Part shown: positions 1 to 64,000 of the stretch, piece by piece | How positions within the stretch are numbered: position 1 is the first letter of the stretch | How the letters are laid out: each line of letters opens with the position of its first letter | Source of the DNA: a virus | Virus record (IMG/VR): IMGVR_UViG_3300032240_002557 | Coordinates: 35,913-99,912 of that record | Direction: 5' to 3' (one strand) | DNA: 64,000 bases | Position numbers and translations under genes: made by a program | Notes under the pieces: generated by a model | What the model was told of the DNA's origin: nothing | Seen by the model: only the letters and a program-made list of their open reading frames with translations | The model's database searches: none

Positions 1-2
1 AA

Positions 3-176
3 GATTACGAAGAGGAAGAATGGGAAGAAGAGAACGAAAATGAGCATGAGCACGAAGAACATGAGTCTCATGAAGAAGAGCATGAAGAACACGAGCACGA
101 AGATGACGAAGAAGAAGATGAAATAGAGGGAGCAGAAGAAATTTACAACCCTGCATTCAACAGCTTTTTCAACTAA
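3..176 (+). CDS. C-terminal part of an acidic Glu/His-rich protein
   Basis: Only the last 57 codons are inside the window, read in the frame that ends at TAA 174-176. The visible part is almost entirely Glu, Asp and His with a few Trp/Tyr, and closes with a short hydrophobic tail ending NSFFN. No domain can be recognised. It is followed within 30 bases by a terminator and then by the ATP-grasp ligase gene on the same strand. The low-complexity composition could reflect an acidic tail of a virion protein or a divalent-metal-binding segment. Function unknown. Confidence 0.7.
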   Translation, partial: DYEEEEWEEENENEHEHEEHESHEEEHEEHEHEDDEEEDEIEGAEEIYNPAFNSFFN

Positions 177-205
177 TATTTAAATAGTATTATATTATAG
201 GAAAC

Positions 206-231
206 AAGGGATCTTTCGATCCCTTTTTCTT
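206..231 (+). terminator. Intrinsic terminator after the acidic gene
   Basis: An 8-bp perfect stem (206-213 with 218-225, AAGGGATC/GATCCCTT) with a 4-base loop is followed by a T-rich run. It separates the acidic gene from the ligase-protease gene, so the latter probably has its own promoter. Confidence 0.85.
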
Positions 232-239
232 TTTATAGG

Positions 240-247
240 GATATATA
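240..247 (+). promoter_or_regulatory. Late-type promoter motif GATATATA
   Basis: GATATATA lies 18 bases before the ATG at 266, just after a terminator. The same octamer precedes many structural genes on the other strand at similar distance. Confidence 0.6.
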
Positions 248-265
248 GGTTAACCTAAGCTATAG

Positions 266-1738
266 ATGGAAAATATACTAGAAGACAATTTCATATTTCA
301 GGGATCTAATAATACAGAGAAAGTTGAAAAAAAACCAATTTCTTTAATAATATTAACTACCAAATTAGAGGCTAAGCAAAAGACGTTAGCACCAACTGTA
401 AAGAAAATGCAGGAAAAGTCTGCTTCTATGGGATTTAAATGTATAGTAATTAATACTTCTCAAGGAGAAATAGAAAAGACAGAAACGGGTAGCTTTTTCA
501 TCAGAAATAAAGGTAGTCAAAACAAGAGTGAAATTGATGTAAAGAACACAATTATTCTTGCTAGAAGATCTGCTATAAATTCAACAGCAGCCGTTAAATT
601 TTTCGAAAAACTAGAATCCTTAGGTTTTGTGTCGGTTAACTCGCTAAAATCCGTTCTTCTTTGCGAAGATAAACTTGACACCGCGCAAAGACTTCAAGAA
701 AAAGGAATACCTGTACCTAGAACAGCACTAATATCATCAGAGGATGATGTTGAAAATGCTATGAAAAAAATCGGGGGATCTTATCCTGTTGTTGTTAAGC
801 TTTTAAATGGAACCAAGGGAATAGGTGTATTTCAAATAGATTCACATGCTTCGTTGCTTTCTACCTTACAAACTATTTGGAAGTTGTCTTCCGAAACCGA
901 ATTAATAGTTCAAGAAAAAATAGACGCAGATTCAGATCTAAGAATACATGTTCTTGGGGCGAGAGATGATAGTTCAGGCTATTCTGTTATTGCTTCAATG
1001 AGAAGAAACAGAATAGAAAACGATTTCAGAACTAATGTTTCTTTAGGAGGTACTGCAGAAGCAATTAATATAGATCCAGAGATTGAAAAAATAGCAATAG
1101 AATCAGCAAAAGCAACAGGATGTTCTTGGTGTGGTGTTGATATTATTGTAGAAAAAAATACAGGCAAACCTTATGTACTTGAGGTTAATGCATCAGCAGG
1201 TACCGATGGAATTGAAAATGCTACGGGATTAGACGTAACTGCTATAATTCTCGATTTTATACTGGACAAAAAGAATTGGAATTATCCAAGAAAACTTGTT
1301 GGATTCCGTGAGATTTTCACAGTGAAAGGTGTCGGCGATTTTATTGGAAAATTAGATACAGGAAACGGGGCAATTGGATGCTCAATTCACGCAGATTATT
1401 CGGAAGAGACTGATGGATTCTTAAATTGGACTATCGGGGGAAAGGAATATAGTCACAGAATAGTAGAATACTCACATGCAGAAGTTGGGGATCAAACCGA
1501 CAAAAGGCCTGTTATTCTAATGGATGTTGAATTTGGGGGAATGGTTTACAAGAAAGTTAAATTCTCTGTTGTTGACAGAACTAACAAGAGTACACCGATG
1601 TTAATCAATAGAACCTTTATGGAGCAAGCAGGTTTAATTGTTGATGCAAGTAAAACATTCTTACTTACAAAAGAACCAAATGGTTATTCACCGCTAGACG
1701 CAAAGGGAGATGCTACTGCGGGTATTACACTATTTTAG
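266..1738 (+). CDS. RimK-like ATP-grasp ligase fused to a RimB-type aspartyl-protease-like domain
   Basis: 490 aa. Residues about 130-335 are an ATP-grasp domain of the RimK/glutathione-synthetase type: EDKLDTAQRLQEKGIPVPRT opens it, VVVKLLNGTKGIGV is the nucleotide-binding loop and EVNASAGTDG carries the metal-binding Glu/Asn pair. Residues about 345-467 match the 'ATP-dependent zinc protease' (DUF785/RimB) fold, with the LDTG motif at 363-366 and a late LINRTFM segment. RimK enzymes ligate glutamate or other amino acids to protein C-termini, and RimB-type proteins are linked to trimming such tails; the substrate here is unknown. It is one of two genes on the + strand, and its stop overlaps the convergent asparagine synthetase stop by 14 bases. 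Confidence 0.8.
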   Translation: MENILEDNFIFQGSNNTEKVEKKPISLIILTTKLEAKQKTLAPTVKKMQEKSASMGFKCIVINTSQGEIEKTETGSFFIRNKGSQNKSEIDVKNTIILARRSAINSTAAVKFFEKLESLGFVSVNSLKSVLLCEDKLDTAQRLQEKGIPVPRTALISSEDDVENAMKKIGGSYPVVVKLLNGTKGIGVFQIDSHASLLSTLQTIWKLSSETELIVQEKIDADSDLRIHVLGARDDSSGYSVIASMRRNRIENDFRTNVSLGGTAEAINIDPEIEKIAIESAKATGCSWCGVDIIVEKNTGKPYVLEVNASAGTDGIENATGLDVTAIILDFILDKKNWNYPRKLVGFREIFTVKGVGDFIGKLDTGNGAIGCSIHADYSEETDGFLNWTIGGKEYSHRIVEYSHAEVGDQTDKRPVILMDVEFGGMVYKKVKFSVVDRTNKSTPMLINRTFMEQAGLIVDASKTFLLTKEPNGYSPLDAKGDATAGITLF

Positions 1739-3164
1739 AATCTAGATATTCGGTATAACCTTCTTGGAAATAATTTAATGCATCTATTCTATATTGGGAT
1801 GCATCTTTTACAATCTTCTCGTTTTTCAGTGGATGCTTTTTACGATCTATTACAGAGTCCGGTATTAAGCCTTTAAACGCACGCTTTAGTATTTCCTTAT
1901 TCTTTCTTAAGTCAAAAGGTAATTGGAGCGCTAGCTGGATTAATTCAAGGTTTAAAAAGGGGTTACGAAGCTCTAGCGTATGTGCCATGCTCATTTTATC
2001 AAGTCTAGGCAGGTGATAATGAGTTAATTCATGAAAAACATCTGATCCTTGAGAATCATATTCGTTTATTCTGCGATAACCTCCAAACATTTCATCAGCT
2101 CCATCCCCAGATAAGACTATTCTTGTATTAGTTCCTTTCTTGATTGCATCGAAGAGAAGATACTGGGGAACTACACTTCCCATATCAATAGGGGATTCGT
2201 TCCATCTAAAATATAATTCAGGTAAGAATTTATCAAATTCTGGGTTATTTGCATCCATTTTATAATCCAAACGATTAACTTTAATACCCCAATACTTTTC
2301 GCATTCCTCGACATATTCGTTGTCCGGTCCATTGTTAATGGTGTACCAACTGACATCTGCACCAAGCTTCATAAGCAATCCGCCTATAATAGAGGAGTCT
2401 AATCCCCCGGAGAGCAAGATAGAGATTGGATAATCCAAGCTTAATAGCCTATTTTTTGTCGATAGCTCAACTTTATTCCAAACCCAATCAAGTAATCCAT
2501 CTTCAGAATCAAATTGAAATATGGGCGCTTTAAATGCGAAATAAGGGCCATATTCTTGTTTGAAAGCCGGAGCAGCAAAATTCCACTTATAAATGAAGTT
2601 TGGCTTTAGCTTTGTGATGTTTTCAAATGGCGTAGATTCATTAGAAACGTATCCCCATTTTCTAACACCCCCCATAAATGATTGATCAACAAAAGAGTCT
2701 TCGTCAATTAATCCTTTCATCTCTGAGCATATTTCGCCCTTGTCGTTATAATAAAGACATTTCTTTCCTAGTGGATCAGTAAAGCAAATAACTTCTTTTT
2801 TGGACATGTCAACTAGACAAATAGCCCAAAATCCATCCCAATTCTTTATATGAGGCTCGTATAATGCAGTAAACATCTCCAAGGATGCAAAGCTGAAGGT
2901 AGAGAACAGATTTACCAAGTATTCTGTGTCGGATCCAAAATCTGGGGGATAATTAAATATTTCCCCATTAAATAATAAATAGCGATCTTTTGATAACTCC
3001 ACTGGTTGGATCCATCCATCACCGATAGCAGTCTGAATTGGTAACCTGTGATGACAAAGGGTTAAACCGCTGGCATCAGAATGTGTGTAATACTCTATCC
3101 CTCTATGAGCTATAGACTTAATTCTCTCCTCTGAAGGATTATGGGCAATAAGGATTCCACACAT
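1725..3164 (-). CDS. asnB: Asparagine synthetase (glutamine-hydrolysing)
   Basis: 479 aa. The N-terminal class II amidotransferase domain has the catalytic Cys2 (MCGI), HRG at 20-22 and NGEIFN at 66-71. The synthetase domain has the PP-loop SGGLDSS at 252-258 and SGDGADEMFGGY near 350, so both active sites look intact. It would make Asn from Asp, Gln and ATP in the infected cell. It is shorter than cellular AsnB (about 550 aa), mainly at the C-terminus. It is translationally coupled to the upstream kinase (TAATG, 1-base overlap). AsnB homologues occur in some large phages and algal viruses; why the phage keeps it is not visible here, although an Asn-rich proteome (fibres, capsid) is a possible reason. 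Confidence 0.92.
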   Translation of the reverse strand: MCGILIAHNPSEERIKSIAHRGIEYYTHSDASGLTLCHHRLPIQTAIGDGWIQPVELSKDRYLLFNGEIFNYPPDFGSDTEYLVNLFSTFSFASLEMFTALYEPHIKNWDGFWAICLVDMSKKEVICFTDPLGKKCLYYNDKGEICSEMKGLIDEDSFVDQSFMGGVRKWGYVSNESTPFENITKLKPNFIYKWNFAAPAFKQEYGPYFAFKAPIFQFDSEDGLLDWVWNKVELSTKNRLLSLDYPISILLSGGLDSSIIGGLLMKLGADVSWYTINNGPDNEYVEECEKYWGIKVNRLDYKMDANNPEFDKFLPELYFRWNESPIDMGSVVPQYLLFDAIKKGTNTRIVLSGDGADEMFGGYRRINEYDSQGSDVFHELTHYHLPRLDKMSMAHTLELRNPFLNLELIQLALQLPFDLRKNKEILKRAFKGLIPDSVIDRKKHPLKNEKIVKDASQYRIDALNYFQEGYTEYLDSKIV

Positions 3165-3703
3165 TATTTTAGATTTTTTATTATTGATTGAAAATTAGAA
3201 AGAGATTCGGTGTCGAATTTATTTTCTAGCATAACTATTTTAACCCCCTTAGGAGATAGGTATTCTATGAATTCTAGAAATAGTTCTTTTTCCTCCGGTA
3301 TTCTAGCATCCATATTATCCCAAACGTCTTTGGATCTTTCCTCCGTCGATGTTCCGGTTATGTATACAAATTGGGATCTTTTGAAAAGATCCTGCTCCAC
3401 CATATAATCCAATTCTTTAAAAACAGATTTTTTAGATACTCTCTTGTTTAGTATTCCCCAAACAGAATTAGTGATTACCCCTCTGTCCATAATCAATGGA
3501 CTTAAGAATCCATCTCTGTTTAACTGGTGTACCATTAATTCTTTACCTAGTCCGAGGTGATGCGTTTTATCCCCAGTAGCTGGCAAGCTTAAAGAATTGT
3601 ATAGATTATTAAAGTCGAATTTGAATATAGGAACCCAGCTTTGTGAGTTAACAAAGAATGTCTTTCCTGACTTTCTGGCTCCTTCTACAACAATAAGGGA
3701 CAT
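3164..3703 (-). CDS. P-loop kinase, thymidylate/deoxynucleoside kinase-like
   Basis: 179 aa. The Walker A motif GARKSGKT sits at residues 8-15 and a DRG motif (LIMDRGVI) follows near residue 72, as in dNMP and deoxynucleoside kinases. A Lys/Arg-rich lid-like segment (TSTEERSKDVWDNMDAR) precedes the C-terminal part. The substrate cannot be assigned. It is upstream of asnB with a 1-base overlap and is preceded by a late-like GATATAAA motif 11 bases before the ATG. Confidence 0.65.
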   Translation of the reverse strand: MSLIVVEGARKSGKTFFVNSQSWVPIFKFDFNNLYNSLSLPATGDKTHHLGLGKELMVHQLNRDGFLSPLIMDRGVITNSVWGILNKRVSKKSVFKELDYMVEQDLFKRSQFVYITGTSTEERSKDVWDNMDARIPEEKELFLEFIEYLSPKGVKIVMLENKFDTESLSNFQSIIKNLK

Positions 3704-3714
3704 AAAATTTATAT

Positions 3715-3722
3715 TTTATATC
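3715..3722 (-). promoter_or_regulatory. Late-like promoter motif GATATAAA (variant)
   Basis: On the - strand GATATAAA lies 11 bases before the kinase ATG at 3703, in the 48-base gap after the 727-aa gene. One mismatch from the window consensus GATATATA. Confidence 0.35.
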
Positions 3723-3751
3723 CCTAAATGTATTTATGTTTCGCGAGAAAA

Positions 3752-5935
3752 CTACGACAGAACTGAGACAAATTTCTTTCTAAAAGCGTCTATATCATCA
3801 TTTACCCCGCCATACCAAGTTGACAATTTACTTGCTAAATGCTTATCTAAAGATTTTGAATATACTGTCTTGTAAGCTTTACTTAAGATGCTAATTGAAT
3901 CACTGCTCCAATTAATACAATCCTTACATGCTCTGCCTGGGTCAGAATCGAATTTACCAAAAGCAACAGCGTATTTAACAGGAACACCCGATTTCATCAG
4001 AATTGATAACCTATCTTTACTGCCATCGTTACCCTTGAATTCATCATTCTTTATGCTATAAAATCCTAGCATCTTATCAAACAATCTTAATGCCGTTCCG
4101 TTTGCATAGAACCTAATTCCATTTGCTGTTGCTACTGCCATTTGACCATTCTTGCCATAATCTGGATTTTCCGTTGCTCCTATCTCTTTAAGTTCTTTAA
4201 CTGCTTGTTCTTTAGACCATTCTTGTTTTGCTTTAGCAACTGCATCATCGATCTGCTTCTTAACAGAGCCTGAAGAAATCTTTGGTGCAGCTTTCATGAT
4301 TTCTTTAGCGTTCTTATTAAGAGTGCTTTTTGCTGCTTTAACATCTTCTTTTGTTGTTGGCTTAGGGCCATCACCGCTGGTTCTTCCAACAGAAGCTTCT
4401 GCAGCTTTCAGATTGAATTCTTCCGAAACAGAAAAGGACTCTTTTAATTTATCGTCATGTGATGAAATCTTATCTATTAATTCTTGCGTGATATCACTAG
4501 ATTTATCCTTAAGCTCAAATCCATTTTTTAGATATTTAATAAGAGCATCTGTTGATTTTCCAAAAATGCCATCTGTACCGTATTTAGCAAATTTGTCATA
4601 TTCTTCAGATTTTCCTTTCAATCCCTTCATTTTGTCAATTGTCAGTTTTTGAAATTTCTTAATGTTATCCTTATCCTTGCTTCCTCTTTTGATTGGTTCT
4701 TTTATCTGAAGATCACTCTTAGTCGTCCCGCCATCTTTCTTACCTGCTTCTTCCTCCTTTTTCTTAGCATCCTCTGCTTGTTTCTTTGCAGTATCAACTT
4801 GGAGTTTAATTTTATAATTATTCATAGCAGTATCTGCCTCAATCTGTAAAGCCTTCTTAGCTCCTTCTGCTCTGTCTAAATGATCTTGCAAAGTAGGGAC
4901 TGCGATTAATACATTAGAATAATCCGCTGATGCTTGTACTTCTGATTTATATGCTGTATTGAACTCTTCTAATTCGTTATTAAACAATGCAACAACAGCA
5001 TTTAATCTCTCTCTTTCAGCCCCCCAATTAACACCCTTTGGATCGATCCCTTCACCAAATTTAGTTTCAAGCGAATTAACTCTCTTGTAAATATTATTGA
5101 AAGCAGCTTCTTTATCTAAAGCTTTTAAATTTCTTTCACCTGGATTATTTCTAGCACTTGCTATTGTGTTCATTACAGAATCAAGTCTAGCTTTTAAAGA
5201 TTCAATATTTGTAATAAAATCTTTTTTATCCCTGTTCGTTTTTCTGTCCTCCTTAGATCCAATTACAAAATCAAAAATACCTTCGTTTACTATTTTAGAA
5301 TATGTTTTAAAATCAACGCAGATGCTGCTATTAGAAAGATGCTCTAAAACGTTATCTGAATTGTATGAAACATCCTGATATGCAGATTCTTGAATTTTTA
5401 TATCGTCGGAAAAAGCCTTGATATATTTTTGAAGAGCTAATTGTACTTCATCAGTCTGCTGTCCTATCACATCTCCAACCTCTTTTGCTTTTTTGGTAAT
5501 ATCATCTATTGCAGCAGTTTCTTCTGCTACCATTTTATTGAACTCTGAAAGCCATTCTTCAAATATTTTAGGATCATATTCTTTCTCTTGAGCAATCTCT
5601 TTTTTAAATCGATCATACTCAGCAACTATACCAGGTAAAACAACACTATTAACCTGAATATCTACGTTTTTAACAGTATCAATTTTAGCTCCAATTGCAG
5701 CTAAATTTGTTTTAAAAGATCTTCTAAAATCCCTTGCAACTTTAGTCGGCGGGTACGTAGACACTGCATATCCGAAATTGCTGATCAATTCTTGAGTTAT
5801 CTTGATCATAGTTCTTGCATAAGCTACATAGCCAAGTCCTTTATCAACGCTTGCTTCAGTAATGCTAGGGTGTACGTAACCTTCAGCTTTTTTTACAAGG
5901 CTTTCAAATAGTGGATTTACGATTTCGTTTCTCAT
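3752..5935 (-). CDS. Capsid-associated protein with internal protease-site motif and peptidoglycan-binding-like segment
   Basis: 727 aa, highly charged and predicted largely helical. Around residue 216-219 it contains VNE-G within TYSKIVNEGIFDF, closely matching TFSK-like sites in neighbouring genes and resembling the T4 gp21 cleavage consensus [I/L]-X-E. Residues about 345-400 are a coiled coil rich in Lys/Glu/Ala. Residues about 408-472 end in DGIFGKSTDALIKYL, the signature of a PG_binding_1-like fold. The last 150 residues contain a CKDC pair (near 670) and no domain I recognise. It is the last gene of the head operon and overlaps the 286-aa gene by ATGA. Inference: a packaged internal head protein, perhaps injected, that is processed into two pieces. 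Confidence 0.6.
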   Translation of the reverse strand: MRNEIVNPLFESLVKKAEGYVHPSITEASVDKGLGYVAYARTMIKITQELISNFGYAVSTYPPTKVARDFRRSFKTNLAAIGAKIDTVKNVDIQVNSVVLPGIVAEYDRFKKEIAQEKEYDPKIFEEWLSEFNKMVAEETAAIDDITKKAKEVGDVIGQQTDEVQLALQKYIKAFSDDIKIQESAYQDVSYNSDNVLEHLSNSSICVDFKTYSKIVNEGIFDFVIGSKEDRKTNRDKKDFITNIESLKARLDSVMNTIASARNNPGERNLKALDKEAAFNNIYKRVNSLETKFGEGIDPKGVNWGAERERLNAVVALFNNELEEFNTAYKSEVQASADYSNVLIAVPTLQDHLDRAEGAKKALQIEADTAMNNYKIKLQVDTAKKQAEDAKKKEEEAGKKDGGTTKSDLQIKEPIKRGSKDKDNIKKFQKLTIDKMKGLKGKSEEYDKFAKYGTDGIFGKSTDALIKYLKNGFELKDKSSDITQELIDKISSHDDKLKESFSVSEEFNLKAAEASVGRTSGDGPKPTTKEDVKAAKSTLNKNAKEIMKAAPKISSGSVKKQIDDAVAKAKQEWSKEQAVKELKEIGATENPDYGKNGQMAVATANGIRFYANGTALRLFDKMLGFYSIKNDEFKGNDGSKDRLSILMKSGVPVKYAVAFGKFDSDPGRACKDCINWSSDSISILSKAYKTVYSKSLDKHLASKLSTWYGGVNDDIDAFRKKFVSVLS

Positions 5936-6792
5936 TGTATTGTTCTTTTTACTTTCATTTTAAGTACGGATAACTTGTTGTTTAAATCAAGTAATGCTCT
6001 TTTATGTGCATCATTTAATTTATTTATTTGTTCTTCTGATAATCTATAAGAAGGTATATCACCACCCCTATAGGCTTTAGTTTTCAAAGATTTAAGATAC
6101 ATGATCTTTTCTTTATGCTTAGCATCAAAATCAACTTTCATAATTTGACCATCTTCAAGCATTTTTGCTAAATCTTTCTTAGGTAATGAATTGATGTCTT
6201 GAATGAATTCATTCAGAGGTTTATCAAACATACCCATAGTATATTCATCGTAATCTTCGTATGAAAATTCTCTATCCGAAAAACTTGGTCTAGAATTAAC
6301 TTTCTGAGCTTGATCGTCCAGCTCTTTCCAGTGATTATAAAATTGTTCTTCATAATTATAATCTTTAAATCTTTTAGATTTTTCGTATGCATATTGAGCT
6401 ATTCTAGAATCTGCCTGAGCTTTCTCTTTATTATAAAAGGCTATTAGATCTGCATTCTTTTTGCATATTCTAGCAGCTTGATTTCCTAGAACCTTTACCT
6501 CTGCTGATTTTGCTGATTTTAGAGCATCTAATGCTCTTCTTGCCATAAATCCTTTATGCTTTGCATCGGTCATTTCTACAGGATTTCCTTTCCTCTGAGA
6601 TTCACTAGAGAATACTATATAATTCAATTCATCAGATTGATCTAAGAATTTCTTTTCAAGCGCTTCCATATTAGAAATAAGGGCTGAAAGCTTTTGCTTG
6701 TCACCTCTAATAAACGAAGCAGCACCGCCTATAAGATCTTTTAATATGCCTTCGTTTATTCTACTTGATATGAAGTCTGAGTATTTCTTCAT
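5932..6792 (-). CDS. Putative internal head protein with N-terminal capsid-targeting sequence
   Basis: 286 aa. The first residues MKKYSDFISSRINEG resemble T4 internal protein leaders (MKTYQEFI-E), with a predicted prohead-protease cut after Glu14 (I-N-E|G). The rest is Lys/Glu-rich and helical with no recognised domain. It lies between two other proteins bearing the same INEG motif, overlaps the downstream 727-aa gene by 4 bases and follows the 389-aa gene by 2 bases. What is known: T4 internal proteins are packaged, trimmed and injected. What is inferred: the same fate here. Confidence 0.6.
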   Translation of the reverse strand: MKKYSDFISSRINEGILKDLIGGAASFIRGDKQKLSALISNMEALEKKFLDQSDELNYIVFSSESQRKGNPVEMTDAKHKGFMARRALDALKSAKSAEVKVLGNQAARICKKNADLIAFYNKEKAQADSRIAQYAYEKSKRFKDYNYEEQFYNHWKELDDQAQKVNSRPSFSDREFSYEDYDEYTMGMFDKPLNEFIQDINSLPKKDLAKMLEDGQIMKVDFDAKHKEKIMYLKSLKTKAYRGGDIPSYRLSEEQINKLNDAHKRALLDLNNKLSVLKMKVKRTIQ

Positions 6793-6794
6793 TA

Positions 6795-7964
6795 TTACGC
6801 AGCTTGCTTAATTTTTTCTTCAACTTCTGCCAAAACCCCTTCAATATCCGATGCCTCTCTGTAGATATTATCTTTATAATCTTTTATACTATCAGGATTG
6901 TCTGCATTAGGTGTATTCTTAACTGGATACTCAATAAATTTCAATCTACTTACTCTTCTTTCAGCTTCTTTCAGTTTTGTTAGACATTTATCCTTAATCT
7001 GAACGTTTTCATTATCTGCTGTCTTAACTACTGATATTTTAGAAATTGCTATGTTCATCAGATTCATACAAATCTTTTTAAGATCGTCGAATGTTCTTTC
7101 TCTGTTTCTGTATTTATTAATTCCCCAGGCTTTAGTCTCAACAGATTTTTTCATCTCTTCAGATTCTTTCTTAATAAAATCGCTCAATTCTTTAACTGAT
7201 GCTAGGATCTCTTTTGAATAAGTCTCAAACACATTCTTAATTTTCTCAGAAGGCATTTTAGTAGTTTCATCTTTAGCTCCTAAATCTGTTTTGATCTTGT
7301 TTAAATCGTCTTGTGATTTTTTAAGGTCTTCTTCTGCTTTTTTAGGATCGCCTAACATATCCTGTATGCCTTTTAAGTACCCTTCTTCGTCAGAGGCAGC
7401 AACTAATTTCTTTTTAAATTCTGCTCTCATCTTCTTAGTCTCTACTGAATCCTCTGCTCTCTTTAAATTGTAATACTCAGATTTTCTATTATTCTTCTTT
7501 GTTAGAATATTCACTTGTTTTTCTAATTCATCCATAATAGAATTATGCGATGATACTAAATCTTTTAATAACTTTTGGACTTTAACAAGTTTAACCCGAA
7601 TCGAATCAAGTTCTGTTTTATCAGCTTTATCCATTCTTAGCTGAGCAAGTGCAGAGCTTAGCTTATAAAATTTATTCTCTGTTTCATGCTCGTCCTTAAT
7701 GAACTTGATCTCTTCATCTTTCATTTGCTGAAGGATTTTGTCTATCTTACCTATATCACCTCCTAAATTCTTGGAAAGAAAATTCATAATTTTATCCCCA
7801 ATACCCTCGTTAATTCTATAAAGATTTTCACAAAGTACATCTTCATCAACTTTTGAATATTTACCGTTCATCAACTTCATCTTGGCAATATCAACGTTAC
7901 CGTATGATTCAATGATTGCTTTTTTACAATCTTCGTAAAAATTAAAATTTTCTAATAATTCCAT
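6795..7964 (-). CDS. Putative capsid-associated coiled-coil protein with INEG cleavage motif
   Basis: 389 aa, about 30% charged, dominated by coiled coil (residues about 75-180 and 185-280). It has RINEGIGDKIM at 50-60, giving a predicted prohead-protease cut after Glu53. It is the first gene of a three-gene unit (389, 286 and 727 aa), preceded by a GATATATA promoter motif 16 bases upstream and separated from the capsid gene by a terminator. No domain assignment. A role in the prohead core or as a packaged protein is inferred from the motif and position. Confidence 0.55.
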   Translation of the reverse strand: MELLENFNFYEDCKKAIIESYGNVDIAKMKLMNGKYSKVDEDVLCENLYRINEGIGDKIMNFLSKNLGGDIGKIDKILQQMKDEEIKFIKDEHETENKFYKLSSALAQLRMDKADKTELDSIRVKLVKVQKLLKDLVSSHNSIMDELEKQVNILTKKNNRKSEYYNLKRAEDSVETKKMRAEFKKKLVAASDEEGYLKGIQDMLGDPKKAEEDLKKSQDDLNKIKTDLGAKDETTKMPSEKIKNVFETYSKEILASVKELSDFIKKESEEMKKSVETKAWGINKYRNRERTFDDLKKICMNLMNIAISKISVVKTADNENVQIKDKCLTKLKEAERRVSRLKFIEYPVKNTPNADNPDSIKDYKDNIYREASDIEGVLAEVEEKIKQAA

Positions 7965-7980
7965 CTTACAACTTTTTCTT

Positions 7981-7988
7981 TATATATC
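7981..7988 (-). promoter_or_regulatory. Late-type promoter motif GATATATA
   Basis: On the - strand the octamer ends 16 bases before the ATG at 7964 and lies just downstream of the capsid-gene terminator, so the three-gene unit that follows can be transcribed separately. Confidence 0.65.
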
Positions 7989-8011
7989 CCAACCCCAAAG
8001 GGAAAGGCAAT

Positions 8012-8040
8012 AAAAAACCCCTGATCTCTCAGGGGTTTTT
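8012..8040 (-). terminator. Intrinsic terminator after the major capsid gene
   Basis: CCCCTGA/TCAGGGG stem (8018-8024 with 8029-8035), 4-base loop, A-run at 8012-8017 which is the T-tract on the - strand. T-rich on both sides, so possibly bidirectional. Fits a highly expressed capsid transcript. Confidence 0.9.
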
Positions 8041-8064
8041 CTATTTTAGGTGAATCGATTAAGA

Positions 8065-9807
8065 TTAAGCGATACCGCCTGCTGGCACTTGAGCGAAGAA
8101 AGTCAAGTACATAGTTTGAGGGTGGTGTCCAGCCTCTACTAATGCATATCTTGATTTTACTGCGATCTTTGGTGACATTGTACCTTCAGAGATAGTCTGA
8201 ATTGATTCAGCCATCATGTAAGGCATAAATTTGATACCTGGTTCGTCATCAGCACCTTTTCTTCCAATCAATACTCTCGTATCTCCGAAAGACATGTTTT
8301 GATCAACATAAACAGTCATACCAGCGATTGAACCAACTGGGTATAAAGTACCGTTATTTTGAGTTAACGTGTTTGTGAAAGGAGCGAATGTGAATTGGCT
8401 GATATCTTGTAAAGCAGAAGCTACTTGAGAGTTAGTAACGATGAAGTTAGCAGGTCCTCTTCTTCCTCTGTTTGCTACTACGTTAGCAGCAGCTAAGATT
8501 CTTGAGAATAATCTTCTTTGAATAGTTGATTGGTTCTCGTATCCGCCTGAAGCAGGTCCATCAGGTTGGTTGATAGTAACTGATCCGTTATCCTTACCGA
8601 TGTAAGACTTATCGTTACCAGATCCACCGATCTCTAATGTGATGTTTAATGAGTTGTTAGATGCACCACCTAATTCAGTGTTTGCAAACTCATAGTGGTT
8701 AGACCATCCTAAAGCAAATGCTCTAGATAAGATGTGCTTGTTAATAGCTTGAGAAACCTCGTTAACAAGTGCGTTCTCGATCATAGAAACTACGTCGATA
8801 CCGAATTGCTTGTTCAAATCTTGGATTTGCTCAGTAGTAACAGAAGCAGCAACTTGGAATGTACCAGCCTCTACAAACTTAGTGAATGTAGAAAGACCTA
8901 ATGACTTGAAGTAAGTGCTTTCTGCAGTTCCTCTTGACATTGGATCGTAAGCCTTAGTACCATCTACGTATGGTCCTTGCCATGCTGCTGTGTTATCTAA
9001 ACCAGCACCAGTAAATCCTTGTACGTGATCTTCTAAAGTTTTAACTAAAGTAGCCGCGCCATTTGAATAACCTGCTGTTGCAGAAGCTGTGAAGCTTGAA
9101 CCGCCCCAAGTACCTGAATAGATAACAGAGTTAGCGTTAACTGCATCAGCGATTGAATAACCAGCAGATAATGCAGTAACTTGGAAAATAGGGAAACCGT
9201 CAATTCTTGAATTACCGATGAACTTAGCAACTAATTTGCTAGTACCACCTGTAACTGATACAGAACCTGATAATCCGCTAGCACCGATCAAATAGTTTGT
9301 ACCAACTGTTAAACCAACAACTGGAGAAGCTACTGATGTAGGAACTTTGATTAAATCAGGAGCGTTAGCTGTGTTAGGAGATGTAGTATCAGTACCGGTT
9401 AATTTACCGCCTGCATATACATAATCTAAGTAAGATAATACGCCTGTAGGACCAGACATTGGGATAACTGGAACGATATCAAAACCTACTGTTTTAGCAG
9501 CTACTTGAATAGCTAAAGGTAAAAGAGAAGGGAATTTATCGCCAGAACCAAGACCTGTTCCAGAATAAGAACCGCCAGCATAGAAACCAGCAGCACCACC
9601 GTTCAAACCTACGTTTGAAGCTGGAGATACTTGGCCCATACCGTTTAATACGCCTAGAGAGTTATACGCTCCGGCAGATTCGTTTAGAGAGTGATAGTGG
9701 CAATATGTTGTTAACCAGTCTAATTTTCCTCTCTCTTGAATACCTGTTTTGCTCTCTAAGATAGGAGCCCAGGTTTCATAGATTTCATGTTTGTTAATTA
9801 GTTGCAT
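8065..9807 (-). CDS. gp23: Major capsid protein, T4 gp23-like
   Basis: 580 aa. The C-terminal half carries the gp23 family signature: RRLFSRILAAANVVANRGRR, NFIVTNSQVASAL, LIGRKGADDEPGIKF and a final ARVALVEAGHHPQTMYLTF-like stretch (here SRYALVEAGHHPQTMYLTF). The N-terminus has LNE-S at residues 41-44, equivalent to the T4 gp23 processing site (FLTE-A), so the mature protein probably starts at Ser44. A Gly/Ser/Thr-rich region at about 160-250 may be an inserted surface domain. It lies 13 bases downstream of the protease-scaffold gene, as gp23 follows gp22 in T4, and is closed by a strong terminator. No separate late motif is visible before its ATG. Confidence 0.92.
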   Translation of the reverse strand: MQLINKHEIYETWAPILESKTGIQERGKLDWLTTYCHYHSLNESAGAYNSLGVLNGMGQVSPASNVGLNGGAAGFYAGGSYSGTGLGSGDKFPSLLPLAIQVAAKTVGFDIVPVIPMSGPTGVLSYLDYVYAGGKLTGTDTTSPNTANAPDLIKVPTSVASPVVGLTVGTNYLIGASGLSGSVSVTGGTSKLVAKFIGNSRIDGFPIFQVTALSAGYSIADAVNANSVIYSGTWGGSSFTASATAGYSNGAATLVKTLEDHVQGFTGAGLDNTAAWQGPYVDGTKAYDPMSRGTAESTYFKSLGLSTFTKFVEAGTFQVAASVTTEQIQDLNKQFGIDVVSMIENALVNEVSQAINKHILSRAFALGWSNHYEFANTELGGASNNSLNITLEIGGSGNDKSYIGKDNGSVTINQPDGPASGGYENQSTIQRRLFSRILAAANVVANRGRRGPANFIVTNSQVASALQDISQFTFAPFTNTLTQNNGTLYPVGSIAGMTVYVDQNMSFGDTRVLIGRKGADDEPGIKFMPYMMAESIQTISEGTMSPKIAVKSRYALVEAGHHPQTMYLTFFAQVPAGGIA

Positions 9808-9820
9808 TGTTTTATGTAAC

Positions 9821-11893
9821 TTATTTTTTAAATCTAACTTCTAGTGCTTCTGAAAGATTTTTTAAATACTCGCTGGAAACACCTTTTGGTTGATTCTCTT
9901 GTTTTTGGGATTCGTCTATTCTTTCGACGTTTGCCTTAGATGCACCGATACCTCTTGTTGCCCAGAAATTCTGGATTTGATAAGGTGTGTCTAATTTATA
10001 GAATTTGCTCTGTGCCATGATTGAAGCTTTTTGACCCTCATTCATTGACTCCCAAGAGTTTCTATATTTTTCTGGCATAAGATCTAGGAATTTTTCACCT
10101 GATTGATTTTGCTCATTTAAGGTTTTACCCATGATATCAATTACCTCTTTTTCGGATGAGTAATTGCTCTCGTTAAGTGCTTTTGCTGCCTTTTGTTTTT
10201 GGCCTTCGTGCATTGCTAAGAATTGATCTTGATTCTCTTTGCTCATAAGCTTTAAGAAAGGATAATTTTTTTGCTCTGCTATTTGTTCTGTCTTTTGTTT
10301 ATTGACAGTTTCTAACAAGTTGTCTATTTTAGAAGAAATTCCAGTGTAATCACCAGCAAATCCTGAAGTGTTTGCACTTTCAGAAATAGCTTTAGTTACT
10401 GCTTCTTTAACTTCTTTTGTTCCGTTAGCTGTATTCACTGTTTCAGCAATGTATTCAGCATAACTAATATTGTTAGCTAATTTCTCAGCTAAGTATTCAC
10501 TGTAATGAAGTGATTTGTCTAAATTCTCACCTAAGTAATCAGAGTAAGCTAAACCTTTATCTAGGTTTTCTGCTAAGTACTCAGAATAAGAGATATTCTT
10601 ATCTAAGTTCTCTGCTAGGTATTCAGAATAAGCTAAACCTTTATCTAGGTTTTCTGCTAAGTACTCAGAATAAGAGATATTCTTATCTAAGTTCTCTGCT
10701 AAGTATTCTGCATAAGAAATGTTCTTATCTAAATTCTCAGCTACGTATTCTGTATATTTAATGTTTTTGTCTACGTTCTCTGCTACGTATTCTGCATAAG
10801 CAATAGATTGATCAACTTTCTCTGTTAAACCTTTAACTGCTGACATGTTGCTATCAACATTCTCTGCAATATACTCAGAATAAGAAATGTTATTGTCTAA
10901 ATGCTCTGCTAAATATTTAGCATAAGAAATAGATTTATCAAGATTTTCAGCAAGATATTTTGAATATGAAGTTGTGTCTTCTAAGCTTTCAGCTAAGTAT
11001 TCGCCATACTTAATAGAAGCTTCAAGGTTTTCTGCCAAATAATCAGCATATCTCTCTAACTTTTCTACTCTTTCCTCAAGGGAAGAACTTGCTTGTGTTT
11101 TAGAAGATTCTTTAACGCCTCTTAATGATTCAATAGACCCTTTAATAGTGTCCATTTCTTTTTTAATTAGCTTAGAATATCCATTCATTTCTTCCGCTGT
11201 AACGAAATTATTTTCCATGATTAAATTCTTATTTGGCTCCTTATTTAGAAGCTTTTGTATCTTTTCTTGATCTTTTATTCTATATATCTTAAAATTAGAG
11301 TTTTCCTCTATTCCTAAGCTTTCATTCATTAAAGGAAGACCTTTTAAAATAGATTCATTTTTAATTTTTTCACTAACTTCGTGTCCAAGACTTTCATATA
11401 CTCTTTCTAATTGAGCATTTTCAAATCCAGGGTCAGCAACTAGATCGTAAGTAAAGATCTTCTTGATTTGTACTTTTTTGTTCTCTAACACATTACCAGC
11501 TGCTCTTGAAGAGATTGAAACTGGAATACCTGCATCAACTAAAGATTTAGCAATTTTACCTGCTGGTGTATCTAAAAGTCTTACTTTAATCCTTAATGTT
11601 CTATCGTTTTGATCATAGTTAAGTTCTTCAACTAGGTGAGAGATGTTCTTCAAAGAAACATCAAACTCTTTTGGGTGATCTAATTCACCTACTAATCTTT
11701 TTTGCTCTATCTTTTCTTTTAAATATTGCAAATGTGGAAGATACTCTCTTTCCTCGTAGATTCTTTGATTAGAATTCTCCTTACCGAAAACTGCTGCTAT
11801 CCCCTCAAGGAAATAGTCATTACCTGATTTTTCAGTCTTCAGGTTTTGCGAAGATTTTTCTAAGACTAAAACGAATTCGTTATTAAGGTTCAT
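9821..11893 (-). CDS. gp21: Prohead protease fused to scaffold core (gp21-gp22-like)
   Basis: 690 aa. Residues 1-200 are a T4 prohead protease (peptidase S77 family): GELDHP supplies the catalytic His73 and SISSRAAG the Ser near 128, with LLDTPAGK between. T4 gp21 is only about 212 aa. Here the frame continues into a scaffold-like region: about 15 copies of a 14-residue helical repeat (consensus YSEYLAENLDKNIS) at 283-492, then a Gln/Lys-rich tail containing several N-E sites (ALNES, TLNEQ, SMNEG) that could be cut by the protease, as T4 gp22 is. A Met at 226 (LIMENNF, codon at 11216-11218) could start a nested scaffold-only product. A GATATATA motif lies 20 bases upstream. Confidence 0.88.
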   Translation of the reverse strand: MNLNNEFVLVLEKSSQNLKTEKSGNDYFLEGIAAVFGKENSNQRIYEEREYLPHLQYLKEKIEQKRLVGELDHPKEFDVSLKNISHLVEELNYDQNDRTLRIKVRLLDTPAGKIAKSLVDAGIPVSISSRAAGNVLENKKVQIKKIFTYDLVADPGFENAQLERVYESLGHEVSEKIKNESILKGLPLMNESLGIEENSNFKIYRIKDQEKIQKLLNKEPNKNLIMENNFVTAEEMNGYSKLIKKEMDTIKGSIESLRGVKESSKTQASSSLEERVEKLERYADYLAENLEASIKYGEYLAESLEDTTSYSKYLAENLDKSISYAKYLAEHLDNNISYSEYIAENVDSNMSAVKGLTEKVDQSIAYAEYVAENVDKNIKYTEYVAENLDKNISYAEYLAENLDKNISYSEYLAENLDKGLAYSEYLAENLDKNISYSEYLAENLDKGLAYSDYLGENLDKSLHYSEYLAEKLANNISYAEYIAETVNTANGTKEVKEAVTKAISESANTSGFAGDYTGISSKIDNLLETVNKQKTEQIAEQKNYPFLKLMSKENQDQFLAMHEGQKQKAAKALNESNYSSEKEVIDIMGKTLNEQNQSGEKFLDLMPEKYRNSWESMNEGQKASIMAQSKFYKLDTPYQIQNFWATRGIGASKANVERIDESQKQENQPKGVSSEYLKNLSEALEVRFKK
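10424..11047 (-). repeat. Tandem 42-bp (14-residue) coding repeats in the scaffold region
   Basis: About 15 in-frame copies encode Y-[SA]-E-Y-[LV]-A-E-N-[LV]-D-K-x-[IL]-x. Two adjacent double units are nearly identical in DNA: about 73 bases at 10545-10617 recur at 10629-10701, offset 84, indicating a recent tandem duplication. The period equals two heptads, as expected for a coiled-coil rod. Confidence 0.95.
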
Positions 11894-11913
11894 TCTAAGT
11901 TTTTTTATTTAAG

Positions 11914-11921
11914 TATATATC
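11914..11921 (-). promoter_or_regulatory. Late-type promoter motif GATATATA
   Basis: Minus-strand octamer 20 bases before the ATG of the protease-scaffold gene at 11893, in the 46-base gap after the 863-aa gene. Confidence 0.65.
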
Positions 11922-11939
11922 CGTTTTTCGTTAAGCTTT

Positions 11940-14531
11940 TTATGGTTTAGGCATATTTGATGCCTCGGGTGCTTTCGAAGTAGATTTTTTGCCTTCTTCT
12001 TCGCTCTCTCCTTTTTTAACTATTTTAACACCCTGGTTAGCTAGATCAAGTTGTTCTTCTGTAATATCTTTGATATTTTCTGCTAGTTTACTCTCATTTG
12101 AGTTCAATCTATCAATAGCTTCTTTAACAAGTGTTAATCCATCAGAATAATTAACAGTATCTCCTTCCTCTAAACTTTTTGCATCAAAATCTGGGAAATT
12201 GTGGCAGTCTCTTTTTAGAGTTGAATGAATTTCTTCTATCTCTGATTCAAAAGTTTGCTCTTCACTTTTTGCGTACCTTTCTTTAAAATCTGCCCAAGCA
12301 GATATTGCTGCTGTTCTTTCTTTATTAGCGGTCCATGCACCTTTTAGTAAACAAAGTGTAGCCATAATTGCTTGAAGATCTTCTCTTGAAACGAATCCGT
12401 CTATTGTATTAATCATTCCTCTTGTTATCTTAAGCATACCTGCTCTTGAAATAAATCCATTACCAACTGATATTGCTACCTTTGTTCTGGTTCCCCACCA
12501 AGCTGTTCCCATTCCTGATAATGCGCCTGCTCCTACTGCTATAGGTACTGATCCAACTGCAAGTGCTGCTCCCCCACTAGCTGCTGCAGCTACCGTTGAG
12601 CCTAATCCAAGTGAAAGAGCTAAACCCCCTGTTGATGCTGCTGCAGAAGTTGCTGCTGCTCCCATTAAAGCACCAGATCCTGTTGTTACCGCTCCTATTG
12701 CACCGCCTACGCCTGTTGCTGTTCCTGCAGCTACTGCTGGAACTGCAGCACCTAATGTAAGTGCACTAGCAATTACAATTGCTGTTACAGCTCCTGTAAC
12801 TTCAGCAACCTGTAAGGCTGCCTCACCCGATGATTCGTCATAATTAATGACATAAATTCCGTTGTCTGCTGGTTTTAATCCTTGCCATTTCTTTTCCTCA
12901 ACTTTCTTATTATCATCATTATCTACTATTACGTCTTGAATTATTTTATCATCTTTATAAGTAGAACATACAGCATCAGCTATAGAAAGTTTATTTTTAT
13001 CGCTACTTCCTTCACCACTTACCTGAGGCTTGCTACCGACATTTTTTGCTTTATCAACTAAAGATTTTTCAGCATCTTTCACTGCGTCAAACACGCCTTC
13101 ATTAAGTATCTTAGAGAAACTATCAAAAGAAACGACTGATGTTCCTTCATTATATTCTGCTTCAAATATTTTGCTTTCTAATACTTTACTGTAATCTAAA
13201 GAATCTTTTACTGGTTTAACAGGTGCATCAATTGTTTGTATTACTCTTTGTCCTCCTACGATCTTATTGTGCATGTCCTGTGTTAATTCACCGGTTGCAC
13301 TAAATGCGGATGATTTTGTCAAGTAAGCATAATAAATATTAGCTAACTTAGATGTTACCTTACCGTATTTACCATCTGCTCCTCCTGCTTTGTTAATCAA
13401 TTCAGCAACACAAGGTCCAAGCTTCATTAAAGCCTCTTGTACCTCAACTACAACATCGCATTTAGTACTACTAATTTGAATAGGGAAAGCACAATCTGTT
13501 GTTGTAACAACATTATCATCTCCAGTTTTCTTCTTCTTTTTCTTCTTTTTGTTCGGATCAACTGTTGTTTCTGCTCCTTCTACACCTGTACTTGACTGTG
13601 CTAAAGCAACGCATTTTCCTTTATTAGGATCGTATGCTTGACCAACAGGACAAATAACTATAGGTTGTGGAGGTGTAGGAACGTTTCCTATTCTATATTT
13701 AAGCTTATTAAATTCTTCTCTCTGTCTTGTTATCTCTGTAAGAATGTTTTGTACTTGTACTTTAAAATCCGATCTTTTTAAATTTCCAGAAGCTGTAGGA
13801 ACCTTACCAGCTCCGAATAAACCTTTATTACCACCAATTGGCTGAATTTTTCTAGCTTTATCTAAGAGCTGTTGTGCTTGGTCTGAAAATCTTTGGATGT
13901 CTGCATTTCCTGCATATGCCTTATTGCCCATTGCTGCTGAGGTTTCACCAGCAAACGATGTTGCAGCATCTAAAGCATTCTTAGCATACTGTAAGAATTT
14001 ATTGTCTACTCTAACGTCTTGGGTTTGTCCTTCCTCACCGGTTAAGTCTGTTTGTTGCTCAGAAAGATATTTAGTTAAAAGACTTTCGTTTTGTTGAAGT
14101 TGAGCTTTATTAGCTTGTAAAGCAGAGATTGTAGTTCCTGCGTAAGCATTCATATCATCTAAAACCTTTTTAAAGTTTTTAGCGTCTTCCCCAACTAAAG
14201 GTTTTAATTGATCAAATAAAGTCCCTAAATATGTCTTTGTTTGTTGATAAGCAGCTTCTTGAGCTTTATCTTTCATAGCGTATTCGTCAATCTTCTTAAT
14301 AAATTCTTGTCTAAGACCATCGATAGAGCTAACTTGTAATAGTTTATCTACAAAAACTTTAAATCCATCAGGAGTTTTAATTGACTCGTCTGATCCCATA
14401 AGAATAACATTAACAAGAGTATCATAGATAGTTCTGCTAATTAATCCTGGGTTGTTTTTGGTCTCCTGTTCGTATAACTCTTTCTTTAGAGATTCGAAAA
14501 TAGGATTGTATCCGTTGTAAATTCCTGACAT
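11940..14531 (-). CDS. Large capsid-associated protein with hydrophobic Gly/Ala core and internal cleavage motif
   Basis: 863 aa, no family recognised. In order: helical N-terminus (1-280); a Pro-rich linker and CPVGQAYDPNKGKC loop near 294-307; a run of nine Lys at about 328-335; a segment at about 355-405 ending DGKYGKVTSKLANIYYAYL that resembles a peptidoglycan-binding fold; FSKILNEGVFD at 472-482, a predicted prohead-protease site after Glu478; a long Ala/Gly-rich hydrophobic stretch at about 580-675 that could insert in a membrane; and a charged tail. The FSKILNEGVFD motif matches YSKIVNEGIFD in the 727-aa protein. Inference: a packaged protein that might be ejected and interact with the cell envelope. 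A tape-measure role is less likely because it sits in the head cluster. Confidence 0.55.
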   Translation of the reverse strand: MSGIYNGYNPIFESLKKELYEQETKNNPGLISRTIYDTLVNVILMGSDESIKTPDGFKVFVDKLLQVSSIDGLRQEFIKKIDEYAMKDKAQEAAYQQTKTYLGTLFDQLKPLVGEDAKNFKKVLDDMNAYAGTTISALQANKAQLQQNESLLTKYLSEQQTDLTGEEGQTQDVRVDNKFLQYAKNALDAATSFAGETSAAMGNKAYAGNADIQRFSDQAQQLLDKARKIQPIGGNKGLFGAGKVPTASGNLKRSDFKVQVQNILTEITRQREEFNKLKYRIGNVPTPPQPIVICPVGQAYDPNKGKCVALAQSSTGVEGAETTVDPNKKKKKKKKTGDDNVVTTTDCAFPIQISSTKCDVVVEVQEALMKLGPCVAELINKAGGADGKYGKVTSKLANIYYAYLTKSSAFSATGELTQDMHNKIVGGQRVIQTIDAPVKPVKDSLDYSKVLESKIFEAEYNEGTSVVSFDSFSKILNEGVFDAVKDAEKSLVDKAKNVGSKPQVSGEGSSDKNKLSIADAVCSTYKDDKIIQDVIVDNDDNKKVEEKKWQGLKPADNGIYVINYDESSGEAALQVAEVTGAVTAIVIASALTLGAAVPAVAAGTATGVGGAIGAVTTGSGALMGAAATSAAASTGGLALSLGLGSTVAAAASGGAALAVGSVPIAVGAGALSGMGTAWWGTRTKVAISVGNGFISRAGMLKITRGMINTIDGFVSREDLQAIMATLCLLKGAWTANKERTAAISAWADFKERYAKSEEQTFESEIEEIHSTLKRDCHNFPDFDAKSLEEGDTVNYSDGLTLVKEAIDRLNSNESKLAENIKDITEEQLDLANQGVKIVKKGESEEEGKKSTSKAPEASNMPKP

Positions 14532-14542
14532 TTTAATTTTTT

Positions 14543-15295
14543 TTATTCGCTATAAATTTTGTCGTAAGAAGCTGATATTAGGTCGATCAGTTTCTGTATA
14601 TATCCTTCGTTTCTGAGCTTTTTGAATACCAAATTCTCTACGGAGAATTCCCCCCTCTCTGCTAATCCTTCTTTACGCATCTTCATGATCTGGCTTTTAA
14701 CTTTTTCTGAGTGTTCGTATAATTCTCTAGGGGTAATATCCGATTGATCGCTAGTCCCGTTTAGTAATGCCTGTAATTGATTTACATCATTAACAATACC
14801 TTCAAATTTGGTCTGTACGTCTCTCTCGTCTATCTGTGGAGGATTGTACTTAGGTACCCTGATCCAATCATTGTTTAATAGGGAGAATAGACCTGATGCA
14901 ACGTGTTGCTCTCTAATATCCTGGAGATAAAGCTCAACATCGTGCCCTCTTATAATTACGTTATGCCTTAGATTCCAAATGAATCTTTGACCGTCTACTG
15001 ATTTTTTAACTAAATCTATGTCCGGATTAATTTTAGAGAAGTCTATTAGAACATGAACGTCAAGATCTGATTTTTCTGTCCAATTATAATTTGCAAGAGA
15101 TCCTGTAAGTTGGATGTCTTCAATAGGAATGTCAAGTTTAAAAACTGCGTAAAATTCTTCAGCAATCTTAAGAAGCTTAGCTCTGACGCTTTGGTCAAAG
15201 TTTAAATTCTCCCAAAAGAGTGTATTCAATTCCCCTTGATAGAATTGATCCTCATTTAAAACCCAATTAGTAAAATTTTTGATGCGACTACCCAC
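14543..15295 (-). CDS. Nucleotidyltransferase-fold protein with capsid-targeting-like N-terminus
   Basis: 250 aa. LTGSLANYNW followed by SDLDVHVLIDF (about 61-85) is the GS...DxD signature of Pol-beta-type nucleotidyltransferases, so metal-binding Asp residues are present. The leader NFTNWVLNEDQ contains L-N-E at 13-15, matching the phage's own prohead-protease site, so it may be packaged. The start is GTG at 15293-15295: no ATG precedes the conserved region, and a GATATATA motif lies 16 bases upstream. It heads the transcript running into the head genes. The substrate (nucleotide, tRNA, drug-like molecule or protein) is not deducible. Confidence 0.7.
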   Translation of the reverse strand: MGSRIKNFTNWVLNEDQFYQGELNTLFWENLNFDQSVRAKLLKIAEEFYAVFKLDIPIEDIQLTGSLANYNWTEKSDLDVHVLIDFSKINPDIDLVKKSVDGQRFIWNLRHNVIIRGHDVELYLQDIREQHVASGLFSLLNNDWIRVPKYNPPQIDERDVQTKFEGIVNDVNQLQALLNGTSDQSDITPRELYEHSEKVKSQIMKMRKEGLAERGEFSVENLVFKKLRNEGYIQKLIDLISASYDKIYSE

Positions 15296-15311
15296 CTGAA
15301 TATTTTAGTAC

Positions 15312-15319
15312 TATATATC
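15312..15319 (-). promoter_or_regulatory. Late-type promoter motif GATATATA
   Basis: Minus-strand octamer 16 bases before the GTG start at 15295, in the 40-base gap after the exonuclease gene. Its spacing supports the GTG start. Confidence 0.6.
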
Positions 15320-15335
15320 CAGTAAGGGTTTATTG

Positions 15336-16040
15336 TTAGTCGAAAGAGAAAGATTCGTAGCACTTTATCAAGTACTTAACATCCATTTCGCAGTATTTCT
15401 TAATCTCTTCTATTCTTCCTGAGTGGAAATATGGGTGAACCATAGATCCGTCCATGTCATCTTTAGGTGATTCGTGGCCGAAAACAGAACACATTAGATC
15501 TAGAGATGAATGGGTTTGTCCATAACCACCAAAGGCAAAAACCTCTGAGATATCAATAACAGGAGAATCCCACGGTTTTCTGTTTAATTGGCCTATAATA
15601 GGGGAAGGATCTATTTTATTAATTATCATTCTTTTACCAACAAAAGGAATGTCAAAATTCTTAATCGTATGACCTCCTAATTTCCAACCTTTTGTCACTG
15701 CATTATTAAAGATCTTATTAGCATTGCTAAGGAGTTCGTTTTCTTCGCCAATGATTGATTGAATCTTAACATCATCTCCGCTGTATGCACCGAAGCTAAT
15801 GCAAACAACTTTAGCAAATTCTGGATGTAAGGAAGATTTTTCTAACCAAAGTTGATCCTCTGTAGCATCTTTGTATTCCTCGCCTGAATTCTTTCTAAGC
15901 CAAACACATCTTTTTTCCCAGATCTTAGCAAGCCTAGGATCCTCAGATTTTAAATCAGAAAAATTTTCATAGATACCTGCTGTCTCTATATCAAAATAGA
16001 GAATCTTTTTAAGTGTGCCTTTACTTATCATATTAGCCAT
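15336..16040 (-). CDS. DEDD-type 3'-5' exonuclease (PolB exonuclease-like)
   Basis: 234 aa. Exo I motif YFDIETAG at residues 14-21, Exo II around GGHTIKNFDIPF near 120, and Exo III KYCEMDVKYLIKCY near 215. This is the arrangement of stand-alone 3'-5' exonucleases related to family B polymerase proofreading domains (DNA_pol_B_exo2-like). Likely acts on DNA ends or mismatched 3' termini. It overlaps the upstream glycosylase gene by 13 bases, which places it in a repair operon. Confidence 0.8.
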   Translation of the reverse strand: MANMISKGTLKKILYFDIETAGIYENFSDLKSEDPRLAKIWEKRCVWLRKNSGEEYKDATEDQLWLEKSSLHPEFAKVVCISFGAYSGDDVKIQSIIGEENELLSNANKIFNNAVTKGWKLGGHTIKNFDIPFVGKRMIINKIDPSPIIGQLNRKPWDSPVIDISEVFAFGGYGQTHSSLDLMCSVFGHESPKDDMDGSMVHPYFHSGRIEEIKKYCEMDVKYLIKCYESFSFD

Positions 16041-16852
16041 TTTTTATCGATCCAAAAATTACGATCTTGTTTATCTTTAATAGGAACACAATTTTCTTTG
16101 TTAAAATAGAATTGCATCCATGCTTGAAATTCTTTACTCTTCTTCTTTTCTAAGTCTGCTTGGTTATACCAATCTTTGAATTGACCCCCTCCAAGCTCAT
16201 ATGATTCAACTATTATCTTCTCGGTCATATTGAAAAATTTCTCTCCAGCCCTGATAATATAATCACCGGCGGATAATCTTGGATCTAAATCTATTCTACC
16301 TAGAATTTCAGCTCTTAAATAATTTCCAACCCCGTTGAAATATTTTTGATTCATCATTACCTCATAAATAGGCTTTTGGAAGATTCTGTCTTTCATTAGA
16401 TTTCCTAGAATGTCCTTCTTGAAAAGTTCTGTCTCCTGAACAGGATCATGGCCTCTTTCAGGATTCCAACTGCGCCAATCCCAACGGGCAAATCTTCTGA
16501 CATCATTCATTCCTAAAACACCTCCGTCGCAATCCATAATCATGAAATGTGTATGCTTAGGTATTTCGAACATGCTTTTTGAATAATTCCAGTTCCCGCT
16601 CATACCCATTGTGAAAGTAAGATACTTGGAAGGATATGGTTTAAAGTTGCTTTTGGTTGATGCATCGATAAAATCTAGTCTTAATTCTTTCCCTCTAGAT
16701 TCTGCTCTGATTTGAAATTTTTGATATGGAGGGGTTAAATCTGTTTTGCTTTTATGCTCTGGATTTTTACCCATTCCGAGAAAATAATCAACGCCAGAAG
16801 CTACATTATTTATAAATTCTGACATAATCTTTACTTCACTGATTTCTGGCAT
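16028..16852 (-). CDS. Fpg/Nei-family DNA glycosylase
   Basis: 274 aa. The protein starts MPEISEV, giving the N-terminal Pro nucleophile and Glu (Pro2, Glu3) required for this family, so the ATG at 16852 is secure. SRGKELRLDF near 53-62 supplies the conserved Lys. FNGVGNYLRAEILGRIDLDPR is the helix-two-turn-helix DNA-binding segment. No four-Cys zinc finger is present at the C-terminus, so it may use a zincless finger like NEIL1 or be trimmed. It would excise oxidised bases. Its promoter is of the host-like TATATTTG class. First gene of the repair group, followed by the overlapping exonuclease. Confidence 0.85.
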   Translation of the reverse strand: MPEISEVKIMSEFINNVASGVDYFLGMGKNPEHKSKTDLTPPYQKFQIRAESRGKELRLDFIDASTKSNFKPYPSKYLTFTMGMSGNWNYSKSMFEIPKHTHFMIMDCDGGVLGMNDVRRFARWDWRSWNPERGHDPVQETELFKKDILGNLMKDRIFQKPIYEVMMNQKYFNGVGNYLRAEILGRIDLDPRLSAGDYIIRAGEKFFNMTEKIIVESYELGGGQFKDWYNQADLEKKKSKEFQAWMQFYFNKENCVPIKDKQDRNFWIDKKWLI

Positions 16853-16868
16853 CTTTGTAGTGTTTTTA

Positions 16869-16876
16869 CAAATATA
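16869..16876 (-). promoter_or_regulatory. Host-type promoter -7 element TATATTTG
   Basis: Minus-strand TATATTTG lies 16 bases before the glycosylase ATG and fits the Bacteroidota consensus TAnnTTTG. A CGGGGA hexamer sits 7 bases upstream, as at the 63410 copy. Confidence 0.6.
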
Positions 16877-16902
16877 AAGAAAATCCCCGTGAAATTAAAA
16901 TG

Positions 16903-17673
16903 CTATGGTTCAGGAAGGCGATTGTCGAAGACAAAATCAAGTTCTAGCCCAAAGGGTCTAGTATCTTCCCCGTCCAATTTAGTGCTGCCTGGAAGATATA
17001 CAAAGATAGGATTAACAGTTCTTTTCCATGTTGATGCAGCAAGGAAAAGTGATTCATTAAGTGTTAAATTTCCTTGGTTAGTGGGATATGCTGTGGATCT
17101 AAAAACAATTGGGATTTTAATTCTGTAAAAAACCCCAGGTAGTAAATCCTTTACCGAGAAAAGACTTGGCTTTTCGTCATTCACAACTGCAAGTCTTTTA
17201 ATATCTTCTTGAAGAAAAAGTGCTTCTACTTTTTTACAAAAATCGTCCATTGTTCCCCTTCTGTCACCTTTTGCCCCACCAATATGAAGAACGATTGGCA
17301 TTTCTTGATATTCTTTGACATCAAAGTTTTTTATGAATTCTAAACAGAGAACAATTTGGGAGTGAGCATCAGTAATCTCTTCGTCAGAATCTGATGTTAA
17401 ATACTTTTTGCCTTTTATGTAAAATGCTACCCTAACACCTTTGTCGTTAATATAATTATTCATAGACGATTTTGCGCTCTCCGATACATTGAAATCAAGC
17501 ACATCAAAATCATCATCTGTTATCTCAAAAACGAAGCATTCATATCCTATATTAATTCCTTCTGAAATCTTATTAAGAACAAAATCACAGAATGGTATAG
17601 TATAAGATATTTTCTTCCCCTTCTTAGAAGCAAGAGGAAATCTGACTAATATGCCGTTCTTTTGGTTACTCAT
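16903..17673 (-). CDS. UvsE/UVDE-like TIM-barrel protein, probably lacking several metal ligands
   Basis: 256 aa. The centre reads IVLHIGGAKGDRRGTMDDFCKK, then RLAVVNDEKPSLFSVKDLL, then IPIVFRSTAYPTNQGN and ASTWKR. This order parallels the UV-damage endonuclease family (IHxGGxYGDK, RLxLENDD...DLL, PxVFDxHHH, TW). The His of the first block is kept, but the Glu of LEND is Val and the VFD-HH ligand positions read VFRSTAY, so known catalytic metal ligands appear to be replaced. It may be a degenerate or re-purposed paralogue. It sits between the Fpg/Nei gene and a DUF115-like gene. Assignment rests on remembered motifs and is moderate; otherwise hypothetical. Confidence 0.5.
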   Translation of the reverse strand: MSNQKNGILVRFPLASKKGKKISYTIPFCDFVLNKISEGINIGYECFVFEITDDDFDVLDFNVSESAKSSMNNYINDKGVRVAFYIKGKKYLTSDSDEEITDAHSQIVLCLEFIKNFDVKEYQEMPIVLHIGGAKGDRRGTMDDFCKKVEALFLQEDIKRLAVVNDEKPSLFSVKDLLPGVFYRIKIPIVFRSTAYPTNQGNLTLNESLFLAASTWKRTVNPIFVYLPGSTKLDGEDTRPFGLELDFVFDNRLPEP

Positions 17674-17694
17674 CCCTATTATAATTTTTTGTTG

Positions 17695-18381
17695 CTAAAT
17701 AGTTTCGAATTCCTCAAGTGTCATCTTGGGCCAAGATTCAATCATACTTTCGGTTGAAAGGTTAGCTATTTTTACTCCTTTGGCTATTAGTGCTTTACCA
17801 AGTTCTGAATATTCGGTCACAGTCTGATCTATCTGTCTATTAACTATATGTGTTCCAGTTTCAGCAAAGAAATGATTTTGCGTGAAATCAACACCAACCA
17901 TAGCTATTTTAGATGCACCCATTTGGTATGCTATTATGATAGCCATATATGGTGAATTTGTTGTGTAGTCTATGAATCCATAATTTTGTAAATCCACACC
18001 CCCATATTTTCCAAGATTTAAAATCACCTTTTTAGAATCATCTATGGGTAAATTTGATAAATGAGTAAAAACCCATTCCGAAGTATTATCCTTTACGTAT
18101 TTCCAGCGATCCCACTTGAAAGTATTTGGTGTATTTACAACAACTAAATATTTACACCATACTTGCCTTCCTGCATCATTAACACCGATCGTAATATGAT
18201 TGTCAAAGCTATCGAAATTTTTTAAAGATGCGCCACACCCGCAAATAACAAAAGATCCATCCTTGTGGGCATTTATAAAATCCTTAAATCTTCCTAGATC
18301 TTTATGTTGAACCGAATTTTCAACCGGATTTATGTTCTCTTCTGGAAATGAAAGTTTTCTTCTAATTCTTTCTATTGACAT
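17695..18381 (-). CDS. DUF115/Maf-like (glycosyltransferase-related) protein
   Basis: 228 aa. GCGASLKNF at about 47-55 followed by ITIGVNDAG, and later NSPYMAIIIAYQMGASKIAMVGVDF, form the Rossmann-like pattern of the DUF115/Maf family and of phage proteins often labelled morphogenetic. Related proteins include sialic-type sugar transferases and a pterin pyrophosphokinase. The substrate here is unknown. It is separated by 3 bases from the upstream 305-aa gene. A role in modifying a virion or host glycan is possible but not shown. Confidence 0.55.
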   Translation of the reverse strand: MSIERIRRKLSFPEENINPVENSVQHKDLGRFKDFINAHKDGSFVICGCGASLKNFDSFDNHITIGVNDAGRQVWCKYLVVVNTPNTFKWDRWKYVKDNTSEWVFTHLSNLPIDDSKKVILNLGKYGGVDLQNYGFIDYTTNSPYMAIIIAYQMGASKIAMVGVDFTQNHFFAETGTHIVNRQIDQTVTEYSELGKALIAKGVKIANLSTESMIESWPKMTLEEFETI

Positions 18382-18384
18382 CTT

Positions 18385-19302
18385 TTATCTTTGAGGTAGG
18401 TATTCACTCATTGATGGAACTAATTCGTCTGCAGCTTCACCGTAAGAAACACCATGCTTCTTCATAAAGTTGGAAGCTATGATTTTATATGCTTCTTTCA
18501 GTCCTTTGTTTCTAAGGATCTGAGCAGCTAAAAGATCACTATACTTTTCGTCAATACTTTTATTTTTGGTTAAAGCTTTTGCAGCTTCTACTGCTTCTAT
18601 CACTGTTAAATGGTTGTCATTAAACTTAGAAAAATTTTCATCATTTCTGTTGATATAGATTGCTTTATTTTCGGGAACCGAATAAATTGGGCCTAATTTT
18701 TTAAAATTCTCTATATGATGTTCATAATCAGGATGATTAGTGTCTATTAAAACAACTTGAATATTTGGGTCAATAAATCCAGGCCTTTCCATAACGCCAG
18801 TTCCTTCCTGAAGTAATAGATCTGTTTTTATGTTAGCACTCTTTGATTCTAAAGATCCCCAGATAAAATTACCATTGTTATATTTTAACGCAGTCATAAA
18901 TTTTTGTTTATTACTTATAGTTGATGCTCCCATTTCTTTTTTTAATATATTACCATTATCTGAGTGTGGTTCTACTGCATAGCTAGGAACTGTATAGATT
19001 TTACTCGTTTTAATACTTCTTACTTTTAAGATAGTATCCTTTCCGTTTGCAGTCCTTGATGTTGAAACAACCTCAGCGATAATTTTATTTTTATTAACGC
19101 CTCTTAGTTGTGCTTTAACAATATCCCCTGTTTGGTATTGTTCTCCCTTAACATAATCGTATGGATTTACGTCTCTGCCAACTGCTTTAGACAAATCATC
19201 GAAAGATTTATATTTAACTTTAAATACACCGTTTGAGCTATTAAATCCGTCACCGGAAAAAGTCTGCGCAAATTGTTCGTTTATTTTTTTGATCTTTGTC
19301 AT
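18385..19302 (-). CDS. Hypothetical protein with INE-type leader
   Basis: 305 aa, not recognised. The first residues MTKIKKINEQF contain I-N-E at 7-9, like the predicted prohead-protease sites elsewhere. Residues about 45-115 look beta-rich (GDIVKAQLRGVNKNKIIAEVV), possibly a small barrel. The C-terminal third has HLTVIEAVEAAKAL and DEKYSDLLAAQILRNKG, reminiscent of zinc-peptidase-like phage domains but without HExxH, so no activity is claimed. It overlaps the upstream 175-aa gene by 4 bases. Confidence 0.5.
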   Translation of the reverse strand: MTKIKKINEQFAQTFSGDGFNSSNGVFKVKYKSFDDLSKAVGRDVNPYDYVKGEQYQTGDIVKAQLRGVNKNKIIAEVVSTSRTANGKDTILKVRSIKTSKIYTVPSYAVEPHSDNGNILKKEMGASTISNKQKFMTALKYNNGNFIWGSLESKSANIKTDLLLQEGTGVMERPGFIDPNIQVVLIDTNHPDYEHHIENFKKLGPIYSVPENKAIYINRNDENFSKFNDNHLTVIEAVEAAKALTKNKSIDEKYSDLLAAQILRNKGLKEAYKIIASNFMKKHGVSYGEAADELVPSMSEYLPQR

Positions 19303-19826
19303 TTTCTTTTGTTAAGTTCTTCTATTACATCCCTTAGCTTTCCTGCTAGTATATAATCTTCTTTCTCGATAGACTCTTTTAATTTATCCTCAAGATTTAA
19401 ACCGCCTTCTATTTCAAATTTAAATTCTGGAATGTCTAATTCTTCTGTCATTGTAGCACTTTGTGCTATAAATAAAACTTGAAGTTTGGATTCTAAAATA
19501 GGAATTACTATCTCTTCGACAGGTTCTTCTTCGTTTTCTGTCTGAATTATTTCTATATTCTCCCATGCACCATTAATCCAAAGAATTAGCCAACATCCGT
19601 AACTAAGCTCTGTTAAATCATTCTCTATTACATACTCTAAAACTTTTTCTAATTCTTCCTTAGCACCATCAAGAGTAACTTTACCCCTTGTGATTCCTTT
19701 TATTTTAAGCTGCTCGTAACCAACTCTTCTGTCAAGAACCTTATAAAATTTTAGAACTTGATCCCAGTCAATAGTAGAAATAATACCATCGATTAATTTT
19801 TTATCTGTTTCCGTTATCTTAGACAT
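19299..19826 (-). CDS. Hypothetical protein with C-terminal UVR-like motif
   Basis: 175 aa. The last 35 residues (NLEDKLKESIEKEDYILAGKLRDVIEELNKR) match the UVR motif of UvrB/UvrC, a helical hairpin used for protein-protein contact; this may reflect a true UVR domain or convergent helices. The rest is acidic and unassigned. It is followed with a 4-base overlap by the 305-aa gene and is preceded by the fibre gene with a 4-base gap. Located next to repair genes, but a repair role is inference only. Confidence 0.5.
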   Translation of the reverse strand: MSKITETDKKLIDGIISTIDWDQVLKFYKVLDRRVGYEQLKIKGITRGKVTLDGAKEELEKVLEYVIENDLTELSYGCWLILWINGAWENIEIIQTENEEEPVEEIVIPILESKLQVLFIAQSATMTEELDIPEFKFEIEGGLNLEDKLKESIEKEDYILAGKLRDVIEELNKRK

Positions 19827-19830
19827 AAGC

Positions 19831-22161
19831 TTAGTCTTTCTTTAATAAGTTTTTTAATTCTTCTATTTGAATTTGTTGCTCTTTGATTCCCTGAATCAAT
19901 AATGAAACTATATTACCGTAAGAAACCATTAATGTTCCATCTTCTTTAGTCGTAATAACTTCAGGTAGTACCCTTTGTATCTCTTGTGCTATTACCCCTG
20001 CTCTTCTTGATTTGTCATCAGAATCTGTTCTAACAAAAGTGACACCTCTTATTTGCATAATCTTTTCTAGTGCATCTTTTATCTCTTCAACGTTCTCTTT
20101 TACTGATTCGTCGGAATAAGCAGCTATATCACCAGATGCGTAAATTGATACGCCACTTACGTCCCCTTCTACGTGTATCGGCCATCCAGGGGAAGCCGTA
20201 TTATATCCAAGTCTTTGAGAGGATGCATTCCAATAAAGTTTAGTTGTTGATTCAATATTAGTGCTACTTGTAAAGTATGCTAAATATGGGGTTGTCCCTG
20301 AATTTGTACCAGGTCCTACTGCTCCTTGAGCTCCTGTATATCCCTGAGCCCCTGCTGCTCCTTGTGATCCCGTTGCTCCTTGAGCTCCTGTTACACCCTG
20401 AGCTCCCTGAGCTCCTGTTCCACCCTGTGCCCCTTGAGTTCCAGTTGCTCCTTGAGCTCCTGTTGCTCCTTGAGCCCCGTTAACCCCAGATCTTCCCGAA
20501 GATCCCGAAGTTCCAGCATTTCCTGAAGTTCCTGCTGTCCCTGCTGGTCCAACTGCACCATCTAGATTTAGATTCCATATATCAGTAGAAATATAGCTAT
20601 TTGCCCCTGTTACTGCATCGATTTTAATGTCTAAATAGCCATTAGCTTTAATAAATCCGATTACAGTACCTGTTATGAAATTATCAGCATCGATTGCAAG
20701 AACTACACTTTGTGCTACAGTATATGAAAGGTTTTGCGATATGGTGTTAAAATATGCATTAGTACCTAATAAACTTTGAGATAGAGTTATAGACCCACCA
20801 GTATTGTGGGTAAGATCCGTCAAATAAGCAGTGTCTGCATATTTGTCCCCGGCTATTCCAGAACTACCTGAAGTACCTGTAGTTCCTGACGTTCCTGTTG
20901 TTCCTGAAGATCCAGAGGATCCTGCTCTTCCTGAAGATCCTGAGGTACTACTAGTTCCAGAAGAGCCTGATGACCCATCTTTACCTGATGAACCTGCTGA
21001 TCCTGAAGTACCCGTTGATCCTGAAGTACCCGTTGATCCTGATGTTCCAGTTCTCCCAGAAGATCCTGAAGTACCAGTTGATCCTGATGTTCCGTTCATT
21101 CCAGAAGTTCCTGAACTTCCACTTGCTCCTTGAGCACCCTTAGGTCCGATTGTTCCCGATTCACCAGAAGTTCCTGATGTGCTGCTGGTTCCTGAAGATC
21201 CTGATGTTCCTGTTCTACCTGAAGATCCTGCACTTCCTGATGTTCCATTATTACCGTTATCACCATTAGCTCCTGATGTACCTGCTGATCCAGATGTCCC
21301 CGAAGATCCATTAGGAGGTCCAGGTTCACCTTGTGCTCCTTGTGCACCCTGTGCTCCTGAAGCTCCCGTTGCACCATGTGCTCCTGAGAAAGTTATCCAA
21401 TCTGTAACACCATCAATACCTCCTGACATTTCTCCACCGTCTTCTAAAAGTGTTATTCCTGTTAATTCAAAAGTTATCGCTGCTCCGTTTAGGTATTCAG
21501 CATATCCACTTACTGATTTAAGTGTGACTGTAGTTGCGTCTGAGATAGCTTCTATTTTAGTATTAGAAGATAAAACTATATCTGCTACTATTTGCTGTCC
21601 TGTTTTGTAAACAACGTCTTGACACGTTGAAGTAACTAGAAGTACTCCGTCAACATAAATCTTAATAGTACCACCTAGTACAACACCAAGTATAGTAAAA
21701 GTAAATGACGAGGGGGTTTCTCCACTATAAGCGTATCCCTGGAAATCTTTTCCTGTAAATCTAATTTGTCCAGGTACTGAAGGTTTTGTTAGCTCTGTGT
21801 TTCGATCTGGTCTAAGTCTTACCCTACCACCGTCTCCTTTCTTGTTATAAACATCAATATCTCCACCAACAAAAAGATCTTTAGAAAGATTAGTAGAAGA
21901 AGCTGTAATTCCTCCGTTATTTCCGTCCATCACTATTTTAGCTACTCCTGTTGCAGGAAGTTGGACTGAATTTGCTCTAAGTATGTTTACAAAGAAATCT
22001 GCGCTCTTTGCGTCCATGCCTGGTATTTCTATAGTAATACCAAAAGTGGACTGTAAAAGCGCTATAGCGTCTTTTAACTGCTTAAAATTTTGATCTATTG
22101 TTAGATCTTTGGTATTCGATGTCGAAACCGGCTGTATGGTTAAATCTGTTAGTTCTGTCAT
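19831..22161 (-). CDS. Tail fibre/adhesin with Gly-rich repeats and S74 intramolecular chaperone
   Basis: 776 aa. N-terminal 1-260 is probably the virion attachment and a beta domain. Residues about 262-445 and 540-625 are triplet Gly repeats of two kinds: GTSGSSG-type and collagen-like GAQGATG-type. The C-terminal ~110 residues (SDESVKENVEEI...IQIEELKNLL) are a peptidase S74 domain, which trimerises fibres and then cuts itself off; the Ser at the start of SDESVKENV is the expected cleavage region. A GATATATA motif lies 19 bases before the ATG. Likely a host-recognition fibre. Confidence 0.85.
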   Translation of the reverse strand: MTELTDLTIQPVSTSNTKDLTIDQNFKQLKDAIALLQSTFGITIEIPGMDAKSADFFVNILRANSVQLPATGVAKIVMDGNNGGITASSTNLSKDLFVGGDIDVYNKKGDGGRVRLRPDRNTELTKPSVPGQIRFTGKDFQGYAYSGETPSSFTFTILGVVLGGTIKIYVDGVLLVTSTCQDVVYKTGQQIVADIVLSSNTKIEAISDATTVTLKSVSGYAEYLNGAAITFELTGITLLEDGGEMSGGIDGVTDWITFSGAHGATGASGAQGAQGAQGEPGPPNGSSGTSGSAGTSGANGDNGNNGTSGSAGSSGRTGTSGSSGTSSTSGTSGESGTIGPKGAQGASGSSGTSGMNGTSGSTGTSGSSGRTGTSGSTGTSGSTGTSGSAGSSGKDGSSGSSGTSSTSGSSGRAGSSGSSGTTGTSGTTGTSGSSGIAGDKYADTAYLTDLTHNTGGSITLSQSLLGTNAYFNTISQNLSYTVAQSVVLAIDADNFITGTVIGFIKANGYLDIKIDAVTGANSYISTDIWNLNLDGAVGPAGTAGTSGNAGTSGSSGRSGVNGAQGATGAQGATGTQGAQGGTGAQGAQGVTGAQGATGSQGAAGAQGYTGAQGAVGPGTNSGTTPYLAYFTSSTNIESTTKLYWNASSQRLGYNTASPGWPIHVEGDVSGVSIYASGDIAAYSDESVKENVEEIKDALEKIMQIRGVTFVRTDSDDKSRRAGVIAQEIQRVLPEVITTKEDGTLMVSYGNIVSLLIQGIKEQQIQIEELKNLLKKD
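20278..20540 (-). repeat. Collagen-like GAQ/GAT triplet repeats of the S74 fibre (second block)
   Basis: Encodes G-x-x triplets, mostly GAQGAxG, between the central beta region and the S74 domain. The DNA is repetitive with an 18-base feel (GAQGAT pairs). Confidence 0.85.
20827..21378 (-). repeat. GTS/GSS triplet repeats of the S74 fibre (first block)
   Basis: About 180 codons of Gly-[Thr/Ser]-Ser triplets with occasional inserts. The Gly-every-third pattern suggests a triple-stranded rod without proline-rich collagen chemistry. The same design recurs in the fibre at 34496-35920. Confidence 0.85.
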
Positions 22162-22180
22162 TTCTAGTGGATACTTTTCT

Positions 22181-22188
22181 TATATATC
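22181..22188 (-). promoter_or_regulatory. Late-type promoter motif GATATATA
   Basis: Minus-strand octamer 19 bases before the S74 fibre ATG at 22161, in the 46-base gap after the replication block. Confidence 0.65.
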
Positions 22189-22207
22189 CATAGAAAAAAG
22201 AACCAGA

Positions 22208-22606
22208 TTAACCTATCTGCTCAGAAATCGATTTACAAAAATCTTTAAATTCTTTAGGGTAAAATTTGCTCAGTTCAGATATCTCTCGATCAGAGATTTC
22301 GTATTTCCTTTTTATTATTTCTGCAACTTCCTCAGGAGGGGTAAAGTTTTTAATCTTATCTTTCTTAATAGTTGCAGTATAGAACCAACCAGGAACTGTT
22401 TTATATTTCAGATTTAATGTCGCTCTCCAGTAATCTATGACAGAAACTGGATCTATTTTAGTGTTATTAAAAGCATTTGCTTGTAATGGAAATGAAATTG
22501 ACATGATCCTATTGATCATGAAGAAATTTTTCCCTTTCTCAATCTTAGAAATCTCGTCCCATTTCTTCTGGGTAAAGAAGCATTTTAGTATATCAAATAA
22601 TTCCAT
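22208..22606 (-). CDS. Hypothetical protein, possible small clamp-loader subunit (gp62-like)
   Basis: 132 aa, not confidently recognised. It is helical and basic, with PPEEVAEIIKRKYEISDREISEL near 90-112. It is the last gene of a replication operon (ligase, gp44-like clamp loader, guanylate kinase, RNase H) and its start overlaps the RNase H stop by 1 base. T4 places the small clamp-loader subunit gp62 directly after gp44, and length and helical content are compatible, but sequence support is weak. A structure prediction of the complex with the gp44-like protein would decide. Confidence 0.45.
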   Translation of the reverse strand: MELFDILKCFFTQKKWDEISKIEKGKNFFMINRIMSISFPLQANAFNNTKIDPVSVIDYWRATLNLKYKTVPGWFYTATIKKDKIKNFTPPEEVAEIIKRKYEISDREISELSKFYPKEFKDFCKSISEQIG

Positions 22607-23745
22607 TATTTCTTTTTAAAGCTCATAAAAGGATTAAAAGCAGATGGTGCTTCATATTTGTCCCATCTGGATCTTCCAATTAAATTTGTCTTATCTGTCA
22701 GTGTTGGCTTTATTTCAAGGTCAGTATTTGAATAGGAAAATTCCATTGCTGCTAGTACTTCTTCAGGTATTACATGTTCAGATAGCCATACCAGTTGAGC
22801 ATTCTCGTGATAATTGTTTGCAACCTCTTGTCTATTAGCTGCTGTGTCAGTATATGAAAGTGATCTTAAAACATATCCAGAAACCCAATCTTTAAATTCA
22901 TCATTCTTCCAAATATCTTCTAATCTAGAATTACCCCATCCGGATTGTTTAAAATTCTCGTAGATGGAAGCAGATTTTGCTGGTGTTAGTTTAAATATCT
23001 TACCAGGTGTTTTTTCGTAAGAAAATATGCTAGGAACGTTATCTCCTTTATCCCCAGTTAAGATCTTTTCAAAAATTAATTTATCCTTATTCACTATTTC
23101 TAGTGTTGCAGATGCTGCAAGATTGGCTATTTTCTCTTTTTCACTATTCTGAACAAAATCTAGATTGAAAATAGAAACATCTTCTTCTTTTTCTAAATAA
23201 TCTGATTTCCAATTCTTATCACAGAATATTTTATTATTCTTAGAATTAGCATTCCAACAGATCGTCCATCTTCCATTTTCACATTCAACCAATTGGTGGC
23301 TGTCTTTATCACCTGAATAAATTATGACGTTATGCCCTTGTTCTTTTAATTTCTTATTCCAAAACCATAAAAGATCATCACCTTCTGCTCCCTGAGCTTT
23401 AGAATAGATGTAGCCGTTTAATTCTAAGAATTTACCAAACTCCTCCATCAGAATAAAAAAAGATCCCCAATCTACAGTTTCACTCTTAACCCTTCCTGAT
23501 TTATATTCTTCTCTCTTAATGTCTAAGTTTTTTCTCCAAGATCTAGAATCCTTACAGAATATAACATATCCTGTTGTGGGTATTTGATTCAGTGAATAAC
23601 AAATATCTGTCATGATTTTTCTCATAAACATTCCTTGTTCTTCATTTCTGGAAAGAACTTCCCCGGGCTGTTTAGAACCAAAATCGGAGAATATTGCAAA
23701 TGTTTTGTGGAAAAGATAATTTCCGTCTATTATAACGCTAGTCAT
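22606..23745 (-). CDS. rnh: 5'-3' exonuclease / RNase H-type flap nuclease
   Basis: 379 aa. A PIN-like FEN domain: IIDGNYLFHKTF (residues 4-15), IFCKDSRSWRK, GAEGDDLLWFW (near 122) and YSGDKDSHQL (near 145) carry the acidic metal ligands. LTGDKGDNVPSIF near 232 is the H3TH DNA-binding element. T4 RNase H (305 aa) removes RNA primers and flaps; this copy is about 70 aa longer. The Asp cluster is intact. It sits 1 base from the guanylate kinase gene in the replication operon. Confidence 0.88.
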   Translation of the reverse strand: MTSVIIDGNYLFHKTFAIFSDFGSKQPGEVLSRNEEQGMFMRKIMTDICYSLNQIPTTGYVIFCKDSRSWRKNLDIKREEYKSGRVKSETVDWGSFFILMEEFGKFLELNGYIYSKAQGAEGDDLLWFWNKKLKEQGHNVIIYSGDKDSHQLVECENGRWTICWNANSKNNKIFCDKNWKSDYLEKEEDVSIFNLDFVQNSEKEKIANLAASATLEIVNKDKLIFEKILTGDKGDNVPSIFSYEKTPGKIFKLTPAKSASIYENFKQSGWGNSRLEDIWKNDEFKDWVSGYVLRSLSYTDTAANRQEVANNYHENAQLVWLSEHVIPEEVLAAMEFSYSNTDLEIKPTLTDKTNLIGRSRWDKYEAPSAFNPFMSFKKK

Positions 23746-23746
23746 A

Positions 23747-24226
23747 TTAAAAGTCTTGATTTGTTACCCTCATATCATAGTTGGAAAATTCGAAAAAATC
23801 CTGATCGTCTGCTTCTATCCTACGATCTACAGAATCTGCGTCTTTCCTTTGAAGTAATCTTTGTTTTATAATTTCTTTTGGCGGATCTATGAAAATGACA
23901 AAACATTTTTCTCTATCTTCTGCCTTAATATTATTTACCCCTCTAGGTGTCATAATAAATAAATTTGATCTTTTAAAATCGTCAATTAGTGTTCCGTATT
24001 TCCATCCATTAAATTCGTCTACTTCGTAGAAGTTAATAGAATTATTTTCAAAAAATTGAAAGTCTGTAAATTTATAATCCTTACCTTCTTGTTCTCCTTC
24101 CCTAATTGGTCTACTTGTATGGGAAACACAATACCTAAATCCCCTTGCTTCAAATTTTTTGCGAAGAAAATCCTTACCTGACCCACCACGACCAACTATA
24201 ACTATTTTACAATCATCGGTAATCAT
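23747..24226 (-). CDS. gmk: Guanylate kinase-like protein
   Basis: 159 aa. Walker A GRGGSGKD at 12-19, then HTSRPIREGEQEGKDYKF, the GMP-binding block of guanylate kinases (TSRPxRxGExxGxDY). A late basic segment (QRLLQRKDADSVDRRIEAD) supplies lid arginines. Slightly shorter than cellular Gmk (about 200 aa). It would supply GDP/dGDP for phage DNA synthesis, in line with its position between clamp loader and RNase H; the clamp-loader stop and this start overlap by 1 base. Confidence 0.88.
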   Translation of the reverse strand: MITDDCKIVIVGRGGSGKDFLRKKFEARGFRYCVSHTSRPIREGEQEGKDYKFTDFQFFENNSINFYEVDEFNGWKYGTLIDDFKRSNLFIMTPRGVNNIKAEDREKCFVIFIDPPKEIIKQRLLQRKDADSVDRRIEADDQDFFEFSNYDMRVTNQDF

Positions 24227-25170
24227 TACTGTGTTAATTTTTGTATTGAATAGAATAATGAGAGCAAACTAACAACCGGATCTATAACTTGAGTTCTTTG
24301 TGCTTGGTGCTGTGCAACAAGAATAAGAACCGCAGGAATTATCTGAATCTTATCTGACTTCTTCTCTCTTATCCATTCTATAAATTCACGTCCTAAAGAT
24401 TCCATAACTTCACCGACCGAATTAGAATATTGTCCTGCTATAACCTGATAGCTTTTTACTGGATCTAATTTTTGAAAAAGCATTTCGTAAAGTTCTTCGT
24501 AATCCCAAGACGATTCCGAGACCTTCTCCTCTGTGATCTCTGTAGTTCCTTGAATCTGCCATCTTTGCATACAATTTAGTGCAGATCTCATGTCTGGATA
24601 AAACTTCTTTACGAAAGATTTAGTTGCTCTATCATCAATAGAGATATTAAGCTTACTCAGGATAAGAACTATTCTTTTTTCCCATTCGTCTCTAAGTTCT
24701 TGTTCTTCTTCTTTGTTTACCGGATCAAAGATAAAAACTTCGAATCTACTTTTCATAGGATCTGGTACTTTATTGATCCAATTACAAGTAGCTACGAATC
24801 TAGTGTTCTTTGCAAACTTCTCCATTGTTCCGCGGAGTGCTTTGTAGAATTGATCAGATGCGCCGTCAAACTCATCCAACACCACAACTTTCATGGCATT
24901 AGTATCATCCATAATAGAAATAGTTGAGCAGAATCCAGTGATCTTGTCCCGAACGGTATCAACAGAACTTTCGTCCGATACGTTAATGAATAATCTTGGT
25001 GAATCGTTGGACAGAATCTTAGCTAAAGATGTTTTACCAGAACCTGGTGTTCCGGTTAATAAAACATTCTGCTGAAGCCCGTTAGCAAAAGCATCTTTGA
25101 TTCTCTTTGGAAGAATCATGTGCTCCAATTTCTTAGGTCTTAATTTCTCTGTTAAAAGGCTGTTTATCAT
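24226..25170 (-). CDS. gp44: Sliding clamp loader ATPase, gp44-like
   Basis: 314 aa AAA+ protein of the RFC/gp44 type. LTGTPGSGKTS at 38-48 is Walker A; VVLDEFDGA near 102 is Walker B with DEFD in place of DEAD; TCNWINK near 132 is sensor 1; DPMKSRF near 142 holds the arginine finger. It loads the polymerase clamp. The clamp (gp45) and polymerase (gp43) are not in this window. Overlaps the ligase stop by 4 bases. Confidence 0.92.
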   Translation of the reverse strand: MINSLLTEKLRPKKLEHMILPKRIKDAFANGLQQNVLLTGTPGSGKTSLAKILSNDSPRLFINVSDESSVDTVRDKITGFCSTISIMDDTNAMKVVVLDEFDGASDQFYKALRGTMEKFAKNTRFVATCNWINKVPDPMKSRFEVFIFDPVNKEEEQELRDEWEKRIVLILSKLNISIDDRATKSFVKKFYPDMRSALNCMQRWQIQGTTEITEEKVSESSWDYEELYEMLFQKLDPVKSYQVIAGQYSNSVGEVMESLGREFIEWIREKKSDKIQIIPAVLILVAQHQAQRTQVIDPVVSLLSLFYSIQKLTQ

Positions 25171-26489
25171 TTCTTTTTGTTAAATCTAATTACTAAATCT
25201 TCTGGTTCTGTTTTATCACTTCTTACTTCAATAAATCTAGGAAGGAATAAAGATTTATTCCCGTGCTTATCTTCTATAGGAACATTGTATTGGATTGTTA
25301 CAATTTTTCCAATATAAGAATCTGGGTCTTTAGAAAGCATTTTTAAATCTGATTCTGTGAATCCTGAACCTACCTTTACTTGGTATTGCCCGGAAAGATC
25401 TTTACAATCAAATCCGCCTATAAATCCTTCCCTCTTGCCCTCTCCTGGGTACCATCCAGTAACTACTAAATCGCAATCTTCTACCTCCTTGAATTTAATC
25501 CAAGACTTAGATCTTTTGCATTCATAAACGTGTGAAGGATCTTTCATAATAACTCCCTCACCTCCGTTAGCTACTATTTGTTCGTAAATAGGCATTAATT
25601 CTTCCTTAGTCTTAGCTTCCCATTTTCTTGCCAAAACCACGTTAGGAGTTTCACCGCTTGTTTCAAAAACTCTTTCAAGTGTTTGTCTTCTTATTGTATA
25701 GGGTGCGGTTCCTTTTCCTTCTCTGATAGATGACATACCATCAATATCAAAAACATTAAAAAGTAGATCATCACCGATTAATTCCTTAGGAGATCCTTTT
25801 AGAATCTGATTAACTTTACCACTTACGCTTTTTCTGTCTTTATCTGTTAGCTCGCCATCAAAGAATATGTTACCAAGATCTCTACTTAAATGCTTAAGCT
25901 GGTCTGCTATTTTAGTTAGATACTTGACATCTAGTTCATTAAATGCTCTGGTGTAAAATTTGGCCTTTCCCCCTTCGATTGAGCAAATAACCCTAACACC
26001 GTCATATTTCTCCTCGCATACAATAGAATCCCATTTATCAATAGCTTTGTGGTCATCCTCAGCGAGCATTAAGCTAGGATCAGGGATTAGCTCCTTTCCT
26101 ACTGCTTTATTAATAAGCTTAGCACCTACCCCTATGTTCATTCGCTTTGTAAGCACTTTAGCAAGCACTTTATTTAATTCTGTATGATAACCAGTGGATT
26201 CAACCAATCGTTCAGCTTTGGACCTTAAATTGTCGTTTATAGCTGGTGCTTTTTTAAGCTCCTCACATAGATTTACAAATTCCTTGAATAATTCGGGATT
26301 TTCATTGCTGGCTGCATCGCCATATTCTAATTTATGAAGTTTTGTTGTGACGAAGGGGTCAAAACAGATAGAGAGAATATATTCCAGTTCTGGGGATAAA
26401 TTGTCAGCAATTAATTGCTGTTTTTTCTTTTGTGATCCGTCCCCAGTGGAGCTTTCAATTTCTAAGAGTAACTCAAGTTCTTTCCTCAT
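25167..26489 (-). CDS. gp30: ATP-dependent DNA ligase, gp30-like
   Basis: 440 aa. Motif I EEKYDGVR with the nucleotidyl-accepting Lys161, motif III around NIFFDGELTD, motif IV GGEGVIMKDP, motif V SKSWIKFKE, and the OB-fold tail. The N-terminal helical region (1-140) matches T4 ligase. Seals nicks in replication and repair. First gene of the replication operon, with the host-like TATATTTG element 18 bases upstream, so probably expressed early. Confidence 0.93.
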   Translation of the reverse strand: MRKELELLLEIESSTGDGSQKKKQQLIADNLSPELEYILSICFDPFVTTKLHKLEYGDAASNENPELFKEFVNLCEELKKAPAINDNLRSKAERLVESTGYHTELNKVLAKVLTKRMNIGVGAKLINKAVGKELIPDPSLMLAEDDHKAIDKWDSIVCEEKYDGVRVICSIEGGKAKFYTRAFNELDVKYLTKIADQLKHLSRDLGNIFFDGELTDKDRKSVSGKVNQILKGSPKELIGDDLLFNVFDIDGMSSIREGKGTAPYTIRRQTLERVFETSGETPNVVLARKWEAKTKEELMPIYEQIVANGGEGVIMKDPSHVYECKRSKSWIKFKEVEDCDLVVTGWYPGEGKREGFIGGFDCKDLSGQYQVKVGSGFTESDLKMLSKDPDSYIGKIVTIQYNVPIEDKHGNKSLFLPRFIEVRSDKTEPEDLVIRFNKKK

Positions 26490-26507
26490 TTGATTTTATT
26501 TAGAGAT

Positions 26508-26515
26508 CAAATATA
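26508..26515 (-). promoter_or_regulatory. Host-type promoter -7 element TATATTTG
   Basis: Minus-strand TATATTTG 18 bases before the ligase ATG, in the 60-base gap after the portal gene. Second of four identical copies. Confidence 0.6.
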
Positions 26516-26549
26516 TGAAAACTTCTCGGGTTTAAAAAATGTTTCGGTC

Positions 26550-28232
26550 TTAAGCCTCCGGTGCTGGTGTTTCAGCAGCGGGCTCTGCAGCAGGCTCGGC
26601 AGCAGGTTCAGCAGCAGGTTCAGCAGCAGGCTCTGCAGCAGGTTCAGCTGCAGGGGTAGCCCCCCCTTCAGTAGCAGTAGTTGCTGATTCCTTACCTTCC
26701 TCCTCCTCTTTCTTCTTGTATATGTCATTAACCCTTCTGTCCTCATTGGTTAATCCTAAGAACTTATCTATAAGGAATCCCTGGTCAAAGAAAGGAAGTT
26801 CTTCCTCTCCAACTTTTTCTTTAATGTCAGAAAGTCCTGCTATAAAATCTATCTTTTTAATTAATTGCTCTATCTCTTTAGATTCCCCAAATTGATTATC
26901 GGAATTAAATTTAATTCCTAATTGGGATCTAAAGATTGGATCCTCACCTAATTCCGGATGATCTAATGTCATCTGAATCCACAAAGGCTTAAGGAGAATT
27001 TCTTGATAGATCGATCTAATTCTATTAATGAATTTATTATATCTAATTTCGTCTCTTTCTGCGGATTCAGCACCAATCTTATAAGTACCAACTGTACCCC
27101 CGGATCTTGCAGCAAATCTGTTAAAAGGAATTTTAGAATCTGCTTTCAATTTATTGAAGAAATAAACTACAGCATCAATAACATTAAGATTTGGACCTGC
27201 GTTATTTATTGTTTCAACCTTAGGAGATTCCCCACCTTGCACAGGAAAAAGATAGTTTTTATAAAACTGAAGTTCTGGTCTACCATTAATACTTAATTGG
27301 CCGGAATCTGTGTTTAAATTGATGTCTTCTTTATACATGCTCATCAATTCGCCTAGGGTTTCTTTTGCTTTTTGCGGTGATCTAGATCCAACAGGAATTG
27401 TCATCTTAATTCTGAAAGAAGCATTCATTACGTTCCAGATAATTCTGGTATGCTCCATAATCTTTAGTAAGTTATGGGATCTAATTAATCTTTCAACATA
27501 ACTGGATCTGCTTGCACTATTTCCTTTAGTAAAAGAGATATAAATTACTTGTGCATCGTATAATCTTCTTTCTTTGGTTGAATCACCATAGTATTGATAC
27601 CAAACTTGTTCTGCCTGTCCTTTAGCGTTTCTTTCAATAGAAGGTGTTAATGAAATTGGATCTAATTCTTTAAATCCTACAATATCTTTTCCTGTATCTG
27701 AATAAACTATTTCAAATGCAAGAAATCCTTCAATCAAAAATTGTCTAAAATATTGCCACGCAGAAATTCCATTATTGAATCCATGAAGAATATACATTTT
27801 TCTAAAATTCTCCCTAAGTGAATCTGCAACTTCATCAGTTAAATCCATATTAACTAACGAAAGATTACAACAGAAATTTCTATCATCATAAACAATCGCT
27901 TCGTCTGCTAAGATATCTAGGATCCATTCTATTTCTGCATTCAAAGAAAAACTTCTTAAAAAATCTCTTTTGAAAGGATAATCCTTATCAAAATAAGCAA
28001 TGTATTTTCTGTTATATGTGTCTTGAGAAGCTAGGCTGAAAATAAAATCTTCATCAGAATCAGTAATAGCTAATTTCTGTCTTAGCATAGCTTCAGAAAC
28101 CCCAATAGCTTGTGAATTTTTGACAACAAGATCTTTGTACTCCATTCCGAAGCTACCAATTTTGCTAACCGCCTTAAGTATACGACCTAGGTTAGGGTTG
28201 CTTATCGAAAAATTGTCTATAAATCCTGCCAT
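26550..28232 (-). CDS. gp20: Portal protein paralogue 2, gp20-like
   Basis: 560 aa. Homologous along its length to the adjacent 531-aa portal (roughly half identical by eye in the first 330 residues: IGSFGMxYxDxVVKNSQAIG, YIAYFDxDY, IVYDDxNF, FKELDP, SYVERLIRS, IMEHTRxIWNVMN, SPQKAK). T4 has one portal gene. The C-terminus ends in about seven PAAE repeats not found in the other copy. Portal rings sit at the capsid vertex and pass DNA. Which copy builds the ring, or whether they mix, cannot be told from sequence. Confidence 0.88.
   Translation of the reverse strand: MAGFIDNFSISNPNLGRILKAVSKIGSFGMEYKDLVVKNSQAIGVSEAMLRQKLAITDSDEDFIFSLASQDTYNRKYIAYFDKDYPFKRDFLRSFSLNAEIEWILDILADEAIVYDDRNFCCNLSLVNMDLTDEVADSLRENFRKMYILHGFNNGISAWQYFRQFLIEGFLAFEIVYSDTGKDIVGFKELDPISLTPSIERNAKGQAEQVWYQYYGDSTKERRLYDAQVIYISFTKGNSASRSSYVERLIRSHNLLKIMEHTRIIWNVMNASFRIKMTIPVGSRSPQKAKETLGELMSMYKEDINLNTDSGQLSINGRPELQFYKNYLFPVQGGESPKVETINNAGPNLNVIDAVVYFFNKLKADSKIPFNRFAARSGGTVGTYKIGAESAERDEIRYNKFINRIRSIYQEILLKPLWIQMTLDHPELGEDPIFRSQLGIKFNSDNQFGESKEIEQLIKKIDFIAGLSDIKEKVGEEELPFFDQGFLIDKFLGLTNEDRRVNDIYKKKEEEEGKESATTATEGGATPAAEPAAEPAAEPAAEPAAEPAAEPAAETPAPEA
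26553..26640 (-). repeat. PAAE-coding 12-bp repeats at the portal C-terminus
   Basis: Seven or so in-frame copies of a 12-base unit encode Pro-Ala-Ala-Glu. Variable copy number between strains would be expected. Confidence 0.9.
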
Positions 28233-28234
28233 AC

Positions 28235-29830
28235 TTAAAGTTTGATTTCTCCTTCGGTTTCAGCTGCTGCTTCGCCACCGCCTGCAGCTGCTTCTTCCTC
28301 TTTCTTTTTCTTAGTTAATTCTTTTGCTTTTTCGTTTGCTATCTTGTCATCGTCAGTCATTCCTAAATATTTGTCTAAAACATATTTCAGTGAGAAATAA
28401 GGCTTTCCGTCTGCATCTAGTAGTCCTGCTATTTTAGATACTTGATCCTTCCTAGCATTCAGGATTTCCATGTATCTTGTTTCAGCAAAAGAGTTATCCT
28501 TAACATAATCTAAACCAAATTGACTCTTAATCATAAAATCCTTAGAATGCTCTGGAAAATCTAAACAGAACTGAATCCAAAGAGGTTTTAAAAGTATGTC
28601 TTGGAAAATTGATCTTAATCTAGTTATAAATTTAAAGAATCTTATTTCTTCCTGGTCTAGTCCTTCTGCGTTACCGCTAAAAGTTCCCATTGTTCCCCTA
28701 TCATCCCTATCGAATCTAGAATAAGGAATTTTAGAATCTAATTTCAATTTATCAGCAAAATATGCTAATGCTTTAAGGTCACTAAAAGGCGTAGCATCTC
28801 CGCTACCTGTTAGAGGTGTAATATCCGGCGTTCCGTTAGGTGTTGATGGCATTAAATAGTTCTTAAAGAACTGAATATTTGGTTTACCGTTTACAAATAA
28901 TTCTCCGCTATCCTGATCTAATCTAATATCTTCCTTATAGATGCTCATTAATTCAGCTAAGCTCTGTTTTGCCTTTTGCGGGGATTTAGTTCCTATTGGA
29001 ACTGTCATAGTCATACGGAAAGAAGAATTCATTACGTTCCAGATAACCCTAGTGTGCTCCATAATTCTAAGGAGATTAAAAGATCTAATTAATCTTTCAA
29101 CGTAGCTAACCCTAGAAATAGTATTTCCTTTAGCGTATGAAATATAAAGAATTTGAGAATCGTAAAGTTTTCTTGTTAAAGAAGGATTGTCAGGATATTG
29201 AATCCAGATCTCAACGAAATTACCGTCTATTTGTTTTTCAACGGAAGGGAGTAAAGACTGAGGATCTAATTCTTTAAATCCGATAATATTTTTACCTCTG
29301 CTATCAAAAACTATTTCAAAAGCAAGTATACCATCTATTAATAGACTTCTAAAGAAATGCCATCCTGAAATATCTTCATTGAATCCAAAAAGATTATAGA
29401 TCTGTTTATACCTCTCGTGGATTTTTGCTTCTTTTTCCTCGCCAAGGCCTTTAATATCAGTATTAGTGAAATATGAGAAAAAATTCTTATCGTCATAAAC
29501 AATTGCCTCGTCACAAACTGTATCTAGGATGAATTCAATCTCCGGATTAAGTGCAAAGTTTCTTAGGTAAGTTTTTTTGTTGGCATAATCCCTATCAAAG
29601 TATGCGATATACTGCTTAGCGGTTGTATCTGCTTTCTTTAATGCATAAAGTAGGCTTTCGTCAGTAATTCCCCCTGTTCTAATAACTGCGCTTTCTGAGG
29701 GCCCAATGGCTTGAGAGTTTTTAACTACCATGTCCCCGTAGCTCATCCCAAAGGATCCTATCCTCTTAAGGGAGTTCATCAAATTACTGAAAAACGGGTT
29801 GGTTCTATTATCTTCTAAAAATCCTGCCAT
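28235..29830 (-). CDS. gp20: Portal protein paralogue 1, gp20-like
   Basis: 531 aa. Same family blocks as the downstream copy, including AIVYDDKNF, GFKELDPQSLLPS, SYVERLIRSFNLLRIMEHTR and MSIYKEDI. The C-terminus is a short charged Ala/Glu/Lys tail. It lies 2 bases before paralogue 2 and is preceded by GATATATA 15 bases upstream, so this copy is likely the first translated. Given the closer fit to a plain T4-type portal end, it is the more probable standard portal. Confidence 0.9.
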   Translation of the reverse strand: MAGFLEDNRTNPFFSNLMNSLKRIGSFGMSYGDMVVKNSQAIGPSESAVIRTGGITDESLLYALKKADTTAKQYIAYFDRDYANKKTYLRNFALNPEIEFILDTVCDEAIVYDDKNFFSYFTNTDIKGLGEEKEAKIHERYKQIYNLFGFNEDISGWHFFRSLLIDGILAFEIVFDSRGKNIIGFKELDPQSLLPSVEKQIDGNFVEIWIQYPDNPSLTRKLYDSQILYISYAKGNTISRVSYVERLIRSFNLLRIMEHTRVIWNVMNSSFRMTMTVPIGTKSPQKAKQSLAELMSIYKEDIRLDQDSGELFVNGKPNIQFFKNYLMPSTPNGTPDITPLTGSGDATPFSDLKALAYFADKLKLDSKIPYSRFDRDDRGTMGTFSGNAEGLDQEEIRFFKFITRLRSIFQDILLKPLWIQFCLDFPEHSKDFMIKSQFGLDYVKDNSFAETRYMEILNARKDQVSKIAGLLDADGKPYFSLKYVLDKYLGMTDDDKIANEKAKELTKKKKEEEAAAGGGEAAAETEGEIKL

Positions 29831-30402
29831 TAACTATATTTGCTGTATATATCGTTTAGTGTAGCCCCCTCAATAGATTTAGTGTCTAGGTAAAATATGT
29901 ATTTCCATTCTTCCAACGGAATTTCCTTTAAACCCTTAATTTTTTCTATCTTGTAGCCACGATATGCATGATTATACTTGATACCAGACATAATAGTTTC
30001 TAAAAATGGGACATCAAATTTGAGTGGCATCCTTGCAGAAGCTTCTTTTGCCTCGTTTTGTTCCATTATTTTCCCATAAACCGCATTGATCTTAACTAAG
30101 AAATTAGTTCGGTTCCTTGGGGTCATTAGAATAAGATCTATTCCTTTTATAATGCTTCTTGTAGGTGTTATGTCTCTGGCTTCAAAGAAAATAACTGGTC
30201 TTCTGTTAACAAAGTCTTTTTCGCTCTTAGGCATAGAATCATAGAAAAAGGTGTAAATCTTCCCAGGTACTAAGCTTCTTAAAGAGTCTGAAGATTTTAG
30301 AACCGAATAATTTTCTCGATAATGCAAAAAGCTTTCCTCTGTCAATCTGGCAGGTGATCCCGATTTCTCTATTGCATCCCTGACCATTTTTCTAATATCC
30401 AT
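29830..30402 (-). CDS. Conserved-looking hypothetical protein of the head/neck operon
   Basis: 190 aa. The middle reads VPGKIYTFFYDSMPKSEKD followed by PVIFFEARDITPTRSIIKGIDLILM. This resembles a protein shared by T4-like phages with the pattern 'F-Y-D ... R-P-V/L ... G-I/L-N/D-L', but I cannot name it. Basic, mixed alpha/beta. Its start overlaps the stop of the gp4-like gene and its stop overlaps the portal start by 1 base each, suggesting coupled translation and a role in head assembly. Confidence 0.55.
   Translation of the reverse strand: MDIRKMVRDAIEKSGSPARLTEESFLHYRENYSVLKSSDSLRSLVPGKIYTFFYDSMPKSEKDFVNRRPVIFFEARDITPTRSIIKGIDLILMTPRNRTNFLVKINAVYGKIMEQNEAKEASARMPLKFDVPFLETIMSGIKYNHAYRGYKIEKIKGLKEIPLEEWKYIFYLDTKSIEGATLNDIYSKYS
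29846..29853 (-). promoter_or_regulatory. Late-type promoter motif GATATATA
   Basis: Minus-strand octamer 15 bases before the first portal ATG at 29830, embedded in the end of the upstream 190-aa gene. Confidence 0.6.
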
Positions 30403-30896
30403 TATCTAAAAATGAAATTTTCATCAATAGCACCAAATTTGTAGCCATTGTTCTTTGCAAATCCCATAGCAGCATCAAATTTAGCCCTATTTACTATCCA
30501 GACCTTCATTTGCTCGTTATGAGCTCTTATTCTCTTCTCTGTCAAATTGCCTTTTAGTTCTGGCTTTTTGTCCAGCTGATACTGTGCAGCTGGTTTAATC
30601 TCTATAATCCAATCCTCTATAGTTCCGTCCGTCTTTTGAACCTTTATGTAATAATCAGGATGATATATGTGAGTTTTTTTGTCTATCGGATTCCAATATT
30701 CAATCTGAACAGCTTCCGAAGCCCATTTTAAAATGTTTGGGTTTCTGTCACAGTACTGACAGAATCTTCCTTCCCAGGATGATCTGTAAATAATGTTGTG
30801 AATATCTCCAATGTATTTTTCAGGACTTTGAGGTACGAATTTTCCAGATTTGAACCTCCCGTTAGGTATAACATTTTTTATATTAACCTTAGACAT
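30402..30896 (-). CDS. gp4: Head completion nuclease, gp4-like (TnsA/PD-(D/E)XK fold)
   Basis: 164 aa. SPEKYIGDIHNIIYRSSWEGRFCQYCD matches the T4 gp4 (gp50) N-terminus. HPDYYIKVQK followed by DWIIEIKP supplies the PD-(D/E)XK catalytic Asp, Glu and Lys. The protein is needed in T4 for head completion and probably trims DNA ends. It overlaps the upstream sigma gene by 8 bases and abuts the 190-aa gene. Confidence 0.88.
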   Translation of the reverse strand: MSKVNIKNVIPNGRFKSGKFVPQSPEKYIGDIHNIIYRSSWEGRFCQYCDRNPNILKWASEAVQIEYWNPIDKKTHIYHPDYYIKVQKTDGTIEDWIIEIKPAAQYQLDKKPELKGNLTEKRIRAHNEQMKVWIVNRAKFDAAMGFAKNNGYKFGAIDENFIFR

Positions 30897-31245
30897 TGTA
30901 ATTTTGATTATCGTCTTTAGTTAATCGAGAAAATGGGATCGTTTTAATTGATCTGGTTGAATGTATCTTTTTCCATCCTTTTTGCATACCATTCTTTGCA
31001 ATTTGTGAAATAAAAGCAAATGGATTATCGGATTTAGCTGGGTCAAATCTGTCCCAATATTTAATTAAATCTTCTAGTCCGAATGCTATACAATCTTCTT
31101 TATCTTCGATGTCCCTATAAGATTTTGTCTTTGAAAGACCGTTTACGATTAGTGTAAACATTTTAACAGTCTCAGGAGTTAACCTTCCCTTCTCTTTAGA
31201 TTCTAGTAGCGCCCTCTTTAAATCTTTGTTTTTTACATACTCCAT
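30889..31245 (-). CDS. gp55: Late transcription sigma factor, gp55-like, short form
   Basis: 118 aa. YVKNKDLKRALLESKEKG, LIVNGLSKTKSY, EDKEDCIAFGLEDLIKYWDRFDPAKSDNPFAFISQIAKNGM matches the sigma region 2-like core of T4 gp55 (185 aa), which directs RNA polymerase to late promoters. It ends shortly after this core, so the C-terminal clamp-binding hydrophobic tail of T4 gp55 is absent or supplied elsewhere. The window's GATATATA motifs in front of structural genes are its plausible targets. Overlaps the 65-aa gene by 1 base. Confidence 0.8.
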   Translation of the reverse strand: MEYVKNKDLKRALLESKEKGRLTPETVKMFTLIVNGLSKTKSYRDIEDKEDCIAFGLEDLIKYWDRFDPAKSDNPFAFISQIAKNGMQKGWKKIHSTRSIKTIPFSRLTKDDNQNYNV

Positions 31246-31442
31246 TATGGTTGTTGGAAATTATTTTCTAGACTGCTGATTTGTCTTTCAACATCGTCTT
31301 CTAGGACAGCAAGATTTTTTAATGAATCTTCAATGGCCTTCAATCCTATTTTATGATTAAAATGGCTACTTGTTTCTAATTCTTTTAATTTACCTATGGT
31401 TTGTTTCAGTTCCTCCTGAAAATGAAAAAGTTCGTTACCCAT
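31245..31442 (-). CDS. Small coiled-coil hypothetical protein
   Basis: 65 aa, Leu/Glu/Lys-rich, almost entirely heptad-like (ELKQTIGKLKELE). Encoded directly upstream of the gp55-like sigma with a 1-base overlap (the ATG of one within the stop of the other), which argues that it is real and translated. No homologue recognised. A sigma partner (T4 uses gp33 as co-activator) is conceivable from position alone. Confidence 0.55.
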   Translation of the reverse strand: MGNELFHFQEELKQTIGKLKELETSSHFNHKIGLKAIEDSLKNLAVLEDDVERQISSLENNFQQP

Positions 31443-31483
31443 TTCTTCGGCAACGAACTCTTCACTATGTTCTAGAATTGTTT

Positions 31484-33805
31484 TTACTTTTTTTTTGCAG
31501 CTGGAGCTTTAGCTAAAGTTGCTCTGTTCAATGGCTCGTGATCTTTCTTACCATTTTTATTATGATTACCTGGTGCTTCAGCTAATTGTGCCTTCTTAGT
31601 TCCAGTTTTTTTAACCTTCAATTTTTTAGCTTTAGGAGCTGGTGCTTTCTCGTAATTAACATTATTTTGAGATTCTGCTAGATTATGATCATTTAAATCT
31701 TCAATAAACTTAGAAGCGTTTGGTGCAGTACCACCTGGTGCATCAGCTAAATTAAAATTTTTCTCATTTTGAATAAACTTCTTATCTTTTCCAGCTTTTG
31801 CGCTAGGTGCTTCTGATAACTCATGATTGCCACTTACTCCTTTAGGATCTTTTGATTTAGAAGAAGTTCTTGCTGGAGCTTCCGCTAATGAATGATCTTT
31901 AAGATTTTCTACGTCTGCTGCAGAACCTGAAGCTTTACCCCCTGGTGCTTTAGCTAAATTTGCATTCTTATTGTTTTCAACAAATTTCTTATCTTTTCCA
32001 GATTTTCCTAATGGTGCTTCTGCTAATTCCATATCAGCATCTAAACCTTCGTTAGTTTCATCATCTTCTGTTAAATCACCAGCTACTTCTAATTTAGCGT
32101 TGCTGATTTCATCAGATATATTGATAACATCGTTGTAGAAAAATTCGCCTGTTCTTCCGTTCTCAAACATTACTGTGTAAGTTTTAGAATTACCATTTAC
32201 ACCTACTACTGTTCCTTTTTCTCCATTTCTTTTAACTTTAACTTCTGTATTAATTTCGTATCCTTCGCTTTCGTTTACTTTACTAATTTTCTTTGCACCT
32301 TTTTCAAATCTTTCTATTTCAACATTGATTTGATTCCATTTTGCTTTTAATTCTGTTGATTCTTTAACCAACATATCTTTTGCTTCTTTAACTTCTTCAG
32401 AATCAGCTAAACGTGGATTAAGTTCGATTGCTTTATTAATCTTGTTCATTTCGTTTTCAACGATTGATAGATTAGCCTTAATCGCCTCTTTGTCATTCTT
32501 CATGATAGAAAGAACTTGAGCTTCTTTTTCTAAAACGTTAGTCATAGATTCAGAAATATCAAATCCTAAGAATTCTTTAACTAAATTAACTGCTTGGCTT
32601 CCGTTTCCTTCTAAAAGTTCATTCTTCTTCATAGCAGGATTTACTCTGTGAACATAAACTTTTTCACCAAATTTAAAGATGTTAGCTTCTACGCCTTCAT
32701 AAACTCTAGAAACGATTTTCTTACCAAAATCAACTTCAGAAAGATAATCAGCTGCAGCTACTACTTCAGTTGCTTGTTCTACAACAGCAGCAGAAGATTG
32801 AAACGAATTTCTCAATTCGAAAGAAAGAACAAATCCTAATTTTTCTTGAGGAATTCTTTTTTCGTTTAAGAATACTGCTTTAGTATCTGTTTCGCTTTCA
32901 AAAACAACAGATAATTTATTTTTACCAATATACATGTCTAATCCGCTTTCGTTAATTTTAACGTTAGGATTAGAAAGTGCTAAAACTGCTTTTAAGAATT
33001 TACCAGGTAATTTAGATGCGTCTGCTCTTTCTAAAACAGATACGCCATTCTCTGTTGCTCTAAAGAACCTATTAGAAGTAACAAAGATTGAAGAATTCTC
33101 AGCAACTAAGCTAGGAGCTATAATGCTCTTAACATCACAATTTTCAGATTTAACTTTGATGCTAAATTTGTTTTGGTTGTTGCTTTCTAAATAGTTAATT
33201 CTTTCAACTAAAGTTCTAACAGTAGGATTGAATCCCCATTTGTTAAGACCTTTTAAAAGCTTTTCAGAAACTTTATCATCTGATGTTAACCAGTTTCTCA
33301 TTGCTTCTGTGATAGTAGAGAAAAGATCTTTACCGCCTGATCTATTGATTTCCTCAATAGCTTTAGCTACTTCAATTTCTCTTCTATTGCTCTCGTATGT
33401 TTTCTTAAGATTATCTAATGCATGTTTAGCATTTTTTTCCCAAGCAAAGTTTTCCAATTCTTGAATCATCCCCTCAATTAAGAATGCCTCTGAAATTCCT
33501 TTAATAGCAACGTGGTTGATGTATTTTTCTGCAAGTACTTTAGCTTCTGCAAGTTCAACAAAACTAGTTTGTTTTAATGCCATTGCAGTTTCAAGCACTC
33601 CAACAGAGAATGATGGCTTAACCATCTTAATATCTTCTGATGAGATTTGTTCTATTTCTTTTTGTCTGCCATCTACATAAGATCCAGCAGCACCTGGATT
33701 AAATCCTTGGTTTCCTCCCCAGCTCTCGTTAAGAAACGCTGCAGCAGCCTTGGCCTTTTCCATTTTTATCTGTGACAGATTATCGTCAAAGTTCATTTTA
33801 TCCAT
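31484..33805 (-). CDS. Head-associated protein with LAEAP repeats and predicted processing site
   Basis: 773 aa. FLNES at residues 24-28 gives a predicted prohead-protease cut after Glu27. Residues about 30-520 are helical and unassigned. Residues about 535-580 (VKVKRNGEKGTVVGVNG...FENGRTGEFF) look like a small KOW/SH3-like barrel. The last 180 residues are a basic low-complexity tail with repeated LAEAP/LAKAPGG motifs and about two copies of a ~70-residue unit. A GATATATA motif lies 22 bases upstream. Inference: a packaged or capsid-lining protein, the basic tail perhaps touching DNA. Confidence 0.6.
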   Translation of the reverse strand: MDKMNFDDNLSQIKMEKAKAAAAFLNESWGGNQGFNPGAAGSYVDGRQKEIEQISSEDIKMVKPSFSVGVLETAMALKQTSFVELAEAKVLAEKYINHVAIKGISEAFLIEGMIQELENFAWEKNAKHALDNLKKTYESNRREIEVAKAIEEINRSGGKDLFSTITEAMRNWLTSDDKVSEKLLKGLNKWGFNPTVRTLVERINYLESNNQNKFSIKVKSENCDVKSIIAPSLVAENSSIFVTSNRFFRATENGVSVLERADASKLPGKFLKAVLALSNPNVKINESGLDMYIGKNKLSVVFESETDTKAVFLNEKRIPQEKLGFVLSFELRNSFQSSAAVVEQATEVVAAADYLSEVDFGKKIVSRVYEGVEANIFKFGEKVYVHRVNPAMKKNELLEGNGSQAVNLVKEFLGFDISESMTNVLEKEAQVLSIMKNDKEAIKANLSIVENEMNKINKAIELNPRLADSEEVKEAKDMLVKESTELKAKWNQINVEIERFEKGAKKISKVNESEGYEINTEVKVKRNGEKGTVVGVNGNSKTYTVMFENGRTGEFFYNDVINISDEISNAKLEVAGDLTEDDETNEGLDADMELAEAPLGKSGKDKKFVENNKNANLAKAPGGKASGSAADVENLKDHSLAEAPARTSSKSKDPKGVSGNHELSEAPSAKAGKDKKFIQNEKNFNLADAPGGTAPNASKFIEDLNDHNLAESQNNVNYEKAPAPKAKKLKVKKTGTKKAQLAEAPGNHNKNGKKDHEPLNRATLAKAPAAKKK
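31487..32026 (-). repeat. LAxAP repeat region in the 773-aa protein
   Basis: Encodes repeats of the form LAEAP...GKDKKF(V/I)xNxxN...LA(K/D)APGG...ENL-DH-LAE. Two long units of about 70 residues plus shorter partial copies. The repeated strings are clear in translation and partly at DNA level. Confidence 0.85.
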
Positions 33806-33827
33806 TTTGAGGGATTTTATTTGTATG

Positions 33828-33835
33828 TATATATC
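33828..33835 (-). promoter_or_regulatory. Late-type promoter motif GATATATA
   Basis: Minus-strand octamer 22 bases before the ATG at 33805. It lies in a 117-base AT-rich gap (33806-33922) that shows no ORF or hairpin otherwise. Confidence 0.65.
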
Positions 33836-33922
33836 TAAGTCGTAAAACCATTTTTTAATGTTTATCTATTTAAACCTATCATATCTATCTCATTGTGCTA
33901 TTTTCCAGCAAGCTGTAAAAAA

Positions 33923-34489
33923 TTAAGACATGTTTAATTCTATATAATCAACCCAGGGTCCATGATTACCGTTCCAATATCCTGTATCTATACCTGTTAA
34001 TTGAACATTTACTGATGCTATTGTATCGAACGTTGCAGGAATTTCGCTTCTATTTAAAGTTAATGCTATATCAGTATAGTCTGAAGGTGCAATAGATGTT
34101 CCCGTTGTTTTTGTCGCAATCGTTGTTCCGGCTGAGTTTTTAAACAGTAATACAAAATTATACGTGTCCCTTTGAGACGGAAGACCCCTTTGATTCTCCT
34201 CCTTAATATTGACAACACCAGTGAAGGAATTTGCTGAAGAAATAGAACCGCTTACATCTACAGACTGGGAAACTGTTCTACTTACAAATGTGAAGTATAA
34301 GACGCCATTTAAAACTGCAACCTGATTAGATGAATAGTATGACCACGTTCCAAATCCCCCACTTGCAGTCCATCCAGCTGTTCCTGAATCAAAATCAGGA
34401 TTAGTTAATAATTGTGTTGCTGGAGGGGGAGGTCCTGGTGGAGGTCCTGGCAAAGAATCTTTAAAAAACGAGACTGGAAATGTTATCAT
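33923..34489 (-). CDS. Putative adhesin with carbohydrate-binding-like beta-sandwich
   Basis: 188 aa. A Pro-rich linker (GPPPGPPPP at 15-23) leads into LLTNPDFDSGTAGWTASGG, the typical start of CBM4/9-like or galactose-binding-like jelly rolls, followed by alternating beta strands to the end (YIELNMS). No signal peptide. It follows the 474-aa fibre gene by 6 bases, so it may be an accessory tip or surface lectin. Sugar specificity unknown. Confidence 0.6.
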   Translation of the reverse strand: MITFPVSFFKDSLPGPPPGPPPPATQLLTNPDFDSGTAGWTASGGFGTWSYYSSNQVAVLNGVLYFTFVSRTVSQSVDVSGSISSANSFTGVVNIKEENQRGLPSQRDTYNFVLLFKNSAGTTIATKTTGTSIAPSDYTDIALTLNRSEIPATFDTIASVNVQLTGIDTGYWNGNHGPWVDYIELNMS

Positions 34490-34495
34490 ATTGAA

Positions 34496-35920
34496 TTAAG
34501 AAAAATTTTGAAGATATGACCCAAAGTACTTAGAATCAACATAAACAAATGTATACACATCATATTTATTTGCTCCTGCTGTCATAGTTGGGGTTGAAGC
34601 CCATGTCACAGATCCTGGCCAACCGACTGTGTATCCTCCAGCAGCTCCTTGTTTAACAACTAATATGTATGTTCCACCAGCTTTTCCGTCGTTGAAAGTG
34701 AATGTTGTTGCGCCGGTTAAAGTGTAAAACTGAACATTCCCATTATCCCAATCTATTGTTGCTGATGATGCTGTGTAAGAATTTGCCCAAGCTTGACCGT
34801 TTACCTGTATATTTCCTGTATAAGGACTTAAGAAAGAAGAGCCAGAAGAGCCAGAAGAGCCAGAAGTACCTGACGAGCCATTAGGAGCACCTTGTTTCCA
34901 GTATACTTTACCTGTAGGATCCCCAGGATTGAAAGGATTTGGGTCCCAAACTAAATACTTATCCAATGCTGGGCCTTGTGTAATACCCGAAAGATAAATT
35001 TCACCATCTACGCTAAGATCTGCCTGAGAATGAACACCATATTCATCAATATGAGCTTTCCATATATTCCCAACCAAAAATTGGTGTTGATACCCATCAG
35101 GAACGTGATTTTCTACGTACCCTTCCCATGGTTGACCAGGTAATCCTTGTCTAACTAAAATACCTGCAGTTCCTGATGTTCCATCTTCATGAGTTATTAT
35201 CTTAAAAGTATTGTCCCCTAATGGTGTATAAAATTCTGGATTTATAATAAGTGTATTCCCATCAAATCTGAGATTTGGATTAGCCTCTGCAACAGATCCA
35301 TCAGAATTTGATGTTAAGATAGCATTAGCACTAGGACTGTTTATTGTTACTCCTGGTCCTACTGAACCCTGAGCTCCGTGTACACCCTGAGCTCCTTGAG
35401 CTCCTTGAGCTCCAGTTCTACCATCAAGATTTACTGTCCATTGGTTGTATGTACCAGTTCCGATTTTTTCATTAACCTTCATCACTAAAGTACCGTTCGG
35501 GTTATATGAAACTATTTCCCCGTGAAAATGGTTAAAATCATCCCTTGCTACTATTAAGTTTTGTCCCGGAGAATATTCTAAGCTATGATCTGCTACCATA
35601 GTTATTTGATTTCCTACAACAAGGGTTGAAAGATTTATTGATCCATTTATAAAACCTCTATACTTAGCGCTAACCCCAGATGATCCTGATGACCCTGAAG
35701 TTCCGTGCGTTCCTGATGTTCCAGAGGATCCAGAGGATCCGGATGATCCAGATGTTCCAGATTCCCCAGAGGATCCATCTGTTCCTGATGTTCCTGAGGT
35801 TCCTGATAAAACTAAATCCTTGCCTATTTTTGAAGTCACGTTTCCAACAACACCAACTAACCAATCACCGGGATTAAAAGATGTTGCTATTGGTAAGGCT
35901 GTTATTCTTATTCCTGCCAT
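34496..35920 (-). CDS. Tail fibre protein with Gly-triplet repeats
   Basis: 474 aa. A short N-terminal domain (MAGIRITALPIATSFNPGDWLVG), then GTSGSSG triplets at about 38-82, a beta domain, a collagen-like GAQGAQG block near 168-190, another beta region, a second short GSSGTSG block near 345-360, and a C-terminal beta domain ending in FVYVDSKYFGSYLQNFS. N-terminal sequence of this kind (ALPxAxxxxxxDxL) is common in attachment domains. Lacks the S74 domain of the fibre at 19831. Confidence 0.75.
   Translation of the reverse strand: MAGIRITALPIATSFNPGDWLVGVVGNVTSKIGKDLVLSGTSGTSGTDGSSGESGTSGSSGSSGSSGTSGTHGTSGSSGSSGVSAKYRGFINGSINLSTLVVGNQITMVADHSLEYSPGQNLIVARDDFNHFHGEIVSYNPNGTLVMKVNEKIGTGTYNQWTVNLDGRTGAQGAQGAQGVHGAQGSVGPGVTINSPSANAILTSNSDGSVAEANPNLRFDGNTLIINPEFYTPLGDNTFKIITHEDGTSGTAGILVRQGLPGQPWEGYVENHVPDGYQHQFLVGNIWKAHIDEYGVHSQADLSVDGEIYLSGITQGPALDKYLVWDPNPFNPGDPTGKVYWKQGAPNGSSGTSGSSGSSGSSFLSPYTGNIQVNGQAWANSYTASSATIDWDNGNVQFYTLTGATTFTFNDGKAGGTYILVVKQGAAGGYTVGWPGSVTWASTPTMTAGANKYDVYTFVYVDSKYFGSYLQNFS
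35675..35809 (-). repeat. GTS/GSS triplet repeats of the second fibre
   Basis: About 45 codons of Gly-Thr-Ser and Gly-Ser-Ser triplets, of the same kind as the first block of the S74 fibre. Confidence 0.85.
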
Positions 35921-35933
35921 TTTTTTAATTATA

Positions 35934-36524
35934 TTATTGTATCAAATAATCTCCGTCTGGTAGAAGTATATCACCTACCTGTGAAATTATTGGTATTTCT
36001 CCTTTAGTTACCCCTTGAATTGCTGACGAAGCTATAAGTATTTTTAAATCTACTATACCTGAATGTGGATTATGTAAAACAAGTCCTCCCTTAGAAAAAT
36101 AAGGACTTGATAACCCAACGCCATTAGTATTTAAAATTATACCTCTTCCTTGATCGGTATCATTAGGCTCACCTGACCAAATAGTTACTTCTCCCATTGG
36201 ATATGTCTTATCCGCATAGATTAAATTAATATATTTGTCAGAATCTTTTGTGAATGTTGAAGAATATGTTGCTTTTATTAAAACAAATTTTACCTCGCCA
36301 AAAGAATTGGAAATTCCGCCATCATCAACTAAGAAAGCCATTCCGCCTTTTAATCTAACTGTCTGTGAAAAGAATTCATCAATGTCCATAGAAAAATCAC
36401 AGAAATTAAAGGAATTAACTAATCCATTGTCCTTAGTGATCTTAAAAGTACATCTATCAAAATGACCAGATTGTATTAACGTATTTGCTATATCCGCTTG
36501 ACATATGATCGGTGCTTTTGCCAT
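35934..36524 (-). CDS. Virion-associated beta protein, paralogue A
   Basis: 196 aa. Not a named family. It aligns by eye with its upstream neighbour: 'GG-S-x-GEVxxxxIxxxYS' and the C-terminal 'GG-L/I-x-xNPxxxxVxIxILV'. Beta-rich, ending DILLPDGDYLIQ. Encoded between the membrane protein and fibre genes, so a fibre-attachment or tail-decoration role is possible. Its start overlaps the stop of paralogue B (TAATG). Confidence 0.55.
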   Translation of the reverse strand: MAKAPIICQADIANTLIQSGHFDRCTFKITKDNGLVNSFNFCDFSMDIDEFFSQTVRLKGGMAFLVDDGGISNSFGEVKFVLIKATYSSTFTKDSDKYINLIYADKTYPMGEVTIWSGEPNDTDQGRGIILNTNGVGLSSPYFSKGGLVLHNPHSGIVDLKILIASSAIQGVTKGEIPIISQVGDILLPDGDYLIQ

Positions 36525-37084
36525 TAATTCATTACTAATATTTGAATCTCAACCTCTTCAGTAGTTGGGTTACTTATCAAAATGCCACCAAAACCAAAAT
36601 CTGGTTCTGTTGGCATAGGACTAATAATAGGTGAGAATTCCGGACTAGCTTGATTGTCTGTCCAAGGTTCTAAATCCCATCCATGATGTTTAATGTGATC
36701 TAATGTTTTTCCTGTTACGAAGTGTATATTTTTACAAGGAAATATAGATCCATTATATTCTAAAGTTATTAATTTGTCCTGATCTACTAATTTTTTTGAG
36801 TAGCTAACCCTAATTATAATCATAGAAACCTCGCCCTGGTCTTGAGAAATATTTCCTCCATATAAAGTGTACATAGCATTTGGTGAAAGATAAAATCTTT
36901 TAACAAAGCTACCGCCATTTTCAGAAGCAGGATGAAAAAACCCTGAGAAATCAACAGCATCTAAAACTTGAGATCCCTGAATTACTTTTAGAGAAGACCC
37001 TTCAAAAACAAGTTTCTTCTGCTTTTCTGGGTTACAATCAACATATTTGATGTATCTAGAATCTGTACTTTGTATATTAGGCAT
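36524..37084 (-). CDS. Virion-associated beta protein, paralogue B
   Basis: 186 aa. Shares the pattern YGGNISQDQGEVSMIIIRVSYS and GGILISNPTTEEVEIQILV with paralogue A (GGISNSFGEVKFVLIKATYS and GGLVLHNPHSGIVDLKILI). Evidently a tandem duplication that has diverged. It lies 6 bases downstream of the membrane protein gene. No function recognised. Confidence 0.55.
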   Translation of the reverse strand: MPNIQSTDSRYIKYVDCNPEKQKKLVFEGSSLKVIQGSQVLDAVDFSGFFHPASENGGSFVKRFYLSPNAMYTLYGGNISQDQGEVSMIIIRVSYSKKLVDQDKLITLEYNGSIFPCKNIHFVTGKTLDHIKHHGWDLEPWTDNQASPEFSPIISPMPTEPDFGFGGILISNPTTEEVEIQILVMN

Positions 37085-37090
37085 CTTTTC

Positions 37091-38497
37091 TTAGTTTAAT
37101 ATAGTTGGATTGCTACTTGCTGGGTGATCTATTTGATGAACATGTTGCTCCTCGTCAAAAACTTGTCTTCTTGGCTTTGGCTCATTGTTATACACATTGC
37201 CTAATCTATACCCTCCGAATTCCCCGTCCTCTCTAGGTTCTTGAGGTACATCTGCATCTTCTACAGTTTCAGCAGCAGTTTCTTCCACTATTGGTTCCTC
37301 TACTGTTTCTTCTATTTCCTCCTCCTCAATAGGTTGTTCTTCTGTTACATGCTCTTCTATCTCTTCTTCAACCGGTTGTTCTTCTATTACAGGTTCTTTT
37401 TCTAATACTTCCTCTCTCTCTTCTTCAACTGGTTGTTCTTCTGTTACAGTCTCTATAACTTCAACAACTGGCTCTTCTAAAATTTCAGGAACTTCTTCCA
37501 TAGCGTAATCATCCATAAAATATGGATCTTCTAGGATTTGCTTTATATCTTCTTCTTGAATTGCTGGTTCTTCAACAATAGCAGGGGGAATTGGTGCTTC
37601 TCCTATAATAAATTTATTTTCTTCTATTTTTTCTTTCGGATCTTCTTCGGTGTTTTTTGCATTCTTTTTTCTCTCCTCTTCCTCTTCTTTCCTTTTATTA
37701 GCAACATACTCAAACACGAAGTTAGCAGCAACAACTAAAGCTATTGCTAACGGGTCAAATACGAGCATTAGAGCGATGATAAACCAGTTTACCACTTGAT
37801 CTAAAGATTTACCAGTTATCTTAGCTAAGTACTTTAATGGACCGATTTCATTAGCAAGCTCGTTGTTTGAGCTTTTATCTAAAATCTCCATATCCAAAGC
37901 ATTGATTTGCTGTGTTTTAGAAGCTATGGTATCTTGTAAAACCTTAATGTCATTATCTAAAGCTTTACTCTCCGCACCTAAAGAGTTCATTTGTGATCTA
38001 ACTGAACTTGCAGATTTGTTCTGTGCTATTAGATTGTCTGCATTTGTTTGCTGTCTATTTCTCATATCAGACAGTGTATTCTGCCTGGTACTTTTCATTT
38101 CAAGCTGTTTCTCTGCTTGGGTCAATTGAGTTTGGATCATTTCCTTTTTCTTGGAGATAACCGCTGTATTCTTATCTACGTTTTCTACTTTATTTGCAGT
38201 TTCTTGGTATGCTGAAGACAAGAATCCGTAAATACCAGCTGATGTGATCATAATAAGGATCACACAGGCTACTGCTAAATAAGTTCTTAGTGTTTTATTT
38301 ACGTCATCCCAGAATCTATATAAAAATGATGCTATTACAAGTTTTGCAAACTCCAAACTTGCAGCCATCACCATAACATTATTTGCTGCGCCAGCAAACA
38401 TCTTACCAATACCAAATATTGAATAGAAAGCGGCAGAAAAAGAAATGCTGGCTGCAGCTATTGCTACTACCCAGGGGAAAAATTTGTTTTCTTTCAT
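37091..38497 (-). CDS. Multi-pass membrane protein with coiled coil and acidic repeat tail
   Basis: 468 aa. Four likely membrane segments: about 8-30, 38-60, 70-95 and 235-262. A coiled coil fills the loop at about 100-215 (KKEMIQTQLTQAEKQLEMK). After a basic stop KRKEEEEERKK comes a very acidic tail at about 290-440 with repeated EEQPVEEE-like units. A soluble C-terminus and large coiled-coil loop are not typical of a holin. A GATATATA motif lies 25 bases upstream, so it is probably late. Possible roles are host membrane remodelling or virion association; neither is shown. Confidence 0.6.
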   Translation of the reverse strand: MKENKFFPWVVAIAAASISFSAAFYSIFGIGKMFAGAANNVMVMAASLEFAKLVIASFLYRFWDDVNKTLRTYLAVACVILIMITSAGIYGFLSSAYQETANKVENVDKNTAVISKKKEMIQTQLTQAEKQLEMKSTRQNTLSDMRNRQQTNADNLIAQNKSASSVRSQMNSLGAESKALDNDIKVLQDTIASKTQQINALDMEILDKSSNNELANEIGPLKYLAKITGKSLDQVVNWFIIALMLVFDPLAIALVVAANFVFEYVANKRKEEEEERKKNAKNTEEDPKEKIEENKFIIGEAPIPPAIVEEPAIQEEDIKQILEDPYFMDDYAMEEVPEILEEPVVEVIETVTEEQPVEEEREEVLEKEPVIEEQPVEEEIEEHVTEEQPIEEEEIEETVEEPIVEETAAETVEDADVPQEPREDGEFGGYRLGNVYNNEPKPRRQVFDEEQHVHQIDHPASSNPTILN

Positions 38498-38522
38498 TTT
38501 TGTTAATTACTTCTTTAATCCT

Positions 38523-38530
38523 TATATATC
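38523..38530 (-). promoter_or_regulatory. Late-type promoter motif GATATATA
   Basis: Minus-strand octamer 25 bases before the ATG at 38497 and directly downstream of a terminator, so a fresh transcription start is plausible. Confidence 0.65.
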
Positions 38531-38535
38531 TACAC

Positions 38536-38563
38536 GAAAAAGGCCCACTGTTTAAAGTGGGCC
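38536..38563 (-). terminator. Intrinsic terminator after the 149-aa gene
   Basis: Stem GGCCCACT/AGTGGGCC (38542-38549 with 38556-38563), 6-base loop, T-tract on the - strand from the A-run at 38537-38541. Confidence 0.9.
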
Positions 38564-38594
38564 AATATATGTGTAAAAATTACAAAAAAGTCTA

Positions 38595-39044
38595 TTATTC
38601 TGCCTCTAAGCCTTGTTGAGCAGCTGCTAAATCTTGCTTAAGTGATCCTAATTCTTTATTATCCTCAGCAATATTTGAAAGTGCTGCTTCGAAGGAAGTA
38701 AATAATTTAATAAATCTTTCTGCAATTTCACTTCCTGAAGTTTCGTATCTGTTGAAGAAGTAATGACTAGCTTCAATTTCTAATGCTCCTAAGAAAGCAA
38801 CATTATTAGAAATGCCTTTCTCTTTGATTGAATCGATCTTTTTAAAGATCTCAACAATTCCTAATGCTTCCTTACCTTTCCATTGAATTGTTTCCATTAC
38901 CTCTGCGTATGTCTGTAATAATGATTCATTCATTTCAACAGCATAAACTTTCTTAGATAATTCAGCTTCTTTAGCCTCTACTTTTTTTTGTAATGCTTCT
39001 ACTTTTTCTTGGTCGATAACAACGTGTAATACTTCTGCTTCCAT
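38595..39044 (-). CDS. Coiled-coil hypothetical protein
   Basis: 149 aa. Helical heptads at both ends (KVEALQKKVEAKEAELSKK and LGSLKQDLAAAQQGLEAE) flank a more globular centre containing FFNRYETSGSE. No match recognised. It forms its own unit, closed by a strong terminator, with about 50 bases before the next gene upstream. May be a small structural or assembly protein. Confidence 0.55.
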   Translation of the reverse strand: MEAEVLHVVIDQEKVEALQKKVEAKEAELSKKVYAVEMNESLLQTYAEVMETIQWKGKEALGIVEIFKKIDSIKEKGISNNVAFLGALEIEASHYFFNRYETSGSEIAERFIKLFTSFEAALSNIAEDNKELGSLKQDLAAAQQGLEAE

Positions 39045-39095
39045 TTTGTTTAATTATATTTTTATTTTAGATTCTAAAGTTGTTTAGTTTCAATC

Positions 39096-39839
39096 CTAAA
39101 TTGAATTTAGTTCTCTAAATTCCGCAAGTAAACCTAAGAATTGTTTCAGATATACTTTAAATTCGTCTTTAGATACTATAAATCTTTGAATCTCAGACTT
39201 TTTTTCATTGGAGATCCAAATTTCTCCCCTTGCAGGGATGACCCCGTATCTTTCAGCGTATGCAAACATATATGCAGCAATCTGCATTCTGTATGAAAGT
39301 ATATCTTCGCCATCCTTAGGTGATGATGAAGATTTAAAATCTATTACTACGTGATCGCCGTTATAGTCTTCAAATATGAAATCTGTTGCACCTGCCCATC
39401 CACCTCTAAAATCGCTCCAAAGAAAAAGCTCGTTGTGAAGTACAACCTTTATATTCTCCCAGAAATTTTCATGATAGAAATTCCAAAATAGATCTCTCCC
39501 TCTTTTGATTAGATCAGCATTTTCTGGCTCTGCTGTCTCGACATCCCTTGCGGTGTCTTGTGCAATTTGTAGGCATTTTTCTATCGATCTAGAGTTAGAA
39601 AATTCTAATAAAAAATTCTCTAACATACTGTGCATCACTGTTCCTCTATAGGAAGCATCGTCGAGTATTTTTTGCCATCTTTTCTCCCCGAACTTTTCTC
39701 TTAAAGGTTTGAATTTTGGTTCAGTGATGAGCTTTAAAACTGTGGTTACGGAGGGTAAAACAAGATCCCCGCTCTCTTTACTAACAACATATGCTCTACC
39801 CCACGGGAATGCCTTTCTCTCTATTTTAAAATTTTCCAA
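39096..39839 (-). CDS. RecB-like PD-(D/E)XK nuclease
   Basis: 247 aa. RGTVMHSMLENFL near 65-78 supplies the His of the RecB-type motif I; GGWAGATDFIF near 145-155 and HVVIDFKSS near 160-170 supply the Asp and the D-x-K; YRMQIAAYMFAYAERYG is the conserved Gln/Tyr motif. This is the Cas4/RecB exonuclease arrangement. The start is TTG (39837-39839), directly after the stop of the upstream gene, since the next in-frame ATG would remove the N-terminal third. Likely DNA end processing or host DNA degradation. Confidence 0.78.
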   Translation of the reverse strand: MENFKIERKAFPWGRAYVVSKESGDLVLPSVTTVLKLITEPKFKPLREKFGEKRWQKILDDASYRGTVMHSMLENFLLEFSNSRSIEKCLQIAQDTARDVETAEPENADLIKRGRDLFWNFYHENFWENIKVVLHNELFLWSDFRGGWAGATDFIFEDYNGDHVVIDFKSSSSPKDGEDILSYRMQIAAYMFAYAERYGVIPARGEIWISNEKKSEIQRFIVSKDEFKVYLKQFLGLLAEFRELNSI

Positions 39840-40310
39840 TTAGAATAATGATATTGCCCACTTAAAGAAATGTGAGAACCAGTGGGTTTTGCTCTCTATA
39901 ACGTAAACACCAATCCAAAAGAAAGTTCTTGAAAAAAACCACCAAAAGCTTAAAGCTCTGAAATATGGTGTATAGATTAACAGGTAAGATGTTGAATCTG
40001 GTATTTCTTTATATTCCGGGGTAATTATTTCATGAAGATTTAGTGATGTTAGATATTCGTTTAAACCCTTGCTTTGATCTATTAGATAAGCAGGATATAA
40101 TTCTCTGGGTAGATCTGGAGACATAGTCACCTCTGGAGGTAAATTCATAACTGTATAGATCCTACCTATCCAATCATATCTCAAATTGTGTCTGACCCAA
40201 AGTGGTGAATTTATTTTCTCTTTCTTAATTGTTCTTCTAAGAAAAAGATAATTCTTGACGTCAATGATAACATTGAAGATCTTAAAGATGCTAGAAAAAA
40301 GCTGTTTCAT
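39840..40310 (-). CDS. Hypothetical protein with hydrophobic C-terminus
   Basis: 156 aa from the ATG at 40310, preferred over an in-frame TTG at 40319 because the ATG falls 1 base after the sigma-factor stop. Basic N-terminus, then a proline-rich centre, then FRALSFWWFFSRTFFWIGVYVI near 118-140, probably one membrane segment. No family recognised. It lies between the ECF-type sigma factor and the nuclease with no spacer. Confidence 0.5.
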   Translation of the reverse strand: MKQLFSSIFKIFNVIIDVKNYLFLRRTIKKEKINSPLWVRHNLRYDWIGRIYTVMNLPPEVTMSPDLPRELYPAYLIDQSKGLNEYLTSLNLHEIITPEYKEIPDSTSYLLIYTPYFRALSFWWFFSRTFFWIGVYVIESKTHWFSHFFKWAISLF

Positions 40311-40311
40311 A

Positions 40312-40938
40312 TTAATCAATAAAATTTAATTTGATACCAGGGAACATTTCTCTGATTTTAATTCTTGCTCTTCTAATTCTTGTTGCAACTGCACGTTTTT
40401 TCATTCCGTACTTATCAGCAATATCTTGGTACTTCATCTTGTGCAATTCCCTATCAATTAGAATGTCTTTATAAATTGCTGGTAAATTTTTAATCTTACA
40501 AACTACGTCTTCGTAAAGATCGTCAAATCCTCCTTCCCTATTATCTATCTCCCATTCAGGTTCAGAAAATATATCCTCTGGTGTAATCGATGATAGAGGA
40601 ATAAATTCATCATAATCTCTTCCGTCTAATTCAACTGATTCATAAACTAGAGGAGTGAATTTTTTAGAATTCTTTTTGATCAGTAACGATTCATTTCTTG
40701 CAATATTGTAAGCCCATGTAGAAAAATTTCCTCTTGCTGGATCATACTGAGCAACTTTAACCCAAATCTTTTCGAATGTTTTAGATACTGCATCTTGTGC
40801 AACTTCCTCATCTATCAAAATAGATTTACAGTGATTCAATAAACCAGGTTTAATTCTGTCGTAAAGAGATTTAAAATCTTTTTCGTGTGTCGTCTCTAAG
40901 AATTTTTCTGCCAATTCTTGGATGCTCTTTGATGCCAT
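40312..40938 (-). CDS. ECF-type sigma-70 family factor
   Basis: 208 aa. Region 2: DEEVAQDAVSKTFEKIWVKV followed by FSTWAYNIARNESLLIKK; region 4: LPAIYKDILIDRELHKMKYQDIADKYGMKKRAVATRIRRARIKIRE with a clear helix-turn-helix. Between them is an acidic linker of about 60 residues. It is the second sigma factor in the window, besides the gp55-like one, and could drive a middle class of genes or its own regulon. Its target sequence is unknown. Confidence 0.88.
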   Translation of the reverse strand: MASKSIQELAEKFLETTHEKDFKSLYDRIKPGLLNHCKSILIDEEVAQDAVSKTFEKIWVKVAQYDPARGNFSTWAYNIARNESLLIKKNSKKFTPLVYESVELDGRDYDEFIPLSSITPEDIFSEPEWEIDNREGGFDDLYEDVVCKIKNLPAIYKDILIDRELHKMKYQDIADKYGMKKRAVATRIRRARIKIREMFPGIKLNFID

Positions 40939-40958
40939 AGGTTAGTTTGGTTTAAAGG

Positions 40959-41423
40959 TTATAAATTTATATAAACAATTTCAATCCCTGCTTGGTTGAG
41001 CAGCTCTAAAGATTCAAGTTTTCTGTATAGTTCAGAAAAAACTATTCTCTTTATTCCGGATTGAATGATCAGTTTAGCACAATCAAAACATGGTGACAGA
41101 GTAACATACAGCGTACTTCCTATAGAACTAGCAGTATTCATGGCAAGCTTTGTTATAGCATTTGCTTCTGCATGAAGTACGATAGGCAATGTGTTATTAT
41201 CTTCATCCTCGCAAATATTAGGAAATCCTGTCGGAGTTCCGTTATATCCATCAGAAATAATTGTTTTATTTTTCACGACCAAGCATCCAACTTGACTTCT
41301 TTTAGAATGGGAATTTGCTGCCCATTCTTTCGCCATTTTAAGATAAACTACATCAAATTTGTATTGCTTCTCGTCTGGGCAATTATCTATCGAATGCTCT
41401 TCAAAAAAATTATTTGTTTTCAA
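40959..41423 (-). CDS. dCMP deaminase (cytidine/deoxycytidylate family)
   Basis: 154 aa. Zinc site HAEAN (His84, Glu86) and PCFDC (Cys112, Cys115) are intact. The motif SKRSQVGCLVV near 40-50 is typical of dCMP deaminases. It would make dUMP for dTMP synthesis. The start is TTG (41421-41423) overlapping the preceding gene by 14 bases, with GAGGAGG just before it; an alternative ATG at Met30 would cut into the conserved domain. Confidence 0.88.
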   Translation of the reverse strand: MKTNNFFEEHSIDNCPDEKQYKFDVVYLKMAKEWAANSHSKRSQVGCLVVKNKTIISDGYNGTPTGFPNICEDEDNNTLPIVLHAEANAITKLAMNTASSIGSTLYVTLSPCFDCAKLIIQSGIKRIVFSELYRKLESLELLNQAGIEIVYINL

Positions 41424-41655
41424 CCTCCTCTATTTTTAGGTTTCCTCTAAATTCGTTAATTATTGGATACACTGAATACGCTGGAAACTTACCAAGGAGA
41501 GAAATTATTTGATTGATTTCCTCGATCGTTAAAGAATCTCTATTTCTAAGAAGATCCAATGTTTCTTTAGTGTTGTCGAAAGGATTTTCGAGGTAATCTA
41601 TAATAGACTGCCTCAATTCTGAAGTTATCTTGAAAATTTTTTCCTTTTCTGACAT
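41410..41655 (-). CDS. Small hypothetical protein upstream of dCMP deaminase
   Basis: 81 aa from the ATG at 41655 (MSEKEKIFKI), chosen over an upstream start because the upstream part covers the promoter. Acidic and helical, no recognised domain. The host-like TATATTTG lies 19 bases upstream, so this gene probably leads an early transcript that continues into the dCMP deaminase. Confidence 0.55.
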   Translation of the reverse strand: MSEKEKIFKITSELRQSIIDYLENPFDNTKETLDLLRNRDSLTIEEINQIISLLGKFPAYSVYPIINEFRGNLKIEEVENK

Positions 41656-41674
41656 GGCTTTTCTGTATACTATA

Positions 41675-41682
41675 CAAATATA
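41675..41682 (-). promoter_or_regulatory. Host-type promoter -7 element TATATTTG
   Basis: Minus-strand TATATTTG 19 bases before the ATG at 41655, within an AT-only stretch between convergently spaced neighbours. Fits Bacteroidota TAnnTTTG. Confidence 0.6.
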
Positions 41683-41711
41683 CAAAAAAAGTTTCAAAAA
41701 ATAAAATGCGA

Positions 41712-43298
41712 TTAGTGGAAATTATGCTTGCTGTCAGTTACAATTAAAGGAGATTGTAACGTCGATAAAACTTGACGCATAACGTTTAAAAGATCATTGT
41801 TTGATTTTGTAAGTTCATCCATTTTAGTCAGCATCTCCTTGTTTGTTTCATTATTAGCATTTTCTGCGGAGCTTTTAGTTGTTTCCCCGCTTTTTGCTGG
41901 CTCTTTTTGGGATTCTTTAGATTTTTCCTCGGATGATGTTTCTTCTTTCTTAGTCTCTGCTGTAGGCGTAGGTGTAGGAGCCGGAGTTGGCGAAGCTGGT
42001 GGGCTAGTTGCTAGTTTAACTGGCTCAGAGACTGACGTTGTTTTAGAAACTGATGAGGTAGTCTCAGGAGTTTTAACAGGCTCTGTAGCAGGTGTAGCAA
42101 TAGTTGTCATTGATGATGCACTGGTAGATCCTTCGCTATTAAAAGATGATTCGTCCAAAGCTTTTTGAACAACACTTATATCTGCTCCGTTAAAAGCATT
42201 TTTTATATCAGCATCAGAAATTCCCATTGCTTTTAATACAGAAAAATCTCCACCAGAAGCATTAGACCCAGATCCAGCTAAATTAAGAACTTGTGATTTT
42301 TGTTCCTGTCTTGCTGGTGGTGTTGGTGTAGGCGGTGTTACAGCAACTGCTTGTGTTGCTGGAGGTGGTGCAGGTGTTTCAGTCTTAGCAACGGGTGTAG
42401 CTTCAGTGACAGAACTAGCTGCCGGTGCAGCTGCTGGTGTAGCTGCCGGTGCAGGTGTTGGTGTAGCTGCTGGTGTAGCTTCCGTTTTTTTGATCTCAGC
42501 TTCTTTAATTGGCTCTGGCTTAGATGTAGCAATTTTTGCACCATCTTTACTAGTAATAGCAGCATCCATTAATGCCTCTTCCTTTCTGGCCTTTTCCAAT
42601 CTGGCCATATACTCAGGATCCTCTGCTGTATTTAATTTGGATGGATCTAATTTTTTAGTTGCCGGTGCTTCTTCCTTCGGTATTTTTGAAATTGCTTGCT
42701 CTGCACGGTCAAGGTATTGTTTATCTCTTTCCTCGTCTTCTCTCTTTAGTCCAATTTCTTTAATAAACTTAATTACTGTTGAATCAAGTAATGCACTTAT
42801 ATCCTCAGGTTTTAAATTTTTAAAAGCAGATTTTCCCTCAAAAGGATCTTCTGCTTCTTTATCATTAGCTGCAATTGCTTCTTCAACGTCTGCTAATCCG
42901 GATCTAACATTTTCGAAGGACATCTTTGTAACACCAAGCAGATCATTAACAGCTTTTGAATCATCAAATCCTTTGAATGTGTCTATTCCCCTCTGCATTA
43001 GATCCTCCGGGGAATCTTTTTGTAGGCTTGAAATAAATCTAGCAGCACCAAATATTACTTTTTCTGCAGTATCCTCTATCTTTTTAGGATCTCCCATTGG
43101 ATTACCAGGCTCTTCTGGAAAGTTTATCATTCCAAACGGAGGGAAGGCACTCTGCAATGCATACCTTCTTGCTATATCAAAAGCAGCAGGTGGTACCTCT
43201 GCAACTTCAGGTTTTGATTCTTTTAGTTCCTTTACCTTTTCGTTGAAGTAATCTACTCTTTTAGTACCGTTACTTAAATCTTTGTATTCTTCTGCCAA
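41712..43298 (-). CDS. Pro/Thr/Ala-rich protein of the tail region
   Basis: 528 aa. Residues 1-235 are charged and helical. Residues about 270-345 and 400-470 are Pro/Thr/Ala/Ser-rich low complexity (PTPTPAPAA-like). The end is a short helical stretch (LLNVMRQVLSTLQSPLIVTDSKHNFH). No ATG precedes the conserved frame: the start is TTG (43296-43298), supported by AATATATA 18 bases upstream and a GAGGAA between. In T4 the genes after gp26/gp51 are hub and tape-measure proteins, but this one lacks hydrophobic segments, so it is left unassigned. Confidence 0.5.
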   Translation of the reverse strand: MAEEYKDLSNGTKRVDYFNEKVKELKESKPEVAEVPPAAFDIARRYALQSAFPPFGMINFPEEPGNPMGDPKKIEDTAEKVIFGAARFISSLQKDSPEDLMQRGIDTFKGFDDSKAVNDLLGVTKMSFENVRSGLADVEEAIAANDKEAEDPFEGKSAFKNLKPEDISALLDSTVIKFIKEIGLKREDEERDKQYLDRAEQAISKIPKEEAPATKKLDPSKLNTAEDPEYMARLEKARKEEALMDAAITSKDGAKIATSKPEPIKEAEIKKTEATPAATPTPAPAATPAAAPAASSVTEATPVAKTETPAPPPATQAVAVTPPTPTPPARQEQKSQVLNLAGSGSNASGGDFSVLKAMGISDADIKNAFNGADISVVQKALDESSFNSEGSTSASSMTTIATPATEPVKTPETTSSVSKTTSVSEPVKLATSPPASPTPAPTPTPTAETKKEETSSEEKSKESQKEPAKSGETTKSSAENANNETNKEMLTKMDELTKSNNDLLNVMRQVLSTLQSPLIVTDSKHNFH

Positions 43299-43316
43299 TT
43301 CGGGATTTATTTCCTC

Positions 43317-43324
43317 TATATATT
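43317..43324 (-). promoter_or_regulatory. Late-like promoter motif AATATATA (variant)
   Basis: Minus-strand variant of the late octamer, 18 bases before the TTG start at 43298, matching the usual spacing. Confidence 0.45.
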
Positions 43325-43330
43325 AAAGGA

Positions 43331-43636
43331 CTAGGACTTACCTAAATTAAATATAGACACCATACCTTCGTTTTCTTCTCTGACCTTTTTGTTCTTCTCT
43401 TCGATTTCTTCATTGATTTTATCAAGAATTATCTGAAATTCGAAATAAGGCATTTTTTCTAGTTCAGAGAAAGATATGTTATAATCCCTAGAAAATTTGT
43501 ACTTAATATCAAAGTAGTTGTCCAAAGATATCTGAAATAATGTAAAGGGATCTGATTCCGCCTGGAAATCGAATGGGTGCAGTGACCTCAGCACTGCATT
43601 TGCTACATTGAACCGAAAGGGTGCTTTTAGTAGCAA
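43331..43636 (-). CDS. Out-of-frame partner of the baseplate gene (gp51/tail-chaperone-like)
   Basis: Up to 101 aa in the +1 frame relative to the 325-aa gene it overlaps by 128 bases. The plausible protein core is DPFTLFQISLDNYFDIKYKFSRDYNISFSELEKMPYFEFQ, a compact helical pattern like small T4-type hub or tail assembly chaperones. No ATG precedes this core; only TTG (43636) or GTG are available, and the first 25 codons lie opposite the conserved zinc-ribbon of the other frame. Either it is made by a programmed +1 (or -2) frameshift from the upstream gene, or from a non-ATG start, or an indel in the sequence split one gene. Confidence 0.5.
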   Translation of the reverse strand: MLLKAPFRFNVANAVLRSLHPFDFQAESDPFTLFQISLDNYFDIKYKFSRDYNISFSELEKMPYFEFQIILDKINEEIEEKNKKVREENEGMVSIFNLGKS

Positions 43637-44486
43637 AAGTTATTTCTTTAGAAATGCTATCAGCTAAAACGAATTGCGTGTACGTCCACGTTTTAGATAA
43701 CCTCTCATACTCGTCATATGATTTTTCTGTCAAATCCCTCCAATTAGGAATTATATAAGGCGATATTTTAGCAAATGGCTCGTCGTATTTTTTACCAGCA
43801 TCCATTTTATCTTTTAAGATTTTTCTTATCTTTTGGGCAACCCCGATTGTCGGTATAAATAATTGAATTCCAGGATCTCCATTTTTTGGGACTAAATTGA
43901 AGAATCCATTATCGTGGTCATAATACTTGAATAATTTTGGATCTAATTTAAAATTAGTTAAAACATTGGATGTTAATTCTATTTGATCTGGTATTGGGCA
44001 TTCACCATTTCCGCACGTTTTAGCTATAGGTACAAAGAGTCTATTCTCTCCTTTAATAAATGTTAAATCTCTAATAGCCATAAAGATGTAAAATCTATCC
44101 TCCTGATAAATATCAAGGTAGCTTAATGTTCCGCCACTAAATTTAAATGTAGAGCATTTAGAGATAACGAAATTCATTTTATCGTCTAGATCTATTGGAT
44201 CATTATCGTCAATAGTTGAAAAATGTCTAATCTCTCCGACTTCTGCCGATCGGATCATTAATTCTGTTCCTTCGGGGTATCCAAATCCTGTAGATGGTAG
44301 ATTTGTAAGTGGAATTTTTTTCCACGGTGTTTCCATTCCGGGAAATTCTAAAATCTCCTCAACAAATGATGCTTTTCCTAATGATTTGGGTTCTTCCTTA
44401 GTACTTACTACATCATATTCAATTTCGCTTTGCTTTTCTAATTGTGCTAAATGATCTAGCCCTATTTCATCAAAATTATTGCTCAT
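43509..44486 (-). CDS. gp26: Baseplate hub subunit, gp26-like (T4_baseplate family)
   Basis: 325 aa. LTNLPSTGFGYPEGTELMIR near 56-75 and the C-terminal zinc-ribbon half CSKCSAEVTAPIRF match the T4 baseplate family PF12322 as I know it. A second Cys pair, CGNGEC, lies near 155. T4 gp26 is 208 aa; the extra length is at the N-terminus. The last 15 residues after the ribbon are out of frame with the downstream partner (see 43331). It lies 66 bases downstream of a small membrane protein gene. Confidence 0.68.
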   Translation of the reverse strand: MSNNFDEIGLDHLAQLEKQSEIEYDVVSTKEEPKSLGKASFVEEILEFPGMETPWKKIPLTNLPSTGFGYPEGTELMIRSAEVGEIRHFSTIDDNDPIDLDDKMNFVISKCSTFKFSGGTLSYLDIYQEDRFYIFMAIRDLTFIKGENRLFVPIAKTCGNGECPIPDQIELTSNVLTNFKLDPKLFKYYDHDNGFFNLVPKNGDPGIQLFIPTIGVAQKIRKILKDKMDAGKKYDEPFAKISPYIIPNWRDLTEKSYDEYERLSKTWTYTQFVLADSISKEITFATKSTLSVQCSKCSAEVTAPIRFPGGIRSLYIISDIFGQLL

Positions 44487-44552
44487 AAATGGATTTTATA
44501 TTTTATCTATCATTACTTCTAGTAGTCAGAGTAAAATTGTATCCAAAAATGC

Positions 44553-44819
44553 TTAAGATTTTTTAATATCTTGTTTATTTAAATATCTCGTAAGTAAGAT
44601 ATAGGACAACCAAAAACAACCGGAAATTGAATAAAAAACGAAATCTGCTACCCAATACGAACCACTCAAATCCATTATTAATTTGAATAGGGCATCGTAC
44701 CCAAAAGGGAGAAAGAACATCGCTAACATTAAAGATGTATCTTTGTAAAGCATTAGACGCTTTTCTTTCTGCTTGTATTTTTTGATTGTTTTTACTACCA
44801 CCTTCGTCCATATTAACAT
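44553..44819 (-). CDS. Small two-helix membrane protein
   Basis: 88 aa as read, or 66 aa from the internal ATG at 44753 (MLYKDTSLM). Two hydrophobic segments, LMLAMFFLPFGYDALFKLI and FVFYSISGCFWLSYILL, flank a short loop. A different frame starting at ATG 44811 gives a natural-looking N-terminus MDEGGSKNNQKIQAERKASNAL before losing sense, so a frameshift near 44745 joining the two is possible. Two membrane spans in a late region recall a holin or antiholin, without further support. Confidence 0.45.
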   Translation of the reverse strand: MLIWTKVVVKTIKKYKQKEKRLMLYKDTSLMLAMFFLPFGYDALFKLIMDLSGSYWVADFVFYSISGCFWLSYILLTRYLNKQDIKKS

Positions 44820-44848
44820 CGAGTTGCTTTTTGCTGCGTCGTGGGCAA

Positions 44849-44880
44849 GAAAAAAGGCTTATCGGTAGGATAAGCCTTTT
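44849..44880 (-). terminator. Intrinsic terminator after the tail tube gene
   Basis: Stem 44852-44863 with 44869-44880 (AAAAGGCTTATC/GATAAGCCTTTT), 5-base loop, T-tract on the - strand from the A-run 44849-44855. Ends the sheath-tube transcript. Confidence 0.9.
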
Positions 44881-44887
44881 ATATATC
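44880..44887 (-). promoter_or_regulatory. Late-type octamer GATATATA next to the terminator
   Basis: Perfect match on the - strand, 13 bases after the tube stop and abutting the terminator stem. It is 60 bases from the next start at 44819, so any transcript would run through the hairpin. May be chance. Confidence 0.3.
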
Positions 44888-44899
44888 TTGTTTTGTCTA

Positions 44900-45478
44900 T
44901 TAGTTAAAAGTGTCTTCGAAATAATCTGCTCTAAATGTAGCAGTGATCTGGTACATACCGCCTGGGTTATCATAGCTTAATGGCATAGGAGTAATAGCAT
45001 CAATAGGGAAACAGTTTAAGAATTTAATTCTTCTGAAAACGTCTCCTTGCTTATTAAACATACTAACTAAGATGTAAGTTCCACCAGCATATGTGCTCTT
45101 TATTCCCATTGCTCCAGTTAACGGATTGTAAACTAGGTCAGACCATTGTCTAAGGGTTTTGTGAACATAGTTTGAGTTGTTATCGTCTAGGTTAGTCTCA
45201 AAAACTACTCTTACTCTAGCACCAGTGTCGTCAACAGCACCACTAGCATATCTTCTGTTTGCAAACTTATATGTTTGTACAACTGGTGTTGGTGTTTTTT
45301 CTACTTCTAAACCTGATATAGAAAGAATGTTTTCAACTAGTAAAGTCCTACCAGCATTTCCAGCTGGGTTTGAAACCGCAGCAGGAGGCTGAATGATAAC
45401 CTCAAACTGGTTTAAATAAACCGGTTCGTATAGGCTCACTGCCGCTTTTGCACTAGTAAAATGTGGTAATCCTGCCAT
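44900..45478 (-). CDS. gp19: Tail tube protein paralogue 2, gp19-like
   Basis: 192 aa. Same framework as the upstream copy: MAGLPHFxSAKA, EPVYLNQFEVIIQPP, VVQTYKFANRRY, LDDNNSNYVHKTLRQWSDLVYNPLTGAMG, GDVFRRI, FRADYFEDTF. This is the T4 gp19 (phage tail tube) family. T4 has one tube gene; two adjacent copies suggest a mixed tube or a specialised tip or terminator ring. It lies 9 bases downstream of the first copy and ends at a terminator. Confidence 0.9.
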   Translation of the reverse strand: MAGLPHFTSAKAAVSLYEPVYLNQFEVIIQPPAAVSNPAGNAGRTLLVENILSISGLEVEKTPTPVVQTYKFANRRYASGAVDDTGARVRVVFETNLDDNNSNYVHKTLRQWSDLVYNPLTGAMGIKSTYAGGTYILVSMFNKQGDVFRRIKFLNCFPIDAITPMPLSYDNPGGMYQITATFRADYFEDTFN

Positions 45479-45487
45479 TTTTTATTT

Positions 45488-46060
45488 TTATATAAATACG
45501 TCGTCGAAATGATCTACAGCATATCTTGCTTGTAATTGCCATATATTTTGTCCGGTGTAGTTAAGATCCATAAGGCTTAGATTAGCCATTAAAAATGCAT
45601 CTTTACATGTTATCCTTCTAAAAACGTCTCCTGCCTTATTAAAAACACTAATTACGATAGTTCCTGTATAATCCTTTTTTAAACCCATTGCTCCTGTCAA
45701 TGGGTTATAGATTAAATCACCCCATTGTCTCATAGTTTTAAAAACATACATCGAATTATTCTCGTCTAAGTTTACTTCGAATGTTATTCCTAATTCAAAT
45801 CCAGTACTGTCTGGTCTTGCTCCAGCATAGTATCTTTTAGCATTCTTGTATGATTGAGCAACCTCTCTAGCGGTTCTTTCAGGGGCTAAACCATCAATAG
45901 ATTTAACTTGTTCTAAAAGAATATTTCCATTATTAGGATTTCCCCTAGGAGGAACCACTGCACTCGGAGGTGTGATCATAACTTCAAACTGGTTGGTAAA
46001 AACCGGTTCGAATTTATTAACCGATGCCTTAGCTGATGAAAAGTGTGGTAATCCTGCCAT
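45488..46060 (-). CDS. gp19: Tail tube protein paralogue 1, gp19-like
   Basis: 190 aa. MAGLPHFSSAKASVNKFEPVFTNQFEVMITPP ... LDENNSMYVFKTMRQWGDLIYNPLTGAMG ... GDVFRRI, close to paralogue 2 over the whole length. It directly follows the sheath gene, the place of gp19 in T4. AATATATA lies 9 bases upstream. Either copy may form the bulk of the tube. Confidence 0.9.
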   Translation of the reverse strand: MAGLPHFSSAKASVNKFEPVFTNQFEVMITPPSAVVPPRGNPNNGNILLEQVKSIDGLAPERTAREVAQSYKNAKRYYAGARPDSTGFELGITFEVNLDENNSMYVFKTMRQWGDLIYNPLTGAMGLKKDYTGTIVISVFNKAGDVFRRITCKDAFLMANLSLMDLNYTGQNIWQLQARYAVDHFDDVFI

Positions 46061-46069
46061 TTTTTATTT

Positions 46070-46077
46070 TATATATT
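46070..46077 (-). promoter_or_regulatory. Late-like promoter motif AATATATA (variant)
   Basis: Minus-strand variant, 9 bases before the first tube ATG at 46060, in the 40-base gap after the sheath gene. Confidence 0.4.
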
Positions 46078-46100
46078 TCTCTTTAGTGTTTTTAATCAAA

Positions 46101-49100
46101 TTAACTGAATTGAATAAATCCACCTGAAGCGATACCACCTGTTCTAGCAACTGTCATTCTGTTAATGAATTTGTGAATACCTCTAGCTGGTTCGATGATG
46201 ATATCGATAATACCGATATTTTGATCTATAATAGCTGGTGTATTATTAGACGAATCCATAATTGTTGCAAAGTTGTAAATACCACCTACGCTTCTAACAC
46301 CGCTTAAGTAGTTATCAACTATAGTCTTAATCTCAAGTCTGATAGAATCTTCGTTGAAATCGAACGTGTAATTTGCTAAGATATCTTCTACACTCTCTTC
46401 TAATGTGATAAGTAAATCTCTAACGTGTAAGTTATTGAATGCTGAATTAGTTCTTTGGTAGCTTGTTTGGTTACCGAAGATAACTAAACCGATATTTCTC
46501 TTTCTTACGATAGGGTTAATACCAAATGGTTCTAAGTAATCTCTGTCATCTTGTGAGAAATCATACTCTAATCCTACTAGGTTAGACCCCGAAAGCACTC
46601 CTCTTTTTTGTCCTGCGACAATTGAATAAGGCTCTCCGATAACAAACTTTCTAATAAAGTTATTACTTACATATGCTGCTGGTGGAACGTGAACGTTCTT
46701 ACCATTTTCTCTAATTGTTACAAAAGGTGCAAATACACCGCTGAATTTAGCTCCTGTGTCTTCATCAGGCAATGTAAATCTGAATGAAGGATTAAGAGAT
46801 AAATTTCCTCCGTCTGCAATGTATTTAGCATTTAATAACGGTGCTGGTTCAGTAGCTGTAGGAGCATCTGTGAATCTTGGATCTATTGATTCCTTAAACT
46901 TCTGCATTGAAGGAGCATTAATAATAGCTAAGCATTTTTGTCTCAATTTAGCTAAAGAAGCTAATTGTGATTTACTGTTAGTTTTAATCTGTCCGTCAAA
47001 TGTATCTACAATGTATCTGAACGTGATGATATTTCTATCAGATAATGTTCTACCGATATTAGTATCAGTAAGCATGTTTAAGATCTCATCGATTCTAGAA
47101 TCTGTTCCGTTTGGCTTATGTGAAGCCTTTAGTTCAAATCCAGGAAGATATGTAAACTTAAAGTTATCAATAAATTGATGGATCGCTTTAAATTTATTTA
47201 CTTTATTACCTGGATATGTTTGTATAGGTCTGTCTGTTTTAACATGAATCATGTATTGTCCAGGACTTCCTACAATTGCCTTTCTCTTAACTTCAGTGAT
47301 TTTAGTCAATCTATTAAGTTGATTTCCTACAGCGTTAGTGAACATATCTAAATCGGTAGTTACTAAATAATCACCAACTTTAACATTAGAGTTTGCAACC
47401 TGAGATACTGTCATTACAACTTCGTTTGATAAAGGATTTCCAGTGTTATCTGTTGCAAATACCTCAAAATCAACATATTCGTTCAAATTGCCTGCTAAAG
47501 AAACTATGTTTATAGCATTCGCTCCGTCTGTATAGTTATCGATAGTATCTGATGGTCCTGAAGCTACTGATCTGTAGCTTAAGTTGTAATCAACAACTGC
47601 TTCTTCCGTAGTTAAAGCTGAATCAACGTAAGCTTTTAAAGCAAGATTTTCAAATCCGTCTCTGTCTACTGATTTCTCAAATTTAACATATTGAAGAGAA
47701 GAACCGTCGTAAGCTGTATGAATAACATCTCCTTCGCTAACTATTCCCTTAGAGTAGTCTAAATAAAGCTTAGATTCGCCGTATCCATAATAGTTGTAAT
47801 TTCCAACTATCTGTGGAGAAATCACTACTGGACTTCCTTGTGATCCTGGCGATGTTTCTAAAGGATCTATTTTATCAAAGTAATCAGCTTTACCAAATTG
47901 ATAAGCATATTGAGTGAAATTTGTTTCGGAATATGGTTCTACTAAAGGTGAATTAGCCTTGAATAATGGATGAGACCATTTAATTCTAAGCTGAACATTT
48001 CCTGGGCTAACAGTTATTTGTTTTACCTCTTCTATTTTTAATTTAACTAAATCACCAGTGGCAAAATATTTTTTAGCTTCAACGTTTCCTGTTAAAGAAC
48101 CAGAAACTATACCTATAATGAACTTTTTAGCTGGGGAATCTGAGCTAGAAGCTAAGAAATCTTTAAGCTGTGAAAGTCTACCTGCTGCATCAGCACCTTG
48201 AAAGTTAGTTTGTAAGAAAGGTAATCCATTATCTAGATGTGAAGAACTATATGCATCAAAATCCGTATCATAAACTCCGTAATCTCCTCCCATCGTTACG
48301 TCTTGGTACAAAGTACCAACTTCCATAAGTTCAGAGTTCATATTATTTTGATCGTAAGCGGTATTGCTGTTTTGTGTATACGTAAGATCAGCAGTCAAAG
48401 GAGAATTGTAACTTAAGAAATCAATTTGATTCAAAGTAGGATTAGCTGGATCTAAAGCACCCGTAAGGTGATGACCAACTAAATCTATATAAGAATATTC
48501 TCCAGAATCAAGATCGTCTAAACCTTCTTCGTTAACAGCGCAAAGAATACCTGTACTTCCAACTTCATTGTTAACCAATGTTTTAATGTATTGGGCAATT
48601 CCGTTTTGGTCAATAAAGTCTGGTATTAAACATCCAGTGATTGAAAGTACAACGTTAACTTCTTTTAAAGATAGGAAATCATCTATTTTAGCCTTGTTAA
48701 ATCCTTTAGTGGTAAAATAATTACTGTATAAAGGATCTTGAGCTAATTGTGAGTATTTTGTCCAGTTACCACTTACTACAATCACATCAAGGAAATAATC
48801 CGAAACGTAATCATAAGGATTAACAAACGGTGGAACGTTATTTGCTCCAAAATATTCTAAAGCAGTGATATCAAAACCTTTAATAGGCAAACGAGAATCG
48901 ATTGATTTTTTAACAATCACACTCACCGGGTTTTGACTCAAGTTAACTATACTAAATAATTTGGACTTATCCGTAGTATCTACTGTGGCAAGAAGCATGT
49001 TAGGATCCGGGTACCAAAATTTCTCTTTATTATAGTATGATGAAACCAATTTATCTTGCTTAGGCAATAATGAATTAGTCTTTGTGTATTCGTCTGATGA

Positions 49101-49499
49101 GTTAAGGCCATTAGCCTCTTCAGTATCAAGTGAGAATGCTCTATATCTAGCAACATCTGCGCCATTTGCTACGTCAGGGGTTTCTGTCTCAGTAACTGAG
49201 TTGTTTAGTCTCAATAAGTTTAAAGCGAAAACAGGTCCACTGTTTAAGCATGTAAATATTGATCTATGAAAGAATGATCCTTTTTTCTCTAACGCTCTGT
49301 CTATGTCACCAAAAACTTTAAGTGCGGTCTGAACATCTGGTACATAAACCGGAGTGTTAAAAGGACCAGTTGAGGAGAAGCCTACAACTAATCTAACAGT
49401 CTGAGGATTTACTACAATGTTTTCAGAAGCATCAAATTCTAAGGTATAAACACCAGAACTTTTAAAAACGGATAGATCCAGAGTTAACTTCTTTGCCAT
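46101..49499 (-). CDS. gp18: Tail sheath protein, gp18-like, unusually long
   Basis: 1132 aa, against 659 in T4. The N-terminal PQTVRLVVGFSSTGPFNTPVYV and the C-terminal block (DLLITLEESVEDILANYTFDFNEDSIRLEIKTIVD..., IDIIIEPARGIHKFINRMTVARTGG) are the conserved sheath fold that contracts around the tube. The centre, about residues 200-750, contains large beta-rich inserts probably exposed on the outside of the tail. GATATATA lies 17 bases upstream. It precedes two tube genes, as in T4. Confidence 0.92.
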   Translation of the reverse strand: MAKKLTLDLSVFKSSGVYTLEFDASENIVVNPQTVRLVVGFSSTGPFNTPVYVPDVQTALKVFGDIDRALEKKGSFFHRSIFTCLNSGPVFALNLLRLNNSVTETETPDVANGADVARYRAFSLDTEEANGLNSSDEYTKTNSLLPKQDKLVSSYYNKEKFWYPDPNMLLATVDTTDKSKLFSIVNLSQNPVSVIVKKSIDSRLPIKGFDITALEYFGANNVPPFVNPYDYVSDYFLDVIVVSGNWTKYSQLAQDPLYSNYFTTKGFNKAKIDDFLSLKEVNVVLSITGCLIPDFIDQNGIAQYIKTLVNNEVGSTGILCAVNEEGLDDLDSGEYSYIDLVGHHLTGALDPANPTLNQIDFLSYNSPLTADLTYTQNSNTAYDQNNMNSELMEVGTLYQDVTMGGDYGVYDTDFDAYSSSHLDNGLPFLQTNFQGADAAGRLSQLKDFLASSSDSPAKKFIIGIVSGSLTGNVEAKKYFATGDLVKLKIEEVKQITVSPGNVQLRIKWSHPLFKANSPLVEPYSETNFTQYAYQFGKADYFDKIDPLETSPGSQGSPVVISPQIVGNYNYYGYGESKLYLDYSKGIVSEGDVIHTAYDGSSLQYVKFEKSVDRDGFENLALKAYVDSALTTEEAVVDYNLSYRSVASGPSDTIDNYTDGANAINIVSLAGNLNEYVDFEVFATDNTGNPLSNEVVMTVSQVANSNVKVGDYLVTTDLDMFTNAVGNQLNRLTKITEVKRKAIVGSPGQYMIHVKTDRPIQTYPGNKVNKFKAIHQFIDNFKFTYLPGFELKASHKPNGTDSRIDEILNMLTDTNIGRTLSDRNIITFRYIVDTFDGQIKTNSKSQLASLAKLRQKCLAIINAPSMQKFKESIDPRFTDAPTATEPAPLLNAKYIADGGNLSLNPSFRFTLPDEDTGAKFSGVFAPFVTIRENGKNVHVPPAAYVSNNFIRKFVIGEPYSIVAGQKRGVLSGSNLVGLEYDFSQDDRDYLEPFGINPIVRKRNIGLVIFGNQTSYQRTNSAFNNLHVRDLLITLEESVEDILANYTFDFNEDSIRLEIKTIVDNYLSGVRSVGGIYNFATIMDSSNNTPAIIDQNIGIIDIIIEPARGIHKFINRMTVARTGGIASGGFIQFS

Positions 49500-49516
49500 T
49501 TTGTATTTTTTACTTG

Positions 49517-49524
49517 TATATATC
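49517..49524 (-). promoter_or_regulatory. Late-type promoter motif GATATATA
   Basis: Minus-strand octamer 17 bases before the sheath ATG at 49499, in the 81-base gap after the terminase gene. Confidence 0.65.
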
Positions 49525-49580
49525 TTTTCGGAGAGAGAACTCCAAGGAGCTAAATCTCTAACTATATATCAAATTCTATA

Positions 49581-51392
49581 CTAAAAGAAGTCCTTAAAAA
49601 CGTTATAGGTTTCCATTTCCCTCGACGAAGGGTCAGAACTACCGCCAAGTTCTGAGTTTTCTGCCATTTTTTTATTTATGGCATTTTTGTATTTATCTGG
49701 TAAAGTGTCAAATATATCCATTACAGTATAAGCAAAATCCTGATATTCAAACACTGCATTTGCGTTTACGAGGGTCATTGCAATATCATCATTCCCTATT
49801 TGGCTCTGGTAAATACCCCTGCTAGTTTCACCAAAATTGCTCAATTCCATAATCGTAGATCTTTCAGTAGGAATTATTCTGGAGTTCCTTGTATTAATTT
49901 TTAAGTCCTCGCAATACTTCTCTTTTGTCTTTGGTGTCACTTTAACTCCTGCCTTGACTTGTTTAGAACTTTCTGTATGTTTTGTGTAGACGAACATTTC
50001 TGCAAAGAATTTTTCACCTGAAATTAATTTCTCAATTAAATATTCTCCTCTGTAGTCTACCTCTACCACAACCCTCAATTGTTCAGGATTAAAGACCTCA
50101 GTGCAAAGGATCTCTAAAAATACCTTTAATTCCTCTATTTGAATTGTATTAGATTTAAAGAGACCAACTTGTAAGAGCGAGAAAAAATCTGATTCATCTT
50201 CGAAAAATTTCTTTTCCTCAATCATATTCAAAGGTTTAGGCGAAATCTTTAGAATGTTAACTACACTATAGTCTCCCCCTCCCCCGCCTGCAGTATCGAC
50301 AGAAACTACAAATCTTTTACCCTCCCCGTCTTCCCACATATTAGTTGGATCAAAATTAGGATGCCATTTAAGATTACCGTAATCAACTATTGAATTTTGA
50401 AATGGATATAATTCTTTATGTACGAAATCAACTTCGGTCTTTTTAAGTTTTTTGAGCGTATATGAATCTAATAGAAGTTTAGAAGAGCTTAAAAATTGAT
50501 TTCCATATTCCTGATTAAAATCCTCTTCCGATCCTAAGTTTGCAATTTCTTTTCTTTTCCACTCCTCGTCTCTACCTGGAACTTGCCACCAATCCACACG
50601 AATCGGGTTAAATTCATTCTCACCATCTATAGCTGATTTATAAATTTCATAGAATTTATTCATCCCATTTGGCGTTGATGTAATAATGATCCTTGATATT
50701 TTAGAGGAGGAGATTGTCGGATATACTGATTTAAAGAATTGACCGATGAAATTTGGATTAATATGTGCAAACTCATCCATGTATAGGAAGTGAACAGTAA
50801 AACCGATAGATGACTGTTTAGTTGTAGTCTTAGCCATGATTCTACATCCATTGTCGAATTTCATGGTCATAACGTTATAAACAAGTACACCTGGTTTCAA
50901 GAAGAAAGGTAATCCCTTCATAATAATCTTGATCTTGTCCATCAATTCTGTTGCAGTATCACCAATATTAGCAAGAATCATGGCATTTTTATCAAAATTA
51001 AAAAGAAGATACCACAGAAGAAAAATTGAAGAAGTTACGGTCTTACCGCTCTGTCTTGGACTTAAAAAGATATTAAATCTGTGCTCCTGATATTGACTTA
51101 AAATTTGTTCTTGGTAGTCCCTTAAAGTGATTTTTCTAATCCCCTCATCGGTCATTGCATTACAATAAGTATTAGCAAAATATCTAACATCAGATGCACA
51201 TTTTTTAATTTCAGAAATCTCTTCCTCTGTGTATTCGAAAAGAATTCCACCCCTTCTTAGTTCCGGATCATTCTCGTGGAATGGGTTATCAACATCTTTG
51301 AAATCTATACCGTTTTCGTCGGCATTATTGATTATCTTATTGATACGTTCAGTCGTCCAATAATTACTGGACTGTTTTTCCTCTGCTGCCAT
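49581..51392 (-). CDS. gp17: Terminase large subunit, gp17-like
   Basis: 603 aa. ATPase: Walker A SPRQSGKT at 111-118, Walker B LYMDEFA at 203-209, coupling motif STPNG near 235. Nuclease: VSVDTAGGGGGDYSV near 365 with the first metal Asp, then VEVDYRGEYL and later acidic residues. Packs DNA into the head through the portal and cuts the concatemer. It follows the putative small subunit by 2 bases. Confidence 0.95.
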   Translation of the reverse strand: MAAEEKQSSNYWTTERINKIINNADENGIDFKDVDNPFHENDPELRRGGILFEYTEEEISEIKKCASDVRYFANTYCNAMTDEGIRKITLRDYQEQILSQYQEHRFNIFLSPRQSGKTVTSSIFLLWYLLFNFDKNAMILANIGDTATELMDKIKIIMKGLPFFLKPGVLVYNVMTMKFDNGCRIMAKTTTKQSSIGFTVHFLYMDEFAHINPNFIGQFFKSVYPTISSSKISRIIITSTPNGMNKFYEIYKSAIDGENEFNPIRVDWWQVPGRDEEWKRKEIANLGSEEDFNQEYGNQFLSSSKLLLDSYTLKKLKKTEVDFVHKELYPFQNSIVDYGNLKWHPNFDPTNMWEDGEGKRFVVSVDTAGGGGGDYSVVNILKISPKPLNMIEEKKFFEDESDFFSLLQVGLFKSNTIQIEELKVFLEILCTEVFNPEQLRVVVEVDYRGEYLIEKLISGEKFFAEMFVYTKHTESSKQVKAGVKVTPKTKEKYCEDLKINTRNSRIIPTERSTIMELSNFGETSRGIYQSQIGNDDIAMTLVNANAVFEYQDFAYTVMDIFDTLPDKYKNAINKKMAENSELGGSSDPSSREMETYNVFKDFF

Positions 51393-51394
51393 AA

Positions 51395-52192
51395 TTAAAA
51401 TAGATCTTCGTCAAGTTCGATCTTAGTCTCGTCTTCTATTTGTCTTTTTAGCTCATTTTCTGGAGTAATTGAATCTTTCATCTTAGGGTCAATTAATGTC
51501 CTATCTGGTCCTTCTACTACCTGCGCTTTCTTTATTATGACCTCAGTTTTGATTACATTTTGCAATCCTTCCATTAAAGATTTATTACCTCTAACCTTAA
51601 CATTTCCGCCTTCCCCAGATATTCCTGGGATAACTACTGCATTACCATCATCCCCAGTTAAAATTGGTTGTTTGGTATTATCTTGCATTTTAGCCTCTGT
51701 GTTAAGTCCTTTGTAGGTTTTTTCCATTTCTGTTAAATAAGCTTGAAATTTAGCAGGCATTTGCATTAATTGATTTTGCATTGTTGCTAAAACCTCAAAA
51801 TTTCTTGCTTGATACTGTCCACCTGCATCGATTTCATCTAGCATTTTTGTAACAGCGTGTTGGGCAGTTCTAATCTGAAATGCCATGGTAGAAATAGAAA
51901 GAGCATCTATCTTAGCTCTGAAAGTGATATAATCTTTATCGTCTAGTATATCTGAATCAACATAAAATTTAACTAATGATCCTAATATGTTTTTAGCCTC
52001 GTTCTCAACCTCCGTTTTAAGTGTATCAAAATTCATCACTCTAGAAGGTTTCATTGCTGGTATATCAGGCGAACCTAATCCATCTAATACGTCATTATTG
52101 AAGATAAGATCCTCTAACTCTTGTTTTTTCCTAAGTGCATCTTCCTTAGTTAAAGCTGATTCTACTTTATTTTTTACCGGTCTTCTTGGCAT
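51395..52192 (-). CDS. Putative terminase small subunit, gp16-like by position
   Basis: 265 aa. No sequence motif I can name. A charged N-terminus (MPRRPVKNKVESAL), a helical core at about 55-165, and an acidic C-terminus ending IELDEDLF. It sits directly before the large terminase, as gp16 precedes gp17 in T4, and the helical core with acidic tail would fit a ring-forming small terminase. T4 gp16 is 164 aa, so it would be longer. Assignment rests on synteny. Confidence 0.5.
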   Translation of the reverse strand: MPRRPVKNKVESALTKEDALRKKQELEDLIFNNDVLDGLGSPDIPAMKPSRVMNFDTLKTEVENEAKNILGSLVKFYVDSDILDDKDYITFRAKIDALSISTMAFQIRTAQHAVTKMLDEIDAGGQYQARNFEVLATMQNQLMQMPAKFQAYLTEMEKTYKGLNTEAKMQDNTKQPILTGDDGNAVVIPGISGEGGNVKVRGNKSLMEGLQNVIKTEVIIKKAQVVEGPDRTLIDPKMKDSITPENELKRQIEDETKIELDEDLF

Positions 52193-52195
52193 ATA

Positions 52196-54364
52196 TTATC
52201 TATTTTTAGCGATCTTTGGTAATCTTAATACAGGTTTAGCATTATCTATTACGATTGCTAATTGTGAATCACCCACCACGTTTTGGTTTAGCAGTGCGGA
52301 TTGCTTCTCTTTTTCTATCATATATTCAAAAATCCTTAAATTTGTTAAAAATAGAGGACTTCCTAGAACTTTATATGAGTTATTTTGGGTGTTCCAATAA
52401 ACACTTTGATTGTCAGTATCTTTCTCTGAAGTTAGAGAAAATGAATATTTTGAAGCATTTATTCCCTCTTTGGAATGAATTAACCCAAGATCTGATGTCT
52501 GTGCAGTAGGGTCATCAGGATTATAAAGCATCGCCCACACGTCAATAGAGTGCTGTTTAAAGACGTTAGAAAAATTGAAGACAAAACCATACCAATCGTC
52601 TAAAGATGGTATAAATTGACCTATAGATGACGTAGTACCAGCTCCAAAAGGTGATAGGATCTCTAGGTCGTTTACTAGAATTCTGAATGAACCAGTTTGA
52701 AGATATTCATTACTAGTTTCGGAGGTATTTGTACCAGACCAAATCATTTGAATTGAAATTCCTTGTCCATCTTTCATCCCATAAAGGAAAGTTCTAGCTT
52801 GAGCCTTTTGGGCTTTCCAAGTTGCAATCGATCCATTGATCGGTGCTCCTGAATCTCTAACGGTGAATTTATAAGCATCTTCAATTCCTAATACTTTAAA
52901 ACCTCCTGATTTTGTTCCATCTGCTAAAATCGAAACATATCCTTCTGGATTTGTTCCCATGGTTAACTTGTGTGCAATAGGATATGTTGAATATGTTATA
53001 ACCCCATCACCCTGCTCATAAGACGTTATTGCAACTTTAGATGCAGGTCTATTTACTAGTCTTGTTTTATCAATATAATTTCTAGTCTTAAACCAACAGG
53101 TGAAGGAAACCTCGCCGTCTTCACCTAGGAAAGGCAAAGATTTGTATCTAATAGCTTGTCTTTGCTCATCTTGTTTTGCACTTGCTGTTGGATCATCATA
53201 TAAAAACTTCTCTAAATCGTAATAGCTGTTAGCTACTATAGTCCAGTTATTGTTTAAATCGTGTTCTATAATAGGTAAATAATGATCGATGTAATCCCTA
53301 GTAGGATCTTCATTTCTCCTTTGTGAAGAAACATAATACTGTTGTTTCTTAGTTACTTTTTCTATTTCATCTTTTGTCTCTGCTCCAAAAAGATCCTCAG
53401 TATTAACAGTATAGTCTTTAAGTTCTTTTTCCGCTACCGGATTATTAAATACTGTATTTTTCTTAACTTCATACTTCATCAATTGACATTTGAAGTATAC
53501 TGGATACAGATTAAAATCCCTGTGCAAGTATGTTGATTCTATCTGATAGATCCTATTTGTTAGGGGGAAAAATATAATATCTCTTTTTCTTGGCGCTGAT
53601 CCTTTTCCAAAAAATCCTTCGAAATATTTTCTATCAATATGAATTTCCAAAGGTTGTTCAAATTGAATCCCGAATGTATCGTAGATTGGTTTGTTATCAG
53701 GGAAGTTATTCCCGGGTACCATTACTTTAATGCATTTCTCGTCAACGACATCGAATAGACTATATTCCTTTAAAACAACGTCTTTTCCTCTTCCTGCAGG
53801 CTGAACCGAATAATAATTAACGTCGTGTCCGAATAATGTATTTACAGTTTTACTTAAATCCTGGTAGATATTAATACCTCTATTTACATCATAAGGTTTA
53901 AAAAGTTTATCCGGAGCACAATCGTTAAATATAACAGATTTAGTGTAAAGCTCATTTGAGCACAATACAGTAGGTTTAGTTACAAGATCTCTATAGTCTA
54001 TAACTTTATATGCTAAATCTGGTTCAAAATTTTCTAAAGAAATCGGCGTATCTAATTTCGCACCTTCTGGATAACTTGGACTAGCATGTTCATCAGAAAC
54101 CGCTGTAAATTTGAATTCTAAATAAAGATCCTTGTCTGGATTTAATTCCAAAGCTTGCACACTTTCTTCGGTCAAAGGTTGGTATAAGGACCAGTTGCTA
54201 TTATTCAAGCTCCATCTGAATTCCTTATTTAAATAGATACTTTGCCCGCTCTCTCCAGCAGTATCAATAACCCATCCTCTAAACTTCTCAACTAGCTTAA
54301 AAGGAGCGTTGTAGCTTATAATTCTGTAGTTTCCTACATTAGAAAAATTGATTGCTTCGGTCAT
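52196..54364 (-). CDS. gp14: Neck protein gp14-like with extra C-terminal LamG-like domain
   Basis: 722 aa. Residues about 190-310 match the T4 neck protein family: LKEYSLFDVVDEK, DTFGIQFEQPLEIHIDRKYF, PRKRDIIFFPLTNRIYQIE, YPVYFKCQLMKYE. T4 gp14 is 256 aa. The remaining C-terminal ~330 residues (SFTCWFKTRNYIDKTRL..., DDWYGFVFNFSNVFKQHSIDVWAML..., LTNLRIFEYMIEKEKQSALL) look like a concanavalin/LamG-type sandwich. The extra domain would project from the neck. GATATATA lies 6 bases before the ATG, closer than usual. Confidence 0.68.
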   Translation of the reverse strand: MTEAINFSNVGNYRIISYNAPFKLVEKFRGWVIDTAGESGQSIYLNKEFRWSLNNSNWSLYQPLTEESVQALELNPDKDLYLEFKFTAVSDEHASPSYPEGAKLDTPISLENFEPDLAYKVIDYRDLVTKPTVLCSNELYTKSVIFNDCAPDKLFKPYDVNRGINIYQDLSKTVNTLFGHDVNYYSVQPAGRGKDVVLKEYSLFDVVDEKCIKVMVPGNNFPDNKPIYDTFGIQFEQPLEIHIDRKYFEGFFGKGSAPRKRDIIFFPLTNRIYQIESTYLHRDFNLYPVYFKCQLMKYEVKKNTVFNNPVAEKELKDYTVNTEDLFGAETKDEIEKVTKKQQYYVSSQRRNEDPTRDYIDHYLPIIEHDLNNNWTIVANSYYDLEKFLYDDPTASAKQDEQRQAIRYKSLPFLGEDGEVSFTCWFKTRNYIDKTRLVNRPASKVAITSYEQGDGVITYSTYPIAHKLTMGTNPEGYVSILADGTKSGGFKVLGIEDAYKFTVRDSGAPINGSIATWKAQKAQARTFLYGMKDGQGISIQMIWSGTNTSETSNEYLQTGSFRILVNDLEILSPFGAGTTSSIGQFIPSLDDWYGFVFNFSNVFKQHSIDVWAMLYNPDDPTAQTSDLGLIHSKEGINASKYSFSLTSEKDTDNQSVYWNTQNNSYKVLGSPLFLTNLRIFEYMIEKEKQSALLNQNVVGDSQLAIVIDNAKPVLRLPKIAKNR

Positions 54365-54370
54365 CTTACG

Positions 54371-54378
54371 TATATATC
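54371..54378 (-). promoter_or_regulatory. Late-type promoter motif GATATATA
   Basis: Minus-strand octamer only 6 bases before the ATG at 54364. Perfect match, but with a very short leader. Confidence 0.45.
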
Positions 54379-54386
54379 AGTAAGAT

Positions 54387-55184
54387 TTACCTTATGGTAT
54401 TCTTAGAGATGTTTAAGGTACTCTTAAGGATTGAACTATTATCAGGAGGTGCTACTCCGTAATCAATAGAAACCTTAATACCACCCTGCATCAAATTACC
54501 CCTAAATCTTTCAGTACTAAGATCTAACTGTGGTAAATAAGTCTCTGCATTCACAGTTAAACTTAGGGTTACACCCTCGCCTCTGCTACTTCCGTAACTG
54601 AAATTAAATTGATTTGGGGTCTTTTCCGGAATCTGATCGGGTAAAGAAACCTGAACTGGTATTCTAAATCCATTGTATTCATAATAATAAACAAAGTTTT
54701 TAAATAAAACCTCAATAACTCTTGCCTGGATCTTAAGAGCATCAGTAACAGTATCTACTTTTATCTTCAAGTTGAATGATGCATCTATTGGGATAGGTGA
54801 CAAATAAGATGAATATGCTTTTACCTCTGCTCCCCCGTTAGCTTGAACTATATTTTTTTCATAGGTTCCCCTTACATACTTATTTGTTGAAGAGGATGTA
54901 TTAATTCTAGAACTTGTATATTCAATGATACCCCTAGGAATAACATCATAATTTCCTTCAGCAAAAGCTGGATTACCGTCGCAATCTCCATAATTCAAAT
55001 AAAAATCCTGTAAAAAAGATTCATCACCAGCTAAAGAATAGAAGAAGGGAATGAATATTTCCTGGACTTTTCCTGAGCTAGTTGTTTGGAAATATGTTAT
55101 TTTCTCATTAAGAGATTTTAACATTCCGATGATTAATCCCCTGAAGAAAATATCATCACTATTAAATTTGTCTAAAAAATTCAT
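54387..55184 (-). CDS. gp15: Proximal tail sheath stabilisation protein, gp15-like
   Basis: 265 aa from the ATG at 55184. An in-frame ATG at 55214 would overlap the upstream gene by 23 bases, whereas 55184 is preceded by the A-rich leader TTTAAAAAATAT, so it is preferred. Pattern FIPFFYSLAGDESFLQDFYLNYGD, VIPRGIIEYTSSRINTSSSTNKYVRG, SPIPIDASFNLKIKVD, YEYNGFRIPVQVSLPD follows the T4 gp15 layout (IPR, SPIP-, ARVIEVLFKNF). In T4, gp15 caps the tail and joins it to the neck. It lies next to the gp14-like gene, as expected. Confidence 0.6.
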   Translation of the reverse strand: MNFLDKFNSDDIFFRGLIIGMLKSLNEKITYFQTTSSGKVQEIFIPFFYSLAGDESFLQDFYLNYGDCDGNPAFAEGNYDVIPRGIIEYTSSRINTSSSTNKYVRGTYEKNIVQANGGAEVKAYSSYLSPIPIDASFNLKIKVDTVTDALKIQARVIEVLFKNFVYYYEYNGFRIPVQVSLPDQIPEKTPNQFNFSYGSSRGEGVTLSLTVNAETYLPQLDLSTERFRGNLMQGGIKVSIDYGVAPPDNSSILKSTLNISKNTIR

Positions 55185-55191
55185 ATATTTT

Positions 55192-55509
55192 TTAAATATT
55201 TCTACTTTGGTCAACAGTAACGGTAACCACAGGAACTAGAGTATATTTGAACTTAATCAGTTCGTTTTTCTGATTTCTGTAAGTTGGGTGTGTAAACAAC
55301 TCTTTAAAATAAAAATCGTCGCTCATCTCGTAAACCTCGGTAGTATAAGGGTCAGTCAAGAATTCTTTTCCCCTTGCAGCAGATACTGGATTTTCAAATT
55401 TGTAAACAAAAAATTCACTCTGCTTTAAACTAGAATGAATTCTTTTATTGTTTTTAACAACAAAGAAATATGAATATCTGGATATTTCGTTTCTTGATAA
55501 TGTAGCCAT
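55192..55509 (-). CDS. Small hypothetical protein of the neck cluster
   Basis: 105 aa. Mixed alpha/beta, aromatic-rich (RYSYFFVVKNNKRI, DDFYFKELFTHPTYRNQ). The first gene of the neck-terminase-tail run. T4 has gp13 in a comparable place, but it is 309 aa and no likeness is visible. AATATATA lies 5 bases before the ATG. Function unknown. Confidence 0.55.
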   Translation of the reverse strand: MATLSRNEISRYSYFFVVKNNKRIHSSLKQSEFFVYKFENPVSAARGKEFLTDPYTTEVYEMSDDFYFKELFTHPTYRNQKNELIKFKYTLVPVVTVTVDQSRNI

Positions 55510-55514
55510 ATCCG

Positions 55515-55522
55515 TATATATT
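55515..55522 (-). promoter_or_regulatory. Late-like promoter motif AATATATA (variant)
   Basis: Minus-strand variant 5 bases before the ATG at 55509, in the 19-base gap after the gp46-like gene. Its place between recombination and tail genes fits a late switch. Confidence 0.35.
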
Positions 55523-55528
55523 GATTTT

Positions 55529-57193
55529 TTAAACTTTCTCTATAAGCAGATCTGAGAAATTGTTTCTCTTTTGAATCTCCATTTTATAATCAAAGATTTC
55601 AGTAGGCATAGGTGCGTGGTTAATTACAAAGACATTTAATCCTAGATCATCACATATTTTTCTCAATGTGTTTAGGATCGTGTATACGCCGTCAGGATCT
55701 ACAGAACTAAATATTTCATCCAGGAAAAGCAAGTTTATAGAACTAAATCTTATCTTCATTAGCTTAATAACAGAAAGTAAAACTGCAAAATCTACTTTTT
55801 TCATCTCTCCGGTACTCAATGTTGATATAGATATTTCCTCTCCCATGTGGATAACAGATGCATTAAAATCCTCATCAAAAGTAACAGTGTATGAAAGATG
55901 GAGTGAATTCATCAATTCAGCAATATTGTTATTAAGTGAGGGGAGAATAGTTTTTAAAGCTAATTGTTTAATTCCCTTATCTCCTAGAATATCTTCTATT
56001 TTCTTAACCCATTCGTTCTTTCTGTCCTCTTTAGCCCTATCGTCAGTGTACTCTTGGATTGCAGTTCTTGTGTCTTCCGCTAATTTGCTCAAAGAAGATA
56101 ATCCGCTTGCTGCTGTATTTGATTTTAATTTCTTAAGTTCTTCTTTAGCTGAATTTATGTTTACCGTGATCTTATTTCCCTTTGTTGAAATATCTGCTTT
56201 CTGTGCTTTTAACTCTCCTTCTTGATTTGTTGCATTATCGTAATTCTCCTGAGCTTGTTTTATTTGCCCATCAAATTCACCTATCTGCTTAAATAATTCG
56301 TCCTTTACCCCTTGATGAAAAGCCCCAGACAAATCACCTGAGCAAGTAGGACATTTATCCTGTTCGTATAATCTTAATTTCTGTTCAATGGATCTTTTGG
56401 ATTCTTTTGCAGAAGTAAGTAATCGATATGAATTTCTAACTTCTTGAATTACGTCAGATTCAAGTGCACTAAATTCTTTTGCTTTCTTATTATGTAGTTC
56501 CATTAAGGAAGAAAACTTGGATATTTTATCTTCTATCTCTGATATCTTTTCCTTCGAATCCTCTTTTATTTTTTCTGATAAGGATTCGAGTTCTTCTTGT
56601 GTTCTTGTTAATGTTTTTCCGAGAGCTGAAATCTCACCATTTAATCTAATTAGATTCTCTTTAATTGCTTTGGATTCTTCTTTTAATAAATCTCTCATTT
56701 CATTAATGACGTAAAATCCAAATATTTTATCTATGATAGATTTCTTATCAGCAGGTGTCATTTTAAGAAAACTCTTAAAATCGTTAATCGAAAGAGAAAT
56801 TGTATTATTGAATACGTAATTAGGTATTTGTATAATATCATCTGTTAGATAATCTTGAACAGATCTTGCACCTGCTTTATCATAAAGTGATCCACCAACA
56901 TAGAGATTAAAGACAGAAGGGTCTAATCCTCTTTCAACAGAATATTCTTCACCGTTTGAGATAAATGTTATTTTAACCCAAGCATTTCCGTTTATTCTAT
57001 TTGGAATATCCTTAAGTTTCTTCCCCTCTAATTTTCCATAAAGGCCAAAAGTTATAACATCTGAAATAGTCGATTTACCTGCTCCATTTTCTCCAACTAC
57101 TAAGTATAGCCCTGTTTCTTCGTTAAAAGAAAGTGTTTGAAGCTTATTGCCGTAAGAAGCAAAATTTCTCCACTCTATTTTAGTTAATTTCAT
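55529..57193 (-). CDS. gp46: SbcC/Rad50-like recombination subunit, gp46-like
   Basis: 554 aa (T4 gp46 is 560). Walker A GENGAGKS at 34-41, a central coiled coil with zinc-hook CPTC (Cys281, Cys284), signature LSTGEMKKVDF and Walker B LLFLDEIFSSVD near the C-terminus. Forms the Mre11-Rad50-like nuclease complex with gp47 to resect DNA ends for recombination-dependent replication. Its start overlaps the gp47 stop by 4 bases. Confidence 0.93.
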   Translation of the reverse strand: MKLTKIEWRNFASYGNKLQTLSFNEETGLYLVVGENGAGKSTISDVITFGLYGKLEGKKLKDIPNRINGNAWVKITFISNGEEYSVERGLDPSVFNLYVGGSLYDKAGARSVQDYLTDDIIQIPNYVFNNTISLSINDFKSFLKMTPADKKSIIDKIFGFYVINEMRDLLKEESKAIKENLIRLNGEISALGKTLTRTQEELESLSEKIKEDSKEKISEIEDKISKFSSLMELHNKKAKEFSALESDVIQEVRNSYRLLTSAKESKRSIEQKLRLYEQDKCPTCSGDLSGAFHQGVKDELFKQIGEFDGQIKQAQENYDNATNQEGELKAQKADISTKGNKITVNINSAKEELKKLKSNTAASGLSSLSKLAEDTRTAIQEYTDDRAKEDRKNEWVKKIEDILGDKGIKQLALKTILPSLNNNIAELMNSLHLSYTVTFDEDFNASVIHMGEEISISTLSTGEMKKVDFAVLLSVIKLMKIRFSSINLLFLDEIFSSVDPDGVYTILNTLRKICDDLGLNVFVINHAPMPTEIFDYKMEIQKRNNFSDLLIEKV

Positions 57194-58284
57194 TCTTGTG
57201 AATCTTTATCTGTTGTTCTTTTATAAAGTACCTTGATCGTCTTTTTCATTTTATCCTTCACCTCGTCAGGTTCATCTAGCGTTTCGATGTATTCGTCTGC
57301 AAAATCTAGAATTGAAAAGTTTCTACCATCAAGATTAAATAGTGTTTCGTCTACACTCTCGCTCTGTCTATTATCAGTTATCGGCGTAAAGGTTGTTTTA
57401 AGCTGCGTAGCTACCATTTCAGTTAATATCCCTAATGAAGCTTTGACAGCAAGTTTAGGATCGATTAAAACATCTACAAAGTTGTTTCTAAATAGATCCT
57501 CTAATTCGTTAGGTGTTTTTTCCAGAACTGAATCAAATCCTATTCTAATAAACTTAGGTGAGAAATCATTATCGAAAAGAATCTCTTCTTCCGATTCAAG
57601 ATCCAAAAGGAGTATAGCTTTTCTATTATCCATATCTGATCTTGTCAATTGATACGGGGAACCTAACATTCTTACCTTTCCAAAATTTTGAGAATAGTGA
57701 ATATGTCCAGAATAGACTCTTTTAAAGTTTTCTAGTTTATTGTATCCTATGCCATCCTCGATCTTAGTAAATTTATTAAAGCTTAATCCTCTAATATCGG
57801 TGTGACAAAATAAATAATCATGTTCTGGGATTTCAGAAAGTAGTTCAGCAGCTGCTTCTTCGTTAGTTCTCCACGGCATTAAGAAAGCTTTTCTTTCACC
57901 AAATTGAATACTGATTGGCTCCTCGTAAACTTTTATGCCCGGAATAAATTTTAAAGAAGTTAATGAATTGATATCATTGGATTCTTTAGAATAACAATCA
58001 TGATTGCCTGCAATGATAAAAATACCATCTTTAAAAATTGTTGATAATTCACCAAAAATCTCTACGCAAAGATTTAGAACTTTTAAATTTATACTTTGCC
58101 TTGAATCGTAAACATCACCAAGATGAACCAGGACATCCCCTGGTTTATATTCTTTTTTAACTAGCGGAATAAACCATTCGAAAAAATACTTTCTCATTAT
58201 CTGTATCCACTCTTCTGAACTGTTTCTGACACCTAAATGCGTGTCAGTAATCATCCATAATCTTTTTGCGTTTGGTAAATTCAT
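57190..58284 (-). CDS. gp47: SbcD/Mre11-like nuclease, gp47-like
   Basis: 364 aa calcineurin-like phosphoesterase. DTHLG at 14-18, HLGDVYD near 55, AGNHDCYS near 95, FCHTDIRG near 160, SGHIHYSQNF near 192 supply the two-metal site. Partner of the gp46-like ATPase. About 25 residues longer than T4 gp47 (339 aa), mainly at the C-terminus. Confidence 0.93.
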   Translation of the reverse strand: MNLPNAKRLWMITDTHLGVRNSSEEWIQIMRKYFFEWFIPLVKKEYKPGDVLVHLGDVYDSRQSINLKVLNLCVEIFGELSTIFKDGIFIIAGNHDCYSKESNDINSLTSLKFIPGIKVYEEPISIQFGERKAFLMPWRTNEEAAAELLSEIPEHDYLFCHTDIRGLSFNKFTKIEDGIGYNKLENFKRVYSGHIHYSQNFGKVRMLGSPYQLTRSDMDNRKAILLLDLESEEEILFDNDFSPKFIRIGFDSVLEKTPNELEDLFRNNFVDVLIDPKLAVKASLGILTEMVATQLKTTFTPITDNRQSESVDETLFNLDGRNFSILDFADEYIETLDEPDEVKDKMKKTIKVLYKRTTDKDSQE

Positions 58285-58285
58285 C

Positions 58286-58744
58286 CTAGAATATTTTCTT
58301 GATTTTCTTTTTAGAAACTATACCAAATTTTTGGTCCATTTCATTAACTATTGTTTCCTTATATTTCATATGAATTAATTCATACGCTTTTAAATAACCT
58401 ACATTCATAAAATCACAAATCGAAACAAACTTTTCAACCATTGTGAATTCAGTTCCGTCCATTTCTTCCAAAAGATCTTGAAAAAGAAAGGGTATAAGAT
58501 CCTTCGGTATTTTTTTGTTTGGACCTAATGCACACCAACGGGATCTATGAAAGATGTCATACACTAAAGAATTAAGAGCTGAAAGGTGCCTGTAATTTTC
58601 ATCGTCTTCATCTTTAGATGCTTTGAATGATCTATAATCTCTTGTAGTATCTTCAATTTGCAAATATTCTTCGTGTATTGGGGTTACTTCTTCGGTGGTA
58701 GATTCGTCTTTAACTTCCTCCTCGATCAATTTCTTTTGTTTCAT
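58286..58744 (-). CDS. Hypothetical protein between helicase and gp47
   Basis: 152 aa. Acidic, low-complexity N-terminus (EEEVKDESTTEEV), then a helical domain at about 60-150 with HRSRWCALGPNKKIPKDLIPFLF and a basic end KKKIKKIF. No homologue recognised. It starts within the helicase stop (1-base overlap), so it is co-translated. A helicase loader or other replication accessory is an inference from position. Confidence 0.5.
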   Translation of the reverse strand: MKQKKLIEEEVKDESTTEEVTPIHEEYLQIEDTTRDYRSFKASKDEDDENYRHLSALNSLVYDIFHRSRWCALGPNKKIPKDLIPFLFQDLLEEMDGTEFTMVEKFVSICDFMNVGYLKAYELIHMKYKETIVNEMDQKFGIVSKKKIKKIF

Positions 58745-60048
58745 TAATTTTCATTCATTATTTGGGAGTTGGGATCTTCTGCGATCCTCATATAACTATA
58801 ATCAACTGTGAATTTTTTATAAGAATTTTTATATCCTTCGTCTCTGTTTGCTAATACCTTTAATTTGTATTCGTTGTTGGTATACATTAAAGGATCCTGA
58901 ATAATACCAAACATACCATCAACTGTTGCTACTAGACCGGAAGATTCTGATGCTGAGTTCATCGAAAGATCTGTTGCATCAAATTCGGATTGTTTAGTCT
59001 GTGTTGCTGTGACGATAGCCCACTGGTTTCTTTGTCCCATTGCTCTTAGATCCTCTGCAATCTGCTTGATCTTCATGTAAGTGTTTTCACTGTTTGGATT
59101 TCTCCAGTTCTTCATGATATTAATATAGTCAATAACAACTATTTTAAATTTCATCCCTTTTACTTCCTCTGTCTTTCTTAACCATTTTTCGACATCAAGA
59201 ACTGAAGCCTGACTAGTACCAAATTCTTTAATGAAAAGCTGACCTGGTGTTGATAGGTTATCGAATGCTAAATTTCTAATCTTCTTCTTTATTATCTCTC
59301 CGTCTTCAGTAGCATTGTTATACTCCGACATTTTAATTCCAAGAAGATTGGCACCTACCCTTTTCATATATTTTCTATCACCAAGCTCTAATGTGATGAT
59401 AGCAACATTGTTAGATGCTCTAATTGCTTGTGCTGCTATATTTCCTAGCCATAATGTTTTACCAACTTTAGGTTGTCCAAGAAATACGTAAAGATTTTTT
59501 GCTGAAAATCCACCACCTAATACAAGATCTATGAAATCATACCCCGAAGAGAAAGTACTAGATTTAGGTTGCTTATGATTGTCTGGATCTGTAAAATCTA
59601 AACCTAAATCAAAAGAGAAATCTAAGCTATTTCTTTCGTTGATTATAGTTTTAAATGTATTAACTACATCCTTAATATTTTCAGGGGTAACTTCTGTAGA
59701 TTTGATGTATGTAATAGAATCCATAGCGCTTTGCTCCAGATTCTTCCATTCGATCCAAGCCTCGGTATTTTCCCTTAGCCATTCAGGATCGTACTCATTT
59801 AATTTAATATCAAATATCGTTTCAACCTGTGCTACTGGTAGTTTATCCTCTAACTTAAGAATTTTAACTATCTCTTTAACTTGTTGAGCTGACGGTATTT
59901 GAGAATATTTTTTCCAGAAAGATTTTACGATTTTAAAAGCCTCCTGGTATCTCACATCCCTAAAGAATGAAGGTTTACCAGATTCAACGTAAATTGGATC
60001 TGAAACTATACTACAAAACCAAACATTCTCTAAATGCGTGTTATTCAT
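58744..60048 (-). CDS. gp41: Replicative DNA helicase, DnaB/gp41-like
   Basis: 434 aa. Walker A GQPKVGKT at 191-198, then VAIITLELGDRKYMKRV, Walker B VVIDYINIM near 306, and TATQTKQSE near 355, all of the RecA-like DnaB core. N-terminal helical domain at 1-150. T4 gp41 (475 aa) unwinds the fork with the primase. No primase is recognised in this window. Confidence 0.9.
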   Translation of the reverse strand: MNNTHLENVWFCSIVSDPIYVESGKPSFFRDVRYQEAFKIVKSFWKKYSQIPSAQQVKEIVKILKLEDKLPVAQVETIFDIKLNEYDPEWLRENTEAWIEWKNLEQSAMDSITYIKSTEVTPENIKDVVNTFKTIINERNSLDFSFDLGLDFTDPDNHKQPKSSTFSSGYDFIDLVLGGGFSAKNLYVFLGQPKVGKTLWLGNIAAQAIRASNNVAIITLELGDRKYMKRVGANLLGIKMSEYNNATEDGEIIKKKIRNLAFDNLSTPGQLFIKEFGTSQASVLDVEKWLRKTEEVKGMKFKIVVIDYINIMKNWRNPNSENTYMKIKQIAEDLRAMGQRNQWAIVTATQTKQSEFDATDLSMNSASESSGLVATVDGMFGIIQDPLMYTNNEYKLKVLANRDEGYKNSYKKFTVDYSYMRIAEDPNSQIMNEN

Positions 60049-60051
60049 ATT

Positions 60052-60345
60052 CTAATAATGGGGATTGTCTTTAATTTTATAAACTGAGGTTCCGTCTTTT
60101 TTAGTCTTTTGTTTCTCAAAAATCCCCTTTTCTATTAAGGATCTTACTGCTTCTCCGTGTTTTTTATCCTCCCATCCTACAGGAAAAAAAGAATTGAAGG
60201 TCTGCTCAGAGAATTCACCCCCGGGTCTCCCGTCTCTTACTAGATAACTATTCAATTCGAAGATTATATCTTCCTCACAAGGATAGGAAGGGAGTTCCTT
60301 CCATATTCCCATGTGATATTTCATTTTCAATTTATTCTTCTCCAT
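60052..60345 (-). CDS. Small protein with winged-helix look
   Basis: 97 aa. GEFSEQTFNSFFPVGWEDKKHGEAVRSLIEKGIFEKQKTKKDGTSVYKI has the helix-helix-hairpin pattern of a winged-helix DNA-binding domain. It overlaps uvsX by 14 bases and precedes the helicase gene by 3, so it belongs to the recombination-replication operon. Could be a regulator or a replication accessory. No family named. Confidence 0.5.
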   Translation of the reverse strand: MEKNKLKMKYHMGIWKELPSYPCEEDIIFELNSYLVRDGRPGGEFSEQTFNSFFPVGWEDKKHGEAVRSLIEKGIFEKQKTKKDGTSVYKIKDNPHY

Positions 60346-61513
60346 CTTCTTCTGTTTCTTCTTCCCCGTTAATTACTGCATCAAGCTCATTCATATCGAA
60401 TAAATCAGGTAATAAGAAGTGTGGCTTAATTGCTTTTTCATCTATTTTTCTTAAAACATCCTCTGTGAATACCTCTGGGGTGAATAATTGAGAAGAGAAA
60501 ATAGATTTACCTAAGTGAGCAATTGCCCATTTGGTGGAAGATGCACTTGCAGTGAATTCCAATTCACCAGTCTTTTTATCAACCTCTAATTTACCTCTTT
60601 CAATTCCGCAAGTTTCCCAAGAAACGAATTCTTCCAATCCTACGTATGGATTCATACCGTTGATAAATGAAATATGGAATTTAGTAGGATAAGGTCTAGT
60701 GAATCTTGTTTTCTTTGGTGTTGATGTAACAATAATACCTGTTTTCTTATCGTTGCTATCCTTAAGCTGAGCTTTAGATAGCATAATAACATTACTCATA
60801 GAGAAAATAGGTCCATCACCCCCGGAAGCTTCTTTAGTTGTCATAAAGCTTCCAATTCCTGCTGTGGTTGTGTGATTAGTACAGATTAAAGGAATTCTAA
60901 CACCAGTTAAATCTAATGTGATTTCTCTAAATAAACCTCTCATTTCCTTAGATCTAATACCCATATCCATTACCGTTTTACCTTTTAAGGCATCAGCAGA
61001 CTCTTTCATAGTTGTAAGCATACCTAAAGAATCCAGAACTAATAAGATCTTAGGATCTGCTCCTTCTTTTCTAGCTTTCTTGATCTGGTCAACCAAATTA
61101 GCAACAAATATTTTAAAATCAGAAATAGATTTAATTGGCTGATATCTAACAGTATTTGTGTCTATACCGAATTTTTTTGCCATTGTTCTATCAATAGCTC
61201 CTTCAGTATCACAATAGATAACGTTGTATCCTTGTTTTTGTGATTCTCTCACTATATTCATACAAAGAAAGCTCTTTCCTGTTTGTGGATCACCTGCTAT
61301 TCCCATCGATCTATTATTAGCTACACCTCCAAAAAGACTTCCTGAAAGCTGTGCATTTAAAACATAATTACCAGTCCCGATCCAGTCAGTAACCTCTGAA
61401 AATTCGTTTTCTTCTAAAATTGATCCTGCCTCAAATCCTTCAATCTTTGAAAGTTGTTTGTCTAAATCTAAAAATGAGAATTCTTTTTTACTAGTTGATT
61501 TTTCCTTAGCCAT
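60332..61513 (-). CDS. uvsX: UvsX/RecA-like recombinase
   Basis: 393 aa. Walker A GDPQTGKS at 74-81, VIYCDTEGAID near 103, Walker B LLVLDSLGML near 158, and the L2-type segment TNHTTTAGIGSFMTTKEASGGDG. T4 UvsX is 391 aa. Drives strand exchange for recombination-dependent replication and repair. C-terminus acidic (EEETEEDGEE), as is common for regulation of RecA-type filaments. No TATATTTG or GATATATA is found before its ATG; a TATAAT-like string lies about 27 bases upstream. Confidence 0.93.
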   Translation of the reverse strand: MAKEKSTSKKEFSFLDLDKQLSKIEGFEAGSILEENEFSEVTDWIGTGNYVLNAQLSGSLFGGVANNRSMGIAGDPQTGKSFLCMNIVRESQKQGYNVIYCDTEGAIDRTMAKKFGIDTNTVRYQPIKSISDFKIFVANLVDQIKKARKEGADPKILLVLDSLGMLTTMKESADALKGKTVMDMGIRSKEMRGLFREITLDLTGVRIPLICTNHTTTAGIGSFMTTKEASGGDGPIFSMSNVIMLSKAQLKDSNDKKTGIIVTSTPKKTRFTRPYPTKFHISFINGMNPYVGLEEFVSWETCGIERGKLEVDKKTGELEFTASASSTKWAIAHLGKSIFSSQLFTPEVFTEDVLRKIDEKAIKPHFLLPDLFDMNELDAVINGEEETEEDGEE

Positions 61514-61594
61514 AATTCATTAATTATTTGATTATTATAGACTACAGTTAGATTAGATTTCCGATTTTTAGTAGTCATTTTGCATTAACCCCAC

Positions 61595-61620
61595 AAAAAA
61601 AGCAGGTTTAAACCTGCTTT
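61595..61620 (-). terminator. Intrinsic terminator after the lipoprotein gene
   Basis: Near-perfect inverted repeat AAAGCAGGTTT/AAACCTGCTTT (61599-61620) with an A-run at 61595-61600 as the minus-strand T-tract. Confidence 0.85.
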
Positions 61621-61639
61621 TATAAATTAATAGACTTAA

Positions 61640-61846
61640 TTATTTAACTTCTTCAGTTTTTCCTTCCTTTAAAGGTGCAGATGTTGTTACACTATCCGCT
61701 GGGATTTGAGCAGTTGTTGAATCTGTAGCTGATACTGCAGATGAATCAACTTGAGCAGCTGTTGAATCTGTTGTTGTTTCTTTTGTAGATCCGTTTCCGC
61801 ATGATGTTAATGCTAAAACTGATAAAATAACGAATACTTTTTTCAT
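61640..61846 (-). CDS. Small phage lipoprotein
   Basis: 68 aa. Signal peptide MKKVFVILSVLA followed by the lipobox LTSC (Cys16) and Gly at +2. The mature part is Thr/Ser/Ala/Asp-rich with no fold visible. It would be secreted and lipidated in the host. Small phage lipoproteins often block superinfection at the cell surface; that role is inference. It is a single-gene unit with GATATAAT 24 bases upstream and a terminator behind it. Confidence 0.75.
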   Translation of the reverse strand: MKKVFVILSVLALTSCGNGSTKETTTDSTAAQVDSSAVSATDSTTAQIPADSVTTSAPLKEGKTEEVK

Positions 61847-61870
61847 ACTTGTTTTTTTTTTAATTTAGGT

Positions 61871-61878
61871 ATTATATC
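61871..61878 (-). promoter_or_regulatory. Late-like promoter motif GATATAAT (variant)
   Basis: Minus-strand GATATAAT 24 bases before the lipoprotein ATG at 61846. Confidence 0.4.
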
Positions 61879-61897
61879 TCGATTTCCTCGATTTGTT

Positions 61898-62353
61898 TCA
61901 TCTGCAAAGTTCATTAGCAACGCTAATTGCTATAAGTGTTTCTGGTTTTATTGCATAGTTATAACCTAAGCTTTCCATATAACCAATAGCGGTCTTTACA
62001 ATCATATTAGATTTGTGTTTCGGATTATTGTTATAATCTAAATCTATTTGATGTATGTTAATACCGCCTTCTATCCTAAGGTAACCCGCTATATCTATGG
62101 ATCTTTGTAATTCACCCCAGAGTTTAGTCCACATATCCTTAACTTTAGGAACTGTTTCTTTTCTGTAAATAACATGTGCACCCCTTTTATCATACCTGAA
62201 TACCACTGTTGTAACGTAATTGGTCTTAGTCGAATAGCTTTGGCTGTCACAACCGACGTGGATTTTAGTTTCAGGATATTTTTCCAAAATTATTTTCACG
62301 TAGCTTAAAAGGTCCACAGTCTCGTCTGTGCCTATTTTTTTAAAAATCCTCAT
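61898..62353 (-). CDS. YkuK-like RNase H-fold protein
   Basis: 151 aa. HVGCDSQSYSTKTNYVTTVVFRYDKRGAHVIYRKE matches the DUF458/YkuK family, which has an RNase H-like fold with the first Asp in GxDSQ. Later HQIDLDYNN provides further acidic residues. The biochemical role of the family is not settled. Its start overlaps the stop of the 90-aa gene by 1 base. Confidence 0.7.
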   Translation of the reverse strand: MRIFKKIGTDETVDLLSYVKIILEKYPETKIHVGCDSQSYSTKTNYVTTVVFRYDKRGAHVIYRKETVPKVKDMWTKLWGELQRSIDIAGYLRIEGGINIHQIDLDYNNNPKHKSNMIVKTAIGYMESLGYNYAIKPETLIAISVANELCR

Positions 62354-62625
62354 TATGCTTTTCTGATAAACTCTTTGCTAAGAAAATTTCCATCAACAAA
62401 ATAGATAGATTCGTCTAATGGTTTTTTAAGCAAAAAAGTGGCATCGCTAACTTGACCAATTAAAGAAAATTCTTCGTCCTCTTTAATAAAGATCGATCCT
62501 ATAGCATTGGCTTTATAATCCCATTTAGAGAAAAACTTAGTTGCATTTCTTTCATAGTACTTTTGATAGTAATCTAAAAGTTCTTTACTAATGTTCTTAA
62601 CTTTTCTAAAATCTCTATTAATCAT
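62353..62625 (-). CDS. Small hypothetical protein upstream of the YkuK-like gene
   Basis: 90 aa, basic N-terminus, then beta-rich (NAIGSIFIKEDEEFSLIGQVSDATFLLKKPL). Not recognised. ATG at 62625; the stop overlaps the next start, so it is co-translated with the YkuK-like gene. Function unknown. Confidence 0.5.
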   Translation of the reverse strand: MINRDFRKVKNISKELLDYYQKYYERNATKFFSKWDYKANAIGSIFIKEDEEFSLIGQVSDATFLLKKPLDESIYFVDGNFLSKEFIRKA

Positions 62626-62650
62626 AGTTTTTATTTAAATGTTATACAAT

Positions 62651-62678
62651 AAAAAAGCCCCGGGTTTCCGAGGCTTTT
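62651..62678 (-). terminator. Intrinsic terminator after the 124-aa gene
   Basis: AAAAGCCcCGG/CCGaGGCTTTT stem with one mismatch, 4-base loop, T-tract on the - strand from the A-run at 62651-62656. Confidence 0.8.
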
Positions 62679-62703
62679 AAGATATTATTAAAAATATTTC
62701 TTT

Positions 62704-63078
62704 TTAGTCCTTGTATTTGTAATAATTGTAAACTTCCTCTACATCATCTGCTGATGTTGTGATATGATCAACTGCCCATGGTTCAACCTCACTTCCTTGG
62801 CTAATCAATCCGATAAGCTGATTTGCTTGATCTGCTATTTTCTTTAGATTAGTTATTACCATGTATGGTTTAAAGTTCCCTGAATGTGCTGGTGCTTCTG
62901 CAGGAGCTGGTGTTTCTTCCATGTCCATTGTATCATCAGCTGGTTCTTCCTCCATGCCTAATTGATCAACTGCTGCTGCATCTGCTGGATCCATCTCCAT
63001 ATTATCAACCTCTGGTTGTTCTTGTACTTTGGCTTTAGCTTCTTTTTTATAAGCTTCCATTGGTTTTAAGTTCTGCAT
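62704..63078 (-). CDS. Acidic Pro/Ala-rich small protein
   Basis: 124 aa. Starts MQNLKPMEAYKKEAKAK, then a Glu/Asp/Ala/Pro/Met-rich disordered segment at about 18-65, then a helical end with DVEEVYNYYKYKD. A single-gene unit with AATATATA 26 bases upstream and a terminator downstream. No family recognised; could be a small virion or scaffold-like protein. Confidence 0.5.
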   Translation of the reverse strand: MQNLKPMEAYKKEAKAKVQEQPEVDNMEMDPADAAAVDQLGMEEEPADDTMDMEETPAPAEAPAHSGNFKPYMVITNLKKIADQANQLIGLISQGSEVEPWAVDHITTSADDVEEVYNYYKYKD

Positions 63079-63104
63079 AGTAATTTTTTATATTTCTTAC
63101 GCCT

Positions 63105-63112
63105 TATATATT
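63105..63112 (-). promoter_or_regulatory. Late-like promoter motif AATATATA (variant)
   Basis: Minus-strand variant 26 bases before the ATG at 63078. Confidence 0.4.
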
Positions 63113-63144
63113 CCTTCTGCTTATAAATTCCACCAAAAATCGGG

Positions 63145-63390
63145 CTATCTTTTGTATTTTTTTAAAATATTGTAAAGAAATGCACATTTTTCATATTCCT
63201 CCAGATCCTGGAAGAACTGAAGCATCTCCTCTACATTCTCTACCATACCTTCCATTACCATCACTCTATCTAAATTTATATCCTGAAGCTCCTCGTAAAT
63301 GCTATTATAGGAAAGACTAAGACCTTTCTGAATTGCATCGTCTATTCTAGCCTCGTCCGTTATTTTTTTGATGTCATTATCTTCGTCCAT
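63145..63390 (-). CDS. Small acidic helical hypothetical protein
   Basis: 81 aa, Asp/Glu-rich, almost entirely helical (MLQFFQDLEEYEKCAFLYNILKKYKR at the end). Not recognised. Its promoter is the host-like TATATTTG 19 bases upstream, so early expression is likely; small acidic early proteins often bind host targets, but nothing specific can be said. Confidence 0.5.
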   Translation of the reverse strand: MDEDNDIKKITDEARIDDAIQKGLSLSYNSIYEELQDINLDRVMVMEGMVENVEEMLQFFQDLEEYEKCAFLYNILKKYKR

Positions 63391-63409
63391 ATCTTATTTT
63401 TTTACAATA

Positions 63410-63417
63410 CAAATATA
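63410..63417 (-). promoter_or_regulatory. Host-type promoter -7 element TATATTTG
   Basis: Minus-strand TATATTTG 19 bases before the ATG at 63390. CGGGGA lies 7 bases upstream of it, as at the glycosylase promoter. Confidence 0.6.
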
Positions 63418-63447
63418 TGGATATTCCCCGCTAATAAAAAATGCAAA

Positions 63448-63472
63448 CAAAAAACCCACCAGTAAGGTGGGT
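63448..63472 (-). terminator. Intrinsic terminator after the zinc-ribbon gene
   Basis: Stem ACCCACC/GGTGGGT (63454-63460 with 63466-63472), 5-base loop, T-tract on the - strand. Confidence 0.85.
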
Positions 63473-63495
63473 CTTTCGCCACGAGTTAAAACAAT

Positions 63496-63999
63496 TTAGA
63501 ATTTATTACCACAGGTTGGACAAAATTTCCAATCTTGCTTATTTCTGGTACCGCATTCTGTGCAGTATGATCTGATTTCCTTAGCTTCTATATTCTTCTG
63601 AGCGATTGGAAGGATTTGATACTCGACCACATTCGAAGGATATGAATTGAAATTACCTTGGCCATTTTGAAAATCTTGATCCGATTTAGGCCCATGCTCT
63701 ACCCTTCCTGTTTCCATCGAGGTTGATCTTTTATTTGTAAGATCCAATGATCCACCTACTGAGGATGTATAAGTAGAAGAATTGGTATTGAAAACACTAT
63801 TTGTAGTAATACTGGAAGATCCTGTAAGATTGTGGTTATAGAATGTTCCTGTATTAGACCATAGATTAGGAGTAGTGTATGTAATTGTACTACCCGAATA
63901 AATTGATGGGGAGTACTCATCATAAAAATCGATCTTTACTAAACCGTTATTCTCTATTGCTTCTTTAGCTTCCCTCGAATTGTTTACTTTATAGGTAGA
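63496..63999 (-). CDS. Protein with C-terminal zinc ribbon (N-terminus outside window)
   Basis: The frame stays open from 63496 to the right edge, so at least 167 C-terminal residues are seen and the start is beyond 64000. The visible N-terminal part has NNSREAKAIENNGLVKIDFYDEYSPS; the centre is Ser/Thr/Asn-rich (SSSITTNSVFNTNSSTYTSSVGG) and probably disordered. The end, YCTECGTRNKQDWKFCPTCGNKF, is a complete two-CxxC zinc ribbon. Role unknown; zinc-ribbon tails commonly mediate nucleic acid or protein contacts. A short reading from a TTG at 63747 is unlikely to be the true start. Confidence 0.65.
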   Translation of the reverse strand, partial: STYKVNNSREAKEAIENNGLVKIDFYDEYSPSIYSGSTITYTTPNLWSNTGTFYNHNLTGSSSITTNSVFNTNSSTYTSSVGGSLDLTNKRSTSMETGRVEHGPKSDQDFQNGQGNFNSYPSNVVEYQILPIAQKNIEAKEIRSYCTECGTRNKQDWKFCPTCGNKF

Positions 64000-64000
64000 G

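Follow-up and report, generated by a model that had tools for sequence, protein, structure and literature searches.

The locus examined here raises the question of how a huge phage might mark proteins for loading into its head. The capsid protein and several neighbouring gene products carry a short motif ending in glutamate, which in some of them closes a short N-terminal leader, and a protease of the prohead type is encoded in the same cluster. The window, that is, the whole 64,000-nucleotide stretch analysed, corresponds to positions 35913-99912 of a 99,912-base IMG/VR virus record (G000).

Phage type and prohead protease

The window's phage is of the far-T4 type and is related to Lak and other huge phages. 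It encodes a T4-type gene set comprising a gp23-family capsid protein, an S77 protease, two portal paralogues, terminase, sheath, and two tube proteins; on our reading of the translations, proteins of the gp46/47 and RecA types are encoded as well. The full-length portal paralogues lie side by side (26550-28232 and 28235-29830), and a gene for a UvdE-type UV endonuclease (16903-17673) is found amid the head genes. By capsid protein, the closest annotated records are a 462-kb uncultured phage (43%) and Prevotella Lak phages (43-44%), together with 635-735-kb uncultured phages, Tenacibaculum PTm1, Flavobacterium MaF61, and Sphingomonas PAU. A DNA-level search among phage records gave no relatives of the window. 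From IMG/VR, 80 relatives were retrieved at 63-86%, and the long relatives used were G001 (245 kb), G002 (434.5 kb), and G003 (348.6 kb).

The protease forms one chain with a scaffold tail (Table 1). It scores 34-36 bits against PF03420, for which the curated cut-off is 27, and H73 (GELDHP; motif GELxHP) and S128 (SISSR; motif SSR), presumably its catalytic residues, are invariant with T4 gp21 in an alignment of 13 sequences. At about residues 278-490, the tail is a tandem array of 14-residue units, about a dozen or more in number (SYSEYLAENLDKNI); this repeat recurs in relatives (76 units in 7 proteins) and is also borne by the protease-scaffold fusion of a 642-kb phage. The first-pass annotation had placed an [ILV]-N-E cleavage code several times in this tail. 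Two such sites, LNE-S at 573 and LNE-Q at 592, are indeed there, but the tail is made up mostly of [LIV]AE-N repeats and not of [ILV]NE. The 690-aa protein also holds MNE-S at 189 and MNE-G at 617.

Table 1. Features of the head gene region and the tagged Lak sigma factor; positions refer to the window unless another record is named
Feature	Position	Strand	Basis
727-aa protein, N-terminal LFE-S, internal VNE-G 216-219 (DNA 5279-5290)	3752..5935	-	
286-aa all-helical core-like protein, candidate removable leader	5932..6792	-	AlphaFold2 model
Leader MKKYSDFISSRINE plus P1' Gly, 286-aa protein (INE-G 12-15)	6748..6792	-	[ILVM]xE kept in family
389-aa protein	6795..7964	-	BLAST matches in common with 286-aa protein (same relatives)
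INE-G site (51-54), 389-aa protein	7803..7814	-	[ILVM]xE in 23/23 non-redundant orthologues, N in 14
Major capsid protein, gp23 family, 580 aa, N-terminal propeptide	8065..9807	-	Pfam Gp23 (PF07068) 2.2e-40; PHROG major head protein
Predicted cleavage site LNE-S, capsid residues 41-44	9676..9687	-	Conserved in homologues
S77 prohead protease (~residues 1-236) fused to scaffold tail, 690 aa	9821..11893	-	Pfam Peptidase_S77
LNE-S (573) and LNE-Q (592), scaffold tail	10109..10177	-	Read from translation
Scaffold tandem repeat, ~14 aa, (I)SYSEYLAENLDKN, limits approximate	10424..11062	-	Seen directly
863-aa protein, N-terminal IFE-S, internal LNE-G 476-479 (DNA 13095-13106)	11940..14531	-	
Nucleotidyltransferase-like protein, 250 aa, leader GSRIKNFTNWVLNE	14543..15295	-	Weak NTP_transf_2 match
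LNE-D site (13-16), nucleotidyltransferase	15248..15259	-	[ILVM]xE in 29/30 non-redundant orthologues, N in 10
305-aa protein, INE-Q 7-10 (DNA 19273-19284), weak candidate	18385..19302	-	Site kept in 30 orthologues
773-aa protein, LNE-S 25-28 (DNA 33722-33733), weak candidate	31484..33805	-	
Sigma-70 factor with Lak leader MKLNEKKALYESIMKSVSKTIRKKLNE	L153:13461-14474 = Lak-B5 193461-194474	-	Sigma70_r2 1.3e-11, TAG=Q

Predicted sites in capsid, core-like and other proteins

All eight sites that the first-pass annotation had named outside the scaffold tail are present at the residues given in Table 1, and its broader idea of a Glu-ending site common to capsid, core, and cargo-like proteins extends to relatives, far past the window. 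As a set the eight are uneven: those of the 305-aa and 773-aa proteins are weak, and the internal sites of the 727-aa and 863-aa proteins are kept in the nearest relatives only.

The profile of the capsid protein retrieves T4 gp23 from the PDB (2.3e-11), and its propeptide can be aligned with that of T4 gp23 (W13, E18). LNES is found in 81 of 88 homologues and the glutamate in 86, while E43 is invariant across 16 divergent capsid proteins with identity down to 28%; this conservation alone says little because much of the propeptide is itself conserved. The site does not match the T4 position: LNE-S43/44 lies some 15-20 aligned residues before T4 FLTE-A 65/66, and a propeptide cut at the T4 position is not a strict requirement of the gp23 family. 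An AlphaFold2 model of the capsid protein (pLDDT 46) was set aside.

Better evidence for the site comes from the alignment of the 286-aa protein family. Among 26 aligned members, with 16-43% identity to the window's protein (most 16-20%), the leader varies in length and sequence and its ending is always [ILVM]xE; E14 is one of only four invariant columns. The AlphaFold2 model of the window's protein (mean pLDDT 83.8) consists of long helices, with residues 1-27 below 50, and puts the site where confidence drops, between a short leader helix and a well-predicted helical body. The likeness of this leader to T4 targeting leaders, pointed out in the first-pass annotation, recurs in relatives with the glutamate fixed and the leader drifting.

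The remaining sites vary in reach. In the nucleotidyltransferase, the match to PHROG 36119 starts at residue 20, past the leader. Five near relatives of the 727-aa protein have [IV]NE-A at the internal site, and near orthologues of the 863-aa protein have LTE-A, LSE-A, or VSE-A. These two proteins also have NP[LI]FES in common at residues 5-15, a possible extra [LI]xE-S site. At the 305-aa site, the next residue is F or Y in most orthologues, which counts against the explanation preferred below, and the 773-aa site is kept in one close orthologue only (G001 141430-143679). A further clear case lies just outside the window in the same record (G000 34475-35194, 239 aa, VNE-A and INE-G).

The claim that the middle residue is fixed as Asn did not hold, since N occurs in 6/8 orthologues of the 286-aa protein, 14/23 of the 389-aa, 24/30 of the 305-aa, and 10/29 of the nucleotidyltransferase. 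Because orthologues vary at this position (including LTE, LSE, and VSE at the 863-aa site), the rule is better written as [ILV]-x-E with a strong preference for N. The S77 protease most likely cuts after Glu in this motif, with Asn preferred mid-site and a small residue next. Each scaffold repeat of about 14 residues holds [LIV]AE and could be cut likewise.

Whether the motif is equally common in non-structural proteins, a question raised at the outset, has a divided answer. Plain [ILV]NE occurs there too (16 in the 6,030 aa of the head segment, 26 in the 23,856 aa of the record outside it), whereas [ILV]NE with G, S, or A as the next residue clusters in the head segment (10 inside, 4 outside; about tenfold density). 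The binomial estimate of about 5e-5 that we derived from these counts is a guide only, because the finding was already known when the limits of the segment were set. Within the first 60 residues, [ILV]NE occurs in 6 of the 14 ORFs of the head segment and in 6 of the 76 remaining ones (Fisher p=0.003).

Leaders in relatives and in Lak and PAU phages

In G001, G002, and G003, many ORFs open with a leader of the form M-K-x-I-x-x-F-x-x-F-[IL]-N-E, after which S, A, or G is frequent; examples are MKHIHTFSQHINE-S, MNRIKDFLTFINE-A, and MQKILNFKGFINE-E. This strict pattern was written after seeing these three genomes and then counted in them, LR756500, crAss001, and phage G being counted afterwards; the expectation was taken from windows inside the same proteins. 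ORF calling was mechanical and will have placed some starts wrongly. Each relative genome encodes 8-24 leader-bearing proteins by the strict pattern: 24 against 1.0 expected in G002, 16 against 0.7 in G003, 8 against 0.7 in G001, and 12 against 1.7 in LR756500, where the leader takes the form MKYIKxYEDF[IL]NE. The controls have no excess (crAss001 1 against 0.3 expected, phage G 0). In the 99.9-kb record alone the count is 2 against 0.3, a small excess that weighs against the preferred explanation. When NE is not demanded, the leader helix is found 31 times against 1.1 expected in G002, 25 against 0.7 in G003, and 33 against 0.9 in LR756500. Where an [ILV]xE lies within 16 residues after this unselected helix, its middle residue is N in 33 of 62 cases; in internal control stretches, counted with a looser pattern, it is N in 26 of 372. 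The bodies behind the leaders are unrelated, with 1 alike pair of 276 in G002 and 0 of 120 in G003.

These counts bear on the reading of the motif as a chance or compositional pattern of an AT-rich genome. The commonness of plain [ILV]NE in non-head proteins speaks for it; the excess over the internal-window expectation, its lack in crAss001 and phage G, and near-identical leaders on unrelated bodies contradict it, and it is very improbable.

Inspection by eye of 37 orthologues in G002, G003, and LR756500, drawn from the terminase, portal, tail, replication, and repair genes, showed no strict leader. Among 191 orthologue pairs of G002 and G003, the leader is present in both members in 18 and in a single member in 8 and 13, which supports constraint, but the figure is inflated by homologous N-termini (gp46-like, sheath) that match the loose helix pattern. 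A resemblance of the leader's YSDF/YSEF, and of T4's leader, to the scaffold repeat unit YSEYLAEN was considered as a sign of scaffold mimicry. A position-specific score of the repeat, applied to N-termini, gave 2 against 0.9 expected in G000, 2 against 2.4 in G001, 9 against 5.2 in G002, and 3 against 3.7 in G003, with a modest excess in LR756500 (12 against 4.4). Mimicry was dropped because G000-G003 have no clear excess, and it is not claimed.

The Lak megaphages and Sphingomonas phage PAU resemble the window's clade in having a homologous capsid protein and protease and leaders ending in LNE, and differ from it in the leader sequences, which are lineage-specific (LYESIMKSVSKTVKKKLNE in Lak, LYExKLNE in PAU). 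In Lak-B5, with TAG read as Gln, about a dozen proteins carry (K)xLYESIMKSVSKTVKKKLNE, among them a lysozyme and a sigma-70 factor, and the Lak capsid protein (TAG=Q) has AKLNE-D, ending as the Lak leaders do. The sigma factor with its leader region is present in 15/15 Lak records. In Lak groups A and C the leader is KKALYNSLMEGISRSLRNTLNE, changed in sequence and kept in form, and sigma factors of other phages mostly align only from about residue 51-55.

In PAU, five proteins with MK[ST][IL]xxLYExKLNE are encoded in the head cluster, and two of them are annotated as internal capsid protein. The PAU protease gp151 has KKLYESIKSKILKR at its C-terminal end. PAU gp152 (L088 16910-17743), annotated as scaffolding, opens with MKTLTQLYEA, the PAU leader, and no repeat is visible in it; it may be a tagged internal protein rather than a scaffold. 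Two further Lak-B5 observations concern sequences of other placement or kind. The product of 198272-199624 (+), whose gene adjoins the tagged lysozyme gene, has a C-terminal tag, KKKKALYESIMSKVAKTIKRKLQLI, at residues 424-450 without an NE site, and a second short element, ESLFDD(x)DD, is shared by the products of several ORFs close to their N-termini (e.g., 73202-74242, 216970-217881, 60707-61945, and 495891-497366).

Candidate head targeting and tagged cargo

T4 gp21 cleaves after [L/I]-x-E, and the leaders of T4 internal proteins are capsid-targeting sequences; of their residues, 4 and 7 serve targeting and 8 and 10 serve processing (PMC9026906). The T4 IPII and IPIII leaders, read from the record, have the layout Ar-x-x-Ar-[IL]-x-E, as have the leaders here, and because of this layout and its known role in T4 we infer that the window's leader is head-targeting. 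In the window's phage and in related huge phages, the leaders are probably capsid-targeting propeptides of the T4 type that the S77 protease removes. The site-bearing proteins would then fall into two classes: shell and core proteins (capsid protein, scaffold, and the 286-aa and 389-aa proteins) and cargo proteins with a short N-terminal leader ending in the site. The leader would dock a cargo protein in the prohead core, the protease would clip it off and leave the mature cargo inside the head, and the cargo would be ejected together with the DNA. Related huge phages would follow the same scheme with lineage-specific leaders, which the strict pattern finds on as many as about 24 unrelated proteins per genome.

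The leaders could also be head-targeting and generally retained, with Asn-Glu serving as a helix cap that ends the targeting helix. The Lak C-terminal tag without NE and the end of PAU gp151 favour this, and targeting and NE are therefore separable. The residue after Glu, however, is S, G, or A in 70 of 139 leaders but in only 79 of 372 controls, the 286-aa family has kept its Glu invariant next to a drifting helix, and the S77 protease is encoded in the same cluster, so that general retention is improbable.

Most tagged proteins match no Pfam family. Those that do include a RimK-like ATP-grasp ligase in G002 and G003, an adenylate kinase in G003 with its ADK domain starting at residue 27, and an RNase_T exonuclease with its domain starting at residue 36, both past the leader, as well as CHAP, two SLT transglycosylases, OmpA, GDPD, and a Tlde1/YkuD match near the cut-off. 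MoxR-like AAA ATPases are tagged in G001 and G002. Several of the wall enzymes and binders (CHAP, SLT, OmpA, YkuD/Tlde1) could sit in tails, which is one reason to ask whether the leaders are tags for another destination, such as the tail or baseplate, the membrane, or an intracellular phage compartment, with NE as part of the tag and no protease site. The tagged genes are moreover dispersed over the genome, and in about 40% of the leader-helix proteins of G002 and G003 no [ILV]xE follows within 16 residues, a finding that counts against head targeting with cleavage. Wall hydrolases ejected by other phages are known, however, e.g., T7 gp16; the capsid protein and the adjoining core-like 286-aa and 389-aa proteins carry the same ending, and the PAU leaders, in the head cluster, include two on annotated internal capsid proteins. 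Another destination is accordingly unlikely, if less so than general retention.

Head targeting with cleavage would place these phages close to known systems. T4 gp21 and the targeting sequences of IPI, IPII, IPIII, and Alt are alike in the S77 protease, the [IL]-x-E site (cleavage here being predicted), and short N-terminal leaders in which two spaced aromatic residues precede the site. Unlike in T4, Asn is strongly preferred mid-site, protease and scaffold form one chain, the capsid site lies elsewhere, and the proteins that bear one leader family are unrelated and number up to about 24, with enzymes among them and, in Lak, a sigma factor. phiKZ gp175 (S/A/G-x-E) and SPN3US gp245 (A-x-E) are likewise Glu-directed prohead proteases with many head substrates, including ejected proteins. 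Most of their propeptides, however, are long (in SPN3US about 111-254 aa, with two of 20-24), whereas the leaders here are short and common to many proteins, and [ILV] occupies P3. Among open-licence papers, no virion proteome of Lak, PAU, or the other phages considered here was found, nor any published account of these leaders or of a packaged Lak sigma factor.

Little is known of what huge phages deliver into a cell along with their DNA, and for most of them a cultured host is lacking. Should the leader prove to be a head address, every phage in the group could have its packaged proteome read from its genome, and a defined list of first-minute effectors would be available for testing. On a wider reading, to which we give even chances, Lak and related huge phages load a large and diverse proteome by means of lineage-specific cleavable head tags. 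This would include, in Lak, a sigma-70 factor ejected with the genome that redirects host RNA polymerase at once and, in the window's clade, nucleotide- and peptide-ligating enzymes and wall hydrolases. A packaged sigma factor, if real, would suggest how Lak phages start transcription, and the tags could be used for loading large phage heads with proteins of choice.

Follow-up and report, generated by a model that had tools for sequence, protein, structure and literature searches.

The portal of phage T4 is encoded by one gene and built as a ring of identical subunits (PMC4493910), which raises the question of why the virus studied here carries two adjoining portal genes and what their products do. 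The window (the whole stretch of DNA analyzed, 64,000 nucleotides) covers positions 35,913 to 99,912 of IMG/VR record IMGVR_UViG_3300032240_002557, a virus record of 99,912 bases. A preliminary description had recognized two full-length paralogues of T4 gp20 lying 2 bases apart and roughly half identical over their first 330 residues, and each of these points held. Both open reading frames, termed P1 and P2 in their order on the minus strand (Table 1), are intact, and the spacer is indeed 2 nt. The proteins share 48% identity across 506 amino acids (E = 7e-178), with 54% over residues 1-330 and a further 40% over residues 331-500, so that similarity spans the full length.

Profile searches placed both proteins in the T4 portal family. 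Against PF07230 (Portal_T4; 433 positions, curated cut-off 22.9), P1 scored 217.7 bits over profile positions 7-429 and P2 scored 204.8 bits over positions 9-427, nearly the whole family profile in each case, and the closest solved structures by sequence were those of T4 gp20 (PDB 3JA7, 6UZC, 9MKB). Foldseek searches with AlphaFold models likewise returned T4 gp20 as the top match for both (E = 9e-19 and 2e-18), with TM-scores of only 0.40-0.53; the models were of low confidence (pLDDT 63 and 59), and the assignment of a portal fold thus rests mainly on the profile matches. With domain limits mapped onto T4 gp20 from PMC4493910, the wing, stem, clip, tunnel loop and crown were all covered in both proteins, the conserved N-terminal motif was kept, and about 90 alignment columns were invariant among P1, P2 and single portals. 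At the clip tip, where T4 contacts the terminase (N291, M292, R295, K296), P1 has K/K and P2 has R/K at positions 292/296, both have Q at 295, and the net charge is +3 in P1 and +2 in P2.

Table 1. Features of the window (positions in the window)
Feature	Position	Strand	Evidence and remarks
Portal copy 1 (P1), 531 aa	28235..29830	-	PF07230 E 3e-64; phrog_213; ends in short hydrophobic motif EIKL
Portal copy 2 (P2), 560 aa	26550..28232	-	PF07230 E 3e-60; phrog_213; C-terminal (PAAE)n tail
P1-P2 junction	28233..28237	-	P1 stop TAA (28237-28235), 2-nt spacer, P2 ATG
gp2-like DNA end protector	29830..30402	-	phrog_429 E 4e-7; directly upstream of P1, position conserved
gp4-like head closure protein	30402..30896	-	phrog_218 E 6e-43; upstream of portal in doubles and singles
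gp55-like late sigma factor	30889..31245	-	phrog_234 E 2e-16; same block as gp4-like gene
Large terminase, single (partner of portal clip)	49581..51392	-	phrog_5989, phrog_2
Major capsid protein, single	8065..9807	-	phrog_138, phrog_28442; PF07068 in one frame only
Prohead protease	9821..11893	-	phrog_207
Tail sheath, single, 1132 aa	46101..49499	-	phrog_34521, phrog_23; adjoins tube pair
Tail-tube copy 1 (T1), 190 aa	45488..46060	-	phrog_32623, phrog_3629, phrog_45
Tail-tube copy 2 (T2), 192 aa	44900..45478	-	adjoins T1; tube profile matches
Tandem pair, 196 and 186 aa	35934..37084	-	distantly related, E about 1e-7; no family match
773-aa protein	31484..33805	-	upstream of portal block; LAEAP/LAKAP-like repeats in C-terminal third
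Collagen-like proteins	19831..22161; 34496..35920	-	GAQGAQG and (GTSGSSG)n repeats; mutual paralogues, E 1e-23
Resembles ribosomal protein S6 glutaminyl (glutamate) ligases	266..1738	+	phrog_2599; among few large plus-strand genes

The statement that T4-like phages have one portal gene stood up to a tblastn search of 50,697 phage records with P2, which returned 2004 places in 2002 records. Only LR756501 and LR756503, which agree in length and match coordinates, gave a second place; in LR756501, the one examined, it was rejected as a portal, being a 58-position C-terminal fragment (positions 15166-15351 of LR756501.1, minus strand) isolated in a 101-aa frame, and the true portal of this phage (735 kb) lies far away. 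The annotated relatives PAU, PTm1, pT24 and MA9V-2 have one portal gene, and a single portal place was seen in each of the Lak and LR7565xx records. Searching bacterial and archaeal genomes with P1 yielded no relative. Scans of IMG/VR, however, recovered 62 distinct complete adjacent portal pairs (doubles), as well as 74 distinct single portals in sister phages (singles). The pairs form two deep lineages, P (n = 47, window included) and Q (n = 15), and define a widespread, uncultured group of T4-related phages. A single gene per genome is usual in the PF07230 family without being a formal criterion of it; all double contigs carry two. These counts hold on long contigs as well: exactly two portals on doubles of up to 244,850 bases, and one on singles of up to 236,071 bases.

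Both genes are maintained within this group. No loss of either copy was seen among contigs with room for both portal genes, and incomplete members were all truncated by a contig end, with the exception of L033 and L120. These two short contigs are the only ones with a broken copy-1 frame (positions 1-1059 and 1527-3161, respectively), reflecting either error or true decay. Median dN/dS was 0.016 for P1 and 0.026 for P2, values that point to strong purifying selection on both genes. The question of whether relatives keep both copies is thereby answered affirmatively, and the scenario in which one copy decays in relatives is ruled out by the 62 intact pairs and a dN/dS of ∼0.02. In all 62 distinct complete pairs the P2 start codon lies at -1 to 15 nt from the P1 stop, a range consistent with translational coupling.

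Phylogenetic analysis traced the pair to a single old duplication. In a tree of 98 rows, copy 1 of lineages P and Q formed a clade (support 100/99) and copy 2 a weaker one (bootstrap 88-90; 90/54 in this tree, 88/88 with a reduced set of sequences). The doubles as a whole fell in one clade (100/99), with singles outside. Independent portal duplications in P and Q were rejected (AU P = 4e-4). Duplication therefore occurred once, before the P/Q split, and both copies have been retained since. The P1 and P2 subtrees broadly mirror one another, with similar stem lengths (0.66 and 0.58), and at fixed differences P1 is more derived than P2 (14 versus 5 derived sites). T4 and its annotated relatives, by comparison, have one gene where these phages have two that are old, diverged and co-maintained.

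Divergence between the copies is concentrated in channel and crown elements. Identity between P1 and P2 reaches 75% in a stem and clip stretch (residues 243-290) and falls to 14% in the channel-loop region (330-352) and 30% in the crown (446-500), and the channel loop, tunnel loop and crown are the sites of greatest difference. Within lineage P, fixed differences are commonest in the clip, tunnel loop and wing B. Tunnel loops in T4 probably touch neighboring subunits and aid formation of the 12-mer (PMC4493910); in lineage P their net charge is about -1.5 in copy 1 and +2.9 in copy 2 (singles, -1), and that of the crown is about 0 in copy 1 and about -7 in copy 2 (singles, -7). This split is weak or altered in lineage Q, so complementary tunnel-loop charge was rejected as a general rule, being true of lineage P only, and is used here as a hint.

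The C termini differ in a way that does not follow orthology. In single portals the C terminus is a short hydrophobic motif (MGM, MGF, LGI). A similar end (FKL, FTL) is found on copy 1 in 43 of the 47 lineage P pairs, where most second copies end in Pro/Ala/Glu or related Gly/Ala-rich repeats. Lineage Q is reversed, with a Pro-rich tail on copy 1 in all 15 pairs and FTL at the end of copy 2 in 13 of them. The preliminary description assigned the PAAE tail to the second copy only, which is correct for the window and fails in lineage Q. A tree in which orthology follows tail type was rejected (AU P = 3e-6), and with the reversal this means that tail type is not tied to one orthologue. In most pairs one member retains the ancestral-type hydrophobic end. 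Such switching would be expected if both copies serve one complex, and less so if they formed separate rings with their own roles; C-terminal recombination without functional meaning could be an alternative source.

The portal pair adjoins gp4- and gp2-like genes, as in T4, and the order gp4, gp2, portal is shared, where examined, with single-portal relatives (LR756500, PTm1, pT24, PAU, Lak and IMG/VR lineage S), among which LR756500 and lineage S have the nearest portals (44-49% identity). These relatives differ in having one portal and, where found, one tube. Lineage P doubles run sigma factor, gp4, gp2, P1, P2 and then, where the contig reaches, ligase and clamp-loader genes (the ligase was not detected in L022). 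Single-portal relatives have the protease and major capsid genes right after the portal or no more than a few genes further on. In the window they lie (8065-11893) ∼15 kb from the portals (26550-29830), indicating that the group with the duplication also has a rearranged head block. The 773-aa protein, encoded upstream of this block and possibly located inside the head or serving as a scaffold, is conserved in lineage P doubles, and its matches in singles are weak or undetected. Presence of S21 did not separate doubles from singles. LR756500 is from an uncultured huge phage, PTm1 and pT24 are Tenacibaculum phages, PAU is a Sphingomonas phage and Lak phages infect Prevotella; as the nearest annotated phages infect Bacteroidota (Tenacibaculum, Chryseobacterium, Prevotella) or Sphingomonas, the host probably belongs to the Bacteroidota.

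The preliminary description covered the portal pair and missed that the tail tube is doubled in parallel. When the proteins of the whole record were all compared with one another, four paralogue pairs emerged: the portals, two tandem tube genes (T1 and T2), a weak tandem pair without a family match, and two collagen-like proteins. No second terminase or sheath paralogue was found in the 99.9-kb record. T1 and T2 are 51% identical and both match profiles of the T4 tail-tube gp19 family (phrog_3629, 7e-6 for T1 and 6e-4 for T2; phrog_45, about 7e-5 for both), with strong matches to phrog_32623, a profile without assigned function. In a 244.8-kb double contig the major capsid, protease, terminase, sheath, Hc2-like, gp4-like and gp2-like genes were all single (the terminase match was divided solely by reading the sequence in 20-kb pieces), so that among core virion genes only portal and tube are duplicated. 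The weak tandem pair is also present in that relative and was not found in the single-portal contig G005. A tube pair occurred in all 24 portal-double records with a complete tube locus (double record G050, which starts within the locus, was left out), and a single tube in all 20 portal-single records, counts that reflect few evolutionary events (one stem) and not 24 independent ones, which makes the association suggestive rather than statistical proof. Tube trees placed singles outside; independent tube duplications in P and Q were not rejected (AU P = 0.18). A tail with two or more tube-fold proteins has precedents in gp19/gp54 of T4 and in Afp1/Afp5 of contractile injection systems. Those are diverged, specialized rings; T1 and T2 arose side by side within this group. 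Unlike the gp19 family of T4, they are tandem copies, present in the examined portal-doubles and absent from portal-singles.

Taken together, we favor an obligate mixed ring of co-translated P1 and P2, probably accompanied by a mixed tube, and give this explanation about an even chance of being right. An ancestor of this Bacteroidota-associated T4-like group would have duplicated its portal gene once, both copies being needed ever since. Made from nearly touching genes, P1 and P2 would each fold as a portal subunit and co-assemble into one dodecamer at the usual head vertex, in the simplest case six of each in alternation, with C6 rather than C12 symmetry. Near-identical ring subunits would normally co-assemble after a duplication, and loss of self-sufficiency on either side would then make both essential. 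Tunnel loop, channel loop, crown and C-terminal tail would each occur in two versions per ring, so that DNA gripping, contact with internal head proteins and DNA retention might be divided between alternate subunits. T1 and T2 would probably form mixed hexamers likewise, so that DNA would travel between head and tail tip through a conduit of two components. Conserved coupling, absence of loss, similar divergence of the copies and tail switching all fit the mixed ring, and both paralogues are intact and co-inherited without loss, as a two-subunit ring would require. The uniformly short distance between P1 stop and P2 start would suit matched synthesis of the two proteins, and membership of both copies in one complex would most readily account for the hydrophobic end being on opposite copies in lineages P and Q. 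The comparisons establish two intact, maintained portal genes of a single old origin; we infer that both proteins are in the virion and that ring and tube are mixed, with the portal subunits alternating 1:1. The full proposal, an obligately two-component conduit in which a mixed portal, probably with six of each subunit, is continuous with a mixed T1/T2 tube, is more tentative, and we think it somewhat likelier to fail in part than to hold throughout.

Sequence alone cannot separate a mixed ring from two pure portals with separate jobs, that is, homododecamers that serve at different times or in separate particles, such as two types of virion or a ring that initiates assembly and is replaced afterwards. 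Such an arrangement would agree with the completeness of both proteins and with their sharp divergence in the channel loop and crown beside a well-conserved stem and clip. We nonetheless consider it unlikely, since tight gene coupling is ill-suited to separate deployment, there is one gene each for major capsid protein, protease and terminase, tail type does not follow orthology, and subunit contacts would have to exclude cross-assembly despite the ∼90 invariant columns. Similarly doubtful is a division into one true portal and a specialized minor or accessory portal-fold protein (an assembly initiator, or an internal head, neck or plug protein), which the preliminary description had offered alongside a two-subunit ring. 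The long Pro/Ala/Glu tail and positive tunnel loop of P2 speak for it, as does the more derived state of P1 at fixed differences. It fits less well than the ring, which is the best-supported mechanism, because neither copy has lost a portal module (channel, clip and wing are kept), stem lengths are similar, purifying selection is strong on both, and the tail changes copy between lineages.

Two further explanations have very little probability. Many lineage P contigs have P2 in the frame of P1, with 1-3 stops or codons between them, which would allow a fused double subunit through stop readthrough; in the window, however, P2 is in a different frame, and several relatives have two or three successive UAA stops at the junction, so readthrough fusion was rejected. 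A redundant or decaying duplicate, a recent local duplication or an assembly artifact, for which the broken frames of L033 and L120 might be cited, is the least credible of all and is refuted by the two deep lineages with their 62 distinct complete pairs, with no loss and a dN/dS of about 0.02.

A literature search found no report of a two-gene portal; the abstract of a paper on bS21 phages speaks of "portal vertex proteins", but that paper describes no duplication and has a single defined PVP. Portals are regarded as homo-oligomeric rings, and in models of packaging and DNA gating the subunits are taken to be equivalent and to face a terminase whose symmetry differs from theirs. We know of no portal made of non-identical subunits. 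A ring that became two-subunit after duplication is known in the fungal V-ATPase proteolipid ring, where a ring-subunit duplicate has likewise been retained with its partner; in contrast to that case, the composition of the portal ring here is inferred from genes. The replacement of homomers by heteromers after duplication is among the subjects discussed in PMC11066126, and the phages described here may offer a viral example of why homomeric rings turn heteromeric. For annotation, the portal gene is not usable as a single-copy gene in these phages. The doubled portal and tube suggest a DNA channel of two subunit kinds. If this is true, it would be the first portal of non-identical subunits known to us, with a component of a viral ring motor turned heteromeric and the same change made twice along one axis. 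With the tube duplicated as well, the idea can be tested over the full length of the head-tail axis, and a two-gene portal that nature has preserved across a deep radiation would open the question of which portal functions can be shared out between subunits.
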